Positions 1 to 64,000 of a DNA stretch of 64,000 nucleotides are shown here, piece by piece. Origin of the DNA: Rhodoferax ferrireducens T118 (lineage in GTDB: Bacteria; Pseudomonadota; Gammaproteobacteria; Burkholderiales; Burkholderiaceae_C); contig NC_007908.1 of NCBI RefSeq assembly GCF_000013605.1, forward strand, positions 1,798,001 to 1,862,000, given 5' to 3'. The translations under genes and the position numbers were made by a program. The notes beneath the pieces are model-generated. The model saw only the letters and a list, made by a program, of their open reading frames with translations. It made no database searches and was not told the DNA's origin. Within the stretch, counting starts at the first letter, position 1; every line of letters starts with the position of its first letter.

Positions 1-408
1 GACCGGCACATTCGCGGCGTGCAGCACTTCATTGGATACCGATCCCAGCAAGGCACTGCGCAAGGGACTCATGCCGCTGGCACCCATCACCACCAGATCG
101 CATCCAAAACGCTCCAGAATATCAATCAGGGTATGGGCTGGATCACCTGAGGCCACTTCAGACTCGTAGGGAATGTTGGCCTCCTGCAGTAGCGCCTCGG
201 CCGCCGCCAGCGTATGAGCGCCAGCCGCGGCGCTGACCTCTTCAATCACTTGTGGATCGTGCGCCACCATCAACTCATACAAAGTGGCAGATTCCTGAAC
301 ATTGGCCAACACCATGCTGCTCTCCAGGCCGTCTTGCGCCATGCGAATGGCAAAGCGAACAGCGTCCAACGCGACAGTGGAGCCATCCACGGGCAATAAT
401 ATTTTCAT
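1..408 (-). CDS. Universal stress protein, UspA family (3' end outside window)
   Basis: The minus-strand frame opens with MKILLPVDGSTVALDAVRFA at 408, behind a GGAG-type ribosome site (ccggagaaaaaa). It reads without a stop to the window edge, giving 136 codons; the family is usually about 140-150 residues, so only a few C-terminal residues are missing. The N-terminal LPVDGS strand-loop and the later VMGASGMSPLRSALLGSVSNEVL segment match the Usp ATP-binding fold (G-x2-G-x9-G-S/T type). Usp proteins are small cytoplasmic nucleotide-binding stress proteins; the specific trigger cannot be read from sequence. It lies downstream of coaD on the same strand, 127 bp away, so it probably has its own promoter. 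Confidence 0.85.
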   Translation of the reverse strand, partial: MKILLPVDGSTVALDAVRFAIRMAQDGLESSMVLANVQESATLYELMVAHDPQVIEEVSAAAGAHTLAAAEALLQEANIPYESEVASGDPAHTLIDILERFGCDLVVMGASGMSPLRSALLGSVSNEVLHAANVPV

Positions 409-535
409 TTTTTTCTCCGGTTTGAGTTCGGGTTCTTGAAGATTGAGATTGAAATGGTCCAAGCGTGGAAAGCGCGCTTGAACCCTGCTGCCACAGGGGG
501 TCAATATACGCCAGTCATGGCCAACGGCACTGACC

Positions 536-1075
<540 letters not shown>

Positions 1076-1120
1076 TCAATGGGCCTTGGGGCTTGGCTGA
1101 TGAACATTATGCAGCGCCGC

Positions 1121-1783
1121 TCAAGCGTCTGACCCGATGCGCTTGAGCAGATGGGCGTGAACAGCACCGGCTTTGAGGTGCCGGTGCACTTGCAGCCCGG
1201 CGCTCTCAAGCTGCGCGTCTGTCCATGGAATCGGGGCCTCCAAGTACACAAAACCACCTGCTGCCACGGCGCGGCCTGCTGCTTGCAGCGCCGCCTCAAA
1301 CAGCACGGAGTCAAAGGGTGGATCCAGAAACACGGCGTCCATGCTGGCTGGGTCCAGGTGTTTGAGGGCCGCCAGGCCATCACCTCGCACGATCTGCGTC
1401 GTGCTGGCTTGCAGTTGGATCTGAACGCGCTTGAGCTGGGCCACCAGGGCGGTGTCCTGCTCCACCAGCAACACTTCTTTGGCACCACGGGACGCGGCCT
1501 CAAAGCCGAGTGCACCGGTACCGGCAAAGGCATCGATACAGCGCCAACCGGTCAGGTCCTGGCCCAGCCAGTTGAACAGGGTCTCGCGCACGCGGTCGGG
1601 TGTCGGGCGCAGGCCCGGATGTTCGACCACGGCGAGCTTGGTGCGTTTCCAGAGACCACCGATGATGCGCACCTCATGTGTCTGCGGGCTGCGGGGCCGG
1701 ATGGGCTGTGCCGGTTTCTGTGGCGCTGCGGATTTGTCTTGTTTCATCAGGGAGCTTGAGTAAGGAGGAAATTCTTGCGCCAT
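1121..1783 (-). CDS. rsmD: 16S rRNA (guanine(966)-N(2))-methyltransferase RsmD
   Basis: The protein has the SAM-binding motif I DAFAGTGALGFEAASRGA around residue 85 and the catalytic motif LDPPFDS (N/DPPF class) around residue 153, both diagnostic of RsmD-type N2-guanine methyltransferases. It would methylate G966 of 16S rRNA in the small subunit. The first ATG gives 220 residues with a proline/lysine-rich N-terminal tail; a second methionine at residue 13 (position 1747, MKQDKSAAP) is an equally possible start, since neither has a clear Shine-Dalgarno. It sits upstream of coaD and just 13 bp downstream of the YihY gene. Confidence 0.95.
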   Translation of the reverse strand: MAQEFPPYSSSLMKQDKSAAPQKPAQPIRPRSPQTHEVRIIGGLWKRTKLAVVEHPGLRPTPDRVRETLFNWLGQDLTGWRCIDAFAGTGALGFEAASRGAKEVLLVEQDTALVAQLKRVQIQLQASTTQIVRGDGLAALKHLDPASMDAVFLDPPFDSVLFEAALQAAGRAVAAGGFVYLEAPIPWTDAQLESAGLQVHRHLKAGAVHAHLLKRIGSDA

Positions 1784-1796
1784 GGTAGCGCGTCCA

Positions 1797-2777
1797 TTAG
1801 CTGTCTATGTCACTTGATTCGTGATTTGATGCCCGCAAGTTGCCAATTTTGGCATCCGCTGCCGCCGTTGTCCCGCCCGAACGGCTTGGCACGATCGAGG
1901 CTGATTTGTGCGAAATTTGGCTCGTTTTGGAGCCGTACTCGTGTGAAAACACCCAGGTGAACTCAGCCCCGAGCAGAAAAATCTGCGCCGAAAAATAGAC
2001 CCACACCAAGAGAAGCACCAGCGAGCCGGCGGCACCAAAACTGGACGCCACGCCGGTCTTTCCCAGATACAGACCAATCAGAAATTTGCCAATTTCGAAC
2101 AACAACGACGTGACCGCGGCGCCAATCCACACATCCCGCCAGGCGATGCTGGCGCGCGGCATCAGCTTGTAAATCATCGCAAACAGTAAAGTTGAAATGG
2201 CAAAAGAGACGCCGAATGTGAGCAGATGAAGCACGGTTTCCCAGCCCTGGAAAAGCCCGTCACTCCATTTGCCCAAGGCAGCGATCATGGCACTGACCAC
2301 CAGCGAGACCAGCAGAAGAAACACCAAGCCCAATACCAGGCCGAACGACAGCAGGCGCGTGCGCAGCAGGGTCCAGAGTCCATTCCCTTTCACGGAGGCG
2401 GGAACGCGCCAGATGCGGTCAAGGGCGCTTTGCAATTCGGCGAATACTGTGGTGGCTCCAATGAGCAGGGTCGCGAGACTGACCAGCGCTGCCAGTAAAT
2501 CCTGCGCCGGTTCCCTGGCGCTCTTGAGCAGCCCCTGTACTGCGACGGCACCTTCCCAACCAATGATGCCCTGGATTTGCGCCACAATTTCACCGCGGGC
2601 CGCTTCCGCGCCAAAGAACAGGCCGGCCACAGCGATCACGATGATGAGCAGCGGGGCCATCGAAAACAGCGTGTAGTAGGCCAGCGCTGCGCCCATGCTC
2701 GGGGCATAGTCGTTGATCCACGCCGCTACCGATTTATTGATCAGATTCCAGATTTGTTTGTGATACATGTCGGGCAT
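1797..2777 (-). CDS. YihY/BrkB family inner-membrane protein
   Basis: A 326-residue polytopic membrane protein. The N-terminal segment MGAALAYYTLFSMAPLLIIVIAVAG is the typical first YihY helix, followed by about five more hydrophobic spans (for example near residues 90, 140, 180, 215 and 245). The C-terminal 50 residues are hydrophilic. The family was once annotated as ribonuclease BN, an assignment now regarded as incorrect for YihY; the role is unknown, so I only call the family. Start could be methionine 1 or 4. Upstream is a 76-bp gap to the M16 peptidase pair on the same strand. Confidence 0.9.
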   Translation of the reverse strand: MPDMYHKQIWNLINKSVAAWINDYAPSMGAALAYYTLFSMAPLLIIVIAVAGLFFGAEAARGEIVAQIQGIIGWEGAVAVQGLLKSAREPAQDLLAALVSLATLLIGATTVFAELQSALDRIWRVPASVKGNGLWTLLRTRLLSFGLVLGLVFLLLVSLVVSAMIAALGKWSDGLFQGWETVLHLLTFGVSFAISTLLFAMIYKLMPRASIAWRDVWIGAAVTSLLFEIGKFLIGLYLGKTGVASSFGAAGSLVLLLVWVYFSAQIFLLGAEFTWVFSHEYGSKTSQISHKSASIVPSRSGGTTAAADAKIGNLRASNHESSDIDS

Positions 2778-2853
2778 TTGATGTTGTGAAAATTTACCCG
2801 CTCAAAATGGAACTCATCAATCGGCATTTGAATCTGGGCGTGCTGACTAACCC

Positions 2854-4269
2854 TCATTTGCCAGCGTTCACGCCACCCAGCACCACCGTCACCATCCTGT
2901 CTGGCTGCAGCCTGCGCTGAAATGCGGTCTTGATGTCTTTGGCCGTGACCCTCGCCACCTGCTGGGTCCAGGTTTCCAGATAGTCCAGCGGGAGCCCGTT
3001 CCAGGCGATGTTGGCAACGTTGTCGAGCAATTTGCCGTTGCTGTCGATGCGCAGGGCAAAGCCACCGATCAGGTTGTCTTTGGCGGCTTTGAGTTCGGCC
3101 GCGGTCGGGCCGTGGGCGACAAAATTGGTGAGCACGTCGCGAGACACCTGCACCGCCTGCTCGGCCTGGTCGGGCCGGGTTTGCAGGCCCAGTGTGAACG
3201 CACCGGCATGCAGACCGGGCGCGAAGTAGCTGTACACGCTGTAGCTCAAACCCCGCTTTTCGCGGACCTCGTTCGTCAGGCGCGAGACAAAGCCGCCACC
3301 GCCCAAAATGTAGTTGCCCACCGTCAGCGCAAAGTAATCGGGATCATTGCGCTTGAAACCGGGTTGTCCGATGAGCACATGGGCCTGCGCGGAGTCGAAT
3401 GAAATCTGCTTGACGACGGGCTTGTCCAGCGGCACCACCTCCGCCACGGTCGGCAGCGCCGGGCAGGCGGCGTCCGCGGTGGGCAGGCGCGCCAACAACT
3501 GCGTCACCAACGCTTCGGCCTGGGCCCGGTTGACCGCTCCCACCAGCGTCACCTTGGCCCGGCACGGGGCAATCAGGCGGGCATGCAGCGACTTCATATC
3601 CGACACGCTGATGCGCGCCAAGGTGGCCTCTGTCATCTCAAAGCCATAGGGGTGCGGGCCGTAGACTGCCGCTGCGAAGGCGCGATTTGCCAGCGTTGCC
3701 GGGCGGGTGTTGGCTTCCTTGATGGCGGCGTTCAGGGTTTCGCGCTCGCGCTGCCAGATCGCCTCGGGGAAGGCGGGCTCACCAAGTTGGCGGGCCGCGA
3801 GTTGCACCGCCCGGGCCAGCAACTCCGGGTCGGTGAGTGAGCGCAGCGAAAAACTCATGCGGTCGCGGCTGGCACCGGCGTGAAACGAGGCACCCAGGTC
3901 CGCCCAGGCTTCACTCAAGGCATTCTCGTCCAGGGCGGGTTCGGTGGCGCCAGCGCCCGCTGCATTGCCCGGACCTGCCAGAACGCCCTTGCCGGTCATG
4001 CTGGCGCTGACGCTGGCCAGCCCGGCCTGGTCGGCAGGGTCACGCCGACTGCCGGCGTCAAAGTCGATTTGCACATCCAGCATCGGAATGCCGTGGCTCT
4101 GCACCAGGTAGACTTGCGCGCCGGAGGCTTGCGTCCAATGTTCAATGGGAATGCCGGCCTGCACCGGATTTATAAGAAATAGAGCTGTAGCCCCCGTCCA
4201 TGCTGCCCAAGCAGCTATTTTTTTTATAGTAATCATGAGATGTGCTTTGATCTGTGTCAGGTGCTTCAT
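2854..4269 (-). CDS. Secreted M16 peptidase-like protein without the zinc motif
   Basis: An M16 (insulinase/pitrilysin) family protein of about 471 residues with a signal peptide ending near NPVQAG. The HxxEH zinc motif is absent. The C-terminal half keeps the substrate-binding segment GGGGFVSRLTNEVREKRGLS and the R/Y pair. This is the usual non-catalytic partner of two-gene bacterial M16 systems. The start is set by a TGATG overlap with the stop of the upstream catalytic subunit, implying translational coupling; an alternative in-frame ATG is at 4236. Much of the signal-peptide region is encoded by a copy of the dispersed repeat described separately. Periplasmic location is inferred. Confidence 0.9.
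   Translation of the reverse strand: MKHLTQIKAHLMITIKKIAAWAAWTGATALFLINPVQAGIPIEHWTQASGAQVYLVQSHGIPMLDVQIDFDAGSRRDPADQAGLASVSASMTGKGVLAGPGNAAGAGATEPALDENALSEAWADLGASFHAGASRDRMSFSLRSLTDPELLARAVQLAARQLGEPAFPEAIWQRERETLNAAIKEANTRPATLANRAFAAAVYGPHPYGFEMTEATLARISVSDMKSLHARLIAPCRAKVTLVGAVNRAQAEALVTQLLARLPTADAACPALPTVAEVVPLDKPVVKQISFDSAQAHVLIGQPGFKRNDPDYFALTVGNYILGGGGFVSRLTNEVREKRGLSYSVYSYFAPGLHAGAFTLGLQTRPDQAEQAVQVSRDVLTNFVAHGPTAAELKAAKDNLIGGFALRIDSNGKLLDNVANIAWNGLPLDYLETWTQQVARVTAKDIKTAFQRRLQPDRMVTVVLGGVNAGK
4171..4231 (-). repeat. Dispersed repeat, copy A, forming a signal-peptide coding segment
   Basis: Read on the minus strand the segment contains AATAGCTGCTTGGGCA, a short variable stretch, then TGGACGGGGGCTACAGCTC, the conserved core of a repeat seen in at least nine other places in this window. 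It lies in the 5' end of the non-catalytic M16 gene and encodes the hydrophobic run IAAWAAWTGATALFL of its signal peptide. The reading frame is the same as in copies B and C. Confidence 0.8.
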
Positions 4270-5798
4270 CAATGCCGGGCGCCCGCTGGGGGCGTGCGCC
4301 GGATGCGGGTTTTGTCCAGCGGCTGCGGCAACAACACGGCCACGGTCAACTGGTCATCGCCAAAATAGCGCTGTGCCACGTCCTTGACCTGCTCCGCGGT
4401 GACCGCACGCAAGCGCTCGATCAAAAGCGCGTCCGCGTTCAGCGGCAGCCCCTGTACCCAGTTGCTGCCCAGCTCCTGCGCCTGGTTGAAGACCGAATCG
4501 AGCTTGTAAACCTCGCTCGCCACCCATTGGGTCTTGACGCGCGCCAGCTCCGCCTCAAGCACACCGTCGCGCGCTACGCGCGCGACTTGGGCGCGTAGCG
4601 CGAGCTCGACTTGCTCGGCCGTCTTGCCATTCGAGGGCACGCCTACCAGCGAGAACAACTGCGGCCCACGACCCCGCAGGCCGTTGTCGGCGCCGACGCT
4701 GTCGGCGACACGACCCTCGCCCTGGGTCAAGGCGCGCTCCAGCCGGGCACCGCTGTAGCCGTCCAGTACGGCCGCGAGCACGGTGAGCGCCAGCGCGTCA
4801 GCGTTCTCTTTTTTTTCATCCAAAGACTTCAGGCTCGGCACCTTGAATGCCAAACTCACATACGCTTGTTCAGCGGGCGCCTTGAACGCCAGGCGTTTGA
4901 GGCCAACCTGTTCAGGTTCCTGCTGCGGCTTGCGCTCTGGCACGGCCCGTGCGGGCAAAACACCATAGTATTTTTCAGCCAGTCGATGCACCTGCGCCAC
5001 ATCCACATCACCGGCCACGACCACCGCCGCGTTGGCCGGCACATACCAGCGTCGGTAAAACGCCCGTGCATCCGCTGATGTCAAGGCCTCCAGGTCGCTC
5101 ATCCAGCCGACAACGGGCCGGCGGTAGGGCGATGCAACAAAAACAGCCGCGTTGAGCGCTTCATGCAACAGGGCGCGTGGGTTGTCTTCGGTGCGCAGGC
5201 GGCGCTCTTCCTTGACCACTTCCAGCTCTTTTTTGAACTCGCCATCAGGCCACTGGTTATGGGCAAAGCGGTCGGCCTCCAGCTTCATCACTTCTTCCAG
5301 CCGCGCGGCGGGAATCTGTTGGTAAAAGCCGGTGTAATCCTTGGTGGTAAAGGCATTCTCGCGCCCGCCCAGGGCCGCGACCCGGCGCGAGAACGCACCG
5401 GCCGGCACGGTCGCTGTACCTTTGAACATCATGTGCTCCAGCACATGCGCCACGCCGGAGGTGCCGTTCACCTCGTCCATGGCACCCACCCGCACCCACA
5501 GCATGTGGACGGCAGTGGGCGCGCGTCGATCGGGTTTGACGATGACGGTCAAGCCATTGGCCAGGGTGAATTGTTCCACCGGGCTCGGGGTTTGCGCGTG
5601 AGCCGTCAGGCCGCCCAAAAGCAACAGGCCGTACCAGGGCAAGCGCTGCCACACAGCACGCGGACGGGGACTGGAGGGGCCCTGCAGGCGTGGTCGAACT
5701 GACAGTTGCGCCCAAGACGTGACGACTGCGCGGAGCGAAAAGCAGAAAAAATACTGGTATATCAAGCGCATGGGCACAGGGGAGGTGAGTCGTTTCAT
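4269..5798 (-). CDS. M16 family zinc metallopeptidase, catalytic subunit
   Basis: The protein carries the inverted zinc motif HVLEH (HxxEH, near residue 120) followed about 75 residues later by the second glutamate region (EVMKLEADRF), as in active M16 peptidases. A hydrophobic segment WYGLLLLGGLTAHAQ near residues 55-69 looks like a Sec signal, so the long N-terminus given here is probably too long and the true start may be internal (for example methionine 10 at 5771 or later). Total length 509 residues; family members are about 430-470. It is followed directly by the zinc-less partner through a TGATG overlap. Likely a periplasmic heterodimeric protease. Confidence 0.9.
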   Translation of the reverse strand: MKRLTSPVPMRLIYQYFFCFSLRAVVTSWAQLSVRPRLQGPSSPRPRAVWQRLPWYGLLLLGGLTAHAQTPSPVEQFTLANGLTVIVKPDRRAPTAVHMLWVRVGAMDEVNGTSGVAHVLEHMMFKGTATVPAGAFSRRVAALGGRENAFTTKDYTGFYQQIPAARLEEVMKLEADRFAHNQWPDGEFKKELEVVKEERRLRTEDNPRALLHEALNAAVFVASPYRRPVVGWMSDLEALTSADARAFYRRWYVPANAAVVVAGDVDVAQVHRLAEKYYGVLPARAVPERKPQQEPEQVGLKRLAFKAPAEQAYVSLAFKVPSLKSLDEKKENADALALTVLAAVLDGYSGARLERALTQGEGRVADSVGADNGLRGRGPQLFSLVGVPSNGKTAEQVELALRAQVARVARDGVLEAELARVKTQWVASEVYKLDSVFNQAQELGSNWVQGLPLNADALLIERLRAVTAEQVKDVAQRYFGDDQLTVAVLLPQPLDKTRIRRTPPAGARH

Positions 5799-5827
5799 AG
5801 AATGCTGTGATTCTAAGAAGTTGCCAA

Positions 5828-6922
5828 ATGTTCAGTTTTTTCAAAAAGAAACCTCCTCCCACCCCTGTATTGCCAAAGTCACCCGACGCGGCGACTGAGC
5901 CAGCGGGCGCGGCAACACCCATCCGCAGTGGTTCCTTGATTGGCAGCGCCCTGGTCACGCCGATTGACATTCCCCTGCCCGCCAGTGTGCCGCCTGAGCG
6001 GCAAAAGTGGCTGGACAAACTTAAAGCAGGCCTGGGCAAGACGGCCAACAGCATCTCCGGCGTTTTTAGCGGTACCCGGATTGACGAGGCGCTCTACGAA
6101 GAGCTTGAAGGCGCGCTGCTGATGGCCGATACGGGGGTCGCGGCCACCCAGTACCTGCTCGATGATTTGCGGCGCAAGGTCAAGGAGAGTGGCATTACCC
6201 ACCCGGTGGCCCTGAAAAACATTTTGGTGGCAAGCCTCACCGAATTGCTGCTGCCACTGGAAAAGCCGCTGGTCATTGGGCAGCACAAGCCCACCGTCAT
6301 CATGGTCACTGGTGTTAATGGTGCGGGCAAAACCACCTCGATCGGCAAGCTCACCCAGCACCTGGCGATGCACGGCGCTAGCGTACTGCTGGCCGCTGCG
6401 GATACTTTCCGGGCGGCCGCGCGTGAGCAACTGGGCGTTTGGGCGACGCGAGCGGGCACCAGCACCGACACACCCGACCACAGCGTGGAGATCATCAGCC
6501 AGCAGGGTGGCGACCCGGCGGCCGTGAGCTTTGATGCGGTCAGCGCTGGCAAAGCGCGTGGCAAAGACGTGGTTTTGGTCGATACCGCCGGACGCCTGCC
6601 AACCCAGCTGCACCTGATGGAAGAACTGCGAAAGATCAAGCGCGTGGTGCAAAAAGCCGACGCCACGGCACCGCATGAAATCCTGCTGGTGATCGACGGC
6701 AACACCGGTCAAAACGCCTTGACGCAAGTGAAGGCATTTGACGAGGCGCTGGGCCTGACGGGCCTGATCGTCACCAAGCTGGACGGCACCGCCAAGGGCG
6801 GCGTGCTGGCTGCCATAGCGCGGGAGCGGCCGGTGCCGGTGTACTTCATCGGCGTGGGCGAGCAGCTTGAAGACCTTGAGACGTTTAATGCCCGTGAGTT
6901 TGCGCAGGCACTGTTGGCATGA
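5828..6922 (+). CDS. ftsY: Signal recognition particle receptor FtsY
   Basis: SRP-type GTPase of 364 residues from MFSFFKKKPPP. The NG domain shows G1 GVNGAGKTTS (near residue 160), the DTAGRLPTQ G3 region, TKLDGTAKGG (G4) and the closing GVGEQLEDLETF. FtsY docks ribosome-SRP complexes to the SecYEG translocon at the inner membrane. The preceding acidic A domain is short and proline/alanine rich, as in many betaproteobacteria. I chose the ATG at 5828 over an in-frame earlier ATG at 5807 because the sequence MFSFFKKK is the common FtsY N-terminus. Divergent from the M16 genes. Confidence 0.97.
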   Translation: MFSFFKKKPPPTPVLPKSPDAATEPAGAATPIRSGSLIGSALVTPIDIPLPASVPPERQKWLDKLKAGLGKTANSISGVFSGTRIDEALYEELEGALLMADTGVAATQYLLDDLRRKVKESGITHPVALKNILVASLTELLLPLEKPLVIGQHKPTVIMVTGVNGAGKTTSIGKLTQHLAMHGASVLLAAADTFRAAAREQLGVWATRAGTSTDTPDHSVEIISQQGGDPAAVSFDAVSAGKARGKDVVLVDTAGRLPTQLHLMEELRKIKRVVQKADATAPHEILLVIDGNTGQNALTQVKAFDEALGLTGLIVTKLDGTAKGGVLAAIARERPVPVYFIGVGEQLEDLETFNAREFAQALLA

Positions 6923-6998
6923 CGCCATAGGCTTTTTGCCATCTGCTTATCCGCAGTGACCCTCTAGGTGGGCGGCTTCAACCCGCTAAACTGCGCGC

Positions 6999-8030
6999 AT
7001 GTCACAACTCGTTGATAAGTTAGCCGACCTGACCGACCTTCGGGATCGCGGTGCGCTCGACCTCGCCCTGGTCAGTGCCATTCATGACTTGTTGCAGCCG
7101 CAGACCGCAGCGATCTGTCGCGTTGTCGGTGAAGCCGGCAATGAGCGCTGGTTGACCACCGCCCAGATCAAGGCCGATCAACGGGTGCCCGTATTTGACT
7201 CGGCTTGGTCCGATTTGCTGGCACTGCCACGTTTGGCTGAGTACCCGCTGCGCCAGCAGGCCGGCGTCGGCAAACTGGTGATGCAGTCAAGGCTATATCC
7301 CGGCATCACGGTATTTCCGGTGAGCAGCAGCCCGGGTACGATCGGTGTGCTTGAAATCGCCACCCAGGAGCCGCTGTCTGAGGAACTGAGTCGATTGGTC
7401 AGTGGCGTGCTGCGCCTGTACCTCAATTTTCAAAGCCTGCTCGACTATGGCGAGCGCGATGCACTGACCGAGCTGCTCAATCGCAAGACCTTTGATGGTG
7501 CCTTTCTCAAGGCAACGCTGGCGCAGCAAGTCGCCGTCGATGGCGCGCCCGACAAGCGGCGCGACACCAGCTGCAGTGGCAGCTTCTGGCTGGCGATGAT
7601 TGACATTGACCATTTCAAGCATGTCAATGACAACTTCGGGCACCTCATCGGCGACGAAGTGCTGCTGCTGCTGGCACGCTTGATGCGCGTCAGTTTCCGC
7701 TTTCACGACCAGCTCTACCGTTTTGGGGGGGAAGAGTTTGTGGTGCTGATGCGCTGCAATGGCGAGGCAGAGGCGGCTGCCGCGCTGGAGCGGCTAAGAA
7801 CCAACACCGAAAATTACCTGTTTCCCCAGGTTGGCAGCATCACCATCAGCATCGGTTTTTCTGAAATCAAAACCGGCGACACCCCCAGTGGCGCCTTTGA
7901 GCGCGCCGACAAGGCGGTTTACTATGCCAAGGAGCATGGCCGCAACCAGGTGTGCAGCCATGCCGCCCTGGTTGCCAGCGGTGTGCTGGTGGAGCAGGCC
8001 GCCAACGTCGGCGACATGGAATTGTTTTGA
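6999..8030 (+). CDS. GGDEF-domain diguanylate cyclase (GGEEF active site)
   Basis: The C-terminal domain has all catalytic marks: MIDIDHFKHVND (metal and guanine binding), GGEEF at residues 243-247, and an RxxD inhibitory site (RFHD) five residues before it. The enzyme would make c-di-GMP from two GTP. The N-terminal 150 residues resemble a GAF-like sensor without obvious cofactor ligands and are shared with a second protein at 57635-58708, its degenerate paralogue. No membrane segment, so cytoplasmic. It stands 76 bp after ftsY and 62 bp before the esterase gene. Confidence 0.92.
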   Translation: MSQLVDKLADLTDLRDRGALDLALVSAIHDLLQPQTAAICRVVGEAGNERWLTTAQIKADQRVPVFDSAWSDLLALPRLAEYPLRQQAGVGKLVMQSRLYPGITVFPVSSSPGTIGVLEIATQEPLSEELSRLVSGVLRLYLNFQSLLDYGERDALTELLNRKTFDGAFLKATLAQQVAVDGAPDKRRDTSCSGSFWLAMIDIDHFKHVNDNFGHLIGDEVLLLLARLMRVSFRFHDQLYRFGGEEFVVLMRCNGEAEAAAALERLRTNTENYLFPQVGSITISIGFSEIKTGDTPSGAFERADKAVYYAKEHGRNQVCSHAALVASGVLVEQAANVGDMELF

Positions 8031-8035
8031 AACCT

Positions 8036-8080
8036 TGTGGGACAGACCACAGTTACCCGAAGCGAACAAGCTCTGTCCCC
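8036..8080. repeat. REP-like GGGACAGACCAC / CTCTGTCCCC motif pair
   Basis: The intergenic region holds GTGGGACAGACCACAG followed 20-odd bases later by the inverted partner CTCTGTCCCCAACT. A related arrangement (GCTGTCCCC ... GGCTCTGTCCCCAACA) precedes the gene at 55193. The inverted GGGACAG/CTGTCCC arms can form a hairpin. I recall similar GGGGACAGACC sequences as dispersed repeats in betaproteobacteria, but this cannot be checked here. Confidence 0.45.
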
Positions 8081-8092
8081 AACTGATTACAT

Positions 8093-8764
8093 ATGACAAA
8101 CACCCTGCTTCCCCGCATAGAAATTGAATCGGCCCCGCAGCCCACGGCTGCCGTTATCTGGCTGCACGGTCTGGGCGCCGATGGCAACGACTTTGCCGCT
8201 CTGGTGCCCGAGCTGGACTTGCGCGCCTGCCCACCGATCCGTTTTGTCTTTCCACACGCGCCCTCTATGCCGGTGACCCTCAACGGCGGCTATGTCATGC
8301 CGGCCTGGTATGACATTCGCGGCACCGATCTGGTGAGCCGTCAGGACGTGGCCGGCATCCAGAAGTCCGCGCTGGCAATTGCCGCACTGATCGAGCACGA
8401 GGCGGCGCGCGGCATCCCGTACCAGCGCATGGTGCTGGCGGGCTTCTCGCAGGGCAGCGCCATGGCGCTACACACCGGTTTGCGCTTCAAGCAGCGGCTG
8501 GCAGGCATCATGGCGCTGTCGGGCTACCTGCCGCTGGCAGATACCTTTGCCGCCGAGCGCAGCGCCGCCAATGCCTGCACGCCCGTCTTCATGGCGCACG
8601 GCAGCCAGGACCCGGTGGTGGCGCCGGCCCGGGGCGAAGCCTCGCGCGATCTGCTGCTCAGCCTGGGTTACCCGGTGCACTGGCACAGCTACCCGATGCC
8701 GCACAGCGTGCATCCGCGCGAAGTGGCCGACATTTCGCTTTTCCTGGCCGACGTGCTGGGCTGA
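8093..8764 (+). CDS. Alpha/beta-hydrolase carboxylesterase (phospholipase/carboxylesterase family)
   Basis: A 223-residue compact hydrolase starting MTNTLLPRIEIESAP. Key features are the oxyanion-hole region WLHGLGADGNDF near residue 25, the nucleophile elbow GFSQGS with Ser119, the acid in HGSQDPVV near residue 168, and the C-terminal catalytic histidine in YPMPHSVHPREV near residue 205. This is the carboxylesterase II family (EstB of Pseudomonas, acyl-protein thioesterase-like), acting on short acyl esters. No signal peptide, so cytoplasmic. Physiological substrate unknown. Confidence 0.92.
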   Translation: MTNTLLPRIEIESAPQPTAAVIWLHGLGADGNDFAALVPELDLRACPPIRFVFPHAPSMPVTLNGGYVMPAWYDIRGTDLVSRQDVAGIQKSALAIAALIEHEAARGIPYQRMVLAGFSQGSAMALHTGLRFKQRLAGIMALSGYLPLADTFAAERSAANACTPVFMAHGSQDPVVAPARGEASRDLLLSLGYPVHWHSYPMPHSVHPREVADISLFLADVLG

Positions 8765-8842
8765 GGATGGTCTGAAAGTGTCTTGTGTTGTTTTTGCCTG
8801 CCGCTAACATAGCGCACAGAGTTCAATTTACAGGAGCGCGTC

Positions 8843-9460
8843 ATGCCAGTGGTCGTGGTTGCCAATCCAAAAGGCGGCGTGGGCAAGTCCACTCTGGCCA
8901 CACATATCGCAGGTTATTTCGCGTCCCGCGGACACACCGTGATGTTGGGCGATGCGGACCGCCAGCAGTCCTCACGCTTGTGGCTGGGCTTGCGCCCGGC
9001 GGCCGCACGTCCCATCGCCACCTGGAGCGTGAGCGCCGACCTGATCGCCAAACCGCCCAAAGGCACGACCCATGTGGTGCTCGACACGCCTGCGGGCCTG
9101 CATGGCAGGCGTTTCAATGATGTGATGAAGCTGGCGGACAAGGTGATCGTGCCCTTGCAACCCAGTGTTTTTGATATTTTTGCCACGCGGGCGTTTCTGG
9201 ATCAACTGCGACAGAACAGGCACCATGACAAATTGCAGATTGGCCTGGTGGGCATGCGGGTGGACGCGCGCACCATCGCCGCTGACAAACTGCATGAATT
9301 TGTGGACTCCCTGGGCCTACCGGTGTTGGGTTACCTGCGTGATACGCAAAACTATATTCATTTGGCAGCCCGTGGCCTGACCCTGTTTGATGTGGCGCCC
9401 GGCCGGGTAGAAAAAGACCTGGCGCAGTGGCAGGCGATAGGCGAGTGGCTGGAAACTTGA
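8843..9460 (+). CDS. ParA/MinD-family P-loop ATPase, no ParB partner
   Basis: A 205-residue ATPase with the deviant Walker A KGGVGKST at residues 10-17, the switch-I-like segment GDADRQQSS (aspartate in place of the common DxDPQ), and LDTPAGLHG as Walker B. These mark the ParA/MinD/Soj superfamily of positioning ATPases. No ParB-like or MinE-like gene is adjacent; it sits alone between an esterase and a MaoC gene, so its cargo is unknown. RBS aggag seven bases before the ATG supports the start. Confidence 0.88.
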   Translation: MPVVVVANPKGGVGKSTLATHIAGYFASRGHTVMLGDADRQQSSRLWLGLRPAAARPIATWSVSADLIAKPPKGTTHVVLDTPAGLHGRRFNDVMKLADKVIVPLQPSVFDIFATRAFLDQLRQNRHHDKLQIGLVGMRVDARTIAADKLHEFVDSLGLPVLGYLRDTQNYIHLAARGLTLFDVAPGRVEKDLAQWQAIGEWLET

Positions 9461-9536
9461 TTGGCTGAGCAGGTGAGCGGGCTGCTTTGTCGCTCATCTG
9501 ACAAGTGACTTGCGCGCGCGCCGCTACAGTGGCTGC

Positions 9537-9992
9537 ATGAAAACTTTTCAAACTCTCTCCGAACTCTCAAGCTTGATCGGCCAGGAAGTTGCCGTGAGCG
9601 ACTGGATCACCATCACACAAGAACAGGTGAACCAGTTTGCGCAAGCCACTGGCGACCATCAGTGGATTCATGTGGACCTCGAGAAAGCCAAGGCGGGGCC
9701 ATTTGGGGGCACCATCGCGCACGGGTTTTTGACGCTGGCGCTGATTCCCCGCTTTTTTGAGTCCTCTCTGACCATTGTGCAAACCCGCCTCAGCGTGAAC
9801 TATGGGCTGAACAAGGTTCGTTTTACGGCCCCGGTGCCGGTGGGTAGTCGCCTGCGCGCCCGCATGAAACTGCTCAACAGTGAACCCATCGACCAGGGTG
9901 GCGTTCAAATGACCTGGCAGGTGGCGATTGAGCGTGAGGGCGCGCCCAAGCCGGTGTGCGTGGCCGAGTCAGTCGCGCGGCACTACCCGTGA
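9537..9992 (+). CDS. MaoC-like (R)-hydratase / dehydratase
   Basis: The protein of 151 residues starts MKTFQTLSELSSLIGQEV. It has a single hot-dog domain with the R-hydratase signature FAQATGDHQWIHVD, where Asp and His are the catalytic pair, and GTIAHGFLTLALIP. These enzymes hydrate trans-2-enoyl-CoA to (R)-3-hydroxyacyl-CoA, linking beta-oxidation to polyhydroxyalkanoate synthesis. I prefer the ATG at 9537 to an upstream in-frame start because the residues before it (RARRYSGC) do not look like protein sequence of this family. Its 3' end overlaps the convergent trmL gene by 24 bp. Confidence 0.92.
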   Translation: MKTFQTLSELSSLIGQEVAVSDWITITQEQVNQFAQATGDHQWIHVDLEKAKAGPFGGTIAHGFLTLALIPRFFESSLTIVQTRLSVNYGLNKVRFTAPVPVGSRLRARMKLLNSEPIDQGGVQMTWQVAIEREGAPKPVCVAESVARHYP

Positions 9993-10454
9993 TGCGCCAA
10001 AGGCGTTTTGGCGCCAGGCTTCAAATACAGTGACCGCCACGGCGTTTGACAAATTAAGGCTGCGCTGGCCTTCGATCATGGGCAGCTTCAGGCTTTGAGC
10101 GAGGGTAAATGATTGCCGCACGGCGTCGCTCAAGCCCTTGGTTTCAGACCCAAACACCAGCCAGTCACCGGGCGCAAATTGCGCCTCATAAACACTGCGA
10201 CCGGCGCGGGTGGTCAGGGCAAACATGCGCTCGGGGGCTGGCTGTTCGCCAGCCAGAAAGGCCTGCCAGCTGGCATGGCGCTTGACGGTGGCGTACTCGT
10301 GGTAGTCCAGCCCGGCCCGGCGCATGTGCTTGTCGTCCATGGAGAACCCCAGCGGCTCAATCAGGTGCAGGGCGCAGCCGGTGTTGGCCGACAGGCGGAT
10401 GATGTTGCCGGTGTTGGGCGGGATCTCGGGTTCGACCAGGACGATATGAAACAT
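9969..10454 (-). CDS. trmL: tRNA (cytidine(34)-2'-O)-methyltransferase TrmL
   Basis: SPOUT-class methyltransferase of 161 residues. The N-terminus MFHIVLVEPEIPPNTGNIIR and the knot region (LVFGSETKGL near residue 103, LPMIEGQRSLNLSNAVAV near residue 130) are characteristic of TrmL/YibK. It methylates the ribose of the wobble nucleotide in tRNA-Leu isoacceptors. Lies 9 bp downstream of comF on the same strand and overlaps the end of the MaoC gene on the other strand. Confidence 0.95.
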   Translation of the reverse strand: MFHIVLVEPEIPPNTGNIIRLSANTGCALHLIEPLGFSMDDKHMRRAGLDYHEYATVKRHASWQAFLAGEQPAPERMFALTTRAGRSVYEAQFAPGDWLVFGSETKGLSDAVRQSFTLAQSLKLPMIEGQRSLNLSNAVAVTVFEAWRQNAFGASRVVPRD

Positions 10455-10463
10455 GGGCTGATG

Positions 10464-11168
10464 TTATTCGGTGCGCGCAATCACCAGGCCCGTGATGTGC
10501 GCCGCGCCCGCTGCCCGCAGTGTCCGCGCCGCGCAAAAGAGCGAGGCGCCGCTGGTCATGACATCGTCTACCAGCACGACGCGCGCGCCTTTGAGTTGCG
10601 CAACAAGTAAAGGATCAACCGCAAACGCGTCTTTCAGGCTGTCGAGACGCTCGGCACGTTTGAGCGAGCTCTGCGCCGGCGTGTCCTTGATGCGCAGCAG
10701 CAGTCGGGTGTTGGTCTTGTCGGGCGCGAGACGGTGCGCCAGCAACAGGGCCTGGTTGAAGCCGCGCGTTTGCAGGCGTTGTCTGGAGAGCGGCATGGTC
10801 AGCACGAGGTCGGCCGCGTCCAGCGCGGGTTCCACCCACGGCGTGCTGCGCAGCAACAGAGCGAAGGCATTGGCCAGGCCGGGGTTGTTGTGAAACTTGT
10901 AGTCAACGATCAAGTCTGACCAGGGGAAGGCGTAAGCCACCGCAGCCAGACAGGCATCCAGTGGCGCTGGGGTTTTGACGCAGGCGCCGCAGCGTCGGAT
11001 GTGCTGTGGCACCGGCAGCGCACAGGTTTCGCAGCGTGGCTGCGGCTGGGCGAAGCGGCTCACGCAGGTCTCGCAGATGGGCTGCGCGGGCCAGGCATGG
11101 CAGACCCGGCACTGGCTGGGCAGCGAGTTTAAAACCCGGGACGTCCCTTTAAGCAAGCTGGAAAACAT
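10464..11168 (-). CDS. comF: ComF family phosphoribosyltransferase-like protein
   Basis: The N-terminal part has a double zinc-finger-like cysteine cluster (CRVCHAWPAQPICETC, then CETC and CGAC), and the C-terminal part has the PRTase PRPP loop VVLVDDVMTSGASL near residue 205. ComF/GntX proteins are linked to DNA uptake and natural transformation in some bacteria; the biochemical activity is not settled. I start at MFSSLLKG (11168), since an earlier in-frame start at 11216 would extend into the promoter region of the divergent methyltransferase gene. Confidence 0.88.
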   Translation of the reverse strand: MFSSLLKGTSRVLNSLPSQCRVCHAWPAQPICETCVSRFAQPQPRCETCALPVPQHIRRCGACVKTPAPLDACLAAVAYAFPWSDLIVDYKFHNNPGLANAFALLLRSTPWVEPALDAADLVLTMPLSRQRLQTRGFNQALLLAHRLAPDKTNTRLLLRIKDTPAQSSLKRAERLDSLKDAFAVDPLLVAQLKGARVVLVDDVMTSGASLFCAARTLRAAGAAHITGLVIARTE

Positions 11169-11208
11169 GGAGTCAATATACTCTGCCGACTCCATCACGC
11201 CCTGTCTT

Positions 11209-12096
11209 ATGTCCACTCAACGTCCCCCCACCATCGATCCTCAAGCGGCCCAGCGCTGGCAGCGCATGGCGCCTGCTCCGTCACCGTGGCTGCATGAGGA
11301 GGTGGCGCGGCGTATGGAGGAACGACTGGCCTGGATCAAGTGCCAGCCCGACAGCTGGGCCCATTGGGAGCCGGTGCGTGGGGGGCTGCAGGCGCATGCG
11401 CTGCTGGCGCAGCGCTATCCCCATGCTGGGTGTTTTGTGGCCGAAGCCCGCAAGGACAAAGCGCAGTACGCTGCAAAACAAATAGCAAAGCCGTGGTGGC
11501 GGCCGACACGCTGGACCGCCGGGGCAACGCAATTTGAGATGCCGGGCGATGGCGCGGTGCAAATGCTGTGGGCCAATATGACCCTGCACATGGCGGCCGA
11601 TCCGCAGGACGTGATGGCGCAGTGGCACCGGGCGCTGGCCGTGGATGGGTTTTTGATGTTTTCCTGTCTGGGTCCCGATACCTTGCAGGAACTGCGCGGT
11701 CTTTACCAGTCGTTGGGCTGGCCCGCGCCATCGCACGAATTCACTGATATGCATGATTGGGGCGACATGCTGGGCGCCGCCGGTTTTGCCGAGCCGGTGA
11801 TGGACATGGAGCGTATTACGCTGACCTTCGAGACGCCACAGCGCTTGTTGCAGGAACTGCGTGGCCTGGGGCGCAATTTGCAGCCGCAACGTTTTCCTGG
11901 TTTGCGCGGCCGGCAGTGGCGCGAACAATTGCATCGGGAACTCGAGCGCTTGCCATTGCAGCTGACGTTCGAGGTCATTTACGGCCACGCCTTCAAACCC
12001 GCGCCGCGCTTGACAATGCGTGCTGAAACCGTGCTTTCCCTGGACCAAATGCGTGAAACCTTGAGCCAACGCAAGAAATTTTCGAACAAATCTTAA
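11209..12096 (+). CDS. BioC-like methyltransferase-fold protein with no recognisable SAM motif I
   Basis: A 295-residue protein, MSTQRPPTIDPQAAQRW onward. The middle and C-terminal regions (LWANMTLHMAADPQDVMAQWHRALAVDG, then FSCLGPDTLQELRG and FTDMHDWGDMLGAAGFAEPVMDME) match BioC-type malonyl-ACP O-methyltransferases. The usual glycine-rich motif I (DLGCGTG type) is not visible; the equivalent stretch reads RGGLQAHALLAQRYPHAGCFVAEA. It may therefore not be a standard BioC. The ORF extends upstream to 10975 but that part only mirrors comF; ATG 11209 is the sensible start. A weak GCTGCAAAACAAATAGCA match to the dispersed repeat lies at 11469-11486. Confidence 0.7.
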   Translation: MSTQRPPTIDPQAAQRWQRMAPAPSPWLHEEVARRMEERLAWIKCQPDSWAHWEPVRGGLQAHALLAQRYPHAGCFVAEARKDKAQYAAKQIAKPWWRPTRWTAGATQFEMPGDGAVQMLWANMTLHMAADPQDVMAQWHRALAVDGFLMFSCLGPDTLQELRGLYQSLGWPAPSHEFTDMHDWGDMLGAAGFAEPVMDMERITLTFETPQRLLQELRGLGRNLQPQRFPGLRGRQWREQLHRELERLPLQLTFEVIYGHAFKPAPRLTMRAETVLSLDQMRETLSQRKKFSNKS

Positions 12097-12149
12097 TAAA
12101 AGGGCTTGACAACGCCGCGTCGTGTAAAAAAGTGTGAACTACAATCCTG

Positions 12150-12212
12150 TCCGGAGTTGGGTAGCGCCAACCGGGTCACCGGTCGCTGTCGGCGATGTTG
12201 GTTCAGACCCGG
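12150..12212 (+). promoter_or_regulatory. Structured 5' leader of the cox operon (candidate)
   Basis: Upstream of coxB the sequence can fold into a hairpin GTTGG-gtagcg-CCAAC (12156-12171) and a second stem CCGGGTC (12171-12177) with GACCCGG (12206-12212), enclosing a small TCGC/GCGA stem (12183-12186 with 12192-12195). The stems share base 12171, so they may be alternatives. A TTGACA hexamer lies upstream at 12106 and TACAAT at 12140, but 28 bp apart, too far for a standard sigma70 pair. I know of no named riboswitch of this shape. Confidence 0.35.
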
Positions 12213-12239
12213 CTAATTTGAGGCAATATAAAAGTGGAC

Positions 12240-13448
12240 ATGATGAAGCGCATTTTCAGTAAATTGGCGGCCACATTGTTGGTCGCAAGTGCCTGGGCAG
12301 GTACGGTTGCCTTCACGGCGGCGCAGGCCGTCAGTGATTTGCCGGGTGGCCCGGCGGTGCGGCAACTCAATTTGCACCCGCCCGTCACCAAAATTGCCGA
12401 AGAACAGGCTTGGCTGCATTGGTTCATGTTGATTCTTTGCACGGCGATTTTTGTTGCCGTGTTCGCGGTGATGTTTTATTCCATCTGGAAACACCGCAAG
12501 TCGGTGGGGCACAAGTCAGCCAATTTTCATGAATCGGTGACCGTCGAGATTGTCTGGACGATCGTGCCTTTTGTCATTGTGATCTTGATGGCGCTGCCGG
12601 CCACCAAAGTGGTGGTGGCCATGAAAGACACCACCAATGCCGACCTCACCATCAAGGTCACCGGCATGCAATGGAAGTGGGGCTACGATTACCTCAAGGG
12701 CGAGGGCGAAGGCATCGGCTTTCTCTCGGCGCTGGACCGCACACAACGCGAAATGTCAAATAATGGCGGTCCCAAAGCGGGCGAGCAGGTGGAAGATTAC
12801 CTGTTGAAAGTCGATCACCCGATGGTGGTTCCCGTCAACAAAAAGATCCGCCTCATCACCACTGCCAACGACGTGATTCACTCCTTCATGATTCCCTCGT
12901 TTGGCATCAAGCAGGATGCGATTCCCGGCTTTGTGCGCGACACCTGGTTTCGGGCGGAAAAAATCGGCGACTATCACGGCCAGTGTGTTGAGTTGTGTGG
13001 CAAGGAGCACGCCTACATGCCGATCCATGTGAAGGTGGTGTCAAGCGAGGATTACACCCTGTGGGTCAATGAAGAAATGAAGAAGCTGGCCGCGCTGGCC
13101 GACGATCCCACCAAGGTCTGGACGGCAGAAGAATTGTTTGCCCGCGGTGAAAAAGTTTACGCTGCCAATTGCGCCGCCTGCCATCAGCCCAACGGCAAGG
13201 GTGTGGGCACAATCAAACCGCTTGATGGTTCTGCCGTGGTGCTTGATGCAGACAAGGGTCAACAACTTACCGTGCTGCTCAATGGCCGCACGGTGGCGCT
13301 GCCCGACGGCAAGACCAATGTGATGCCCTCATGGAAGCAGTTGAGCGACACCGAGATCGCTGCGGTCATGACGTACACCAAAAATAACTGGTCCAACAAG
13401 ACCGGCCAACTGGTTCAGCCGTCTGATGTGACGGCGGCGCGCAAGTAA
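12240..13448 (+). CDS. coxB: Cytochrome c oxidase subunit II with C-terminal cytochrome c domain
   Basis: The protein has a signal-like N-terminus, two membrane helices (near residues 60-85 and 100-120), then the CuA domain with YHGQCVELCGKEHAYMP (Cys-x3-Cys, His, Met) around residue 250. A C-terminal class I cytochrome c domain follows with CAACH at about residue 311 and a later methionine (VMPSW) as axial ligand. This is a caa3-type layout. CuA accepts electrons from cytochrome c; the fused heme lets the subunit carry its own donor. Start may be GTG 12234, ATG 12240 or ATG 12243. Confidence 0.96.
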   Translation: MMKRIFSKLAATLLVASAWAGTVAFTAAQAVSDLPGGPAVRQLNLHPPVTKIAEEQAWLHWFMLILCTAIFVAVFAVMFYSIWKHRKSVGHKSANFHESVTVEIVWTIVPFVIVILMALPATKVVVAMKDTTNADLTIKVTGMQWKWGYDYLKGEGEGIGFLSALDRTQREMSNNGGPKAGEQVEDYLLKVDHPMVVPVNKKIRLITTANDVIHSFMIPSFGIKQDAIPGFVRDTWFRAEKIGDYHGQCVELCGKEHAYMPIHVKVVSSEDYTLWVNEEMKKLAALADDPTKVWTAEELFARGEKVYAANCAACHQPNGKGVGTIKPLDGSAVVLDADKGQQLTVLLNGRTVALPDGKTNVMPSWKQLSDTEIAAVMTYTKNNWSNKTGQLVQPSDVTAARK

Positions 13449-13488
13449 ACGGCATCACCCTAATACGAGTATTGAGAAGGAAATCAGC

Positions 13489-15108
13489 ATGAGTGCCGTT
13501 CTAGACCGCGACGACCACGTCGAGCATGACCACCACAGCCACGCACCCACCGGCTGGCGCCGCTGGGTGTACGCGACCAACCACAAGGACATCGGTACTT
13601 TGTACATGTGTTTCAGCCTGACCATGCTGATGATTGGCGGCGTGCTGGCCCTGCTGATTCGAGCTGAGCTGTTTCAGCCCGGCCTGCAACTGGTGAATCC
13701 TGAGCTTTTCAACCAGCTCACCACCATGCACGGCATCATCATGGTGTTCGGCGCCATCATGCCGGGCTTTGTGGGTTTTGCCAACTGGATGATTCCGCTG
13801 CAAATTGGCGCCTCGGACATGGCGTTTGCCCGCATGAATAACTTCAGCTTCTGGCTGATGGTTCCTGCCGCTGTGATGCTGGTGAGTTCATTCTTCATGC
13901 CGGGAGGCGCGCCAGCAGCAGGCTGGACGCTGTACGCGCCACTGACCCTGCAAATGGGCCCGAGCATGGACGCCGGCATTTTTGCCATGCATTTATTGGG
14001 TGCGAGCTCCATCATGGGTTCCATCAACATCATCGTGACCGTGCTCAACATGCGCGCCCCGGGCATGACCTTGATGAAAATGCCGATGTTTTCCTGGACC
14101 TGGCTGATTACGGCGTATTTGCTGATCGCCGTGATGCCGGTGCTGGCCGGCGCCATCACCATGACCTTGACCGACCGCCATTTCGGTACCAGCTTCTTCA
14201 ACCCGGCCGGTGGTGGCGACCCGGTGATGTACCAGCACATTTTCTGGTTCTTCGGTCACCCGGAGGTCTACATCATGATCTTGCCGGCATTTGGCATCAT
14301 CAGCCAGATCGTGCCGGCGTTTGCGCGCAAAAAATTGTTTGGCTACGCGTCCATGGTCTATGCCACTTCAAGCATTGCGATCCTGTCCTTCATTGTGTGG
14401 GGACATCACATGTTTTCCACCGGCATGCCGGTGACCGGTCAGTTGTTTTTCATGTATGCCACCATGCTGGTCGCCGTGCCGACGGCTGTGAAGATTTTCA
14501 ACTGGGTGGCCACGATGTGGCGGGGTTCCATGACCTTTGAGACCCCGATGCTGTTTGCGGTGGGCTTCATCTTCGTCTTCACCATGGGTGGTTTTACCGG
14601 CCTGATTCTGGCCATGGCACCGATTGACATCCAGGTGCAGGACACTTATTACGTGGTGGCCCATTTCCACTACGTGCTGGTGGCCGGTTCCTTGTTTGCC
14701 ATGTTTGCCGGCTACTACTACTGGTCACCCAAGTGGACTGGTGTCATGTACAACGAAACACGCGGCAAGATCCACTTCTGGTGGTCACTGATTGCATTCA
14801 ACGTCACTTTCTTCCCGATGCATTTTCTCGGGCTGGCCGGCATGCCGCGCCGCTATGCCGATTACCCGATGCAATTTGCCGATTTCAATGCGGTGGCCTC
14901 GGTAGGTGCTTTCTTCTTTGGCTTTGCACAGGTCTTTTTCCTGCTCTTCATCGTGACCCCCACCATGATGGGCAAAGGCCAAAAGGCGCCGCAAAGGCCT
15001 TGGGAAGGCGCGGAAGGTCTGGAGTGGGAAGTGCCTTCGCCGGCACCGTTCCACACCTTCGAGACGCCGCCCAAGCTGGATGCCACGGCAACCAAGGTTA
15101 TTGCTTAG
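13489..15108 (+). CDS. coxA: Cytochrome c oxidase subunit I
   Basis: The 539-residue catalytic subunit has twelve hydrophobic spans. Heme-copper ligands are visible: TTMHGIIMVFG (heme a His), FWFFGHPEVYIMILPAFG (CuB His cross-linked to Tyr, and the K-channel side), WGHHMFSTGM (two CuB histidines) and VVAHFHYVLVAGS (heme a3 and heme a histidines). HPEVY places it in the A-type, Tyr-bearing class. It reduces O2 to water and pumps protons. The start MSAVLDRDDHVEHDHHSHAP has a GAAGGA ribosome site. Confidence 0.98.
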   Translation: MSAVLDRDDHVEHDHHSHAPTGWRRWVYATNHKDIGTLYMCFSLTMLMIGGVLALLIRAELFQPGLQLVNPELFNQLTTMHGIIMVFGAIMPGFVGFANWMIPLQIGASDMAFARMNNFSFWLMVPAAVMLVSSFFMPGGAPAAGWTLYAPLTLQMGPSMDAGIFAMHLLGASSIMGSINIIVTVLNMRAPGMTLMKMPMFSWTWLITAYLLIAVMPVLAGAITMTLTDRHFGTSFFNPAGGGDPVMYQHIFWFFGHPEVYIMILPAFGIISQIVPAFARKKLFGYASMVYATSSIAILSFIVWGHHMFSTGMPVTGQLFFMYATMLVAVPTAVKIFNWVATMWRGSMTFETPMLFAVGFIFVFTMGGFTGLILAMAPIDIQVQDTYYVVAHFHYVLVAGSLFAMFAGYYYWSPKWTGVMYNETRGKIHFWWSLIAFNVTFFPMHFLGLAGMPRRYADYPMQFADFNAVASVGAFFFGFAQVFFLLFIVTPTMMGKGQKAPQRPWEGAEGLEWEVPSPAPFHTFETPPKLDATATKVIA

Positions 15109-15111
15109 CGC

Positions 15112-15240
15112 ATGACGATCGGAAACATGATGACTCCCGAGCAAAAAAAAGCCAACCTGAAAACCGGACTGATCCTGGCATCGGTGGCGGTCGCGGTCTT
15201 TGTTGGTTTCATGGTCAAGATGATTTTTTTGGGCAAGTAG
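15112..15240 (+). CDS. Cytochrome oxidase small assembly protein (42 residues)
   Basis: A small gene between coxA and ctaG, three bases after the coxA stop. It reads MTIGNMMTPEQKKANLKTGL and then a single membrane helix LILASVAVAVFVGFMVKMIFL, ending GK. Position, size and the EQKKxNxKTGL start match the short single-pass proteins found at this place in betaproteobacterial cox operons, usually annotated as cytochrome oxidase small assembly protein. Function unproven; likely membrane-bound helper for oxidase assembly. Two nearby methionines (residues 6 and 7) are alternative starts. Confidence 0.8.
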   Translation: MTIGNMMTPEQKKANLKTGLILASVAVAVFVGFMVKMIFLGK

Positions 15241-15243
15241 GGT

Positions 15244-15843
15244 ATGACTCTACGGCGTGAAAACATCAGAATGGTCGGCAAACTGTTTGTCGTGGCAGTG
15301 GGCATGTTCGCATTCGGTTACGCGCTGGTTCCCATTTACAAGGCTGTGTGCGAGGCCACGGGTGTCAATATTCTCGCGCTGGGTGACAGCGACGTGCCCG
15401 GTGCCAAGGCGACATTGCCTGCCAATACCCAGGTTGACGCCAGTCGAACCATCACGGTCGAGTTCGACGCCAACGCGCGCGGCCCTTGGGAGTTCAAGCC
15501 GGCTCAGCGATCGCTGCAGGTGCATCCCGGTGAAATGGCCACGGTGATGTACGAGTTTCAAAATGTGCAAAACAGGCGGATGTCAGCGCAAGCCATTCCA
15601 AGCTATGCGCCGGTGCAGGCCAGCACCCATTTCAACAAGTTGGAGTGTTTTTGCTTCAAGCAGCACACCCTGGAGCCGGGCGAAAAGAAAGTCTGGCCGG
15701 TGGTGTTTGTGATTGATCCCAAGTTGTCCAAAGATGTAAAGACCATCACGCTGTCCTATACCTTTTTTGAGGTAGGGGGTAAGACACCGGCGGCTCCTTT
15801 GGCTGATGCGACCGGTCAGATCGGCATCGGAGCTGGGTCATGA
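15244..15843 (+). CDS. ctaG: Cytochrome c oxidase assembly protein CtaG (Cox11 family)
   Basis: A 199-residue protein with one N-terminal membrane helix (residues 17-35, FVVAVGMFAFGYALVPIY) and a periplasmic immunoglobulin-like domain. It carries the copper-binding motif LECFCFKQHTLEPGE near residue 136 (CFC) typical of Cox11. It delivers copper to the CuB site of subunit I. Directly downstream of the small assembly gene and overlapping the next gene by 4 bp, so translationally coupled. Confidence 0.96.
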   Translation: MTLRRENIRMVGKLFVVAVGMFAFGYALVPIYKAVCEATGVNILALGDSDVPGAKATLPANTQVDASRTITVEFDANARGPWEFKPAQRSLQVHPGEMATVMYEFQNVQNRRMSAQAIPSYAPVQASTHFNKLECFCFKQHTLEPGEKKVWPVVFVIDPKLSKDVKTITLSYTFFEVGGKTPAAPLADATGQIGIGAGS

Positions 15844-16061
15844 GTGAGCCGGGGCACGAGACCAAACCGGTAGCGTCCGGGGCGTTTTTTCGCACCATCA
15901 AGATGGTGGCCTGGTCGCTGCTGGGGATCAGAAAGAATAGCGAGTTGGAGAAAGATGCGGCGCAAGTCAGTCCGATTCACATCATCGTGGTGGGGGTTGT
16001 GACGATCATCATTTTGGTCGTTGGCCTGATCGTGCTGGTGAACGTGGTGGTTGCCAAATAG
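15840..16061 (+). CDS. DUF2970 family single-pass membrane protein
   Basis: A 73-residue protein with the amphipathic segment FFRTIKMVAWSLLGIRKNSELEKD and one C-terminal transmembrane helix (HIIVVGVVTIIILVVGLIVLVNVVV). This is the DUF2970 family, recurrent between ctaG and coxC in betaproteobacteria. It is inferred to be a membrane accessory of aa3 oxidase assembly; no biochemical role is known to me. The ATG overlaps the ctaG stop (ATGA). Confidence 0.88.
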   Translation: MSEPGHETKPVASGAFFRTIKMVAWSLLGIRKNSELEKDAAQVSPIHIIVVGVVTIIILVVGLIVLVNVVVAK

Positions 16062-16116
16062 GGTCGATCCTGGCGTCTCATGAAGATTAAACAGAACTGG
16101 AAAGAATGGAGCTGAT

Positions 16117-16998
16117 ATGAGTTCAACAATCGGGGCTGCAACCCCGCACTATTTCGTGCCCGGCCCCTCGCGGCATCCCTTTTTTGCGGCTGTGGGCCTG
16201 TTTTTTGTCTTGCTGGGCGCCAGTCAGTGGATCAATGGCGCGGAGTGGGGCAAGTACTCGTTTTATTTTGGCTTGCTGTGGTTTGCCGGCGTGCTGTACC
16301 AGTGGTTCAGTGAGTCGGTGGGTGAGAGTGAAGGTGGCCAGTATGGGCACAAGGTTGACTCGTCTTACCGCTGGGCCATGAGCTGGTTCATCTTCTCCGA
16401 AGTGATGTTCTTCGGGGCGTTCTTCACCGCCTTGTGGTGGACTCGCGCCCATTCAATACCCGCCTTGGGCGGTATCGAGAACGGCTTGCTCTGGCCCGAC
16501 TTCAAAGCCGTGTGGCCGAGTCTGGCCGCTGGCGTGACCGGTTCACCGGCGGACATCGTGGAGCCGTTCCAAACCATGACACCCTTTTGGTTGCCCACCA
16601 TCAATACCGCGATCCTGCTGAGCTCCGGCGTGACACTGACCATTGCCCACCATGCCTTGATCGGCGCCCATCGCAGCAGGGCGGTGGCCTTCATGTGGCT
16701 CACGGTTTTGCTGGGTATCGTGTTCCTGCTGGTGCAAGGCTATGAGTACTACCACGCGTATCACGAGATGAACCTGAAGCTGACATCAGGCGTGTATGGT
16801 TCCACTTTTTTCATGCTGACCGGTTTTCACGGCTTCCACGTGTTTGTGGGCATGTTGATGCTGCTGTTCATCACCTTGCGACTGCAACGAGGTCATTTCA
16901 CGGCAGAGCGGCATTTCGGATTTGAAGGGGCCGCCTGGTACTGGCACTTTGTCGACGTGGTGTGGCTTGGCCTCTACACGCTGGTCTATTGGCTGTAA
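16117..16998 (+). CDS. coxC: Cytochrome c oxidase subunit III
   Basis: A 293-residue protein with seven hydrophobic helices. Family marks include HYFVPGPSRHPFFAAVG at the N-terminus, WAMSWFIFSEVMFFGAFFTALWW (conserved Glu in the third helix), the run FFMLTGFHGFHVFVGMLML and the C-terminal AAWYWHFVDVVWLGLY. Subunit III stabilises proton uptake in A-type oxidases. 55 bp separate it from the DUF2970 gene; a strong terminator follows at 17023. Confidence 0.98.
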   Translation: MSSTIGAATPHYFVPGPSRHPFFAAVGLFFVLLGASQWINGAEWGKYSFYFGLLWFAGVLYQWFSESVGESEGGQYGHKVDSSYRWAMSWFIFSEVMFFGAFFTALWWTRAHSIPALGGIENGLLWPDFKAVWPSLAAGVTGSPADIVEPFQTMTPFWLPTINTAILLSSGVTLTIAHHALIGAHRSRAVAFMWLTVLLGIVFLLVQGYEYYHAYHEMNLKLTSGVYGSTFFMLTGFHGFHVFVGMLMLLFITLRLQRGHFTAERHFGFEGAAWYWHFVDVVWLGLYTLVYWL

Positions 16999-17022
16999 GC
17001 TACCGTGCGGCTGTGAAAAGGG

Positions 17023-17044
17023 AGGCACCGCAGGGTGCCTTTTT
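17023..17044 (+). terminator. Rho-independent terminator after coxC
   Basis: AGGCACC-GCAG-GGTGCCT gives a perfect 7-bp stem with a four-base loop, followed by a T run, 24 bp after the coxC stop. Confidence 0.85.
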
Positions 17045-17067
17045 GATTGCCGCAGCGCTTGATCCGT

Positions 17068-17289
17068 TTACTGCCCTGCAGAAATGCCGCTCGGCTGGAT
17101 CAGCCCCAGTTTCCAGGCCAGCAGGATGGCGATAAACAGCGCAATCGAAAGCCCCACCCGCAAGGCCAGCGCCAGCGCCATTTTTTGGCTTCTGGATTTT
17201 CCTTTTGAATCGCTCTTCATCATGAAAAATAGGGCTGTTCCCAGGCTGATGACAATGGCCGCAAATGCAAGAATGACAAAGTATTTCAT
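17068..17289 (-). CDS. Twin-transmembrane protein (DUF2909 type)
   Basis: A 73-residue protein with two hydrophobic helices, VILAFAAIVISLGTALFFMM and VGLSIALFIAILLAWKLGLI, joined by a basic lysine/serine loop. This matches the short twin-TM proteins (DUF2909) that sit near surf1 and coxC in Burkholderiales. It is encoded opposite to the cox genes, 15 bp from the SURF1 start, so the two share a divergent promoter region that must lie partly within coding sequence. Function unknown; an oxidase-associated role is inferred from context only. Confidence 0.8.
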   Translation of the reverse strand: MKYFVILAFAAIVISLGTALFFMMKSDSKGKSRSQKMALALALRVGLSIALFIAILLAWKLGLIQPSGISAGQ

Positions 17290-17304
17290 CGACTGGATTA
17301 TCTC

Positions 17305-18027
17305 GTGAACGCGGGCTGGCGGTCCTGGCTGATCACTGCGCTTGCGCTGCTGTCAATGGCCGGCACGCTGGCGCTCGGGCGTTGGCAATTGTCGCGGGCC
17401 GCGCAGAAAGTCGCCATGCAGGCCGGCATGGAGGCCAAGTCGACGATGTCAATCCTGGACGGTCGAGTCCTGGCGGCGCGCGCTGATCCTGCCCTTGAAC
17501 TGCACCGACGTGTCGCGCTGCGGGGCCAGTGGATTCCCGAACGTACGGTGTTTCTGGACAACCGCCCGATGAATGGCCGGACCGGCCTGTATGTGGTGAC
17601 GCCGATGCGGCTGGAGGGCAGTGCAGCTGTGGTGCTGGTTCAGCGCGGTTGGGTGGCGCGCAACTTCATGGATCGCAGCCATTTGCCCACGATTGAATCA
17701 CCGGCTGGTGTGCGGGAGATTGTGGGCCGTATTGCCCCGCCGCCGGCCAAGTTATACGAGTTGAGCGGCTCGGATACCGGCCTCATCCGGCAAAATATCG
17801 ATTTGGCTGGCTTGGCCGTCGAGACGGGTCTGGCGCTCCTGCCGGTGTCGGTTCAGCAAACGGGCGCAGCCGGCGACGGCATGTTGCGTGACTGGCCACA
17901 GCCTGCAGTCGGCGTGGAAAAGCATTACGGTTATGCTTTCCAATGGTTTGCCTTGAGCAGCCTGATTGCGATTCTTTATGTCTGGTTCCAAATTGTTAGA
18001 CGATTCATTTACCCGCGCCGCGCCTGA
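17305..18027 (+). CDS. SURF1 family cytochrome oxidase biogenesis protein
   Basis: A 240-residue protein with an N-terminal helix (SWLITALALLSMAGTLALGRWQL) and a C-terminal helix (YAFQWFALSSLIAILYVWFQIV) flanking a periplasmic domain. It has the SURF1 hallmarks LGRWQLSRAAQK, LRGQWIPERTVFLDNRPMNGRTGLYVVTP and VLVQRGWV. Surf1 assists heme A insertion into oxidase subunit I. The start is GTG at 17305; no ATG upstream is in frame close by. Confidence 0.93.
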   Translation: MNAGWRSWLITALALLSMAGTLALGRWQLSRAAQKVAMQAGMEAKSTMSILDGRVLAARADPALELHRRVALRGQWIPERTVFLDNRPMNGRTGLYVVTPMRLEGSAAVVLVQRGWVARNFMDRSHLPTIESPAGVREIVGRIAPPPAKLYELSGSDTGLIRQNIDLAGLAVETGLALLPVSVQQTGAAGDGMLRDWPQPAVGVEKHYGYAFQWFALSSLIAILYVWFQIVRRFIYPRRA

Positions 18028-18073
18028 AGCATCCCAGCATCGGGCCAACGGTCACGGCGACCAACCGCTGGGC

Positions 18074-18760
18074 ATGACGGTTCACTCCCTGCCTTCACCG
18101 GCGCGCGTGATGGACGCGCAGGCCCGGCGCACCGCCACTGGACGCTGGAAGATGCTGGTCGTGCTGCTGGTTTGTGCTGCACCGGTGCTGGCCTCCTATT
18201 TGACTTTCTATGTTTTCAGGCCGGAAGGGCGGCGTAATTTCGGTGAGTTGGTTGACCCGCAGCGCCCCTTGCCGGAGCAGACCGTGGTCAGCTTGAGCGG
18301 GCAGGCCAGCAGCCTGAAGGCGCTGAAAGGGCAATGGCTCTTGTTGAGCGTGGCCAACGGTGCCTGCGATGAAGTCTGTAGCCGCCATTTGTACCTGCAA
18401 CGCCAGTTGCGCGAGGGTTTGGGCAAAGACAAAGAGCGGGTGGACTGGGTCTGGTTGATCTCCGACGCCGCCCCCGTGCCCGAGCGCTTGCTGCCTGCCT
18501 TGAAGGACGCCACGGTACTGCGCGCCGATGGGCAGGCACTCTCCAACTGGCTGGAACCGGCCCGCGGCCATCGGCTGACGGAGCATCTGTATTTGGTAGA
18601 CCCGTTGGGCAACTGGATGATGCGGTTTCCGGCCAATCTGGACCTGGCCAGCGCGGCCAAGGTCAAGCGGGACCTGGAGCGGCTGTTGCGCGCCTCCAAC
18701 TCGTGGGATCAGCCGGGGCGCGCGTCTTTGACTGAGGGGAGGGGTGAAAATGCCAAGTAG
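18074..18760 (+). CDS. SCO-like thioredoxin-fold membrane protein with CxxxC
   Basis: A 228-residue protein, MTVHSLPSPARVMDAQARRT onward. One membrane helix (MLVVLLVCAAPVLASYLTFYVF) is followed by a periplasmic domain in which GACDEVCSRH provides a Cys-x3-Cys pair where SCO proteins have CPDVC, and HLYLVDPLGNWMMRF resembles the closing strand of a thioredoxin fold. It lies between surf1 and ctaA. It is probably a divergent copper chaperone or thiol reductase for CuA, but it lacks the clear SCO histidine spacing. The ORF extends upstream into surf1; ATG 18074 is chosen because it leaves the normal short N-terminus. Confidence 0.75.
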   Translation: MTVHSLPSPARVMDAQARRTATGRWKMLVVLLVCAAPVLASYLTFYVFRPEGRRNFGELVDPQRPLPEQTVVSLSGQASSLKALKGQWLLLSVANGACDEVCSRHLYLQRQLREGLGKDKERVDWVWLISDAAPVPERLLPALKDATVLRADGQALSNWLEPARGHRLTEHLYLVDPLGNWMMRFPANLDLASAAKVKRDLERLLRASNSWDQPGRASLTEGRGENAK

Positions 18761-19946
18761 CAACGCCATGACGGTGCAAGCCCTTTACGATCTGTCGCCG
18801 CTGGTGCAGATGATGTTTGGCGGTGCCGTGCTGGCCCTGGCGCCCATGGCGTGGGTGTGGTTTCGGCATCGGCGCGCTTCTCCCTTGGGTCGGGTTCAGG
18901 CGTTGACGCTGTTGACCCTGTTTCTCACCTTTGATCTGGTCATGTTTGGGGCTTTTACTCGCTTGACCGACTCCGGGCTGGGCTGCCCGGACTGGCCCGG
19001 TTGCTATGGCAAGGCCAGCCCGGTTGGGGCGCATGCTGCGATTGCGGCCGCCCAAAGCGCCATGCCCACTGGCCCGGTGACGTCCGGCAAAGCCTGGGTA
19101 GAAATGATTCACCGCTATCTGGCCACCAGCGTTGGTGTGTTGATCCTGGTGCTGACGGCCGTGGCCTGGCTGGGCCGCAGCGCTGGCGGGCGCAACATGC
19201 AGGTGCAGCCTATCAGCCCGTGGTGGCCCACTCTGACTTTGCTCTGGGTCTGTGTTCAGGGTGCTTTTGGCGCGTTGACCGTCACGATGAAGCTTTTTCC
19301 CGCCATCGTTACCCTGCACTTGCTCGGTGGCCTGGTTCTGTTGGCCCTGCTGTGCGTGCAGGTTGTGCAGTTTGCGCAACTCGAAGGCAAGGTCGCACCG
19401 GTTGCCCTTTCCCCTGGCTTGCGCCGGTTGCTGGGGCTGTCTTTTGTATTGCTGGTGCTGCAAGCCGCTCTGGGGGCATGGGTCAGCACCAATTACGCCG
19501 TGTTGGCCTGTACCGATTTTCCCAAGTGCCAGAGCAGTTGGTGGCCGCTGATGGACTTCTCGGAAGGTTTTGAGCTCTGGCGCCCACTCGGTTTCACGGC
19601 GGCTGGCGAGTACATCGGCTTTGCGGCCCTGACGGCCATTCACTATGTTCACCGCTTGATGGCGTCCCTGGTATTGGCGTTGCTCGGTGTGTTGGCCTGG
19701 CGGTTGAACCGCGTGACGGCACTACGCAACCCGTCGCGCTGGATCGCTGCACTGGTTGGACTGCAGCTGGCGACGGGCCTGAGCAATGTGGTGCTGGACT
19801 GGCCTTTGCTGGCTGCCGTTTTGCACACCGGCGGCGCGGGCGCACTGGTGCTTGTTCTGACGTGGACCGTGGCCGCGAGTCGCACGGGCAGCAGCGCCAG
19901 GGTGTCGGTCGTGCCAGATTTCACAGCCGTGAGACAGACCGCATGA
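18750..19946 (+). CDS. ctaA: Heme A synthase (CtaA/COX15 family)
   Basis: The polytopic protein has about eight membrane helices and is about 398 residues long, the size of the COX15-type. Conserved pieces include [23 protein letters not shown] near residue 70 (cysteine pair and the glycine-rich loop), the heme-ligand region [17 protein letters not shown] and [17 protein letters not shown]. It oxidises the heme O methyl to a formyl, making heme A. Start: ATG 18750 after a GAGGGGAGGGG stretch; GTG 18744 is in frame just before. It overlaps the preceding gene by 11 bp. Confidence 0.95.
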
Positions 19947-20839
19947 GCGTCCATGTTCTGAGTGTTGAGGTCTCGGTTATCAAGCAGTTTTATGCGCTGA
20001 CCAAACCGCGCGTGATTCAGTTGATTGTGTTTTGCGCCTTGATCGGCATGGTGCTGGCCGTGCCGGGCTTGCCGACCTGGGCCGAGCTCCAACTGGCCTT
20101 GTTGGCTTGCCTGGGCATCTGGCTGGTGGCGGGCGCAGCGGCGGCCTTCAATTGCGTTGTCGAAAAAAGCATCGACGCCAAGATGAAGCGCACGGCCTGG
20201 CGGCCGACCGCAAGGGGCGAACTGGCCGATTGGCAGACGCTGCTGTTTTCGGCCGTGTTGTGCGCGGCGGGCTCCATACTGCTGTATTTTTGGGTCAACC
20301 CGCTGACCATGTGGCTGACCTTTGCCACCTTTATTGGTTATGCGGTGGTGTACACCGTGATTCTGAAGCCACTGACGCCGCAAAACATCGTGATTGGCGG
20401 CGCCTCCGGCGCCATGCCGCCGGTGCTGGGCTGGGCCGCCATGGCGGGCGACGTCGGCCCGGAAGCGCTGATTTTGTTTCTGATTATCTTTTTGTGGACG
20501 CCGCCGCATTTCTGGGCACTGGCCTTGTACCGCGTGGAGGACTACCGCAAGTCGGGCCTGCCGATGCTGCCGGTGACACACGGCAATGAGTTCACCCGCT
20601 TGATGGTGCTGCTCTACACCTTCATTTTGTTTGCTGCCTGTTTGATGCCGTATGTCTACGGCATGAGTTCCTGGCTTTACCTGATTGCCGCCGTGGTTTT
20701 GAATCTTGGCTTTTGTCTGTATGCCTTCTATCTCTGGCGTGATTATTCGGACTTGCTGGCCCGCAAAACCTTTCGCTTCTCACTGATCCATCTGAGCCTG
20801 CTGTTTGCCGCCTTGCTTCTGGATCACTATCTGCTTTGA
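19943..20839 (+). CDS. ctaB: Protoheme IX farnesyltransferase (heme O synthase)
   Basis: A UbiA-family prenyltransferase of 298 residues with about nine membrane helices. The first aspartate-type motif [19 protein letters not shown] (N-x3-E-x2-D-x3-K/R type) is near residue 72, preceded by [17 protein letters not shown]. It farnesylates heme B to heme O, the substrate of CtaA just upstream. The ATG overlaps the ctaA stop (ATGA), so the two are coupled. An upstream in-frame extension to 19862 lies inside ctaA and is rejected. Confidence 0.97.
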
Positions 20840-20845
20840 TACCCC

Positions 20846-21451
20846 ATGAACAAACGAAATGCTCTTAAATTAATAGCTATTTACGCCCTATTGACGGGGG
20901 CTATCGGCCTTATTCCTGCCTGTTCCAAACAGGGGCCGAGTTTTGCCGGAATTGACCTCACCGGTGCCGATTACGCCAAAGATTTCGCCTTGACCGACCA
21001 CAATGGCCAGCCCAGGACCCTCAAGGATTTTGCCGGCAAGGTGGTGGTGATGTTCTTCGGTTATGTGCAGTGCCCGGATGTCTGCCCCACCTCGATGGCT
21101 GAACTGGCCGAGGTGAAGCGCTTGTTGGGCAAGGATGGCGAACGCGTGCAGGGTTTGTTCGTCACGGTCGATCCAGCGCGTGACACCCCCGAGGTGCTCA
21201 AAGGCTATATGGCAGCCTTTGATCCGACCTTTCTGGCGCTCTACACCACGCCGGAAAAACTGGCTGTGCTGGCCAAAGACTACAAGGTCTATTACAAAAA
21301 AGTGGAGGGTCCCACGCCCACCAGCTACTCCATGGATCATTCGGCGGGCAGCTTCGTGTACGACACGCAGGGCAAGTTGCGTCTGTATAACCGCTATGGC
21401 AGCGGCGCTGCGCTGCTTGCGGCCGACATCAAGCTCTTGCTGCAGCAGTAG
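20846..21451 (+). CDS. SCO1/SenC family copper chaperone
   Basis: The 201-residue protein begins MNKRNALKLIAIYALLTGAI with a lipoprotein-like end of the signal (GLIPACSK). The thioredoxin fold carries the copper motif FFGYVQCPDVCPT (CxxxC) near residue 76 and the later histidine in MDHSAGSFVYD near residue 169, which together bind copper for the CuA centre of subunit II. It starts six bases after ctaB and ends the oxidase gene block. Residues 5-21 are encoded by a copy of the dispersed repeat. Confidence 0.95.
   Translation: MNKRNALKLIAIYALLTGAIGLIPACSKQGPSFAGIDLTGADYAKDFALTDHNGQPRTLKDFAGKVVVMFFGYVQCPDVCPTSMAELAEVKRLLGKDGERVQGLFVTVDPARDTPEVLKGYMAAFDPTFLALYTTPEKLAVLAKDYKVYYKKVEGPTPTSYSMDHSAGSFVYDTQGKLRLYNRYGSGAALLAADIKLLLQQ
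20860..20909 (+). repeat. Dispersed repeat, copy C, within the SCO1 signal peptide
   Basis: The plus strand reads GCTCTTAAATTAATAGCTAT, a short variable part, then TTGACGGGGGCTATCGGCC. It encodes LKLIAIYALLTGAIGL of the SCO1 signal sequence, in the same frame as copies A and B. Confidence 0.8.
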
Positions 21452-21493
21452 GCCGCGTGATCGACGTTAGGCCGTTGCTGGGGGGCCAAAAGG

Positions 21494-21666
21494 CGCGACC
21501 CGCTGGATGAGGGCCTGCTGCTGTTGCAGCCGTGGGTACGGGACCCGGATGAAAACATTCGCCGCTTCAATGGGTCGGTCAGCTGGGCGAGCGCTGGCTG
21601 GTCGAGTCCGATGCGCCCCAGACCCGCTGCATTTTGCGCCGCGCCCTGCGTTTGCTATCGAAATAA
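21494..21666 (+). pseudogene. Relic of a DNA-alkylation-repair (HEAT-repeat) gene
   Basis: Two short peptide segments in different frames resemble one family. The first (21494-21577) reads RDPLDEGLLLLQPWVRDPDE and then NIRRF; the second (21577-21666) reads QLGERWLVESDAPQTRCILR and then RALRLLSK before a stop. Both resemble AlkD-like HEAT repeats, but start, most repeats and frame continuity are gone, so this is a decayed fragment. The last codons and stop (TTGCTATCGAAATAA) overlap a half copy of the dispersed repeat. Family assignment is from memory of the pattern and is tentative. Confidence 0.4.
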
Positions 21667-21673
21667 TAGCAAA
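21651..21673 (+). repeat. Half copy of the dispersed repeat
   Basis: TTTGCTATCGAAATAATAGC matches only the AT-rich inverted-repeat half (GCTATnnAAATAATAGC) of the dispersed repeat; the GGGGGCTA half is absent. Confidence 0.45.
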
Positions 21674-21712
21674 CTGTGTCCCGTGGACGGTGGCTGGTGC
21701 CGAATTCTGCAA

Positions 21713-22705
21713 TTAATCGGGTTGGATGCCCCGCAGGGCAATCACGCCGCCCAGCAAGGCGGTATCGAGCTGGATGCGTTTGGCCAAGCCCTCGGCCGAA
21801 CTGCCCACCACCTGCCAGCCTTGCTGGAACAGTTTCTGGCGCATGTCGGGCGCGCGGGCGATGGTGCTGAACAGGGCGGACAGTCTGGCAACCACCGGCT
21901 GGGGCAGCGAGTTCGGCGCGGCGATGGCGTTCCAGATTTCCAGATTGAAACCCTGCACACCGGCCTCCGCCAGGCTGGGCAGTTCCGGCACCAGCGTGCT
22001 GCGTCCGCTGGACGTCACGCCGATGGCGCGCAGCTTGCCCGCTTTGATATGCGCCATGGCCAGCGCCGGCGGCAACATGGACAGCTGCAACTGGCCGCCG
22101 AGCATGGCGTTGGCAACCTGCGGATAGCCGGGGTAGGGCACATGCACCGGCTTGATCTGGGTCTTGCTCTTGAGCAGCTCCATGCCGATGTGGCCCACGG
22201 TGCCCACGCCCGGCGAGCCATAACTCCAGGTGTCCCCCGCTTGGCGCGCCGCCGCCAAAAAGTCCTTGGCGCTCGCGCCGGGCGAGCCGACCGGCGCCGT
22301 CAACACCAGGGGCGACACGCCGATCAGGCTGACGGGCGTGAGGTCTTTCAGCGGATCGTACGGGAGCTTCGGGTTGAGCAGCTTGGCGATCGTCAGGTTG
22401 CCATTGATCATGAGACCAAGGGTGTGGTCATCGGTGGCGTGGGCGACGTAGTCGGCGGCGATATTGCCGCCGGCGCCCACCTTGTTTTCCACGATCACGA
22501 GCTGGCCCAGCGCCTTCGCCAGCGGTTCGGCGAGGGTGCGCGCGGTCAGGTCAGGTGACGAACCGGCCGGAAAGCCGACGACGATGCGCACCGTCCTGGT
22601 CGGCCAGGCCTGCACAGGCTTGGCGTCTTTTTGGCCTATAGCCCCCGTAGCTACTGCGCAAGCAGCTATAAAAATAGTAGTAATTTGAAGCAGTTTGCGG
22701 TGCAT
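21713..22705 (-). CDS. Bug/TctC-type tripartite tricarboxylate receptor
   Basis: A 330-residue periplasmic binding protein. After a signal peptide the mature part has the Bug-family marks WPTRTVRIVVGFPAGSSPDLTAR and KAGAGGNIAADYVA-like text (here NKVGAGGNIAADYVAHA) and the C-terminal EGLAKRIQLD. These receptors capture small carboxylates for TctAB transporters or act alone in sensing; the family is greatly expanded in Burkholderiales. No TctA/B genes are adjacent. Residues 9-25 of the signal (TTIFIAACAVATGAIGQ) are encoded by a dispersed repeat copy. Confidence 0.92.
   Translation of the reverse strand: MHRKLLQITTIFIAACAVATGAIGQKDAKPVQAWPTRTVRIVVGFPAGSSPDLTARTLAEPLAKALGQLVIVENKVGAGGNIAADYVAHATDDHTLGLMINGNLTIAKLLNPKLPYDPLKDLTPVSLIGVSPLVLTAPVGSPGASAKDFLAAARQAGDTWSYGSPGVGTVGHIGMELLKSKTQIKPVHVPYPGYPQVANAMLGGQLQLSMLPPALAMAHIKAGKLRAIGVTSSGRSTLVPELPSLAEAGVQGFNLEIWNAIAAPNSLPQPVVARLSALFSTIARAPDMRQKLFQQGWQVVGSSAEGLAKRIQLDTALLGGVIALRGIQPD
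22632..22680 (-). repeat. Dispersed repeat, copy B, within the Bug receptor signal peptide
   Basis: The minus strand reads ACTACTATTTTTATAGCTGC then TTGCGCAGTAGC and ACGGGGGCTATAGGCC. It encodes IFIAACAVATGAIG, in the same reading frame as copies A and C. Confidence 0.85.
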
Positions 22706-22721
22706 GACTATCCCTTGAATG

Positions 22722-22758
22722 AAAAATGCCCCTGCGGGCCGTGGCCGTCAGGGGCATT
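22722..22758 (-). terminator. Rho-independent terminator after rpoH
   Basis: On the minus strand AATGCCCCTG and CAGGGGCATT form a perfect 10-bp stem around an inner GGCC-containing loop, followed by TTTTT. It lies 20 bp past the rpoH stop. Confidence 0.85.
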
Positions 22759-22777
22759 GTGTCGCAGGCGCAGGATG

Positions 22778-23719
22778 TCAAGCGTACTCGGCCAGCGTCT
22801 TTTTCATCTTCTTCATCGCCGCCACCTCGATCTGGCGGATACGTTCGGCGCTCACGCCATACACCGCTGCCAGTTCGTGCAGCGTCATGCCGCCCGAGTT
22901 GTCATCGTTGACCTTGAGCCAGCGCTCCTCCACGATGCGCCGGCTGCGCTCATCGAGCGCCTCCAGCGCCGTTGCAATGCCATCGCTGGCCAGCAGGTCA
23001 CGCTGGTGCGCCTCGATCATTTCAGTGGGTTCGTGCCGGGTATCGGTCAGGTAGGCAATCGGGCCAAAAGCGTCGTCACCGTCGTCCGTGGGGCTGGGGT
23101 CGAGCAGCACATCACCCCCCGAGAGCCGGGTTTCCATCTCCATGACCTCCTCGCGCTTGACCCTGAGCTCAAGGGCCATCGCGTCAATCTGGTCTTCGTT
23201 CAGCGTGTCGCGGTGGGTGCCAAGGTCGGCGGCAGCGTCATCTGACTTGTAGCGCTGTTTCATGGAGCGCAGGTTAAAAAAGAGCTTGCGCTGGGCCTTG
23301 GTGGTCGCCACCTTGACCATGCGCCAGTTTTTCAGGATGTACTCGTGGATCTCGGCCTTGATCCAGTGCAGCGCGTAGCTCACCAGACGCACACCGTGAT
23401 CGGGGTCAAAACGTTTGACGGCCTTCATCAGTCCCACATTGCCTTCCTGGATCAGGTCGCCGTGCGGCAGGCCATAGCCCAGGTACTGGCGCGAAACCGA
23501 TACCACCAGCCGCAAGTGCGACAGCACCAGCTTGCCGGCAGCCGCCAGGTCGTTGTCTTGTCTGAACTTGCGCGAAAACTCCTGCTCTTCCTCAAGGGTG
23601 AGCATGGGCAGGCGATTGGCCGCAGAAATATAGGCGTCAAGATTACCCAGCGCGGGCACCATGGACCATGGGTTGACCACAGCCACGGCAGCACCGGAAA
23701 CACCAGATTGATAAGACAT
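22778..23719 (-). CDS. rpoH: RNA polymerase heat-shock sigma factor RpoH (sigma-32)
   Basis: A 313-residue group 3 sigma factor. Region 1.2/2.1 begins NLDAYISAANRLPMLTLEEE, region 2 has LVLSHLRLVVSVSRQYLGYGLPHGDLIQEGNVGLMKAV, the RpoH box follows as AQRKLFFNLRS, and region 4.2 ends ELAAVYGVSAERIRQIEVAAMKKMKK. It directs transcription of chaperone and protease genes. The start MSYQSGVSG at 23719 has an AAAAGGAG ribosome site; an in-frame start at 23740 would hide that site. A perfect CIRCE operator lies 32 bp upstream. Confidence 0.97.
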   Translation of the reverse strand: MSYQSGVSGAAVAVVNPWSMVPALGNLDAYISAANRLPMLTLEEEQEFSRKFRQDNDLAAAGKLVLSHLRLVVSVSRQYLGYGLPHGDLIQEGNVGLMKAVKRFDPDHGVRLVSYALHWIKAEIHEYILKNWRMVKVATTKAQRKLFFNLRSMKQRYKSDDAAADLGTHRDTLNEDQIDAMALELRVKREEVMEMETRLSGGDVLLDPSPTDDGDDAFGPIAYLTDTRHEPTEMIEAHQRDLLASDGIATALEALDERSRRIVEERWLKVNDDNSGGMTLHELAAVYGVSAERIRQIEVAAMKKMKKTLAEYA

Positions 23720-23750
23720 GCCAGAACTCCTTTTTCTCATATTTATAATG

Positions 23751-23777
23751 TTAGCACTCTATGAGAGAGAGTGCTAA
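23751..23777. promoter_or_regulatory. CIRCE operator (HrcA binding site) upstream of rpoH
   Basis: TTAGCACTC, nine bases, GAGTGCTAA: a perfect 9-9-9 match to the CIRCE consensus. Its edge is 32 bp before the rpoH ATG on the minus strand, so HrcA would repress rpoH transcription. CIRCE at rpoH has been proposed for betaproteobacteria from comparative genomics. A weak TTAGCA / TAACAT promoter pair (18 bp spacing) overlaps it. Confidence 0.93.
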
Positions 23778-24274
23778 TTCAGAAGTTCAATGCGGTCGAT
23801 AGATTTAAAGTCGAAACTGGACAATTGCCGATTCCCGGGGAGTTTTGAATTTTTATCACTGAGTTTTGAACTCGGTTTGCGCAGGTCGGTGTCGATGATC
23901 GCTTAGGCATGCTTTTTTACCAAGCGAACCAGCGCCGGCTGGCTCTGTTGGTAGACGCGCAGCCACAGCAAGGTAGCCAGTTCCAGGACGACGGCCCTCA
24001 CCCACTTCAAGGCATCGCTTGCGGCAACTGCGTCCGCAATGTGAGAAATATATACGTTTTAGGCCAGTAGCCCCCGTCCAATAGGCGCAAGCAGCTATTG
24101 TTTTTGTAGCAATTCTGTTTTGACGAGTGTCCTTTGCCTGGCGTTAACCGGGTAGAAGAAGTGACGACCGGGCGGCGGATGAATGCGCCGATTCGCGCCA
24201 TCAGCCCGCGGGACGGCCCCCGCAATCCTAATCTTCTGGGGGTGTACCATCCGAATTTGTCATAAGGAACTATC
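23778..24274. other. Non-coding stretch between rpoH and the lipoprotein gene
   Basis: About 500 bp without a convincing gene apart from the dispersed repeat copy D at 24061. On the minus strand an open stretch of about 50 codons (ending KWVRAVVLELATLLWLRVYQ and then QSQPALVRLVKKHA, stop near 23904) has protein-like composition but no start codon at its 5' end, where the repeat introduces a stop. It may be the tail of a gene cut by the repeat. Confidence 0.4.
24061..24110 (-). repeat. Dispersed repeat, copy D (intergenic, best consensus copy)
   Basis: The minus strand reads GCTACAAAAACAATAGCTGC, TTGCGCCTATTG, GACGGGGGCTACTGGCCT. This is the cleanest intergenic copy and a good probe sequence for the family. 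Confidence 0.85.
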
Positions 24275-25042
24275 GTGAAAGTCATGACGACCCCCATGAT
24301 CAAAGTTCTCGCTGTGTCATGGCTGTTGGCACTGTCGGCTTGTGGTGGTGGCGGCGGGAATGGCGGCAGTCCGTCTGCACCGGTCATCAGTGCGGAAGGG
24401 CTGTGGACCGGAAGCACCAGCACAGCCCGTACGGTGACGGGTGTTGTTCTTGACAACGGCACCTATTGGCTTCTTTATTCGGTGCCCAATGTCAGCGTCC
24501 TCACTGCCGGTTTTGTTCAGGGCACCGGTACCTCGCTTAACGGCAGTTTCTCCTCTTCCGACGGCCTGGACTTCAACATCTCAGGGCAGGGCATCAACAA
24601 GGCCACGCTGTCCGCAAGCTACGCGACCAAGCAAAGTTTCAACGGATCAGTCACCTCCCCCAACCTTAATTCAACTTACACCTTCACCAGCGCGTATAAC
24701 CCGGACTATGACAAAACCCCTAGCCTGTCAGTGATCGCCGGCAACTATGTGGGCATCGCCTCCGTGGCGGGCCGCAATGAGGCGATGACGATGGTGATCA
24801 ATTCGCAGGGCCTGGTTGCCGGCACCGGAACCAGCAGCTGTCAATACGCCGGACTCGCCGTGCCGCGCGCAAAAGGCAATCTGTACGATCTATCGCTTGT
24901 GATCAGCGGCAGCAATTGCGCCACCGGCACGAGTTCCGTCACCGGCATTGGCTACTTTGACTCGGGCGCAAAGCGTCTCTACCTGGCCGCGCTCAACAGT
25001 GACCGAAGTAACGGCCTCGTCTTCGACGGCGTCAAACCTTGA
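24275..25042 (+). CDS. Putative lipoprotein of unknown function
   Basis: A 255-residue protein with a lipoprotein signal (VSWLLALSACGGGGGNGG, Cys near residue 24) followed by a glycine-rich spacer. The mature part is beta-strand rich, serine/threonine/glycine heavy, and seems to hold two related halves: one begins EGLWTGSTSTARTVTGVVLD, the other GNYVGIASVAGRNEAMTMVI, each followed by a GTGTS segment. I do not recognise the family. A ribosome site AAGGAAC sits six bases before GTG 24275, which favours this start over ATG 24284. Likely outer-membrane anchored; no operon partners. Confidence 0.75.
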   Translation: MKVMTTPMIKVLAVSWLLALSACGGGGGNGGSPSAPVISAEGLWTGSTSTARTVTGVVLDNGTYWLLYSVPNVSVLTAGFVQGTGTSLNGSFSSSDGLDFNISGQGINKATLSASYATKQSFNGSVTSPNLNSTYTFTSAYNPDYDKTPSLSVIAGNYVGIASVAGRNEAMTMVINSQGLVAGTGTSSCQYAGLAVPRAKGNLYDLSLVISGSNCATGTSSVTGIGYFDSGAKRLYLAALNSDRSNGLVFDGVKP

Positions 25043-25121
25043 GCTTTGCGGGCCGGTTGCTTTTTGAACTGCGTCTGGATGGATCCAGTCAGCCCTGCCA
25101 TTCAAGCTGCCATGCGCGCCG

Positions 25122-27158
25122 CTATTGCAGGATGGAGAAGATACTGCTGTAGTCATCTTTCCATGGCCGGAACCGGTCTGGATCGGCAATCGTCGTTGCA
25201 CTGCTGAGGCGGGGGTCTCTGAAGAAGGCAGCATCACTGCTGATCAGTGCCCAGCGTGAACGCAACACCAATTTTTCAGGAATGCCCTCTGAATCCACCA
25301 GACGCAGCTCCTTGCCAAAATGATTGGCCGCCGTCTTCACCACCGGCCGCAGGTCCAAAAACCGGTTGGTAATGTGCACCGCCAGCACACCCTCGGGCTT
25401 GAGATGCCTGAAGTACTGGGCAAATGCCTCAAGCGTCAGCAAATGGATGGGCACCGAGTCGCCAGAGAAGGCGTCAACCACCAGCACGTCAAATAATTGC
25501 GCGGGTTCCCTCTCCAACTGCAGGCGGGCATCGCCCAGAACAATTTCGGTAGCGGCTTGGGTACGTGAGAGAAAGCTGAAATTATGGCGGGCGATGTCGA
25601 TCACCATGGGATCAATCTCGTAGAGCCGGAAGTAATCGCCTTTGCGTCCGTAGCTCACCAGTGTGCCGACGCCCAGACCAATCACCCCGACCCGCAGTAG
25701 ACCCTGTCCGGCCTTGATCTGCAAGGCTTTGCCCGCACCGCCGTCCGGGCTGTAATAGGCGGTGGGCAGGTCCAGCTTGTCCGGTGCCGTGTGTTGTCGC
25801 CCATGGGTGATTTGCCCATGGTACATGGTGCGGTAGGCATCCGGTACGTTGTTAAAGACCTGCAAGGTACCGTAGAAATTGCGCGTCGTCAGTTCTGCGC
25901 CGCGGGTCTCTTCCATGTGGTCGTCAATGCGAATCCAGGCCAACGCCAACAGCAGCGCCGCAGTAAAGAAAATACCAACGCGACGCCACAAAGGGCGTGC
26001 AAATTCCATCTTGGGGATGATCGCGATGGCTGCAACCAGTCCGGTGAGCAAAATGCCAATCGACAACTCGTAGTTGCTGTTAAACCAGTAGGGCGCGATG
26101 ACCCCGACAAAAAAACCACCGACCACACCACCGACTGCCAGCATCAGGAAGTAGCCGGTCAGATGGCTGGGGTGCGGCTGCAGGCGGGCGAGTTCGCCGT
26201 GGCACACCATGCAGGCGACAAAGAAGGCCGCCAGGTTGATCCCCATGGAGATTGAGAGGGGAAATACGTCAATCCCCAGGGTTGGCAGGTAGGCCAGAGC
26301 ACTCAACCCCAGCACCAGCAAAGGCAGGAACACTTTGCGCTGGTACCAGCCGCGGCGCTCAAAGCTCATGATGAATGAAAGCAGGTACAAGGCCAAGGGT
26401 GCGACCCAGATCATGGGGATGGGTGCAATGTTGGTGGTGAGGAAACTGGTGTCGGCCACCATCAAAATCGACGGGCAGGCCGCCAGGGCCGCCCACAGCA
26501 CCTTGTCCCCCCAACGCGGCGCCGGGCCTTCGTGATGGGCTTGCTCGATGATGGGAACGCCATGGCGCCCACGCCAGGCCAGGAGCGCGCAGGCTGCGAC
26601 AAAGCAGGCATACAGGCCCGACCACAGGTAGGACTGCCAGAGGGTCGGGAAAATGGGTTCCACCGCCACCGGGTAGGCCAGCAGCGCCAGCATGGAGCCA
26701 AAGTTGGACAGGGCGAACAAACGATAGGGCACCAGCCCCGAACGCTCCCGCGCAAACCAGGCCTGCAGTAGCGGGCCCGTGGTTGACAGCACAAAGTAGG
26801 GCAAGCCGATGGACACGGTCAGCAAGCCAAGGATGCGCAGGGTGGGATTCTCGGCGCCCGTTGGCTTCCAGTCCAGGCTCGGGCTGATCGGGATCAGCAG
26901 CAAGCTGACCAACAGCAAGCTGGCGTGCACCAGGCTTTGGCGGGAAGGACTGAGGTAGCGAACCACCCAGTGGGAGTAAAAATAGCCCAGCAACAAGACC
27001 AGCTGGAAGAACAACATGCAGGTCGTCCAAACGGCGGCCGAGCCACCAAACCAGGGCAGAATCATCTTGCCAATCAAGGGCTGTACCTGGAACAGCAGGA
27101 ACGCGCTGAGGAAAATGGTAAGCCCGTAGTGAAAGGTCAGGCGCAGGTCAATTTTCAT
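25122..27158 (-). CDS. Membrane protein fused to spermidine-synthase-like domain
   Basis: From MKIDLRLTFHYGLTIFLSAF this 678-residue protein has about ten to twelve hydrophobic helices up to residue 430, then a soluble Rossmann domain with the SAM-type motif VGVIGLGVGTLVSYGRKGD, the acidic strand LYEIDPMVIDIA and DVLVVDAFSGDSVPIHLLT, as in spermidine synthases. Such fused MFS/SpeE-like proteins are common in proteobacteria but their reaction is unknown; the usual polyamine catalytic motif is incomplete. The ORF continues 45 codons further upstream, but that part lacks membrane character, so I start at 27158. Confidence 0.85.
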   Translation of the reverse strand: MKIDLRLTFHYGLTIFLSAFLLFQVQPLIGKMILPWFGGSAAVWTTCMLFFQLVLLLGYFYSHWVVRYLSPSRQSLVHASLLLVSLLLIPISPSLDWKPTGAENPTLRILGLLTVSIGLPYFVLSTTGPLLQAWFARERSGLVPYRLFALSNFGSMLALLAYPVAVEPIFPTLWQSYLWSGLYACFVAACALLAWRGRHGVPIIEQAHHEGPAPRWGDKVLWAALAACPSILMVADTSFLTTNIAPIPMIWVAPLALYLLSFIMSFERRGWYQRKVFLPLLVLGLSALAYLPTLGIDVFPLSISMGINLAAFFVACMVCHGELARLQPHPSHLTGYFLMLAVGGVVGGFFVGVIAPYWFNSNYELSIGILLTGLVAAIAIIPKMEFARPLWRRVGIFFTAALLLALAWIRIDDHMEETRGAELTTRNFYGTLQVFNNVPDAYRTMYHGQITHGRQHTAPDKLDLPTAYYSPDGGAGKALQIKAGQGLLRVGVIGLGVGTLVSYGRKGDYFRLYEIDPMVIDIARHNFSFLSRTQAATEIVLGDARLQLEREPAQLFDVLVVDAFSGDSVPIHLLTLEAFAQYFRHLKPEGVLAVHITNRFLDLRPVVKTAANHFGKELRLVDSEGIPEKLVLRSRWALISSDAAFFRDPRLSSATTIADPDRFRPWKDDYSSIFSILQ

Positions 27159-27362
27159 GGGTCGTCGTGTTGATCCGTGGCGAAAGCGCCTCCTAACAGT
27201 GGGCGCAGTGTACAGGTCCAACTTTCGCGGCAAGGTCGATTTTTCTGGCCAAGACACTACCTTGTCGCAAACCGTTTGTCGCAATTCCTTCAAACCTGCC
27301 TAATCGCCTTGCCGCCAGTGGCCATGTCCGGATGGAACGGCTAAAAGCCCCGGTTTTCCCCT

Positions 27363-27376
27363 GGCACCAAAAATGC
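27363..27376 (+). promoter_or_regulatory. Candidate sigma54 (-24/-12) promoter of the broken ferredoxin gene
   Basis: TGGCACC-AAAA-ATGCA keeps the invariant GG-N10-GC spacing of RpoN promoters (GG at 27363-27364, GC at 27375-27376) and matches TGGCAC-N5-TTGCA except one base. It lies about 80 bp before the ATG at 27457. No clear NifA upstream site (TGT-N10-ACA) was found. Confidence 0.5.
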
Positions 27377-27456
27377 AATGAAGACTGCACCAAGCAGCTC
27401 AACCCCGGCGCCGCCGCATCAGCCTCTTGAAGGCCTCCTACGACGGAGAACCAACC

Positions 27457-27700
27457 ATGATTAACACCTTTAACGTCACCGCTGCCCAGCGGCGCCACCT
27501 GGACACCGACCTTTGTGGCCGCCCTGCACGAAGAAAAATGCATCGGTTGCGGTCGCTGCTTCAAGGTCTGCCCGCGCGGCGTGCTCGAACTCGTAGGCCT
27601 GAATGAGGATGGCGAGCGCATTCGCATGGACCTGGACGACGATGAAGACGAGGAATACGAAAAGAAGGTCATGACGATTGCGCACCAGGAGCTTTGCATC
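27457..27700 (+). pseudogene. Broken nif-type ferredoxin III (fdxB-like)
   Basis: An ATG with GGAG site starts MINTFNVTAAQ in one frame; the homology then jumps to the next frame, which reads PSGATWTPTFVAALHEEKCI and GCGRCFKVCPRGVLEL, then an acidic insert (DLDDDEDEEYEKK) and VMTIAHQELCI. This is the layout of nif-specific ferredoxin III, with the first [4Fe-4S] cysteine set (CxxCxxC...C) intact. Two defects are visible: a frameshift near codon 9 and loss of the second cysteine cluster, where the reading frame runs into an IS6-type relic at 27701. No other nif gene is present in the window. Confidence 0.75.
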
Positions 27701-27796
27701 CGTTGGTACGCGGCGTAGCCATTGAGCTATCGCCATCTTGAGGAAATGCTGCAAGAGCGAGGTGTGTTCGTCGACCATTTTTCGATCAACCGCTGA
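27701..27796 (+). mobile_element. IS6-family transposase relic
   Basis: The frame continuing from the ferredoxin reads RWYAA, a stop, then PLSYRHLEEMLQERGVFVDH and FSINR before another stop. This matches the N-terminal part of IS6/IS26-type transposases (consensus RWY...LSYRDLEEMLxERGVxVDHxTIxRW). It holds two stops and ends after about 31 codons; no terminal inverted repeats were recognised. Confidence 0.7.
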
Positions 27797-27901
27797 GCGA
27801 TCCAGTCTGAAGGGTTGCCATTTGTCCCCGCCAGGATCACGCTCATCAGGAGTTGACGCGACAAAAACCGCTGGCGGGCATCACTTCGGCGGTCGTGGTC
27901 A

Positions 27902-28453
27902 TCAGTTCGTGGCCTGAGGAGGCATTTCAAACACCAGGCAGGTGGTGGTTGCATGGGCGTAGAGAGAACCATCCGCGCCGATCAGACGGGCCTCTGCTGT
28001 GGCCAGTTGTCGCCCGCAGTGAATGACTTTGCCCTCAGCCCGCACTCTGCTTACCTTTGGTGTCAGGGCGCGCAAGTAGTTCACACTCAGTTCAGCCGTG
28101 GTGTAACCCTGGCCGGGAGCCATGCGGGTCTGGACCGCACAGCCCAAAGCCGAATCAAGCAGGGTGGCAAACCAACCGCCATGCACCGTGCCCATCGGGT
28201 TCAGGTGCGCAACGCCCGGAGCGCCTTGAAACAAGGCACGGCCGGGACCAACTTCCAGAATTGTGAAGTCCAGTGTTTGCGCAATCGGGGGGTACGGCAG
28301 TTCACCCCGCAGCATGGCCTGCATCAATTCCAGTCCGGTTTTGCCGGCGATCTGATCGGCCCGGGCAACGCCTGGACCGGCGCCTGCGTCCATCAAAGCG
28401 CGAATGGTTTTTTCTTCGGCAAGCCAGGCATCGAGGTGATTTGTTTTGGTCAT
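27902..28453 (-). CDS. PaaI-family hot-dog thioesterase
   Basis: A 183-residue protein starting MTKTNHLDAWLAEEK, 13 bases after a GGAA-type site. It has the hot-dog thioesterase signature NPMGTVHGGWFATLLDSALG near residue 95 (HGG-x5-D/E type) and a closing ATTTCLVF strand, the usual PaaI/YbgC-like arrangement acting on acyl-CoA thioesters. It is divergent from the marR gene, with a large palindrome between them, so it is a probable target of that MarR protein. N-terminal 60 residues are extra compared with minimal PaaI and include a helix-rich region. Confidence 0.88.
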   Translation of the reverse strand: MTKTNHLDAWLAEEKTIRALMDAGAGPGVARADQIAGKTGLELMQAMLRGELPYPPIAQTLDFTILEVGPGRALFQGAPGVAHLNPMGTVHGGWFATLLDSALGCAVQTRMAPGQGYTTAELSVNYLRALTPKVSRVRAEGKVIHCGRQLATAEARLIGADGSLYAHATTTCLVFEMPPQATN

Positions 28454-28483
28454 GGTGTTTCCGGTTCGTGATGAATATTGCAT

Positions 28484-28513
28484 ATGCAATCATTGTAGCT
28501 ACAATGATTGCAT
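28484..28513. promoter_or_regulatory. Perfect 30-bp palindrome, candidate MarR operator
   Basis: The half site ATGCAATCATTGTAG is followed at once by its exact reverse complement. It lies in the 58-bp space between the divergent thioesterase and marR genes, and its last two bases are the first two bases of the marR ATG (28512). MarR proteins bind such dyads and commonly repress both divergent genes. Confidence 0.8.
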
Positions 28514-28994
28514 GATAGAGAACCTACTTTCACCGCCTTTGGCTGCTGAAGCCAAGTTGCAGGGTTGTACCAATCTGAAGCTGCGTCAGTTGACGCGTCG
28601 TATGACTCAACATTACGACGCCGAACTGGCCAAGACCGGGCTCAGAACCACCCAGTATTCGCTCTTGTCGCACGTACTCAAACTGGGTCCAATCCGCCCC
28701 GGTGATCTGGCGCACGCCATGAAAATGGATCCGTCTACGTTGACTCGCAACCTCAAGCCCCTGCTGGCTGCGGATTGGGTTCACCTGGCGCAGGGGGCCG
28801 ATGGACGAAGCCGCCTAATCACCATTACCGATGCTGGTCGTGCGAAGCGACAAGACGCCCAGCGGCATTGGAAGGCCGCTCAGAGCAGTCTTAACCGCCT
28901 CTTTGGTATGCCGCGCATGTTGGCACTGCACGCACTCATTGATGAGTCTTTGGATCTTCTCGCCCTTTGCGCAGAAGGAGGCATCATTGATTAA
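28512..28994 (+). CDS. MarR family transcriptional regulator
   Basis: A 160-residue winged-helix regulator, MIENLLSPPLAAEAKLQGCT. The core shows TQHYDAELAKTGLRTTQYSLL, the recognition region RPGDLAHAMKMDPSTLTRNLKPLLAADW and the wing GADGRSRLITITDAG. It probably binds the 30-bp palindrome that overlaps its own start codon and so regulates itself, the divergent thioesterase gene and the downstream MFS transporter. The ligand is unknown. An in-frame extension upstream to 28446 crosses the palindrome and the thioesterase start and is rejected. Confidence 0.92.
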   Translation: MIENLLSPPLAAEAKLQGCTNLKLRQLTRRMTQHYDAELAKTGLRTTQYSLLSHVLKLGPIRPGDLAHAMKMDPSTLTRNLKPLLAADWVHLAQGADGRSRLITITDAGRAKRQDAQRHWKAAQSSLNRLFGMPRMLALHALIDESLDLLALCAEGGIID

Positions 28995-30225
28995 GCGACG
29001 GACGGCGGGGGATCGTCCATTTTCAGTCTGGTTGGTGCTGCTGGCGGCGGGCGGCACCTTTGCTCTGACGATGGGCGTGCGCCAGACCATGGGCCTGTTC
29101 CTTTCAGCGCTCAATACCTCGACTGCGTTGGGTATTGGCAGTATCAGCCTGGCCTTTGCGTTCGGGCAGCTTTGGTGGGGCCTGACTCAGCCATTTGCGG
29201 GTGCCGTGGCTGATCGCATCGGTACCGGCCGGGTGATTTTTCTGGGCGTGCTGTTGGTCGCCATTGGCACCTTCATCACACCGCTCATGACCAGTACCCT
29301 GGGTCTGATCTTTGCCATCGGCCTACTTGCCGCGGGTGGCGCTGGCATGGCCGGCCCCTCGGTATTGATGGCCGCGAGTACGCGCCTGGTGCCACCGGAA
29401 AAGCGCGGACTCGCCACCGGCATCGTTAATGCCGGCGGCTCTTTTGGCCAGTTTGCCATGGCACCGATCGCCATTGGCCTGACCGCAGCCGTCGGCTGGG
29501 CCAGCGCGATGCAGTGGCTCGGCATCATGCTGGCGTTGGCGCTACCGGCCGTGTTTGTGCTCAAGGGCAACTCGAAGGCCCTGGCTGCGCAGGCCGCAGC
29601 GGCCTCTGGCACCCAGGCACTCAATGCACGCCAAGCCATCGGCCAGGCGCTCACCAATCCCAACTACCGCTATTTGAGTCTCGGCTTCCTGGTGTGTGGA
29701 TTTCATGTCGCTTTCCTGGCTACCCACCTGCCTGGCGTAGTGGCTGCATGTGGCTTGCCACCGGAAATCGGGGGTTGGGCGCTGGCCATGATCGGCCTGT
29801 TCAATATCGTCGGCAGTCTCGCGATGGGATGGGCGGTGGGTCGCTGGCGCATGAAATCATTGCTCGCCTTGCTCTACGCGACCCGCGGCGTGGCCGTTCT
29901 GGTCTTCCTGCTGTCGCCAAAAACACCGGCCGTGATGCTGATCTTTGCGGCGGTCATGGGCGTGACCTTTCTTTCAACCGTGCCACCGACCGTAGGACTG
30001 GTGGCCAAAATGTTCGGCACTTCCAACCTGGCGATGTTGTTCGGTATCGTGATGCTGGCGCACCAGATCGGTGGCTTCTTCGGTGCATTCCTGGGCGGCT
30101 ACGTGTTCCAGGCGACGGGCAGTTATGACTGGGTCTGGTACATCGATATCTTGTTGGCAGCCGGTGCTGCGTTGGTCAACCTTCCAATCCGGGAAAGGCA
30201 CCTGCGACGGGTTGCGGCTCATTAA
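28987..30225 (+). CDS. Major facilitator superfamily transporter (TTG start)
   Basis: A 412-residue transporter with about twelve membrane helices. The loop 2-3 signature GAVADRIGTGRVIFLGVLLV, the pair in the second half (MGWAVGRWRMKSLLALLY) and the GxLADRxG-type motif fit MFS. No ATG precedes the first helix (SVWLVLLAAGGTFALTMGVR). I assign TTG 28987 because an AAGGAG ribosome site lies six bases before it. It overlaps the last 8 bp of marR, so the two are translationally coupled and the transporter is probably the MarR-controlled efflux pump. Confidence 0.85.
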   Translation: MIKRRTAGDRPFSVWLVLLAAGGTFALTMGVRQTMGLFLSALNTSTALGIGSISLAFAFGQLWWGLTQPFAGAVADRIGTGRVIFLGVLLVAIGTFITPLMTSTLGLIFAIGLLAAGGAGMAGPSVLMAASTRLVPPEKRGLATGIVNAGGSFGQFAMAPIAIGLTAAVGWASAMQWLGIMLALALPAVFVLKGNSKALAAQAAAASGTQALNARQAIGQALTNPNYRYLSLGFLVCGFHVAFLATHLPGVVAACGLPPEIGGWALAMIGLFNIVGSLAMGWAVGRWRMKSLLALLYATRGVAVLVFLLSPKTPAVMLIFAAVMGVTFLSTVPPTVGLVAKMFGTSNLAMLFGIVMLAHQIGGFFGAFLGGYVFQATGSYDWVWYIDILLAAGAALVNLPIRERHLRRVAAH

Positions 30226-30545
30226 CCTTGCCACCTGGCTGCCACTTTGAAACGCTGATTGACAAGACGCTGATGCGTTGCCAACCCGTCTGGGCGCAAC
30301 ACTCGATTCCACATTCAGTCGTGCCTTTGAAGAGTTTTCAAGTGGCGAGTTGATCCAGCGTACATGCCTGCATGATCGAGGACCCCTTGGGAGACCGGCG
30401 AGGAAGTCGTTGATTTTGAAAGATGCTTTGTTCACGACTTTGTGGGAATCGACACTGGCGTTGGGTTTTTTGCCTTGTCCATCAGGATATTTAGGATAAT
30501 TAGCTGATTCGTGACTGACCGTTTTTAACTTCTATTGACCGCCCT
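30226..30545. other. Intergenic stretch, nothing recognised
   Basis: About 320 bp between the MFS gene and nadE. Short open frames here have no ribosome site or recognisable similarity, and no clear terminator or repeat was seen. Confidence 0.5.
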
Positions 30546-32595
<2,050 letters not shown>

Positions 32596-32742
32596 CGGCG
32601 CTGCGCAGTTGAGAAAGATCAAACCCTGAGGCGGGGAGCTGCATAAACTGATGATTTAGTCTGACCTTCATGGCCGTAGCAAGGCCGGTCTGCCTATGGC
32701 CCACATCGAACAATCGGCTGCACCGCGCGCGGGGAGGACCTG

Positions 32743-35106
32743 GTGAAAGCACTCGACCGCAAGCTGCTGCGCGACCTGTGGCAGATGAAAAGCCAGGCAT
32801 TGGCCATTGCCCTGGTGGTGATGTGCGGCGTCGGCACCTACATCATGTTTCTCACCACGCTGGGGGCCTTGCGCGCGACCCAGGACAGCTACTACCGGGA
32901 CTACCGTTTTGCCGAGGTGTTCGTCACCTTGAAGCGGGCGCCGCAGGCGCTGCTCCAGCGCGTGCAGGCCATCGCGGACGTTGCCCAAGTGGAGACGCGG
33001 GTGGTGGCGCAGGTGCGCCTGGACATGCCGGCGTTCGCCGAGCCGGTGACCGCCTTGATGGTGTCTGTGTCCGACGCTGGCCGTGATGGACTCAATGCGC
33101 TGCATCTGCGCCAGGGGCGCCTGCCTGCGCCGGGGCAGTTCGACGAGGTGGTGGCAAGCGCATCGTTTGCGCAGGCGCATGGCCTGCAACTGGGGGACCG
33201 CTTTGGCGCCATCCTCAATGGGCGGCGCCAGGCCTTGACCCTGGTGGGCACGGCGCTGTCGCCGGAATTCATTCAGCAGATGCGTCCCGGCTCGGTGTTT
33301 CCCGACTACAAGCGTTTTGGCGTGATGTGGATGGGGCGTCGCGCCCTGGGTCAGGCCTACGACATGGAGGGTGCGTTCAACGATCTGGCCTTGAGCCTGC
33401 GCCCGGGCGCGGACAGTCAAGCCGTCATCGACCGCGTCGACGAATTGCTCAAGCCTTATGGGGGGCTGGGCGCCTATGGACGCAAGGATCAGCTGTCGCA
33501 CCGCTTTCTCAGCCAGGAGCTGCAGCAGCTCGGCACTCTGGCGAGTCTTTTTCCTGTCATGTTCATGGGCATCGCCGCTTTCCTGCTCAACGTGGTGATC
33601 GGGCGACTGGTGGCGATGCAGCGTGAGCAAATCGCCGTACTCAAGGCCTTTGGCTACAGCAATCTTGCCGTGTTGTGGCATTACCTGCGAATGGTCTCGG
33701 TCATCGTGGTGCTGGGCGTCGTGACCGGCACCGCGCTCGGATTGTGGTTGGGCAAGCTGCTGTCTGACATCTACACGGCGTTCTATCACTTCCCCTATTT
33801 GATGTTCCGCCTGCAGCCCGGCACGCTGCTGGAGGCCAGCGCCGCCAGCCTCCTGGCGGCCGGGACGGGGACGGTATTTGCCGTATGGCGGGCCGCCACC
33901 TTGCGCCCTGCGCAGGGGATGCGTCCCGAGCCGCCCGCGATCTATCGCGAGACCTGGATCGAGCAGTTGGGCCTCAAGCGCTGGCTGTCGCCACCAATGC
34001 GCATGATCGTCCGCCATATCCAGCGCCGGGCCTTGAAGTCCATGCTCACCGTGCTGGGCATTGCCATGGCGTGCGGCATCATCCTGACCGGCCTGTTTCA
34101 GCGCGACACCGTCAGCTACATGGTCAACATCCAGTTCAGCATGGCCCAGCGCGAGGATCTGTCGGTGACCTTCACCGACCCCGCCGCCTACCGCGCCCGT
34201 TTCGACCTGCTCGGTCTGCCGGGGGTGCAGCACGTGGAAGTGTTCCGCGCCGTGCCGGTGCGGCTGCGCCATGGTTATCTCACTTATCGCACCGGCATTC
34301 GCGGCGTGGAGCCGGGCGGCGATATTGCGCGCCTGCTCGACGCCGACCTGCGGCCCGTCGCCTTGCCGTCCGAGGGCATCCTGCTGACCGACTATCTCGC
34401 CAAACTGCTTGATGTGCGGGTTGGCGACCGCCTGACGGTGGAAGTGCTGGAAGGCAACCGGCCCGTGCGCGAGGCCACCGTGTCCGGTCTGGTGCGGGAG
34501 TATCTGGGGGTGTCGGGCTATATGCACCTGGCGGCACTGAACCAGTTCATGCAGGAAGGCCCGACGATCTCGGGCGCCTACCTCAGTGTCGACAGCGTCC
34601 AGCTGGCCGCGCTGTACAAGCGATTGAAGGGCATGCCGCGCATCGCCGGGCTGGCCGAGCGGGTGCAGGAGATCCGCAATTTCAACCGTGTGATGGATGA
34701 GACCATGCTGTTCTTCACCTACGTTGCTACCGTGTTTGCCGTCATCATCGCCTTTGGTGTGATCTACAACAGCGCTCGCATCGGGCTGACGGAGCGCGGG
34801 CGCGAACTCGGCAGTTTGCGGGTGCTGGGTTTTACCCGCGCCGAGGTGGCCTACATCCTGCTCGGCGAACTCGGTCTGCTGACCCTCGTCGCCATCCCGC
34901 TCGGCCTGTGGCTGGGTGTCGGGATGTGTTACTACATCGCCCATACGATGCAAAACGACCTGTTTCGCGTGCCGGTGGTCCTGGTGCCCCAAACCTATGC
35001 CTTTGCCTGCGCGGTGGTGCTGGTCTCTGCGCTGCTGTCCGGCTTGGCGGTGCGCCGCCGCCTGGATCAACTTGACCTGATTGCCGTCCTGAAGTCGGCG
35101 GAGTGA
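32743..35106 (+). CDS. FtsX/MacB-type ABC transporter permease
   Basis: A 787-residue protein starting at GTG 32743. It has an N-terminal helix (SQALAIALVVMCGVGTYIMFLTT), a periplasmic domain, a three-helix FtsX block at residues 265-390, then a second helix and periplasmic domain and a final FtsX block (residues 655-775, ending RRRLDQLDLIAVLKSAE). This duplicated FtsX organisation is typical of lipid- or lipoprotein-type ABC permeases. The start overlaps a TGA (GTGA), as if an upstream reading frame had been coupled to it, but only about 30 codons of open frame precede it and no ATPase gene is present. The HlyD gene follows after 4 bp. Confidence 0.9.
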   Translation: MKALDRKLLRDLWQMKSQALAIALVVMCGVGTYIMFLTTLGALRATQDSYYRDYRFAEVFVTLKRAPQALLQRVQAIADVAQVETRVVAQVRLDMPAFAEPVTALMVSVSDAGRDGLNALHLRQGRLPAPGQFDEVVASASFAQAHGLQLGDRFGAILNGRRQALTLVGTALSPEFIQQMRPGSVFPDYKRFGVMWMGRRALGQAYDMEGAFNDLALSLRPGADSQAVIDRVDELLKPYGGLGAYGRKDQLSHRFLSQELQQLGTLASLFPVMFMGIAAFLLNVVIGRLVAMQREQIAVLKAFGYSNLAVLWHYLRMVSVIVVLGVVTGTALGLWLGKLLSDIYTAFYHFPYLMFRLQPGTLLEASAASLLAAGTGTVFAVWRAATLRPAQGMRPEPPAIYRETWIEQLGLKRWLSPPMRMIVRHIQRRALKSMLTVLGIAMACGIILTGLFQRDTVSYMVNIQFSMAQREDLSVTFTDPAAYRARFDLLGLPGVQHVEVFRAVPVRLRHGYLTYRTGIRGVEPGGDIARLLDADLRPVALPSEGILLTDYLAKLLDVRVGDRLTVEVLEGNRPVREATVSGLVREYLGVSGYMHLAALNQFMQEGPTISGAYLSVDSVQLAALYKRLKGMPRIAGLAERVQEIRNFNRVMDETMLFFTYVATVFAVIIAFGVIYNSARIGLTERGRELGSLRVLGFTRAEVAYILLGELGLLTLVAIPLGLWLGVGMCYYIAHTMQNDLFRVPVVLVPQTYAFACAVVLVSALLSGLAVRRRLDQLDLIAVLKSAE

Positions 35107-35110
35107 CCCT

Positions 35111-36307
35111 ATGAAAAATAATGTGCAGTGGCGGCGTCGACTTGTGCTTGGCCTGCTCGCCGTTCTCGTCGCCTGGGGTTTGTTCCAGGGATTTCGCCCC
35201 CAGGCGGTCGAAATGGACATGGGTACCGCCAGCCGTGCTGCGCTGCGGGTGACGCTGGAGCAGGAGGGGCGCACGCGGGTGCTTGACCGCTACGTGGTCA
35301 CCGCGCCCGTGACAGGCTACGCACGCCGGCTCCGGTCCGAAGTGGGCAACGCGGTCGAGCGCGGCGCCATTCTGGTCGAGCTGGAGCCCCTGCGCGCCGA
35401 GGCGCTGGACCCGCGCCGCCGCGCCGAGGCCCAGGCCCGCATCGCGGCCGCCGAGAGCGGCGTCAGCGCCACCGAACAGCGTGCCAGGGCTGCCGCCAGC
35501 AGTGCCGAGCTGGCGCAAACAGAACTCCAGCGCGTGCGCGCGCTGCGCCTGCAGGGGCACGTCAGCGCCGCAGCCGAGGACCGTGCCGCCAGCGAGGTGC
35601 AGCGTAGCGCCGCGGATATGCGCTCGGCGCAATTTGCCGTCACCACCGCCCGGCACGAACTCGAGGCGGCCCGCACCACGCTGAAGTACGCCGGCAGCGC
35701 CAGCAACACCGAGCCGGTGACTGTCCGTGCGCCGGTGGCCGGGCGCGTGCTGAAGATTGCGCACAAGAGCGAAGGCACGGTGGCCAGCGGCCAGCCGCTG
35801 GTCGAGATTGGGGACCCGGCTGCGCTGGAAGTCGAAGTGGACCTGTTGTCAGCCGATGCCGTGCGCATCCATCCCGGCACCCGCGTTGTGTTTGAGCGCT
35901 GGGGCGGTGAGGGCTCGCTCGAGGGTGTCGTGCGTGTGATTGAGCCCACTGGCTTTACCAAGGTCTCGGCCCTTGGCGTTGAAGAACAGCGTGTCTGGGT
36001 CATCGTCGCCTTCAGCTCACCCGCCACCCAATGGCAACGCCTGGGCGACGGCTACCGCGTCGAAGCCAGCTTCATCGTGTGGGAAGGCAAGGACATCCTG
36101 CAAATCCCCGCCAGTGCGCTATTTCGCGACGGCGACGGCTGGGCCGCCTTCGTGGTGGAGCAGGGCAAAGCCGTCAAACGCCGCGTCGAGATCGGCCAAC
36201 GCACCGGCCTGCGGGCCCAGGTCGTCTCCGGCATCCAGGCGGGCGAACGGGTGATCAATCATCCCGATGACCGGGTGCGGGAGGGGGTGAGTGTGGTGGC
36301 GCGGTAA
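35111..36307 (+). CDS. HlyD/RND-type periplasmic adaptor
   Basis: A 398-residue membrane fusion protein. One N-terminal helix (RLVLGLLAVLVAWGLFQGF) is followed by a split lipoyl domain (RYVVTAPVTGYARRLRSEVG ... VTVRAPVAGRVLKIAHKSEG), an alanine/arginine-rich coiled-coil hairpin at residues 95-180, and beta-barrel segments ending GERVINHPDDRVREGVSVV. It links the inner-membrane permease just upstream to an outer-membrane channel; no TolC-like gene is nearby. Confidence 0.92.
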   Translation: MKNNVQWRRRLVLGLLAVLVAWGLFQGFRPQAVEMDMGTASRAALRVTLEQEGRTRVLDRYVVTAPVTGYARRLRSEVGNAVERGAILVELEPLRAEALDPRRRAEAQARIAAAESGVSATEQRARAAASSAELAQTELQRVRALRLQGHVSAAAEDRAASEVQRSAADMRSAQFAVTTARHELEAARTTLKYAGSASNTEPVTVRAPVAGRVLKIAHKSEGTVASGQPLVEIGDPAALEVEVDLLSADAVRIHPGTRVVFERWGGEGSLEGVVRVIEPTGFTKVSALGVEEQRVWVIVAFSSPATQWQRLGDGYRVEASFIVWEGKDILQIPASALFRDGDGWAAFVVEQGKAVKRRVEIGQRTGLRAQVVSGIQAGERVINHPDDRVREGVSVVAR

Positions 36308-36530
36308 AAGAAGCGCTTCGAATACTGTGGCAAACGATGATCTGCAAGGTCTTGTGCACGCTGGCGAACAGGCGGCCTTGCCGAGGCCGAATATGATCGA
36401 TTCCCATCGGCAGCAAGCTGCCCGGACCCGCAGCATCAAGGACGTATTTCATGAAACCATTGACTTATCCAGGGTCAGAGATTACAGACCGCAAATTTCA
36501 GCGCACTTGTCAGCGCACCGCTGACTGAAG

Positions 36531-37361
36531 ATGACCCGTCGACAAAAAAAAGCCATGTTTGTCACCCCACTCGAAGTTCTTGTCGAACCCCTTTCGACCC
36601 TGTCTGCACGTCCAGGCGCGGGTCCGGCGAAGGCCGCCGTGGTCAACGCCCGTTGCGCGCACTGTCATCTGCGAACGTGGTGTTTACCCAGCGGCACGGA
36701 GAACAGCGATGCGGACTGCATCAACAGTCTGCTGTTTGGTCGACGCAAGATCAAGGCCGGTCAGAACTTGTACCTGGAGGGACAACCGTTCCAATACCTC
36801 TACGAGGTGCGCAGTGGCAACCTGAAATCTAGCCTGAAGACGTCGGATGGGTCCGAGCGGGTCAGTGCCTTTCACATGGCGGGAGAGCTGATTGGGCTGG
36901 ACGGCGTGGCTGAAGGCCAGCACGCCAGCAGCACCACCGCGCTGGAAGATAGCGAGGTCTGCGCCGTTTCCTACGCACTGTTGACCGAATTGGCGGGCAA
37001 CAATGCCCAATTGCAGCGCACGCTGATGCAGCATATGAGTCGCGAACTCGTGCGTGAACTTCGTTTGCTGATGCTGCTGGGTGGCATGACGGCCGAGAAG
37101 AGATTGGCAGCCTTCTTGTTGAACCTGTCGCAACGGCTGTCGGCCCGGGGCTATTCGCCGAGCGAGTTTCGAATAAGGATGACACGGGCCGACATCGGCA
37201 GTTATCTGGGTCTGACGCTGGAGACCGTCAGCCGTACCTTCTCTGCGTTCCAGAAGCTGAACCTGCTCGAAGTCAAAACCCGCCACATCCGGATCACTGA
37301 CCTGGGCGGCCTGACGCGCATCGGCGATGTGCATGCGCCGGCAACTACCAAGCCATCGTGA
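36531..37361 (+). CDS. fnr: FNR-type oxygen-sensing Crp/Fnr regulator
   Basis: The N-terminal cluster CAHCHLRTWC (Cys-x2-Cys-x5-Cys) and a fourth cysteine in DSEVCAVSY match the four ligands of the O2-labile [4Fe-4S] cluster of FNR. A cyclic-nucleotide-like beta barrel follows, then a helix-turn-helix TRADIGSYLGLTLETVSRTF whose E-x2-SR residues recognise TTGAT-N4-ATCAA sites. It would switch respiratory genes at low oxygen. Start may instead be ATG 36555 (MFVTPLEV); neither site has a strong Shine-Dalgarno. No exact FNR box was found at its own promoter. The 220 bp upstream hold nothing I recognise. Confidence 0.9.
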   Translation: MTRRQKKAMFVTPLEVLVEPLSTLSARPGAGPAKAAVVNARCAHCHLRTWCLPSGTENSDADCINSLLFGRRKIKAGQNLYLEGQPFQYLYEVRSGNLKSSLKTSDGSERVSAFHMAGELIGLDGVAEGQHASSTTALEDSEVCAVSYALLTELAGNNAQLQRTLMQHMSRELVRELRLLMLLGGMTAEKRLAAFLLNLSQRLSARGYSPSEFRIRMTRADIGSYLGLTLETVSRTFSAFQKLNLLEVKTRHIRITDLGGLTRIGDVHAPATTKPS

Positions 37362-37401
37362 CGCGGATGGCTTGCCTGCTTCAAAGGTTCAAATGTTTTT
37401 G

Positions 37402-37450
37402 ACCTCTAGCCCGCGCACGCTTTGTGTGAGTAGCTCCTGAATTAATAGCA
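37402..37450 (-). repeat. Dispersed repeat, copy E (divergent, intergenic)
   Basis: The minus strand reads GCTATTAATTCAGGAGCTAC, TCACACAAAGCGTGC, GCGGGCTAGAGGTC. The GCTATTAAT end and GGGCTAGAGG end are kept; the centre differs from copies A-D. Confidence 0.6.
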
Positions 37451-37470
37451 AAAACTTGCCATCTGCCAGC

Positions 37471-38043
37471 TTAGGACAACTGCGCATCCACCGGGTCATC
37501 AAACAAACCCGGCCCGTTGAATTGGGCATGCTCAATCAGCAGCAAACGCAGCTTGGTCGTGACATTGCCATGGGCCGAGAAGCCGCCCGCCCGCCCGTCG
37601 GCAGCGAGCACTCGGTGACACGGCACCACCGGTGCAAACGGGTTGGCGCCCAGCGCTTGCCCTACGGCGCGCGCCGCGCCGGGGTCGCCCAGCTGACGGG
37701 CGATGTCGCCATAGGTGACGGTCTCACCCGGCAAAAGGCGGCGCGCCAACTCGTAAACACGCTGGTGAAACGGCGGCACACCGTCCATGTCGAGCACCAC
37801 GTTCATTAAGTCCACCGGCGCCTGGAGCGCGCCACTGAGCAAGGCCATCACAGCGTCGATGGCCTCTTGTACCTGGGGTGGTGCAATAGCTTCACTGCAT
37901 TGTGGAAACCTGCGGTCCATGCGCGCGCGGGTCGCGGCCTCGTCCTGCTCGGGCAGCTGCACACCGGTCAGCCCGCGCTCGCTCCAGGCGATGCCGCAGT
38001 GGCCGATGGGCGTGGGGAAGAGGGCGTAGGCTTGGGTTGGCAT
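37471..38043 (-). CDS. ogt: Methylated-DNA-[protein]-cysteine S-methyltransferase
   Basis: A 190-residue repair protein starting MPTQAYALFPTPIG. The active-site motif PVVPCHRVLAADGRAGGFSA contains the acceptor cysteine (PCHRV), preceded by the DNA-binding helix-turn-helix VTYGDIARQLGDPGAARAVG and the Asn-hinge ALGANP. It irreversibly removes O6-methyl groups from guanine. The ORF extends 33 codons upstream with cysteine- and proline-rich text that does not look like this family, so the ATG at 38043 is used. Confidence 0.94.
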   Translation of the reverse strand: MPTQAYALFPTPIGHCGIAWSERGLTGVQLPEQDEAATRARMDRRFPQCSEAIAPPQVQEAIDAVMALLSGALQAPVDLMNVVLDMDGVPPFHQRVYELARRLLPGETVTYGDIARQLGDPGAARAVGQALGANPFAPVVPCHRVLAADGRAGGFSAHGNVTTKLRLLLIEHAQFNGPGLFDDPVDAQLS

Positions 38044-38131
38044 GGTTGGGAGTGAGGGGGCTGGCAGGGGGAGGGGCCGTCCAGGTGTGCAGCATGCGGT
38101 GGGTCCGGTGCAACGTCGGGTTGGACATCGC

Positions 38132-38560
38132 CTATTTTGCAACGGTTGCGCGGATAGCCCAAGCCCGGGCGGTCAACGAGATCGAGCCGTCGGCCTGGAC
38201 GGCGATTAGCTCTCGTATGCGGTTCCGTATGCGCGTTCTTGTGTTTTCATCGAGTGACATGGCGTAGGCGGGAGCCGGTCCCTGACCGCCCAAAAAGGGC
38301 TGCCAGTAGTCGTCGAAACTTGCGAACGGCGTCGGCACGTCGATGGCCGTCCCTTCTACGCCATGGAGTCCGGCGCCGGCGAAGAGCGCCATGAGCGCCT
38401 CTGGATGGCAGAGTGGAAAACGAATTCCTTCATCCATCCTCGCGGCATCCGGATTGAGCTCTACCGCTGCATCCCGGAAGAGGCGCATGAGTTCCATCTT
38501 TCCGGCGTAATCCCAGACATACGCTGCAATGGTTCCGCCGCTTGCCAAAACCAGAATCAC
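38132..38560 (-). pseudogene. C-terminal remnant of a SAM-dependent methyltransferase
   Basis: The frame reads LASGGTIAAYVWDYAGKMEL, RLFRDAAVELNPDAA, HPEALMALFAGAGL and FDDYWQPFLGGQGPAPAY, which looks like the second half of a class I methyltransferase. The motif I half is missing: the reading frame begins abruptly at the 3' end of the cupin gene (4-bp overlap), with no room for the lost ~100 residues. It is best explained as a deletion remnant fused to the cupin end. Whether it is still translated is unknown. Confidence 0.65.
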
Positions 38561-38967
38561 TGCGTCGGGTCAAGGAAAGGTGTTTCTGGATCACTCACAT
38601 AAAAGATCAGCACCCGAAGCGGCTCGGTACTGCTGCGGTTGTAACCGGTCATTTTGACGTTTGGCGGCTCCACGAATGCTTGGCCCGTCTTCAGGACAAC
38701 CGGCGCACGTCCCTCCAGCGCTAACGTGAATGCGCCGTCCAGGACGAATACTGTGACCGGAAATCGATGCGTATGGAACACGGTCTTGTCGCCGGGCTTG
38801 AAGTTTGCCGTCAGGACGCGAACTTGCTGCTTTTCGCCCTTGGGCATGCCAGACACATCTTCTTTCAAGATCATTTCGGGTCTTGCAATACTCTCCTGTT
38901 GCGCCATCGATGGCCAAGCCATGAACAGGGCCGCGAACAACAGGCCAGCGTGGATCGGTAGCTTCAT
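38557..38967 (-). CDS. Secreted cupin-domain protein
   Basis: A 136-residue protein with a signal peptide MKLPIHAGLLFAALFMAWPS ending AQQ, followed by a single cupin barrel: motif 1 contains KPGDKTVFHTHRFPVTVFVL (two histidines) and motif 2 GQAFVEPPNVKMTGYN. The ATG at 38967 has GAAAGGAG seven bases upstream. Cupins of this sort bind a metal and small organic ligands; the substrate is unknown. Periplasmic by its signal. Its 3' end abuts the truncated methyltransferase. Confidence 0.85.
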   Translation of the reverse strand: MKLPIHAGLLFAALFMAWPSMAQQESIARPEMILKEDVSGMPKGEKQQVRVLTANFKPGDKTVFHTHRFPVTVFVLDGAFTLALEGRAPVVLKTGQAFVEPPNVKMTGYNRSSTEPLRVLIFYVSDPETPFLDPTQ

Positions 38968-39257
38968 ACGTTCTCCTTTCCGGGTTGTCATGGAATCGTG
39001 CGTGTTCAGGGGTGACGCCTGACGGATGAAAGGGACTTCCCCATCCCAAGGTGGCCGTGCGCTTCATTCGGATTCTTGAATCTGAAGCAATTGTGAATCA
39101 CGGAGAATTAAATGCTGAACCGGTTGATGATGGAACCCTTGATAAATCTCAAAGTAGCGGCGTGATTGAAAGATGAAAAAGCAGCGCTCGTCATTGGTGT
39201 GACGGCCATCGCTGCAACACTTGCTAACCAGCCCGGTTGGCGAGACCTCAACCCGCG

Positions 39258-39587
39258 CTACTTGCGCAACACAATCGTGACCAGGGCTGACGCGTCTTCG
39301 AGTGCGGTCAGGCCATGCTGAACACCGCCTGCTACATACATGAGTTGATTGGCTTTCAGGGTCTGGGGCGTGTCTTCAATCGTGACTTCGACGCTTCCCT
39401 CCAGGCACTGAATGGTGATTTCACCGGCCACTTTGTGCGGTGGAAACGATTTGCCGGCCGGGAGCACCAGCTGGATGACTTCGAGCTGCTCGGACTTGAA
39501 TAACGCCGTGGTACGTGCATTCGCCAAGGCGCTTCCGAGCGGTAAAACATTGGTGGTCTGGCCTGCGGCCAAATGAGACATTGCCAT
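39258..39587 (-). CDS. Small cytoplasmic cupin protein
   Basis: A 109-residue cupin, MAMSHLAAGQTTNVLPLGSA, with GKSFPPHKVAGEITIQCLEG (motif 1) and NQLMYVAGGVQHGLTALED (motif 2). The ATG at 39587 has GGAG seven bases upstream; the earlier in-frame start at 39617 is less likely. No signal peptide. Function unknown; the family includes small metal-binding sensors and isomerases. The 266 bp between it and the secreted cupin hold no recognised feature. Confidence 0.8.
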   Translation of the reverse strand: MAMSHLAAGQTTNVLPLGSALANARTTALFKSEQLEVIQLVLPAGKSFPPHKVAGEITIQCLEGSVEVTIEDTPQTLKANQLMYVAGGVQHGLTALEDASALVTIVLRK

Positions 39588-39691
39588 AGTCAACACTCCA
39601 TGTGGATGTGGATCCAAGTTTGATTATCGTGCGTCCATGGTCACGGTCGGCGCAGACCCTGCGGCCGGTGTGCCCATGGTTTGATGCCGTT

Positions 39692-39743
39692 TTGGCCTCC
39701 AGCCCCCGTGCCTTCTACCCAAAATGCTATCTAATTAATAGCT
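39692..39743 (-). repeat. Dispersed repeat, copy F (intergenic)
   Basis: The minus strand reads GCTATTAATTAGATAGCATT, TTGGGTAGAAGGC, ACGGGGGCTGGAGGCC. It lies about 45 bp before the TPP riboswitch on the opposite strand. Confidence 0.75.
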
Positions 39744-39787
39744 AACTGAGTTGGCCGTGTGCCCAGGCAACGACAATTCAGCCGGAT

Positions 39788-41870
<2,083 letters not shown>

Positions 41871-41920
41871 TCACTGCGGCCGCAGCCAGCGCTAAAAAAG
41901 ACTGGTTTGCGCCGCTGGTG

Positions 41921-43525
41921 TCACGAAGTGATTGGTAGCGCCTGTCCCGAGGTGTTGATGAACACCACTTGCCCTTGCTCGTCAACGCAGAAGGTGCCGG
42001 CGCCGGATTCCTGACGCAGCCGTGCCATCAGTTTGTCAAAGCGCAGGTCCACCGCCCCGGCCACGCCAACGCTCACCTCAAGCTTGGCGGCGCGTCCCAG
42101 CGCGATTTGCTTTTCCAGCTCAACTTGTTCAACCAGGGATTGGCCCCAAACCTGCACGGCGTGCACTCTGGAGGCCTTGACACGCTCCAACAGTCCCTTG
42201 GGGTCCCCCGCGGCCGTCAGTTGCTTGGCCAGTTTTTCCAGGTTCTCTTCAATCGATTTTTCTTTGGCGATGCGCTCTTGCAGCGCCTGGTATTTGGCCT
42301 GCAGCTCCGCGTTGGCGCCCAGCACCAGTTGCGTCACACCGGTCTTGGCCGAGCCCAGCAAGGGCACCTTGATCAGCATCATGGCGGTGGCCGAGCCTCC
42401 AAACATGCGTCCGCGCGTGGGCGAAGCGGCGCCGATGACGATTTGGTTGAGTGACTGCAATTCACACTCCAAAGCCATGTCGTCCAGTGCAATCACGGTA
42501 CCGGCATCAATATGGGCGCCTTCTGCAAAACGTGCGCTGACTGAGCCACCTGCGCGCAGCCTGGCATGGGCGATGACGCCCCCTGTCACTTGAATATTGC
42601 CACCGGCCTCGAGAAGCCCGCCGTCCACCATGCCCTTGACCACGATGTCGCCGCTCGCCCGGACTTTCATGCCCTGCAGGACGTCGCCATCGACCTGCAC
42701 GGTGCCGTCATAGTGGATGTTGCCGGTCGCCATGTTGACTTCCGCGACCCGCAGGATCGGCTCCACCATGATGCCGCCTTTGACCCGCACCGGTTGCCCG
42801 CTCACCGCTGCCAGCAGCAGGTTGGGGTCGTCGCTGGCCATCTGCGCGCCAGTCAGTCCGGCGGCAAAAGGCTCGTCGCGTCCGGGGCGGGGCGCCAGCA
42901 CACGGCCACGGATGCTATGGCCGACAACGCCGGCCGTCGGCGGAATGCGGCGCATCAGAGGCGCACCCGCCTGTACCGAGTCAATGCTGCCGTGCTCCCG
43001 GTAGTCGATCAGGCCATTTTCATCCAGCTGGGGTACGCGGTCCACTGCTTGCGGGATCATTGCTTCAAAAACGGTGTCACGCCCGTCTTCGGCTTTGACA
43101 CCACGGGCCACCAGCACACGCTCGCAGACTCCCGGCTCACAGGCCCGCAGCAGTGCCGCTTCGTCGACGCCGAACAGGACGCCCGCCTCAGCCAGCGCCC
43201 GCATGAGGTCTTCCATGGCGATCGTCTTGCCGCCGTGTGCGGGACTCAGGCTGATCTCGGCTGCCATTTCGTCGGGCGCAATGTGGACCTGGATCGTGGC
43301 GTCGCTGCGCTGGGCTAGCAGCCGCTCGAAGGGGCTTTGCTGGGTGTTGCAATCGTGGGCAGCACTGGCAATCGCCTCTTCGTGCAGCAGGCAATCGCCA
43401 TACCCGGCTTGTGCCAGCAGGGTATGCAGTGCGGCGCTGTCAACAGGCAGGCGCTCTGGCGCTGGCTCGCAGCGCAAGAACACCTGTCCATCCGCTTCCC
43501 GGAAAGAAATGTTTGGAAGGTCCAT
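41921..43525 (-). CDS. FapA/DUF342 family protein
   Basis: A 534-residue protein. Residues 130-380 hold the FapA core, a right-handed beta-helix-like repeat (IHYDGTVQVDGDVLQGMKVR, ASGDIVVKGMVDGGLLEAGG, NIQVTGGVIAHARLRAGGSV), followed by a glutamate/lysine-rich coiled coil (residues 415-470). FapA-like proteins are polymer-forming or surface-associated factors of unclear role in gram-negatives. No signal peptide. It lies convergent with thiC, 50 bp apart, and 63 bp downstream of argH on the same strand. Confidence 0.85.
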   Translation of the reverse strand: MDLPNISFREADGQVFLRCEPAPERLPVDSAALHTLLAQAGYGDCLLHEEAIASAAHDCNTQQSPFERLLAQRSDATIQVHIAPDEMAAEISLSPAHGGKTIAMEDLMRALAEAGVLFGVDEAALLRACEPGVCERVLVARGVKAEDGRDTVFEAMIPQAVDRVPQLDENGLIDYREHGSIDSVQAGAPLMRRIPPTAGVVGHSIRGRVLAPRPGRDEPFAAGLTGAQMASDDPNLLLAAVSGQPVRVKGGIMVEPILRVAEVNMATGNIHYDGTVQVDGDVLQGMKVRASGDIVVKGMVDGGLLEAGGNIQVTGGVIAHARLRAGGSVSARFAEGAHIDAGTVIALDDMALECELQSLNQIVIGAASPTRGRMFGGSATAMMLIKVPLLGSAKTGVTQLVLGANAELQAKYQALQERIAKEKSIEENLEKLAKQLTAAGDPKGLLERVKASRVHAVQVWGQSLVEQVELEKQIALGRAAKLEVSVGVAGAVDLRFDKLMARLRQESGAGTFCVDEQGQVVFINTSGQALPITS

Positions 43526-43588
43526 GGCCTATAGTTTGCCCGACTTTCCTATGGCGGTTCGCTGGACTGCGGTGTGCAGCCAGTTTCT

Positions 43589-45040
43589 TTAACCCAACCT
43601 TGCCCGGTGTCGTGCGATCTGCGCGCGCACCTGGTTCGGCGCGGTCCCGCCCAGAATGTCGCGTGCATTGAGCGAGCCGCGCAAGGACAGCACCTCGTAC
43701 ACGTCCTTCTCAATACCCGGGTTGAACTGCTGCAACACCGCCAGCGGCAATTCCGACAGATCCACCTGGTGGGTGATGGCGGCTTTCACGGCGTGCGCCA
43801 CCGTCTCATGCGCATCGCGGAATGGCAGGCCTTTTTTGACCAGATAGTCGGCCAGATCGGTGGCGGTGGCGTAGCCTTTGAGCGCTGCTTGTTCCATGGC
43901 TTGCGGGTTGACGCTGATGCCACCCTCTTTGATGCCGGTGGCGGGGTTGAGCTGGCCGCCGATCATCTCGGCAAAGATGCGCAGTGTGTCTTTGAGCGTG
44001 TCCACCGTGTCAAACAGTGGCTCCTTGTCTTCCTGGTTGTCCTTGTTGTAGGCCAGCGGCTGGCCCTTCATCAGGGTGATCAGGCCCATCAGGTGGCCGA
44101 CCACGCGCCCGGTCTTGCCGCGCGCCAGTTCGGGTACGTCCGGGTTTTTCTTCTGCGGCATGATGGAACTGCCGGTGGTGAAGCGGTCGGCGATTTTGAT
44201 AAAGCCAAAGTTCTGGCTCATCCACAAAATCAGCTCTTCGCTCATGCGGCTGATGTGCACCATGCAGAGCGAGGCGGCCGCGGTGAATTCAATGGCGAAA
44301 TCACGGTCGCTGACAGCGTCCAGCGAGTTCTGGCAGACGCAAGGATGGCCTTTCTCATCGACCATGCCCAGACTGACCGCCACACGCTCGCGGTCCAGCG
44401 GGTAGCTGGTGCCGGCCAGCGCGGCGGCGCCCAGGGGCAGGCGGTTGGTGCGACGGCGCACCTCGCTCATGCGTTCGGCGTCGCGGCTGAACATCTCGAC
44501 ATAGGCCAGCATGTGGTGACCAAAGCTGATCGGCTGCGCCACCTGCAGGTGAGTGAAACCCGGCAGAATCACTTCGACATTTTTCTCGGCCACTTCCAGC
44601 AGTGCCTTTTGCAGGTCGGTGAGCAGCGCGCCGATCAGGTCAATCTCGCCGCGCAGCCAAAGCCGCACGTCGGTGGCGACCTGGTCGTTGCGACTGCGGC
44701 CAGTGTGCAGGCGCTTGCCCGCCAGGCCGATGAGTTGCGTCAAGCGCGCTTCGATGTTGAGATGCACGTCTTCGAGCTCAAGCTTCCAGTCAAAGGCGCC
44801 GGATTCGATCTCGGCGCTGATGGTGGCCATGCCGCTTTGAATCGCGTTGTGATCTTCGCTGCTGATGATTTTTTGCGCCGCCAGCATGTCGGCATGGGCC
44901 AGACTGCCGGCAATGTCGGCCTGCCACAGCCGCTTGTCAAAAAACACGCTGGCGGTGTAGCGCTTGACCAGATCGCTCATGGGCTCGGAGAACAGGGCGG
45001 ACCAGGCTTGCGATTTTTTATCAAATTGGTTGTGTGACAT
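43589..45040 (-). CDS. argH: Argininosuccinate lyase
   Basis: A 483-residue fumarase-superfamily enzyme. The signature [20 protein letters not shown] is near residue 290, the catalytic histidine region [16 protein letters not shown] near residue 115 and the second one [18 protein letters not shown] near residue 165. It splits argininosuccinate into arginine and fumarate. It is divergent from the AlgZ-type kinase gene 87 bp away; this argH-algZ-algR order is conserved in Burkholderiales. Confidence 0.97.
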
Positions 45041-45127
45041 GGGGTGGGCTCATGCGAGTAAGGCTTGCGCCAGAGAATCATCAATAATCAGCCCCAAGCT
45101 TGCGTCAGCTTGAAACCTCATTAATCA

Positions 45128-46171
45128 ATGAAAGATTCCCAAATTTTATCGACCTTCCAGGAACAGGCGCCAGAGTTGTCTGCGCCGGCGCCCAAGCCTG
45201 CGGCCATGCTGGTGTTTGATGCCTGTCACGTGGGCGTGATGCTGCGTGCCGTACTGTTTGTTGAAGCGGTGGTGGCGGTGGGGGCCATGTTTGGTTCCGC
45301 CACGTTTCTTGACTGGCTGACGCGCCTGTCCCTGCTCACCGGCGGCGCTTTGCCGGCCACATTGGTCTGGTTGATTGTGGCGTGCAGCCTCAAGAAATTG
45401 CTGGCCCGGCTGAGCAGCAGCGCCCAGCAGGTGGTCGGGGTCGCCCTGGGAGCTGTGGCTGGTTTGTATGGCTGTGGCGTGCTGTCCTTGGTGGGGCTGC
45501 TGGAGCCGGCACCCTGGCTGGCCAGTGCGGCCAGCGGTGCCCTGTTGTCGGCGGCGCTGGTGGCGGCGCTGGTGTTGCGCGCCAAAGGCCAGACGCCGGC
45601 GGCCACGGCGGCGCGCTTGAGTGAGTTGCAGGCCCGCATTCGTCCGCATTTTTTGTTCAATACGCTCAACACGGCGATTGCGCTGGTGCGCGCTGAGCCG
45701 GCCAAGGCCGAAACCTTGCTGGAAGATTTGAGCGACCTGTTTCGCCATGCACTCATGGAACAGGGGAAATCGGTCACCCTGCTTGATGAGATCATGCTGG
45801 CGCAGCGCTATCTGGCGATCGAAAAGCTGCGCTTTGGTGAGCGCATTCAGGTGGAGTGGGCATTGGACCCGGCTGCATCGACCGCCAAATTGCCGCCCTT
45901 GCTGTTGCAGCCGCTGGTGGAAAACGCCGTCAAACACGGGGTCGAGCCCAGCGCGCAAGGGGCAGAAATCAAAATATCCACGCAACGCCGCGGCTCAAGC
46001 GTCGTCATCAAGGTGACCAACACGGTGCCCGTGGGCAACAGTGAGCCTGGCAGCGGCGTGGCGCTGAATAATGTGCGGGACCGGCTCAGCCTGCTGCACG
46101 ACCTGCAGGGCCAGTTTCAGTACGGGTTGAAAGACGGCGTGTTTCAGGTTCGCATCGAGGTGCCGCTATGA
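45128..46171 (+). CDS. LytS/AlgZ-type sensor histidine kinase
   Basis: A 347-residue membrane kinase with about four helices in residues 30-140. The His_kinase-type domain begins ARIRPHFLFNTLNTAIALVR with the phospho-accepting histidine, and the ATP-binding N box is LLQPLVENAVKHGVEPSAQG. This class pairs with LytTR regulators. Its partner gene follows after 19 bp. The sensed signal is unknown. Confidence 0.92.
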   Translation: MKDSQILSTFQEQAPELSAPAPKPAAMLVFDACHVGVMLRAVLFVEAVVAVGAMFGSATFLDWLTRLSLLTGGALPATLVWLIVACSLKKLLARLSSSAQQVVGVALGAVAGLYGCGVLSLVGLLEPAPWLASAASGALLSAALVAALVLRAKGQTPAATAARLSELQARIRPHFLFNTLNTAIALVRAEPAKAETLLEDLSDLFRHALMEQGKSVTLLDEIMLAQRYLAIEKLRFGERIQVEWALDPAASTAKLPPLLLQPLVENAVKHGVEPSAQGAEIKISTQRRGSSVVIKVTNTVPVGNSEPGSGVALNNVRDRLSLLHDLQGQFQYGLKDGVFQVRIEVPL

Positions 46172-46190
46172 GGCCAGGGAGGCTGGCGCG

Positions 46191-46931
46191 ATGGCTCTGA
46201 AGGTATTGATCGTGGACGATGAAGCCCTGGCGCGCGCCCGCCTGCGAACGCTGCTGGGGGATTGCAACGCGCCTGCGGCCAGTGTTGAGGCCGAGGCCGC
46301 CAACGCCGCGCAGGCCTTGGCGTGGCTGCAGCACCACCCGGTCGATGTGGCCTTGATCGATATTCACATGCCGGGTTCCGACGGCTTGAGGCTGGCGCAG
46401 ACGCTGCGCACGCTGCCCCAGCCGCCGGCGGTGGTGTTTGTTACCGCCTACGCTGAACACGCCGTGCAGGCGTTCGAGGTCGAAGCGGCGGACTATCTGA
46501 CCAAGCCGGTCCGGCTGGAGCGGCTGCAGCTTGCGCTACAAAAAATAGAGCGAAATAGGCAGAATGGACGGGGGCCGCAGCCCGATTTTCCTGGGGAAGT
46601 GTTGATTATTCAAGACCGTGGCCGGACCGAGCGTGTACCGCTGGCCGAGGTGTTGTACCTCAAGGCGGAGCTGAAATACATCACGGTCCGCACGGCTGCT
46701 CGGAGCTATATTCTGGAGGGCTCCTTGAGTGAGCTCGAAGACAAGTACGGGACGCGCTTCCTGCGCATCCACCGTAATACCCTGATTGCCCGGCGCGCTG
46801 TGCGCTCGCTGGAGAAGTACCATGACCCGCAAGAAGGCGAGGGCTGGGCGGTGCGGCTCAACGGCATTGATGAATTGCTGTGGGTGTCGCGCCGGCAATT
46901 GGCGGCGGTGCGGGAGCTGGTCGCAAGTTAG
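46191..46931 (+). CDS. AlgR/LytR-type response regulator with LytTR DNA-binding domain
   Basis: A 246-residue regulator. The receiver domain starts LKVLIVDDEALARARLRTLL with the phosphorylated aspartate in DVALIDIHMPGSDG and the conserved Lys in YLTKPVRL. The LytTR domain follows (VLYLKAELKYITVRTAARSY, FLRIHRNTLIARRAV). The linker, residues 115-130 (ALQKIERNRQNGRGPQ), is encoded by a copy of the dispersed repeat. It probably controls genes for surface or metabolic functions; targets cannot be read here. Confidence 0.92.
   Translation: MALKVLIVDDEALARARLRTLLGDCNAPAASVEAEAANAAQALAWLQHHPVDVALIDIHMPGSDGLRLAQTLRTLPQPPAVVFVTAYAEHAVQAFEVEAADYLTKPVRLERLQLALQKIERNRQNGRGPQPDFPGEVLIIQDRGRTERVPLAEVLYLKAELKYITVRTAARSYILEGSLSELEDKYGTRFLRIHRNTLIARRAVRSLEKYHDPQEGEGWAVRLNGIDELLWVSRRQLAAVRELVAS
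46535..46580 (+). repeat. Dispersed repeat, copy J, in the AlgR-type linker
   Basis: The plus strand reads GCTACAAAAAATAGAGCGAA, ATAGGCAGAA, TGGACGGGGGCCGCAG. It falls between the receiver and LytTR domains, in a different reading frame from copies A-C. Confidence 0.65.
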
Positions 46932-47250
46932 ACCGTGAACATCCTGGCCGGCCAAGGTCATGCAGCGCTGGCGGCGGCGCAAGTCAAAGGGATCCGCTTG
47001 AACCCCCTCGGCCAGCAATGCCTTGCCTGAAGTGGTTCATGTGTTTTTGATCTCCATGCCGACTTGGCAATCCCCCCGCAGCACAGTCTCGGCGCGCGGG
47101 CATCCATGAAAACAAAATTTTTTTCTGAGGAACGGATTGCCACTTGTTTACCAGTTTACAAATGACTATCATTACCAAATTGATTGAAAAAAATCAGCTT
47201 GATTCAAGAATATTCGGGGAGTTGGGGACGTCTTAATCAAGGAGAAGAAA
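46932..47250 (+). promoter_or_regulatory. Promoter region of the decaheme cytochrome gene, with a Fur-like site
   Basis: A TTGTTT (47144) and TATCAT (47167) pair with 17-bp spacing could be the -35 and -10. The -10 lies in AATGACTATCATTA (47161-47174), a dyad AATGA-CTA-TCATT that matches 13 of 19 positions of the Fur box. The ribosome site AAGGAG is eight bases before the ATG. The remaining 200 bp hold no other feature I recognise. Confidence 0.5.
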
Positions 47251-50088
47251 ATGAACTTTGGATTTGTTCGAATCGTCGCAGCGACCCTGATGATCTACAC
47301 GCTTGCCGGATGCGGGGGTTCCGACGGTGCCACTGGCCCGACGGGCCCCACCGGCCCTGCGGGCCCACCCGGCGCGCCAGGCGCGAACGCGGGTTCGGTC
47401 GTGAAACTCTCCAGTCTGACCCCTGAACAATACGCTGCAACCTCATTTGAGGCAACAATCACCGGCGTGACCATCGCCAGTGCACCGGTGGTGAGTTTCA
47501 AAGTTGCCGACGCGAACGGCACACCCATCGTGGGCCTGGGCCTGGCCACCAAAGCGTCAAATGCGACGGTCGCGCGATACCAGAATTTGGCCTTCTCTCT
47601 GGCAAAACTGGTGCCGGGGCCGGCCGGTGTGGTAACGGGCACGAGCGGTGGCCCCAGCAAGTGGGTCAGCTACATTGTGACGACGGTGCCGACCACGACG
47701 ACCGCGGCGACCGCCAGTCGCCCCTCGACCGACAGCCAGGGCACCCTGGTGGACAACGGAGACGGCACTTACCAATACACTTTTTATCGTGATATCACTC
47801 AAGTCAAGGCGCAAGTCGCCGGTTTCACGCTCACCGGCATCAATGCCGCGGCGGATCTGGGCGATCTGACCTACGACCCGAACGCAGTTCACCGGCTGGC
47901 GCTGTCGATTTCCGGCAATGTCCCGGGAACCGGCAACAATACCGCCGACGAAGTGCAGGTGGTTCCGGCGGTACCGCTGGCCAAGCCGAACAATGCCATC
48001 TTTGACTTCATTCCAGCGACCGGCACAGCACTGGCCGTCACGGATCCGGGACAGCGTCTGATCGTCGACAAGATCAGCTGCAACGAATGCCACGGCAAAC
48101 TCGGCGGCATCCCCGGGACCGAAAGTGCAGCCTTCCATGGCGGTAGCCGTTACGACCCACGCTTCTGCGTCACCTGCCACACCGACCAGCGCAAGTACGG
48201 GCAGCCAAGAGCGGTGTCCACCAATTTTGCGTTCCCGGCACTTACCAAGACGGTGAGCGCGACGGGTAGCGTCAGTTACTCACCTTCCACCTATGTTGCC
48301 GACGGCGTGACGGTTGGGGACTTCCCGGTTCTGATTCACAGAATCCACAAGGGTGACCTGCTGGTCAAGCAAAACTATAACTTTGCCAACGTCTTGCTGA
48401 ATGAAACCAAATTCCCGCAAGACATCCGCAATTGCAGCAAGTGTCACGACAATACCGCGCCCAAGGTTGCGCCGCAGGCCGACAATTTCAAGAATGTCCC
48501 CAGCCGTCTCGCCTGCGGTGCCTGCCACGACGGCATCGACTTTGCGACTGGCCAGGGTGTGACCAACGCTGCCTTTAACAGCGCAAAACTGCTGGGCACA
48601 ACCCCGGCGGCCACCGGCCACGTCGGTGGGGCCCAGGCCGACGACACCAAGTGCGGCTTGTGCCATGATGCGACCTCGATTCAGCAGGTGTATCACGTTG
48701 CGATAACTCCCCCGAATCCGGCGAACGCCCTCGTCGCGGGCGGAACCAACAACAACACCAACGCGGCGTGGATTGCCTCAAACGTGGACAACCTGCCCAC
48801 CGGCGCGATCAAGGTGACCTATGACGTCCTCAGCGTTTCGCGCAATGCCAGCAAGCGGCCGGTGATCGTCTTCAAGATGCTGCAGAACGGCGTCGCGGTG
48901 CCTTTCAACACTTTTAGCGCTACCGGCAAAACGGAGATGTGGGACAACTTCATGGGTTCGCCCAGCGCGCAATTTGTCTTTGCCGTGCCCCAGGACGGCA
49001 TAGCCGCGCCGGCTGACTTCAACGCCTCGGCCTCTGGCTATCTCAGAAGCATCTGGAATGGCAGCGCCACCGGCAGTTCCGCCGGCACGATGACCGGCCC
49101 GGACGCCAACGGCTATTACACCGTCACCCTGACCGGCGTCACCATTCCCGACAACGCCGTGATGCTGACGGGCGGCATCGGCTACAGCTACGGCCTGCGG
49201 ACCAGCATGCCGCTGACGCAGACCAATCTGATCGACAACTCGCTGGCCGACCCGAATCGAAAGGGTAGATTTGCCCTTGCCGCCGCAACTGCCACCTCGG
49301 GCCTGACGGCTGGCATGCCGAACATGATCGGTGGCCTCATTGTCATCGCGCCGGATACGCAGAAGGCGGCCACGGCGACAACGGGTCGGCGTGCCATTGT
49401 CGAAGACAAACGCTGCAATGCCTGCCACCGGGAACTCGGGGCGTTCACGACGGAGTCCTTCCACGCCGGCCAACGCAACGACGGCACGACTTGCGCGTGG
49501 TGCCACAATCCCAACAAAACCAGCAGCGGCTGGTCTGCGGATTCGACCTCCTTCATCCATGCGATACATGCGAGCGACAAGCGCTCGGTGCCCTTCACCT
49601 GGCACGCCTCGTCGACCACGGAGTCCTTTGCCGACATCGGCTATCCCGGCATCCTGAACAAGTGCGAGACCTGCCACCTGCCCGGCACCTATGACTTCAG
49701 CGCCAGCGCGTCGGCCGCGGCAGCGCCCAATCGCCTGTACCGGTACGTTGGTACGGGCAAATTCGACGGCACGGTCGCCGGGTCGCTCGCCGCGTTCTCT
49801 ATCTCGCCCTATGTGACAGCGGACAATGTGAAAGACTACGGCGCAGGTTTCAGCTTCAATGCCAGTACCGGGGTGACGGTTCCGGCGGCGGACACCACGC
49901 TGGTGAATTCGCCGACCGCCGCCGTCTGCTTTGCTTGCCATGACAATGAGGTAGCGGTGGCGCATATGCGAACCAACGGTGGTTCAATCTACGCGGCGCG
50001 CGCCGTTGCGCTTGCTACCACTGAGTCGTGCCTGATTTGCCATGGTTCAGGCAAGGTGGCGGATATCAGGGTGGTGCACACGAAGTAG
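47251..50088 (+). CDS. OmcA/MtrC-family decaheme c-type cytochrome lipoprotein
   Basis: A 945-residue protein with a lipoprotein signal (TLMIYTLAGCGGSDG; lipid cysteine at residue 21), then seven Gly-X-Y collagen-like triplets (residues 26-46, GATGPTGPTGPAGPPGAPG and GAN). Ten heme motifs CxxCH are present, at residues 277, 306, 395, 422 and 468 and again at 722, 748, 805, 893 and 927. This two-times-five layout is that of the OmcA/MtrC family of outer-membrane multiheme cytochromes that pass electrons to extracellular metals. No MtrA/MtrB-like partner gene is present in the window. It separates the algR and ppc/hemC blocks. Confidence 0.95.
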   Translation: MNFGFVRIVAATLMIYTLAGCGGSDGATGPTGPTGPAGPPGAPGANAGSVVKLSSLTPEQYAATSFEATITGVTIASAPVVSFKVADANGTPIVGLGLATKASNATVARYQNLAFSLAKLVPGPAGVVTGTSGGPSKWVSYIVTTVPTTTTAATASRPSTDSQGTLVDNGDGTYQYTFYRDITQVKAQVAGFTLTGINAAADLGDLTYDPNAVHRLALSISGNVPGTGNNTADEVQVVPAVPLAKPNNAIFDFIPATGTALAVTDPGQRLIVDKISCNECHGKLGGIPGTESAAFHGGSRYDPRFCVTCHTDQRKYGQPRAVSTNFAFPALTKTVSATGSVSYSPSTYVADGVTVGDFPVLIHRIHKGDLLVKQNYNFANVLLNETKFPQDIRNCSKCHDNTAPKVAPQADNFKNVPSRLACGACHDGIDFATGQGVTNAAFNSAKLLGTTPAATGHVGGAQADDTKCGLCHDATSIQQVYHVAITPPNPANALVAGGTNNNTNAAWIASNVDNLPTGAIKVTYDVLSVSRNASKRPVIVFKMLQNGVAVPFNTFSATGKTEMWDNFMGSPSAQFVFAVPQDGIAAPADFNASASGYLRSIWNGSATGSSAGTMTGPDANGYYTVTLTGVTIPDNAVMLTGGIGYSYGLRTSMPLTQTNLIDNSLADPNRKGRFALAAATATSGLTAGMPNMIGGLIVIAPDTQKAATATTGRRAIVEDKRCNACHRELGAFTTESFHAGQRNDGTTCAWCHNPNKTSSGWSADSTSFIHAIHASDKRSVPFTWHASSTTESFADIGYPGILNKCETCHLPGTYDFSASASAAAAPNRLYRYVGTGKFDGTVAGSLAAFSISPYVTADNVKDYGAGFSFNASTGVTVPAADTTLVNSPTAAVCFACHDNEVAVAHMRTNGGSIYAARAVALATTESCLICHGSGKVADIRVVHTK

Positions 50089-50250
50089 CGTGCCGCGATC
50101 TTGATTGTGTTGCAGGGCTGGGACCGGGTGCGGATCGTCAACCGCATCGGTCCAAGTCTTGCGCCCTGGACTCGATACGCGCACACTGGCATCGGCCCCT
50201 GCAGGCCAGCAATAGCTGGCGTGAAACCGCCCACGGCTAACGGTCAATTA

Positions 50251-50301
50251 GCTATATAAATAATAGCACGCTACGCTTATTACACGCTGGCTACAGCCTG
50301 A
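50251..50301 (+). repeat. Dispersed repeat, copy G (intergenic)
   Basis: The plus strand reads GCTATATAAATAATAGCACG, CTACGCTTATTAC, ACGCTGGCTACAGCCTGA. It lies in the 294-bp gap between the convergent decaheme cytochrome and ppc genes; the rest of that gap holds nothing else I recognise. Confidence 0.6.
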
Positions 50302-50382
50302 TTACTTATAAATAGTCCGGTATGCGATCGAACTATTCTTCACACCGACCACTCTGCAAGAGGGCAGGGCAGGCGCAGGTGC

Positions 50383-53256
50383 TTAACCGGTGTTCCTGAG
50401 CCCTGCGGCAATGCCATTGATCGAGATATGAATGCCGCGCTTGAGGCGTTCATCGGTCTGTCCGGCACGGTAGCGGCGCACCAGTTCGACTTGCAGGTGA
50501 TGCAAGGGGTCAATGTAGGGAAAGCGGTGGCGCATGGAGCGTTGCAGGGCGGTGTTGTGGGCCAGGCGATGCGGGTCGCCGGTGATCAGGCTCAAGGCGT
50601 CGGCGGTGCGGTGCCACTCGGCTTCAATGGCGCCAAAGATTTTCTTGCGCAGGCGGGCGTCCGTCACCAGCTCGGCGTAGCGAGAACCCAGCGCCAGGTC
50701 GCTTTTGGCCATCACCATGTCCATGTTGGAGAGCAAGGTCTTGAAAAAAGGCCATTGCCGGTGCATTTTTTGCAGCAGTGCCAAGGGGTCTTTCTGCCCG
50801 TCCTGGGCCAGAAACGATTCAACCGCTGAGCCAAAGCCGTACCAGCCGGGCAGCGTCAAACGGCACTGGCCCCAGCTAAAGCCCCACGGAATGGCGCGCA
50901 GGTCTTCAATTTTGTGTGACGGCTTGCGCGAGGCCGGCCGTGAGCCCAGGTTGAGCTCGGCAATCTCGCGGATTGGCGTGGCAGCAAAAAAGTAGTCGGT
51001 GAAACCTGGGGTTTCATAGACCAGTTGCCGGTAGGCTGCCATGCTGCTGAGCGACAGCTCGGCAGCAGCTTTCAGGAACGGCGCGCTGGCCGACTTGGTG
51101 GGCTGGAGCAAGGTGGCCTCCAGCGTGGCGGCCACCAGGGTTTCGAGGTTGCGCCGGCCGATCTCGGGGTTGGCGTACTTGGAGCCGATCACCTCACCCT
51201 GCTCCGTCAGCCGGATTTGACCGCGCACGGTGCCGGGTGGCTGCGCCAGAATGGCCTGGTAGCTGGGGCCGCCGCCGCGCCCCACGGTGCCGCCGCGACC
51301 ATGGAACAGGCGCAACTGAATCGCCCGGACCTCAGTCACCGACCCGGCATCGCTTGGAATATTTTGGCTGGCCGCCATTTCGTCAAACACGTCGACCAGC
51401 GCAATTTCGGCCTGGTACAGCTCCCAGTTGCTGGTGAAAATGCCGCCGTCCTTGTTGCTGTCGGAGTAGCCCAGCATGATGTCCTGCTCGTGGTACTGGT
51501 CGGGCCGGCCCCGGCTGACCAGCGCGTGGATGCCGGGCAGGGCGTAATACTCGCGCATGATGGACGCCGCATGGCGCAAGTCTTCAATCGTTTCAAACAG
51601 CGGCACCACGATCAGGTCACAGCGCGCCTGCTCGTCGAGCGTGCCCTCCAGCAAACCGACTTCTTTTTGCAGCAGCAGCACTTCGAGCAGGTCGCTCACG
51701 GTTTCGGTGTGGCTGATGATGTAGTGGCGAATCGCCTGGGCGCCAAACAGCGAGCGCATGACTTTGGCGGTCTCGAAAACAGCGAGTTCGCTTTGGGTCA
51801 GGGCCGAATAGGTGGCGCCCATCACACGCAGTGGCCGCGCATCGTTCAACAGACCCATGAGCAGCCGGCGCTTGGCCATTTCGTCGAGCTGGGGGTAAGC
51901 GCTTTCCAGCCGCGCCACCGCCAGCAGTTCCGCCATCACCGCTTCATGCTGATCCGAGCTCTGGCGCAAATCGACCGTAGCCAGATGAAAACCAAACACC
52001 TCGACCGCCCGGATCAGCGGGTGCAGTCGCTGCGCCACCAAGGCTTCACCATGGTGCGCCAGCAGAGAGGCTTCGATGATGCGCAGGTCGGCCAGAAATT
52101 CTTCCGCATTGGCATAGGCGTTTTGTGGCGCCACCGCATGGCGCGCTGCCTCGCCCCCGGTCAGGTCCTTGAGCACGGCGGCCAGGCGGGCATAGACGCC
52201 GATCAGGGCCCGCCGGTAGGGCTCGTCCTTGCGGTGTTCATTGCTGTCGGGCGAGCGCTCGGCCAGGGCTTGCATGGGCGCCAGGCAGTTCACCAGCATG
52301 GCCGAGAGCGACAACTCGCCGCCCAGGTAATGCACCTCGGTCAGGTAGTGGCGCAGTGCCACGTCAGCCTGGCGGCGCAGGGCGTGGGCCAGGGTTTGTG
52401 CGTTGACGTGGGGGTTGCCATCGCGGTCGCCGCCGATCCATTGCCCCATGCGCAAAAAGCTGTGCACCGGGTTTGGGCCCAGTTCGCGTTCCAGTTCTGT
52501 GTAGAGTCTGGGAATCTCGCTCAGGAAAGTGGTTTCGTAGTAGCTCAGGGCGTTTTCCACTTCATCGGCCACCGTGAGCTTGGAAGAACGCAGCAGCCGG
52601 GTTTGCCACAGTTGCAGCACGCGTGCTTTCATTTGCTGCTCGTTGAGCAGCAGTTCGCGTGGCGTCAGGGCGTCTTTTTTGGTGTTCACGCTACGGTGTG
52701 CGGCAGCGTTGACTTTGATTTCATCGCGTGCGGTCAGCAACTGGGCAATGTCGCGCTCCGCGTCCAGAATGCTCTTGCGCTGGACCTCGGTCGGGTGCGC
52801 CGTGAGCACTGGCGACAGATAACTGCTGGCCAGTGATGACGCGATTGATTCAGGTGTTATTCCTGCCGCATGCAAGCGGGCCATGGCCACTTCAATGCTG
52901 CCTTCCTGGGTGTCGCCAGCACGCTCGTGGATAGCCCGGCGGCGAATGTGGTGTCGATCTTCCGCCAGGTTGGCGAGGTGGCTGAAATAAGTGAAAGCGC
53001 GGGTCACGCTGACGGCCTGGTCGCTGCTCAGTCCCTTGAGCAATTTCTTCAGCGCCTTGTCGGCGTCGTGGTCGGCGTCACGGCGAAACGCCACCGAGAG
53101 CTGGCGGATCTCTTCGATCAGCTCATAGGCGGCAACGCCTTCCTGCTCGCGGATGACATCGCCCAGAATCCGGCCCAACAGGCGGATGTCATCGACCAGG
53201 GGGCGTTCGTTGTCCTGGATGCGCTGGGTGGGCGCGACTTTTTGAGGTTTGATCAT
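50383..53256 (-). CDS. ppc: Phosphoenolpyruvate carboxylase
   Basis: A 957-residue enzyme starting [20 protein letters not shown]. The catalytic motifs are clear: [13 protein letters not shown] (active-site His), [16 protein letters not shown] (Lys), [16 protein letters not shown] (glycine-rich loop) and the C-terminus [13 protein letters not shown]. It adds bicarbonate to PEP to give oxaloacetate, topping up the TCA cycle. The ORF extends 31 codons upstream, but ATG 53256 gives the normal N-terminus. Divergent from hemC across 101 bp. Confidence 0.97.
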
Positions 53257-53357
53257 GGCGGTTATGGGGCAGGTGGCACAAGACGGCAACGCCGGGCATG
53301 CTAGCATCCTCCACACCTTAAAGATTACCAGCAGGTTACGTCCTGCCACACCACCTC

Positions 53358-54305
53358 ATGAGTACTTTGACAATCGCCACACGAGAAAGCCGCCTGGCCC
53401 TGTGGCAGGCCGAATATGTCCAGGACCTGCTGACGCGGCGCGGTCACCAGGTTGGTCTTTTGGGCATGACAACCCTGGGTGACCAGATTCTGGACCGCGC
53501 TTTGAGCAAGGTCGGTGGCAAGGGCCTGTTTGTCAAGGAACTGGAGGTTGCGCTGGAGGATGGCCGGGCTGATCTGGCCGTGCATTCACTCAAAGACGTG
53601 CCGATGGAGCTGCCCGACGGCTTTGCGCTGGCCTGCGTGATGGAACGTGAAGACCCGCGCGACGCGTTTGTGTCGAATCAATATGCCAATCTGGCCAGCC
53701 TGCCGCAAGGCGCTGTGGTCGGCACCTCAAGCCTGCGCCGGATGGCCTTGTTGCGCGCCCTGCGTCCGGACCTCAAGATCGAGCCCTTGCGGGGCAACCT
53801 GGACACCCGGTTGCGCAAGCTCGATGACGGTATGTATGCGGCCATTGTGCTGGCGGCAGCCGGTTTGAAGCGGCTCGGTCTGAGCCAGCGCATCCGCGCC
53901 ACTTTTGAGCCCACCGATATGTTGCCCGCTGCCGGGCAGGGTGCGCTCGGCATCGAGGTGCGTAGCCAGCGTCAGGATGTGATTGATGCCTTGGCGCCAT
54001 TGGCGCACCACACCACTTGGCTGGCGGTTTCGGCTGAGCGCGCAGTGAGCCGGGCCATGGGCGGGAGTTGTTCCATGCCGCTGGCCGCGTATGCCACCCT
54101 GGCCGCCGATATTTTGACGATCGATGCCGCCTGGGGCGACCCGGATGGCAAGCTGGCCTTGGTGCATGTGCGCGCCAGTGCGGCGGTGTCCGATCTCGCC
54201 AGTGCCACAGCATTGGGCGCTCGGGTGGCGGCAGATTTGCGCGCGGCCGTGCTGGCCAATGGCGGCACACTGCTGGTGGCGGACGCGCCGCAGGGCCAGG
54301 CCTGA
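53358..54305 (+). CDS. hemC: Porphobilinogen deaminase (hydroxymethylbilane synthase)
   Basis: A 315-residue enzyme. Conserved text includes [57 protein letters not shown] and the cofactor-bearing segment [12 protein letters not shown], whose cysteine holds the dipyrromethane primer. It joins four porphobilinogens into hydroxymethylbilane, feeding heme and siroheme synthesis. First gene of the hemC-hemD-hemX-hemY block; hemD begins right after its stop codon. Confidence 0.97.
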
Positions 54306-55127
54306 ATGCGGGTCATCGTGACCCGCCCACAGCGCGAGGCACAGCAATGGGTCCTTGATTTGTCGGCACAAGGCCTGCAGGCCGTCGCGTTGCCATTGAT
54401 CGAGGTGGGTCCGGTGCACGACACGGCAGATGTCGTTCGGGCCTGGCAACATTTAGGCGACTATGTGGGTGTCATGTTTGTCAGCGGCAACGCCGTTGAC
54501 TATTTTTTTAGATCTAATTCGGCTCTAGCCCCCGTATTTATTGGATCAATAGCTACTAAAACAAGAGCTTGGGCAACCGGCCCCGGCACCGCCCGCGCCT
54601 TGTTGCGGCAAGGTGTTGCGCCGGAGCGGCTGGACGCGCCGCCAGTCGACGCGAGCCAACTGGATTCGGAAGCCTTGTGGCAGGTGGTGGGCCCGCAGGT
54701 GCAGCCGGGGGACCGGGTGCTGATTGTGCGCGGCGGTGATTCTCTGGGCAGCGCGGCTGCGTCGTCCAATGCGGCTCAGGGCGCCGGGCGCGATTGGTTT
54801 GCCAACCGGGTGATGCAGGCCGGTGGTCGACCGGAGTTTGTCATGGCCTACCAGCGCGGCGCCCCTGAATTTGGCAGCCAGGCGCGCGAGTTGGCGCAGC
54901 AGGCCGCTACCGATGGTTCGGTGTGGCTGTTCAGCAGCACGCAAGCTGTCGTCAACCTGAGCACCTGCCTGCCCGGGCAGAGCTGGGCTGGTGCACGGGC
55001 TGTGGCCACGCACCCCCGAATTGCAGCGGCAGCGCGGCAGGCCGGTTTTGGCGTGGTCCAGGAGTCGCGCCCGACGCTGCCTGAGTTGGTGGCCTGCTTC
55101 AAGCTGATGCAACAGACGGCCCACTGA
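54306..55127 (+). CDS. hemD: Uroporphyrinogen-III synthase
   Basis: A 273-residue HemD with the weakly conserved family pattern: MRVIVTRPQREAQQWVLDL at the start, LPLIEVGPV, VMFVSGNAV, WATGPGTARALLRQGV in the middle and WLFSSTQAVVNLS near the end. It closes and inverts ring D of hydroxymethylbilane to give uroporphyrinogen III. Residues 72-85 (ALAPVFIGSIATK) are encoded by an inverse copy of the dispersed repeat, making a small insertion between the VDYFF region and WATGPG. Starts directly after the hemC stop. Confidence 0.9.
   Translation: MRVIVTRPQREAQQWVLDLSAQGLQAVALPLIEVGPVHDTADVVRAWQHLGDYVGVMFVSGNAVDYFFRSNSALAPVFIGSIATKTRAWATGPGTARALLRQGVAPERLDAPPVDASQLDSEALWQVVGPQVQPGDRVLIVRGGDSLGSAAASSNAAQGAGRDWFANRVMQAGGRPEFVMAYQRGAPEFGSQARELAQQAATDGSVWLFSSTQAVVNLSTCLPGQSWAGARAVATHPRIAAAARQAGFGVVQESRPTLPELVACFKLMQQTAH
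54521..54560 (-). repeat. Dispersed repeat, copy I, inside hemD
   Basis: The minus strand reads TAGTAGCTATTGATCCAATA, AATACGGGGGCTAGAGCC, retaining TAGCTATTG and ACGGGGGCTAGAG. It reads through hemD in frame and in reverse orientation. Confidence 0.7.
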
Positions 55128-55133
55128 GTTGCC

Positions 55134-55177
55134 AACAAGCGCTGTCCCCTGACCCGTTTTGGCTCTGTCCCCAACAC
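55134..55177. repeat. REP-like CTGTCCCC motif pair
   Basis: AACAAGCGCTGTCCCC and GGCTCTGTCCCCAACA lie in the gap before the HemX-like gene. The first is close to AACAAGCTCTGTCCCC at 8065-8080, also directly upstream of a gene. Confidence 0.4.
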
Positions 55178-55192
55178 TTTAGAATCCAAGCG

Positions 55193-56302
55193 ATGAACTC
55201 TGATGCCAACGTCAACGCCGACGCTACCGCCGATACGCCGGCTCCTGGCGCAACGGACCTGCCTGCGGGCGTCGTTGCTGCGGTAGAGGCGCAACCCAGC
55301 GCGCTCAAGGCGCCGGCGGTGCCGCGCTGGCAACGCCTGGCGGGGCTGGCCACCGCGGCTACCGCGTTGCTGGCTTTGCTGCTCAGTGGCTTGTTATGGC
55401 AAAAGCTGTCATCCATGCAGGAACAATTGGCGCGCCAGAGTGCCGATGCCAGCGCCCAGTCGCTGGAGGCTCGCTCCACGGCCAAACTGGCGCAGGAGTT
55501 GGCTCGCGAGTCGGCGGCGCGGGTGGCGGTCTTTGATGCGCGTTTGAGTGAGATCACGCTGCAACGCACCCAGCTGGAAGAGTTGATGCAAAGCCTGTCG
55601 CGCTCACGCGATGAAAATCTGGTGGTTGACATTGAATCGGCCATTCGCCTGGCACAGCAGCAGGCCCAGCTCACCGGCAGTATCGAGCCCTTGCTGGCGG
55701 CTTTGAAAACCGCGGATCAGCGGGTGTCCAGGGCCGCCCAGCCACGACTCACGTCCTTGCAGCGTGCTGTCCGGCATGACATTGACCGTGTCAAGTCGGC
55801 GGTTGTGAGCGACACGCCCGGCCTGTTGATGAAACTCGATGAGCTGGTGCGCCTGGCCGATGAGTTGGTGCCGGCCAATGCCGTGGCGCCGGTGTCGGCC
55901 ACGGGCTCCATCAAGCGTCAGAGTCTTGAGACGCTGCCCACTTGGTGGCAGCGCAGTCTGCAGGTGGTGATGACCGAGGCACGCAGCCTGGTTCGGCTCA
56001 GTCGTATCGAGCAGCCCGAGGCGGCCCTGCTGTCGCCGGAACAGTCGTTCTTTGTGCGGGAAAACCTCAAACTGAAATTGCTCAACGCCCGCCTGGGACT
56101 GTTGGCGCGGCAGATCGAGTCAGCGCAGGCCGATCTGGCCGCGGCGCACCAGACGCTCAATAAGTACTTCAACGCCACGTCACGTAAGACGCTGACCGCC
56201 GTCGCCTTGTTGCAGCAGGTGCAAAACCAGATGAAGACGCTGCAATTGCCGCCGGTGGACGAAACGCTCGCCGCACTGGCTACGGCAGCTGCCGGAAGGT
56301 AG
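55193..56302 (+). CDS. hemX: HemX-like uroporphyrinogen-III C-methyltransferase-related membrane protein
   Basis: A 369-residue protein with one membrane helix (residues 46-68, LAGLATAATALLALLLSGLLW), preceded by an acidic alanine-rich cytoplasmic tail and followed by a coiled coil (SSMQEQLARQSADASAQSLE). The C-terminal domain has the HemX family text RWWQR-like segments (LPTWWQRSLQVVMTEARSLV) and a conserved FFVRENLKLKLLNARLGLL. The name is historical; methylase activity is not supported by sequence. It is fixed between hemD and hemY. Confidence 0.88.
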   Translation: MNSDANVNADATADTPAPGATDLPAGVVAAVEAQPSALKAPAVPRWQRLAGLATAATALLALLLSGLLWQKLSSMQEQLARQSADASAQSLEARSTAKLAQELARESAARVAVFDARLSEITLQRTQLEELMQSLSRSRDENLVVDIESAIRLAQQQAQLTGSIEPLLAALKTADQRVSRAAQPRLTSLQRAVRHDIDRVKSAVVSDTPGLLMKLDELVRLADELVPANAVAPVSATGSIKRQSLETLPTWWQRSLQVVMTEARSLVRLSRIEQPEAALLSPEQSFFVRENLKLKLLNARLGLLARQIESAQADLAAAHQTLNKYFNATSRKTLTAVALLQQVQNQMKTLQLPPVDETLAALATAAAGR

Positions 56303-56310
56303 AGACAACT

Positions 56311-57600
56311 ATGCGGGCTGCCCTGTGGTTTTTGGGATTGTTTGGTGTGGCGGTGGCCATGGCCTTGTTTGTCGGTAATAACCAGGGCACCATCACGATT
56401 TTCTGGCCACCCTACCGGGTTGATCTGTCGTTCAATCTGGTGGTGCTGTTGTTGGCCTTGTTCTTTTTGGGTTTGCATGTGGCCTTGCGTGCGTTGGCCG
56501 CCTTGTTTGCCATGCCGGGCCACGCGCGCAGCTGGCGCATCCAGCATCAGGAGCGTGCCATGCACGTCGCTTTGCTCGATGCCCTGTCGCACATGATGGC
56601 GGGGCGTTTTATTCGGGCCAGAAAAGCGGCTGAGGTGGTGCTGGCGCGGGAAAGTGCCATGACCCGCAGTGGCGAAACACTGGCTTATTCGGCTCGCCTG
56701 CGTGCGCTGTCGCACTTATTGGCTGCCGAAAGCGCCCAGTCGCTGCAGGACAAGGTGGCGCGGGAGGATCATCTGCGCCAATCGCTCGAACAGGCGTCAA
56801 GACGCGATGCGCAGGAAACCCGTGAAGGGGTGCAACTGCGGGCAGCCCGTTGGGCGCTGGAAGACCACGATGCCCAAAGCGCGCTGCAGTGGCTGAACGA
56901 TCTGCCGCAAGGCGCCTCCCGGCGCACCCTGGCCCTGCGTCTGCGCTTGCAGGCTGCGCGGATGGCACGCCAGACGCAGCTGGCGCTGGAAACTGCCCGC
57001 TTGCTGGCCAAACATCGTGCATTTTCCGACGTCGCGGCACCCGGAATCTTGCGCAGTCTGGCGCTAGACCTGGTGCTGACCGCGTATGACCCGGATCAGC
57101 TGCAAACGGTGTGGCGTCAACTCGACGAGGCAGAACGCCTGATGCCCGAGGTCGCCATTGAGGCCAGCAGCCGGATGCTGAAAGTGGGCGGCGATATCGA
57201 GCTGGCCCGCAACTGGCTGCTGCCGGTCTGGGATCACATGCTGGCACAGCCGGGAGCATTGACAGAAGCCCAGCGCATCAGTCTCATTCGGGCATTGGAA
57301 AGCAGCTTTGCAATGGCGTCCGGTGCACCAGAAGCGCCCTGGCTGACCCGCATCGAACAGGCCCAACTGGCTGATCCAGCCGACGCAAATCTGCAATATC
57401 TCGCGGGCATGACCTGTATGCGACTGCAGCTGTGGGGCAAAGCCCAGCAGTTGTTGCAACACGCACTGCCCAAGTTGCAGGACGCCGGTCTGGCCAGAAA
57501 CGCCTGGGCCGCGTTGGCCGACTTGGCGGATCAACGGGGCGACGTAGTGGCGGCCACGCAAGCCTGGAAAAACGCGGCCAAGGCGGCAGCAAGCGCGTGA
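56311..57600 (+). CDS. hemY: HemY-like TPR membrane protein
   Basis: A 429-residue protein with two N-terminal helices (LWFLGLFGVAVAMALFVGN and FNLVVLLLALFFLGLHVALR) and a long helical TPR-type region. HemY-N domain text such as NNQGTITIFWPPYRVDLSFN marks the family. It accompanies hemCDX in many proteobacteria and is thought to support late heme synthesis or trafficking at the inner membrane; it is not the protoporphyrinogen oxidase of the same name. Follows the HemX-like gene after 8 bp. Confidence 0.9.
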   Translation: MRAALWFLGLFGVAVAMALFVGNNQGTITIFWPPYRVDLSFNLVVLLLALFFLGLHVALRALAALFAMPGHARSWRIQHQERAMHVALLDALSHMMAGRFIRARKAAEVVLARESAMTRSGETLAYSARLRALSHLLAAESAQSLQDKVAREDHLRQSLEQASRRDAQETREGVQLRAARWALEDHDAQSALQWLNDLPQGASRRTLALRLRLQAARMARQTQLALETARLLAKHRAFSDVAAPGILRSLALDLVLTAYDPDQLQTVWRQLDEAERLMPEVAIEASSRMLKVGGDIELARNWLLPVWDHMLAQPGALTEAQRISLIRALESSFAMASGAPEAPWLTRIEQAQLADPADANLQYLAGMTCMRLQLWGKAQQLLQHALPKLQDAGLARNAWAALADLADQRGDVVAATQAWKNAAKAAASA

Positions 57601-57634
57601 CGCCCCTGGTGTTCGGGACTATTATGCGAGACCT

Positions 57635-58708
57635 ATGAGCACCTTGATCGAACACATTCTCAAGCTGACCGACCATCGGGATCGGGATTTGCTGGAACTC
57701 ACGCTCTCCAAGGCGCTGATTGATCTGTTGCCGATTCAGCGCATCGTCATTGCACGCGTGATGAGTGAGGAGGCTGAACAGCGCTGGCTGGAGGTGGCGC
57801 GGCTCGACGCCAGGGGCGGCGGCAAAGTCGTTGATCCGATGCGGGTTGACTTCTTGACATTGGCCCGCCTGAACGATGCGACGGATCGCCTGAAGTGTCT
57901 GTTGGGCCGTGAAATGATCGAAATAGCATGGGCTGGAGACGAGGGTCCGCGCATTTACATGCTCCCCCTGTTTTCTGATTCACGCAAGGATGATGCGGGC
58001 GTTATCGAACTTCACTCGGATTCGACCTTGGCCGCAGAACATCTTCTGATGGTCGAGCAATTGCGCCGTATTTACCGCAACATGTATACCTTGCTGGAGT
58101 ACAGCGACCGCGATGCTCTGACCGGCCTGCTCAACCGTAAATCCCTGGATGATGCTTTTTACAGTGCGGTGCTGGAAGAGCTTGACGGTCTCGCCGGTGA
58201 GGCCCGAACGGCGGGCTCTCCCAAAGGACTGGATCAGGAGCGTCGCCATCGGGTGCCGGCTAATTACTGGCTTGGCTCGGCCATTGTTGACAACTTTGAA
58301 CAGGTCGGCGAGAAGCATGGTCATCTGATCGCCGAAGAAGTGCTGCTGCTGGTAGCTCGTGTGATGAACAACACATTTCGCACTTACGATCGCCTTTACC
58401 GCTTTGGCGGTGAGCATTTTGGTGTGTTGATGCATTGCCCCGACGAGGCCTTGGTGCTGGCTGCCTTTGAGCGTTTTCGTGTCAGTGTTGAAAAGTTCAA
58501 TTTTCCGAAGGTCGGCCGGGTTACGGTGAGTTGCGGTTTTACCAATGTGCTGGCGGATGATTCACCCAGCAGCGCGCTGGAAAAAACAGAGCGTGCAGTC
58601 GATTTTGCGCAGCGAAGCGGCGGCAATAAAGTGTGCAGTCATATCGGCTTGGTGCGTCGAGGCTACTTTGGAGACGCGCCCAAGGTGGGGGCAGTCGACA
58701 TTTCTTGA
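57635..58708 (+). CDS. Degenerate GGDEF protein (GGEHF), likely c-di-GMP receptor
   Basis: A 357-residue paralogue of the protein at 6999-8030, with the same N-terminal GAF-like half. The signature is GGEHF (residues 258-262), and the catalytic block has become SAIVDNFEQVGEKHGH, losing the first metal aspartate, the lysine and the guanine-binding asparagine. The RxxD inhibitory site (RTYD) five residues before GGEHF is intact. Such proteins usually bind c-di-GMP without making it. It ends the hem block and is followed by a strong terminator shared with rne. Confidence 0.88.
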   Translation: MSTLIEHILKLTDHRDRDLLELTLSKALIDLLPIQRIVIARVMSEEAEQRWLEVARLDARGGGKVVDPMRVDFLTLARLNDATDRLKCLLGREMIEIAWAGDEGPRIYMLPLFSDSRKDDAGVIELHSDSTLAAEHLLMVEQLRRIYRNMYTLLEYSDRDALTGLLNRKSLDDAFYSAVLEELDGLAGEARTAGSPKGLDQERRHRVPANYWLGSAIVDNFEQVGEKHGHLIAEEVLLLVARVMNNTFRTYDRLYRFGGEHFGVLMHCPDEALVLAAFERFRVSVEKFNFPKVGRVTVSCGFTNVLADDSPSSALEKTERAVDFAQRSGGNKVCSHIGLVRRGYFGDAPKVGAVDIS

Positions 58709-58723
58709 CAAAGGTGGGGCGTA

Positions 58724-58752
58724 AAAAAAGGGCACTTGACGTGCCCTTTTTT
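58724..58752. terminator. Bidirectional rho-independent terminator
   Basis: AAAAAAGGGCAC-TTGAC-GTGCCCTTTTTT: a perfect stem with U runs on both strands, lying between the convergent GGEHF and rne genes. Confidence 0.9.
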
Positions 58753-58781
58753 GTGGCTGCCCCGAGGGGCGGCAAGTCGAT

Positions 58782-61700
58782 TTACTGAGGTTCCTTTTCT
58801 TCAAAGGGCAGCGTCATGTTACGCAAATCGCGTTTGGTTTCCACTAAAACCAGTGGTCCACCCTCAACTTTTACCACTGCAGGGCGTTCACGGGGCACGT
58901 GAACTGGTTTTGGTTCGGCCGCGATGGCCGCCTGGACCGCTGCAATCTTTTCAGGGTCTGAGTTGACCCAGCTCAGGCCGGAGCTCTGGGCCACCTGGAC
59001 CAACTCGCCCAGTGGCAACTCAAACTGCTCAAGCCTGGGCATGGCTGCTGCCGCTGCCACAGGCTCAGCCGCTGGGGCCGCGACCATGGACACGGTGACC
59101 GGTGTTGCCACGGGCTCCGGCGCGGCAGATGACACAGCGACAGGGATTGCTGCCGGCGCTGCGGCTGGCGTTGCCGCAACCGGGGTCGGTTCCGCCGGGG
59201 TCGCGGCTGCTTCAGGGCTGGCCGTAAAGTAGGACTTGCGGGGCTCTTGCGCCGACGGTTCTGCTGAAGGCTGGCTGTCGCGCGATGGCTGGTCCTGACG
59301 CTCCCCTTGTTCGGGGCGCTCACCGCGAGGTGCACGATCCCGGCCATAGCGGTCACGGCTGCGCTTTTCACGCGTTGGCGTGCCCTCGGGACGCTCCGTC
59401 GCCTGAGCGGCAAGGCCTGGTTCGAGGTCGGCAACATTCTCGCGCGAGACGGCTAATAAGACATCGGTGCGGTTGGACTCTTGGTTGAACGCGTCGCTGG
59501 GGACGTTAGCAACGTTGGCGTCAGGCCGACGGTTGCGTTCGGGACGACGCTCGTTGCGCAGGTCGGGCCGGAGCTCTTCGCGTTCAGCGGGACTGGTTGA
59601 CTCGACGCCGTCGACTCGCTCGCTGCGGCCGCGACCACCGCGGCCGCCACGGCCACCCCGTTCCGAATTGCGCGCTGGGCGCTCTTGCCCTGGTTCCGTC
59701 CGGGATGCTTCCTGGCCTGTCCCGTTGAGTGACGTCTGCACTTGGCTGGCGCCCGTATCCATCGCGGCGGGTCTGCCTTCGCCGTCGAAACGCTCACGCG
59801 GGCCAGACGCTGGACGCTCACCGCGACCGGTTCTGCCGCCACGTCCGTCACCACGTCCGTCACCACGTCCGTCACCACGTCCGTCACCACGTCCGTCACC
59901 ACGTCCGCCGCGGCCACCTCTGCCGCCACGACCTTCGTCGCGACCGTCGCTTCGGGGTTCGCCACGACGGGCGCCTTCGCGGCTCGGGCGTTCTTCGCGC
60001 TTGTCGGCCTGGGCCGAGTCTGCCTTGGGTTGCGCGGGGACAACAGGCGTTGCTTCGGGCGCAAACAGCCGCTTGAGCCAGCCAAAGAAACCACCTTCTA
60101 CCGGTGGCACTGGGGCCACGGATGCAGGTACGGGCCTGGGTGCCGTGCGCGCGGCGACCGCTGGCTTGACGGGCTCGGGCCGGGGCGGTGCAACAGGCGC
60201 CGGGGCATCGGGCAAAACGCCTTTGATGATCGGCGTCTGCTTGTTGGTGGGTTCCTGCGAGCGGCGTGTCACCGCCGTGGCGTCTTCCATCTGATCGGCC
60301 AACTTGTAGCTGGATTCGATGTTGTCCAGGCGCGGGTCGTCATGCTTGAGACGCTCCAGCTTGTAGTTGGGGGTTTCCAGTGTCTTGTTGGGCACCATCA
60401 GGACGTTGATGCGTTGCTTGAGTTCAATTTTTGCAATCTCGGCCCGTTTTTCATTAAGCAAGAAGGAGGCAACCTCAACCGGGACCTGGCACAGCACCGA
60501 AGCCGTGTTGTCTTTCAGAGACTCTTCCTGGATGATGCGCAAGATCTGCAATGCACTGGATTCCGTGTCACGGATGTGGCCGGAGCCGCCGCAACGCGGG
60601 CAGGGAATGGAGGCGCCCTCTGACAAGGCGGGGCGCAGCCGCTGGCGGCTCATCTCCATCAGACCAAATTTGCTGATGGTGGCAAACTGCACACGGGCGC
60701 GGTCTTGCCGCAGCGAGTCACGCAGGCGGTTTTCCACGTCGCGGCGGTTGCGGCTTTCTTCCATGTCGATAAAGTCGATCACGATCAGGCCACCCAAGTC
60801 CCGCAGGCGCATCTGGCGTGCCACTTCTTCAGCCGCTTCCAAATTGGTGCGGGTGGCAGTTTCTTCGATGTCGCTGCCTTTGATGGCGCGTGCCGAGTTG
60901 ACGTCCACCGACACCAGCGCTTCGGTGTGGTCAATCACAATGGCGCCGCCGCTGGGCAATTGCACGGTGCGGGCGTAGGCCGATTCGATCTGGTGCTCGA
61001 TCTGGAAACGGCTGAACAGCGGTGCATCATCGCGGTAGCGCTTGACGCGGTCGGCGTGCTCGGGCATCACGTGGGCCATGAATTGCTGGGCCTGGTCAAA
61101 CACGTCGTCGGTGTCGATCAGGATGTCGCCGATGTCGTTGTTGAAGTAATCACGAATGGCGCGGATCACCAAAGACGATTCCTGGTAAATCAGGAAGGCG
61201 CCCTTGGCACCCTTGGCGGCGCCATCAATGGCGGCCCACAATTTAAGCAGGTAGTTCAGGTCCCATTGCAACTCGGGCGCACTGCGGCCAATGCCGGCGG
61301 TGCGGGCAATGATGCTCATCCCGTTGGGGTATTCAAGCTGATCGAGGGCCTCTTTCAGGTCGGCCCGGTCTTCGCCTTCAATGCGGCGTGAGACACCGCC
61401 TCCGCGTGGGTTATTGGGCATCAGCACCACGTAGCGGCCAGCGAGCGACACGAAGGTGGTCAGGGCAGCGCCTTTGTTGCCGCGCTCTTCCTTTTCCACT
61501 TGCACCAGCAGTTCCTGGCCTTCACGGATGGCATCCTGGATGCGTGCCTGGCCGACGGCCACGCCGGGTTGAAAATACTGCCGGGAAATTTCCTTGAATG
61601 GCAGAAAGCCATGACGGTCTTCACCGTAATCGACAAAACAGGCTTCCAGCGACGGCTCGACGCGGGTGACGACGGCCTTGTAGATGTTGCCCTTGCGTTG

Positions 61701-61805
61701 TTCGCAACCTTCGATTTCAATCTCGTAGTCGAGGAGTTTTTGTCCGTCGACAATGGCCAGGCGGCGTTCTTCAGCCTGCGTGGCGTTAATCAGCATCCGT
61801 TTCAT
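58782..61805 (-). CDS. rne: Ribonuclease E
   Basis: A 1007-residue endoribonuclease starting [20 protein letters not shown] behind GGAAT. The S1 domain ([23 protein letters not shown]) is near residue 40, the catalytic aspartates lie in [11 protein letters not shown] and [12 protein letters not shown], and the zinc link is CPRCGGSGH near residue 405. The C-terminal half is disordered and rich in Arg/Gly/Asp, with a tandem GDGR run (59841-59909). It cuts single-stranded AU-rich RNA and scaffolds the degradosome. The upstream gap of about 500 bp leaves room for a long autoregulatory leader. Confidence 0.97.
59841..59909 (-). repeat. 12-bp tandem repeat coding for (GDGR)n in RNase E
   Basis: The 12-base unit ACGTCCGTCACC is repeated five times without change (59841-59900) plus a partial sixth. 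On the minus strand it encodes GDGR each time. Perfect tandem copies are prone to copy-number change. Confidence 0.95.
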
Positions 61806-62330
61806 GGGTAGCATTCCTTCAATTCAAATAACAAATAAGCTCTTGACGAGCCATTGATACCGGAACTGACGCTTCGAATTGAGGAGGAATTGCCGGAGAA
61901 CCAGGACTCAAACAAAAAGTTCTGGTGTAGGCGCGTGGAGGGGAACGGGTTGTCTGGATTGTGAATTTGCTACTAAATAAATAGCTCTATGCGCCCATTG
62001 TGTGGGCGCTGACGGCCAATTCATGCCAAAACGCGGCGCGCAAACGCGCCCCAGGCAATTTTGAATCAGGCTCAACAACACAAACATCTCGTTTCATTCC
62101 GATCACAGGCAAAGCTGTCTGTGATCTTGGGGTATTCCGTATCAGGGTTCCAAAGCGTCGTCTTGACCGTTTGTCCTGCAGGCCACTGCAAGCATCTGGC
62201 TTGCGGTTTGCGTGCATTGGCAATCGGCGGTATCGACCTTCTGGCGGTGCTGTTGAGTGCTGGTGAACTAAACTCCACGTCAGTCATGAATTAACTTCTC
62301 GTTAAATCAACCACTTACAGCTCTTCGCTA
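61806..62330. other. Long intergenic region between divergent rne and rluC
   Basis: About 525 bp with no convincing gene. It contains the dispersed repeat copy H and presumably the rne 5' leader and rluC promoter. Short plus- and minus-strand open frames at 62000-62290 have no recognisable similarity or ribosome site. Confidence 0.6.
61969..62018 (+). repeat. Dispersed repeat, copy H (intergenic)
   Basis: The plus strand reads GCTACTAAATAAATAGCTCT, ATGCGCCCATTGTGT, GGGCGCTGACGGCCA. The AT-rich half is well kept; the GGGGGCTA half is altered. Confidence 0.65.
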
Positions 62331-63371
62331 GTGAAACACATTATAGGGGGCAATCCAGTCCCACCGGCACCTCAGGCTACAACGATACGCGTCGACGAAG
62401 ACGCGGCTGGGCAGCGCCTGGATAATTTCCTGATGCGTCACCTCAAGGGTGTACCGAAAACCCATGTCTACCGCATCATTCGCAGTGGTGAAGTCAGGGT
62501 GAACAAAGGTCGGGCCTCTGCCGATGCACGGTTGGCGGCGGGTGATACCGTGCGTTTGCCGCCGCTGCGAATTTCCGAGCGGGTGGCGGAAAAGGCCGAG
62601 GCCATGACACAAGCCATGGCCCATGGAGCGCCGGCGCGCGACTTTCCCATTTTGTTTGAAGATGAGCAACTGCTGGTGATTGACAAACCGGCCGGCGTGG
62701 CCGTGCACGGTGGTTCGGGCGTGAGTTTTGGCGTGATCGAACAATTGCGCATGGCCAGGCCCGAGGCCAAATTTCTGGAACTGGTGCACCGCCTGGACCG
62801 GGACACCAGCGGCATTTTGTTGATTGCGAAAAAGCGCAGCGCGTTGACCCGGCTGCAAAGCCAGTTTCGCGAGCGCGAAACCGGCAAGACCTATCTGGCC
62901 TTGGTGGCAGGGCACTGGCCAGCCAACCGAAAAGTGCTGGACAAGCCGCTCTATAAATACCTGCTGCCAGGCAAGGACGGCAGTGCGGGCGAGGGCGAAC
63001 GGCGCGTCAAGGTGGTGTCCCGGGATGATCCCAACGGCATGCCGTCGGTGACGCTGGTGAAAGTCAGGGAGACGACGGCGACCAGTTTTACCTTGCTTGA
63101 AGTCACTATCAAGACCGGGCGCACGCATCAGATCCGGGTTCATCTTGCCAGCGAGGGCTATCCGATTGCAGGTGACGATAAATATGGCGACTTTGGGCTG
63201 AATAAGAAATTACTGCAGTCCGGGCCCCGGCCCGGCCTCAAACGCATGTTTTTGCATGCCTGGCGCTTGCAGTTCAACCATCCCGCCAGCGGCGAGCGAA
63301 TGGAACTGCTGGCGCCCCTACCGACTGAACTTGAGGCTTTTTCCGACCATGCCGCACCTTCTTCATCCTGA
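62331..63371 (+). CDS. rluC: 23S rRNA pseudouridine(955/2504/2580) synthase
   Basis: A 346-residue RluA-family synthase from GTG 62331. The N-terminal S4 domain (RLDNFLMRHLKGVPKTHVYR) is followed by the catalytic motif ELVHRLDRDTSGILLIAKK with the nucleophilic aspartate, and TGRTHQIRVHLASEGYPIAGD. It converts three uridines of 23S rRNA to pseudouridine. No clear ribosome site. Overlaps the downstream HAD gene by 23 bp and so is cotranscribed with it. rluC beside rne on the opposite strand is a common proteobacterial arrangement. Confidence 0.95.
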   Translation: MKHIIGGNPVPPAPQATTIRVDEDAAGQRLDNFLMRHLKGVPKTHVYRIIRSGEVRVNKGRASADARLAAGDTVRLPPLRISERVAEKAEAMTQAMAHGAPARDFPILFEDEQLLVIDKPAGVAVHGGSGVSFGVIEQLRMARPEAKFLELVHRLDRDTSGILLIAKKRSALTRLQSQFRERETGKTYLALVAGHWPANRKVLDKPLYKYLLPGKDGSAGEGERRVKVVSRDDPNGMPSVTLVKVRETTATSFTLLEVTIKTGRTHQIRVHLASEGYPIAGDDKYGDFGLNKKLLQSGPRPGLKRMFLHAWRLQFNHPASGERMELLAPLPTELEAFSDHAAPSSS

Positions 63372-64000
63372 GATTGCCAGAGTCCGCCAGTTCGACTTGA
63401 TCGCCTTCGACTGGGACGGTACCTTGTTTGATTCCACCGCCATCATCACGCGTTGCATTCAAAACGCCGTGCGCGACGTGGGCGGCGCGGTGCCGAGCGA
63501 CAAGGATGCCGCCTACGTGATCGGCATGGGCTTGATGGAGGCCTTGGCGCACGCGGCGCCGGACGTGCCAGTGGATAAATACCCCCAGCTGGGGGCGCGC
63601 TACCGCCACCATTACCTGTCCCATCAAAGCGACATCAGCCTGTTTGAGGGCGTGTTGTCGCTGCTGGCCGATTTGAAGGCGCGCCAGCACTGGTTGACCG
63701 TGGCCACCGGCAAGAGTCGGCGCGGCCTGAACGACGCTTTGCAGGCGGTGGAACTCAAAGGCTTGTTCGACGCGTCGCGGACGGCAGATGAAACGGCGGG
63801 CAAGCCCGACCCCCGCATGTTGCACGAGTTGATGCGGGAGTTTGATGTGGCACCTGAGCGCACGCTGATGATTGGTGACACCACGCATGATCTGCAGATG
63901 GCACTTAACGCGGGTTGCGCCAGCGTGGCAGTGAGTTACGGCGCCCATGAGCCTGAGGCGTTTGTCGCCCTGCAGCCCCGCTTCATTGCCCATTCGGTGG
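63349..64000 (+). CDS. HAD-IA family phosphatase, phosphoglycolate-phosphatase-like (3' end outside window)
   Basis: Open from ATG 63349, within the last codons of rluC, to the window edge (217 codons). The HAD motifs are complete: FDWDGTLFDS (motif I nucleophile Asp), TVATGKSRRGL (motif II), GKPDPRMLHEL (motif III Lys) and MIGDTTHDLQMALNAG (motif IV). The family is about 220-230 residues, so only the very end is missing. Substrate is probably a small phosphomonoester such as phosphoglycolate, but that is inference. This gene commonly follows rluC. Confidence 0.92.
   Translation, partial: MPHLLHPEIARVRQFDLIAFDWDGTLFDSTAIITRCIQNAVRDVGGAVPSDKDAAYVIGMGLMEALAHAAPDVPVDKYPQLGARYRHHYLSHQSDISLFEGVLSLLADLKARQHWLTVATGKSRRGLNDALQAVELKGLFDASRTADETAGKPDPRMLHELMREFDVAPERTLMIGDTTHDLQMALNAGCASVAVSYGAHEPEAFVALQPRFIAHSV

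Follow-up and report, generated by a model that had tools for sequence, protein, structure and literature searches.

The 64,000-nt stretch of Rhodoferax ferrireducens T118 DNA analysed here (the window) contains three genes for unrelated exported proteins that begin with similar DNA, which raises the question of whether a dispersed repeat has supplied their signal peptides and, if so, in what way. The original prediction placed copies A, C and B of one repeat at the 5' ends of these genes, in the same orientation and reading frame, and both statements are borne out by pattern, alignment and Pfam assignment. The three copies are members of a single repeat family, and the signal-peptide cores that they encode are those of an M16 peptidase (A), a Bug (TctC) receptor (B) and SCO1 (C). 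All are read in what is termed here sense frame 1, giving the peptides KKIAAWAAWTGATAL, LKLIAIYALLTGAIG and IFIAACAVATGAIG.

A core pattern allowing up to three mismatches finds four sites in the window (A, B, C and D) and none in 100 shuffles, and nine window copies align without gaps over 75 columns. The profile places A, C and B within a few bases of the positions first proposed, and the window holds seven copies beyond these three, D among them (Table 1). The copy within the response-regulator gene corresponds to residues ~115–133, which lie between the receiver domain (5–116) and the LytTR domain (145–243). The copy at 54515 was automatically classed as N-terminal because the called start of its gene differed.

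Table 1. Copies of the repeat and associated genes in the window
Feature	Position	Strand	Basis
Copy A, ~66-nt motif, M16 peptidase signal-peptide core	4169–4234; 55-nt model core 4177–4231	-	pattern, alignment, profile
M16-family peptidase gene, leader MITIKKIAAWAAWTGATALFLINPVQA	2854–4236	-	Pfam PF05193, PF00675 (M16_C/M16), translation; cleavage site by eye
Copy C, ~66-nt motif, SCO1 lipoprotein signal-peptide core	20857–20922; core 20860–20914	+	pattern, alignment, profile
SCO1/SenC gene, leader MNKRNALKLIAIYALLTGAIGLIPAC	20846–21451	+	Pfam PF02630 (SCO1-SenC); lipobox by eye
Copy B, ~66-nt motif, Bug receptor signal-peptide core	22620–22685; core 22628–22682	-	pattern, alignment, profile
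Bug-type (TctC) receptor gene, leader MHRKLLQITTIFIAACAVATGAIGQ	21713–22705	-	Pfam PF03401; cleavage site by eye
Copy D, intergenic (own gene calls)	24057–24111	-	core pattern, alignment
Divergent copy, member of first alignment	37388–37462	-	alignment
Divergent copy, member of first alignment	39681–39755	-	alignment
Divergent copy within response-regulator gene 46191–46931	46534–46588	+	profile; sense frame 2
Divergent copy, member of first alignment	50238–50312	+	alignment
Copy within open reading frame 54306–55127 (+)	54515–54569	-	profile; antisense frame 1
Divergent copy, member of first alignment	61956–62030	+	alignment

The repeat family across the genome

At E ≤ 0.01, 314 copies were identified in a 2.724-Mb sample of the main replicon (C2) and none in reversed DNA; 39 of the 353 profile matches (E between 0.01 and 1) were dropped before this count. 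Scaled from the sample, about 540 copies are expected on the whole main replicon, and none was found in the 140 kb sampled from the second replicon. Matches are present in 25 of 60 genomes of the host's bacterial family, the own genome included. Genes were called and signal peptides assigned with our own scripts rather than with Prodigal or SignalP, and by these gene calls the 314 copies comprise 151 that are intergenic, 101 that are internal to genes, 32 at gene 3' ends and 30 in an N-terminal class.

The motif carries 55.7 bits over 66 nt, with consensus core positions of 98–100% flanked by free positions, and 310 of the 314 copies contain no indels. No near-identical copies exist among the 314 (maximum pairwise identity 82%) and no clear subfamilies were detected, the largest mutual information being equal to the shuffled maximum. 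The spread of pairwise identity is slightly above that of independent columns (sd 0.075 versus 0.056; maximum 0.82 versus 0.79). An absence of clear subfamilies is unusual for a transposed family. A recent MITE burst was rejected since no pair of copies is more than 82% identical, and by eye the consensus ends (TTGCTAT and TATAAA) lack the terminal inverted repeats of a MITE. The repeat is barely palindromic, with a short dyad (GCTAY-N7-RTAGC) whose variable pair shows no covariation (Fisher p = 0.79). At gathering thresholds, Rfam detects nothing in the window except a TPP riboswitch (39798–39899), and a hairpin or RNA element was rejected on these two grounds. Sites polarised with replication, of the KOPS or Chi kind, were also set aside as an explanation, as 160 of the 314 copies lie on the plus strand and neither polarity nor an ori-ter gradient was obvious in an informal inspection of 24 bins.

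Reading frames and gene N-termini

By our gene calls, 87 of the 101 internal copies use one frame per strand, with frame 1 found in 39 of 46 sense and 48 of 55 antisense copies. In antisense, frame 1 outnumbers frame 0 by 48 to 2 (p = 1.8e-14); openness of the two frames is nearly equal among the intergenic copies (53 and 63 of 151). The two readings that mostly survived are open and Ala-rich (sense AIxxIAxxAxxTGAxGQF, antisense NxxLAPVxxAQxAIxxIA). The frame bias proposed for the signal peptides is therefore real and strong, but it is general to intragenic copies and not specific to leaders.

Enrichment of the repeat at the 5' ends of exported-protein genes had been suggested as a check; general targeting of N-termini was rejected as not significant, since 15 of 131 in-frame genic copies lie at N-termini where 8.9% would be expected (p = 0.18). 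Signal peptides account for a small share of the repeat family. Within the automatic N-terminal class of 30, 15 copies were kept by hand as true N-termini, and 15 were set aside as internal to longer genes, as having doubtful starts or as weak matches (L089, L193, L128, window 54515, L186, L149, L204, L215, L113 at 13384, L085, L168, L178, L121, L148 and L192). Eleven of the true N-termini (window copies A, B and C; L180, L216, L157, L141, L200, L133, L219 and L113 at 9392) encode signal peptides by hand count, two of them antisense, and the remaining copies do not (L158, L139 twice and L169).

Signal peptides are over-represented at these hand-judged N-termini (11 of 15, where a liberal base rate would give 28.6%, p = 4e-4; 8 of 12 with the window copies removed, p = 0.007). 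The automatic count is weaker at 14 of 28 (p = 0.014), or 12 of 21 at E < 1e-5 (p = 0.006) and 8 of 17 when the window is also removed (p = 0.08). This count left out genes shorter than 300 nt or less than 200 nt from the start of a stretch, so the base rate does not cover genes of the type of L200 and L133. Likely export signals derived from the repeat include those of SCO1, LolA, a type II secretin and the M16 peptidase. Further leaders may include L149 and L121.

The leaders in related genomes

The three window leaders, of the 11 in total, were traced in relatives. The corresponding leader contains repeat-like DNA in 9 of 80 M16 loci (E ≤ 0.001), in 8 of 29 SCO1 loci (E ≤ 0.01; from the best 30 of 59 matching genomes, own included) and, within the genus, in 8 of 20 Bug loci (E ≤ 0.01). 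Orthologues in other genera (A and C) or in the same genus (B) thus retain leaders resembling those of the window together with repeat-like DNA, and by this comparison the three copies look old and inherited. Orthologues in distant genera with the same leader and no repeat-like DNA would count against the original prediction, and this is partly the case: in a few orthologues a similar leader lacks repeat-like codons (SCO1 in L228, L233 and L235; M16 in L012).

In its literal form, the original prediction would have a mobile repeat creating or replacing signal peptides many times independently in this lineage and landing preferentially in leaders. These leaders are indeed made of repeat DNA, and both the 11 hand-counted cases and the excess of exported proteins at true N-terminal copies, less marked in the automatic count, agree with it. 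However, near-identical copies are absent, A and C are common to other genera and B is common within the genus, N-termini in general are not enriched and the frame bias extends beyond leaders. Taken literally, this history is quite unlikely.

Constraint on the core

Rare codons, defined as those used for less than 15% of their amino acid (e.g. ATA), were followed in orthologues of SCO1 (29), M16 (28 of 47 loci) and Bug (17 of 20). With relatives treated as independent, the fractions of rare codons retained, repeat versus remainder of the gene, are 61/132 versus 41/321 for SCO1, 56/147 versus 78/686 for M16 and 34/65 versus 9/36 for Bug, and at core positions the rare codons ATA and GCT are kept. 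Because rare codons are kept more inside the repeat than elsewhere, the core seems to be conserved as DNA, beyond its translation. Overall third-position identity, with non-carriers included, is not raised in the leader relative to the rest of the gene for SCO1 (125/220 versus 1874/3417) or M16 (103/203 versus 4273/7708). The repeat is set apart from the rest of the gene by the rare-codon test only.

These codons also bear on convergence, by which AT-rich or Ala-rich leader DNA would resemble the repeat by chance. Hydrophobicity and loose constraint are features of signal peptides, the SCO1 and M16 orthologues named above have similar leaders without repeat-like codons, and a few weak matches (L148, L121) perhaps arose in this manner. 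Convergence is very improbable: the match is at the DNA level, shuffled and reversed DNA give no matches, and the rare ATA and GCT codons are kept at the core.

Probable insertion and length differences

The clearest indication of insertion comes from tlyA, in which five genera without the copy (G014, G002, G048, G051 and G057) are short by 17–18 residues, with the gap at the site. For the 22 full-length TlyA proteins among 50 matching genomes, own not counted, net length differences range from −20 to +5, and repeat-free genera (−17, n = 7) differ weakly from repeat-rich ones (−10, n = 13; p = 0.047). ThiL, compared by net length, shows a median difference of −15 in repeat-free (n = 28) versus −5 in repeat-rich genera (n = 19; p = 6e-6), based on 51 of 59 lengths, four of which (1–9 repeat matches) fall in neither group. 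The PepN copy gives a net +1 relative to a solved aminopeptidase N, the RlmD copy +7 at the site and the PurL copy +7, and by eye repeat-bearing leaders are no longer than repeat-free leaders. Since the insertion length is inconstant across TlyA, PepN, RlmD, PurL and the leaders, replacement or build-up by substitution may be the route instead.

DNA uptake sequences of Pasteurellaceae and Neisseriae resemble the repeat in having hundreds to thousands of copies and a known orientation bias within reading frames (PMC2346458). Molecular drive of this kind, with sites formed by substitution and recombination and proteins tolerating few frames, would fit the lack of clear subfamilies and nearly independent columns, the use of both strands, near-random copy numbers per stretch, core positions of 98–100% beside free ones, the sampled second replicon without copies and the small net length change at several internal copies (PurL, PepN and RlmD). 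It is nevertheless unlikely, as uptake sequences, which spread through uptake, are much shorter motifs (9–12 nt) than one of 55.7 bits over 66 nt, and drive does not readily explain the tlyA gap in genera without the copy.

Proposed origin and implications

The favoured reading, with a probability of roughly 0.6, is that an ancient repeat entered proteins in the manner of the Rickettsia palindromic elements (RPE), was sometimes co-opted as a signal-peptide core and is constrained as DNA in its core. Copies A, B and C are three of the ~540 copies (scaled total) of an old, dispersed ~66-nt chromosomal repeat found across Comamonadaceae genera, which appears in genes and spacers and in both orientations. 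Entry was probably by insertion with later trimming of the surroundings, as best seen in tlyA and presumed elsewhere, and the observed frame bias would reflect the survival of mainly two readings within genes. Where exported proteins begin with the repeat, its sense reading, which is hydrophobic, and sometimes its antisense reading would have become the core of a predicted signal peptide. The repeat is probably no longer multiplying in this genome, because near-identical copies are lacking. Its core is most likely constrained through a putative chromosomal binding protein, by analogy with BIME/REP sites, which are protein-bound chromosomal sites.

A more tentative proposal, possible though doubtful at present, is that the repeat serves as a chromosomal DNA site that selection has long maintained, and that this demand on the DNA has shaped some 100 or more proteins per genome. 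Its enforced translation would have given rise to loops and linkers of core enzymes and, at N-termini, to working export signals, whose rare codons relatives would retain because selection acts on the DNA as well as on the peptide. The family offers a countable and testable case of short repeat DNA turned into protein, likely export signals included, and the rare-codon signature may serve as a means to separate selection on a DNA motif from selection on a peptide. If true, annotation would call for caution, as some Comamonadaceae leaders and loops would be repeat-derived, and a possible site-binding factor would have hundreds of sites per chromosome.

Comparison with known repeats

RPE are likewise found in spacers and in frame in many unrelated conserved genes (PMC2229807, PMC10969869), as is the repeat (101 of 314 copies internal, 87 of these in two frames). 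They differ in being elements of Rickettsia, 105–146 bp in length, that form long stem-loops and carry terminal inverted repeats, whereas the repeat is ~66 nt, belongs to Comamonadaceae and has a short dyad without covariation in place of a long palindrome. The original prediction, made without a literature search, knew of no description of repeat-made signal peptides; a precedent is in print in the YPAL/RU-2 element of Yersinia at locus YPO1552 (PMC2759123). That case concerns one putative exported protein, while here there are 11 leaders by hand count, with well-known families included and the window three traced.

GTAG/CGTC-tagged REPs are also high-copy, with some within ORFs and most between co-directional and convergent genes (PMC3733652). 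They are palindromes of 20–40 bp, and those of the GTAG type commonly sit close to genes for RAYT transposases; the repeat is longer. The beta-proteobacterial repeat element BRE is chromosomal, occurs in Comamonadaceae among others and sometimes lies within genes, and is ~90 bp long, 69% GC in Bordetella and present in four copies in T118 (PMC3110155). By these reported features the repeat differs, being AT-richer and having ~540 copies. An exact-string literature search with pieces of the motif returned only papers with apparently unrelated titles. A literature search on interspersed repeats in Polaromonas found no papers; Mattes 2008, on Polaromonas JS666, is cited in a review for MITEs and may describe overlapping elements.

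Tong, Schliekelman and Mrazek (2017) report that R. ferrireducens T118 tops the genomes in significant spaced motif pairs, with 140 (PMC5217627). The portion of that paper available contains no reading of such pairs as an element or as signal peptides, and the spacing of the pair ATAGCT(N)22CAAAAG is 22, against a commonest spacing here of 30 to CAAAA. This pair, which has 125 copies in Polaromonas naphthalenivorans, 18 of them in genes (PMC5217627), may belong to the same family as the repeat.

Repeat family and its distribution

According to the original prediction, three unrelated genes for exported proteins each carry a copy of one dispersed repeat at the 5' end; the core pattern, the alignment and Pfam confirm this. 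Copies A, B and C and one further site in the window match the core pattern with three or fewer mismatches (0 in 100 shuffles), and nine window copies form a gapless alignment of 75 columns. The genes at A, C and B are identified by Pfam as an M16 peptidase, SCO1 and a TctC/Bug receptor respectively, and all three copies use the same reading frame as predicted. The observation is real and the phenomenon is wider than originally described. The family is most likely an old protein-invading repeat that spread early, is now silent and has a core constrained as DNA.

The genome of 4,969,784 bases is composed of a main replicon (C2, 4,712,337) and a second replicon (C1, 257,447), and its closest named relatives belong to Rhodoferax. 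A profile search (E <= 0.01) of 2.724 Mb of C2, comprising 133 systematic stretches and the window, identified 314 copies, whereas the reversed sequence gave no match. Scaled to the whole of C2, this corresponds to approximately 540 copies. The copies per 20 kb are near Poisson on C2 (mean 2.28, variance 2.22), and inspection of binned counts, rather than a formal test, revealed no obvious strand polarity. No copies were found in the 140 kb of C1 sampled, against approximately 16 expected at C2 density; the sampled GC content of C1 is 54%. A region of C2 at approximately 0.98–1.18 Mb contains one copy in 80 kb sampled against about nine expected, and is possibly acquired DNA without the repeat. 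With up to 81 candidates scored per genome, at least 25 of 60 genomes of the family, including this one, have repeat matches at E <= 0.001.

The conserved stretch is approximately 66 nt, with the approximate sequence aaTTGCTATTAAATTAATAGCTACTTACGCAGATTCGACGGGGGCTAGAGGCCAATTTcgTATAAA, and the motif has an information content of 55.7 bits. Its positions are uneven, some being 98–100% conserved and others almost free, and the columns vary near-independently (top mutual information 0.077, shuffled maximum 0.079 from 20 shuffles of a subset of column pairs). Pairwise identity among the 314 copies has a mean of 53% and a maximum of 82%, a spread slightly above the independent-column expectation (sd 0.075 v 0.056; maximum 0.82 v 0.79). 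The dyad GCTAY-N7-RTAGC exhibits no compensatory change among copies. Given these identities, the near-independent columns and the dyad, no recent duplicates, clear subfamilies or hairpin selection are seen. The repeat has probably lost its mobility and would now be silent.

Location of copies and reading frames

Our own gene calls place 151 of the 314 copies between genes and 101 inside them, with a further 32 at gene 3' ends and 30 in the N-terminal class. Copies are thus scarcer in coding DNA than expected, since 81% of the sequence is coding. Spacers between convergent genes are preferred: they hold 43 of the 143 intergenic copies that have a neighbour on each side, but make up just 151 of the 1135 gaps of at least 60 nt. 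The anticipated frame bias is strong and is found in internal copies, of which 39 of 46 in sense orientation use sense frame 1 and 48 of 55 in antisense orientation use antisense frame 1. Stop codons alone are insufficient for this bias because antisense frames 0 and 1 are similarly open (63 and 53 of the 151 intergenic copies), yet only 2 internal copies use frame 0 (p = 1.8e-14). Host genes include TrmB, TlyA, ThiL, PurL, RlmD/RumA and aminopeptidase N, identified by Pfam and solved relatives. Tolerated translations of the repeat may have been retained as loops and linkers.

Repeat copies in leaders (L-numbers are individual sampled stretches) and further features of the window
Feature	Location	Gene or context	Strand or frame
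Leader copy A	window	M16 peptidase	
Leader copy B	window	Bug receptor	
Leader copy C	window	SCO1	
Leader copy	L180	GspD-type secretin	
Leader copy	L216	ABC auxiliary lipoprotein	
Leader copy	L157	LolA	
Leader copy	L141	SLT_2 transglycosylase	
Leader copy	L200	small protein	
Leader copy	L133	small lipoprotein, no Pfam match	
Leader copy	L219	M48 peptidase	antisense strand of repeat
Leader copy	L113	cyclophilin	antisense strand of repeat
Divergent copy	window 46534–46588	between receiver and LytTR domains of response regulator	third frame (sense 2)
TPP riboswitch (Rfam RF00059)	window 39798–39899	near divergent repeat copy 39681–39755	+
Short tandem array, 12-nt period	window 59821–59946	inside long open reading frame 58782–61814 (-)	

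Copies in signal peptides

By hand count, 15 copies are at true N-termini, and the expected enrichment at this position did not materialize (15 of 131 copies against 8.9%, p = 0.18). Eleven of the 15 are in signal peptides, whereas 566 of 1978 genes (28.6%) have one by a liberal base rate (p = 4e-4, or p = 0.007 with the window left out). The automatic count is weaker, with 14 of 28 in signal peptides (p = 0.014). When restricted to E < 1e-5 it gives 12 of 21 (p = 0.006), which falls to 8 of 17 (p = 0.08) once the window copies are removed. The four remaining N-terminal copies are in an EF-Tu-like GTPase, which we read as CysN, DUF934, CinA and an EamA transporter. The number of leaders that contain the repeat lends some support to the proposal of a mobile-like element creating or replacing signal peptides time after time, but this reading is unlikely: no recent duplicates are seen and the leaders of A, B and C are shared with relatives. 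Repeat translations may at times have been retained as signal-peptide cores, putatively working in export.

Earlier papers cover Rickettsia palindromic elements (RPEs; PMC2229807, PMC10969869), intragenic REPs (PMC3733652), a Yersinia RU-2 element as signal peptide (PMC2759123), spaced motif pairs in T118 and Polaromonas (PMC5217627), BRE (PMC3110155) and uptake sequences (PMC2346458). In the open-access literature searched, this family was not found described, either as an element or as a signal-peptide source.

Age and constraint

Orthologue tracing covered the leaders of A, B and C among the eleven. Similar M16 leaders with repeat-like DNA are present in 9 of 80 loci fetched, from Rhodoferax, Ramlibacter, Polaromonas, Acidovorax and one Proteobacteria MAG. 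Repeat-like DNA is also found in the SCO1 leader at 8 of the 29 loci that belong to other genera (from the best 30 of 59 matching genomes, including this one) and in the Bug leader at 8 of 20 same-genus loci. Repeat-like codons are absent from certain comparable leaders (SCO1 in loci L228, L233 and L235; M16 in L012), which speaks against constraint on the DNA. In five genera (SCO1 loci L223, L236, L241, L243 and L244), weak antisense repeat matches occur at one shared place, approximately 2040–2095, near the SCO1 3' end.

Rare codons are kept more often in the repeat than in the rest of the gene for SCO1 (61 of 132 v 41 of 321), M16 (56 of 147 v 78 of 686) and Bug (34 of 65 v 9 of 36), these counts being drawn from related rather than independent orthologues. 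Among the orthologues with Ile, ATA, which accounts for 3.5% of Ile codons, is kept in 13 of 16, 10 of 15 and 7 of 10. This retention is concentrated at conserved motif positions, and rare codons ending at weakly conserved positions are seldom kept (SCO1 TTA 1 of 6 and CTA 1 of 9; M16 GCA 0 of 6). A result against such constraint is that overall third-position identity does not differ between the repeat and the rest of the gene. The rare-codon pattern is consistent with a core that is still constrained as DNA and bound by a putative protein.

Insertion or replacement

The repeat would have spread by insertion early in the Comamonadaceae, and we infer from sequence comparison that copies at most loci entered in this way, with later trimming. 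Five genera without a copy in TlyA (G014, G002, G048, G051 and G057) are missing 17–18 residues at the site, though G014 and G002 have the repeat elsewhere in their genomes; the remaining orthologues differ in length by between -20 and +5. Replacement of existing sequence is less likely but agrees with repeat-bearing leaders being no longer than leaders without the repeat and with the smaller net gains at RlmD (7), PurL (7) and PepN (1). Insertion remains the inferred route. Net length is lower in repeat-free than in repeat-rich genera for ThiL (median -15 vs -5, p = 6e-6) and weakly so for TlyA (p = 0.047), between groups that also differ in kinship. The tlyA site has repeat matches in four other genera (L277, L278, L280 and L281; E 5e-13 to 4e-3). 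In tlyA of a further genus of the same family (L276), a possible repeat remnant was noted by eye that seems to retain its two ends around an internal deletion (weak matches, E 0.02 and 0.4).
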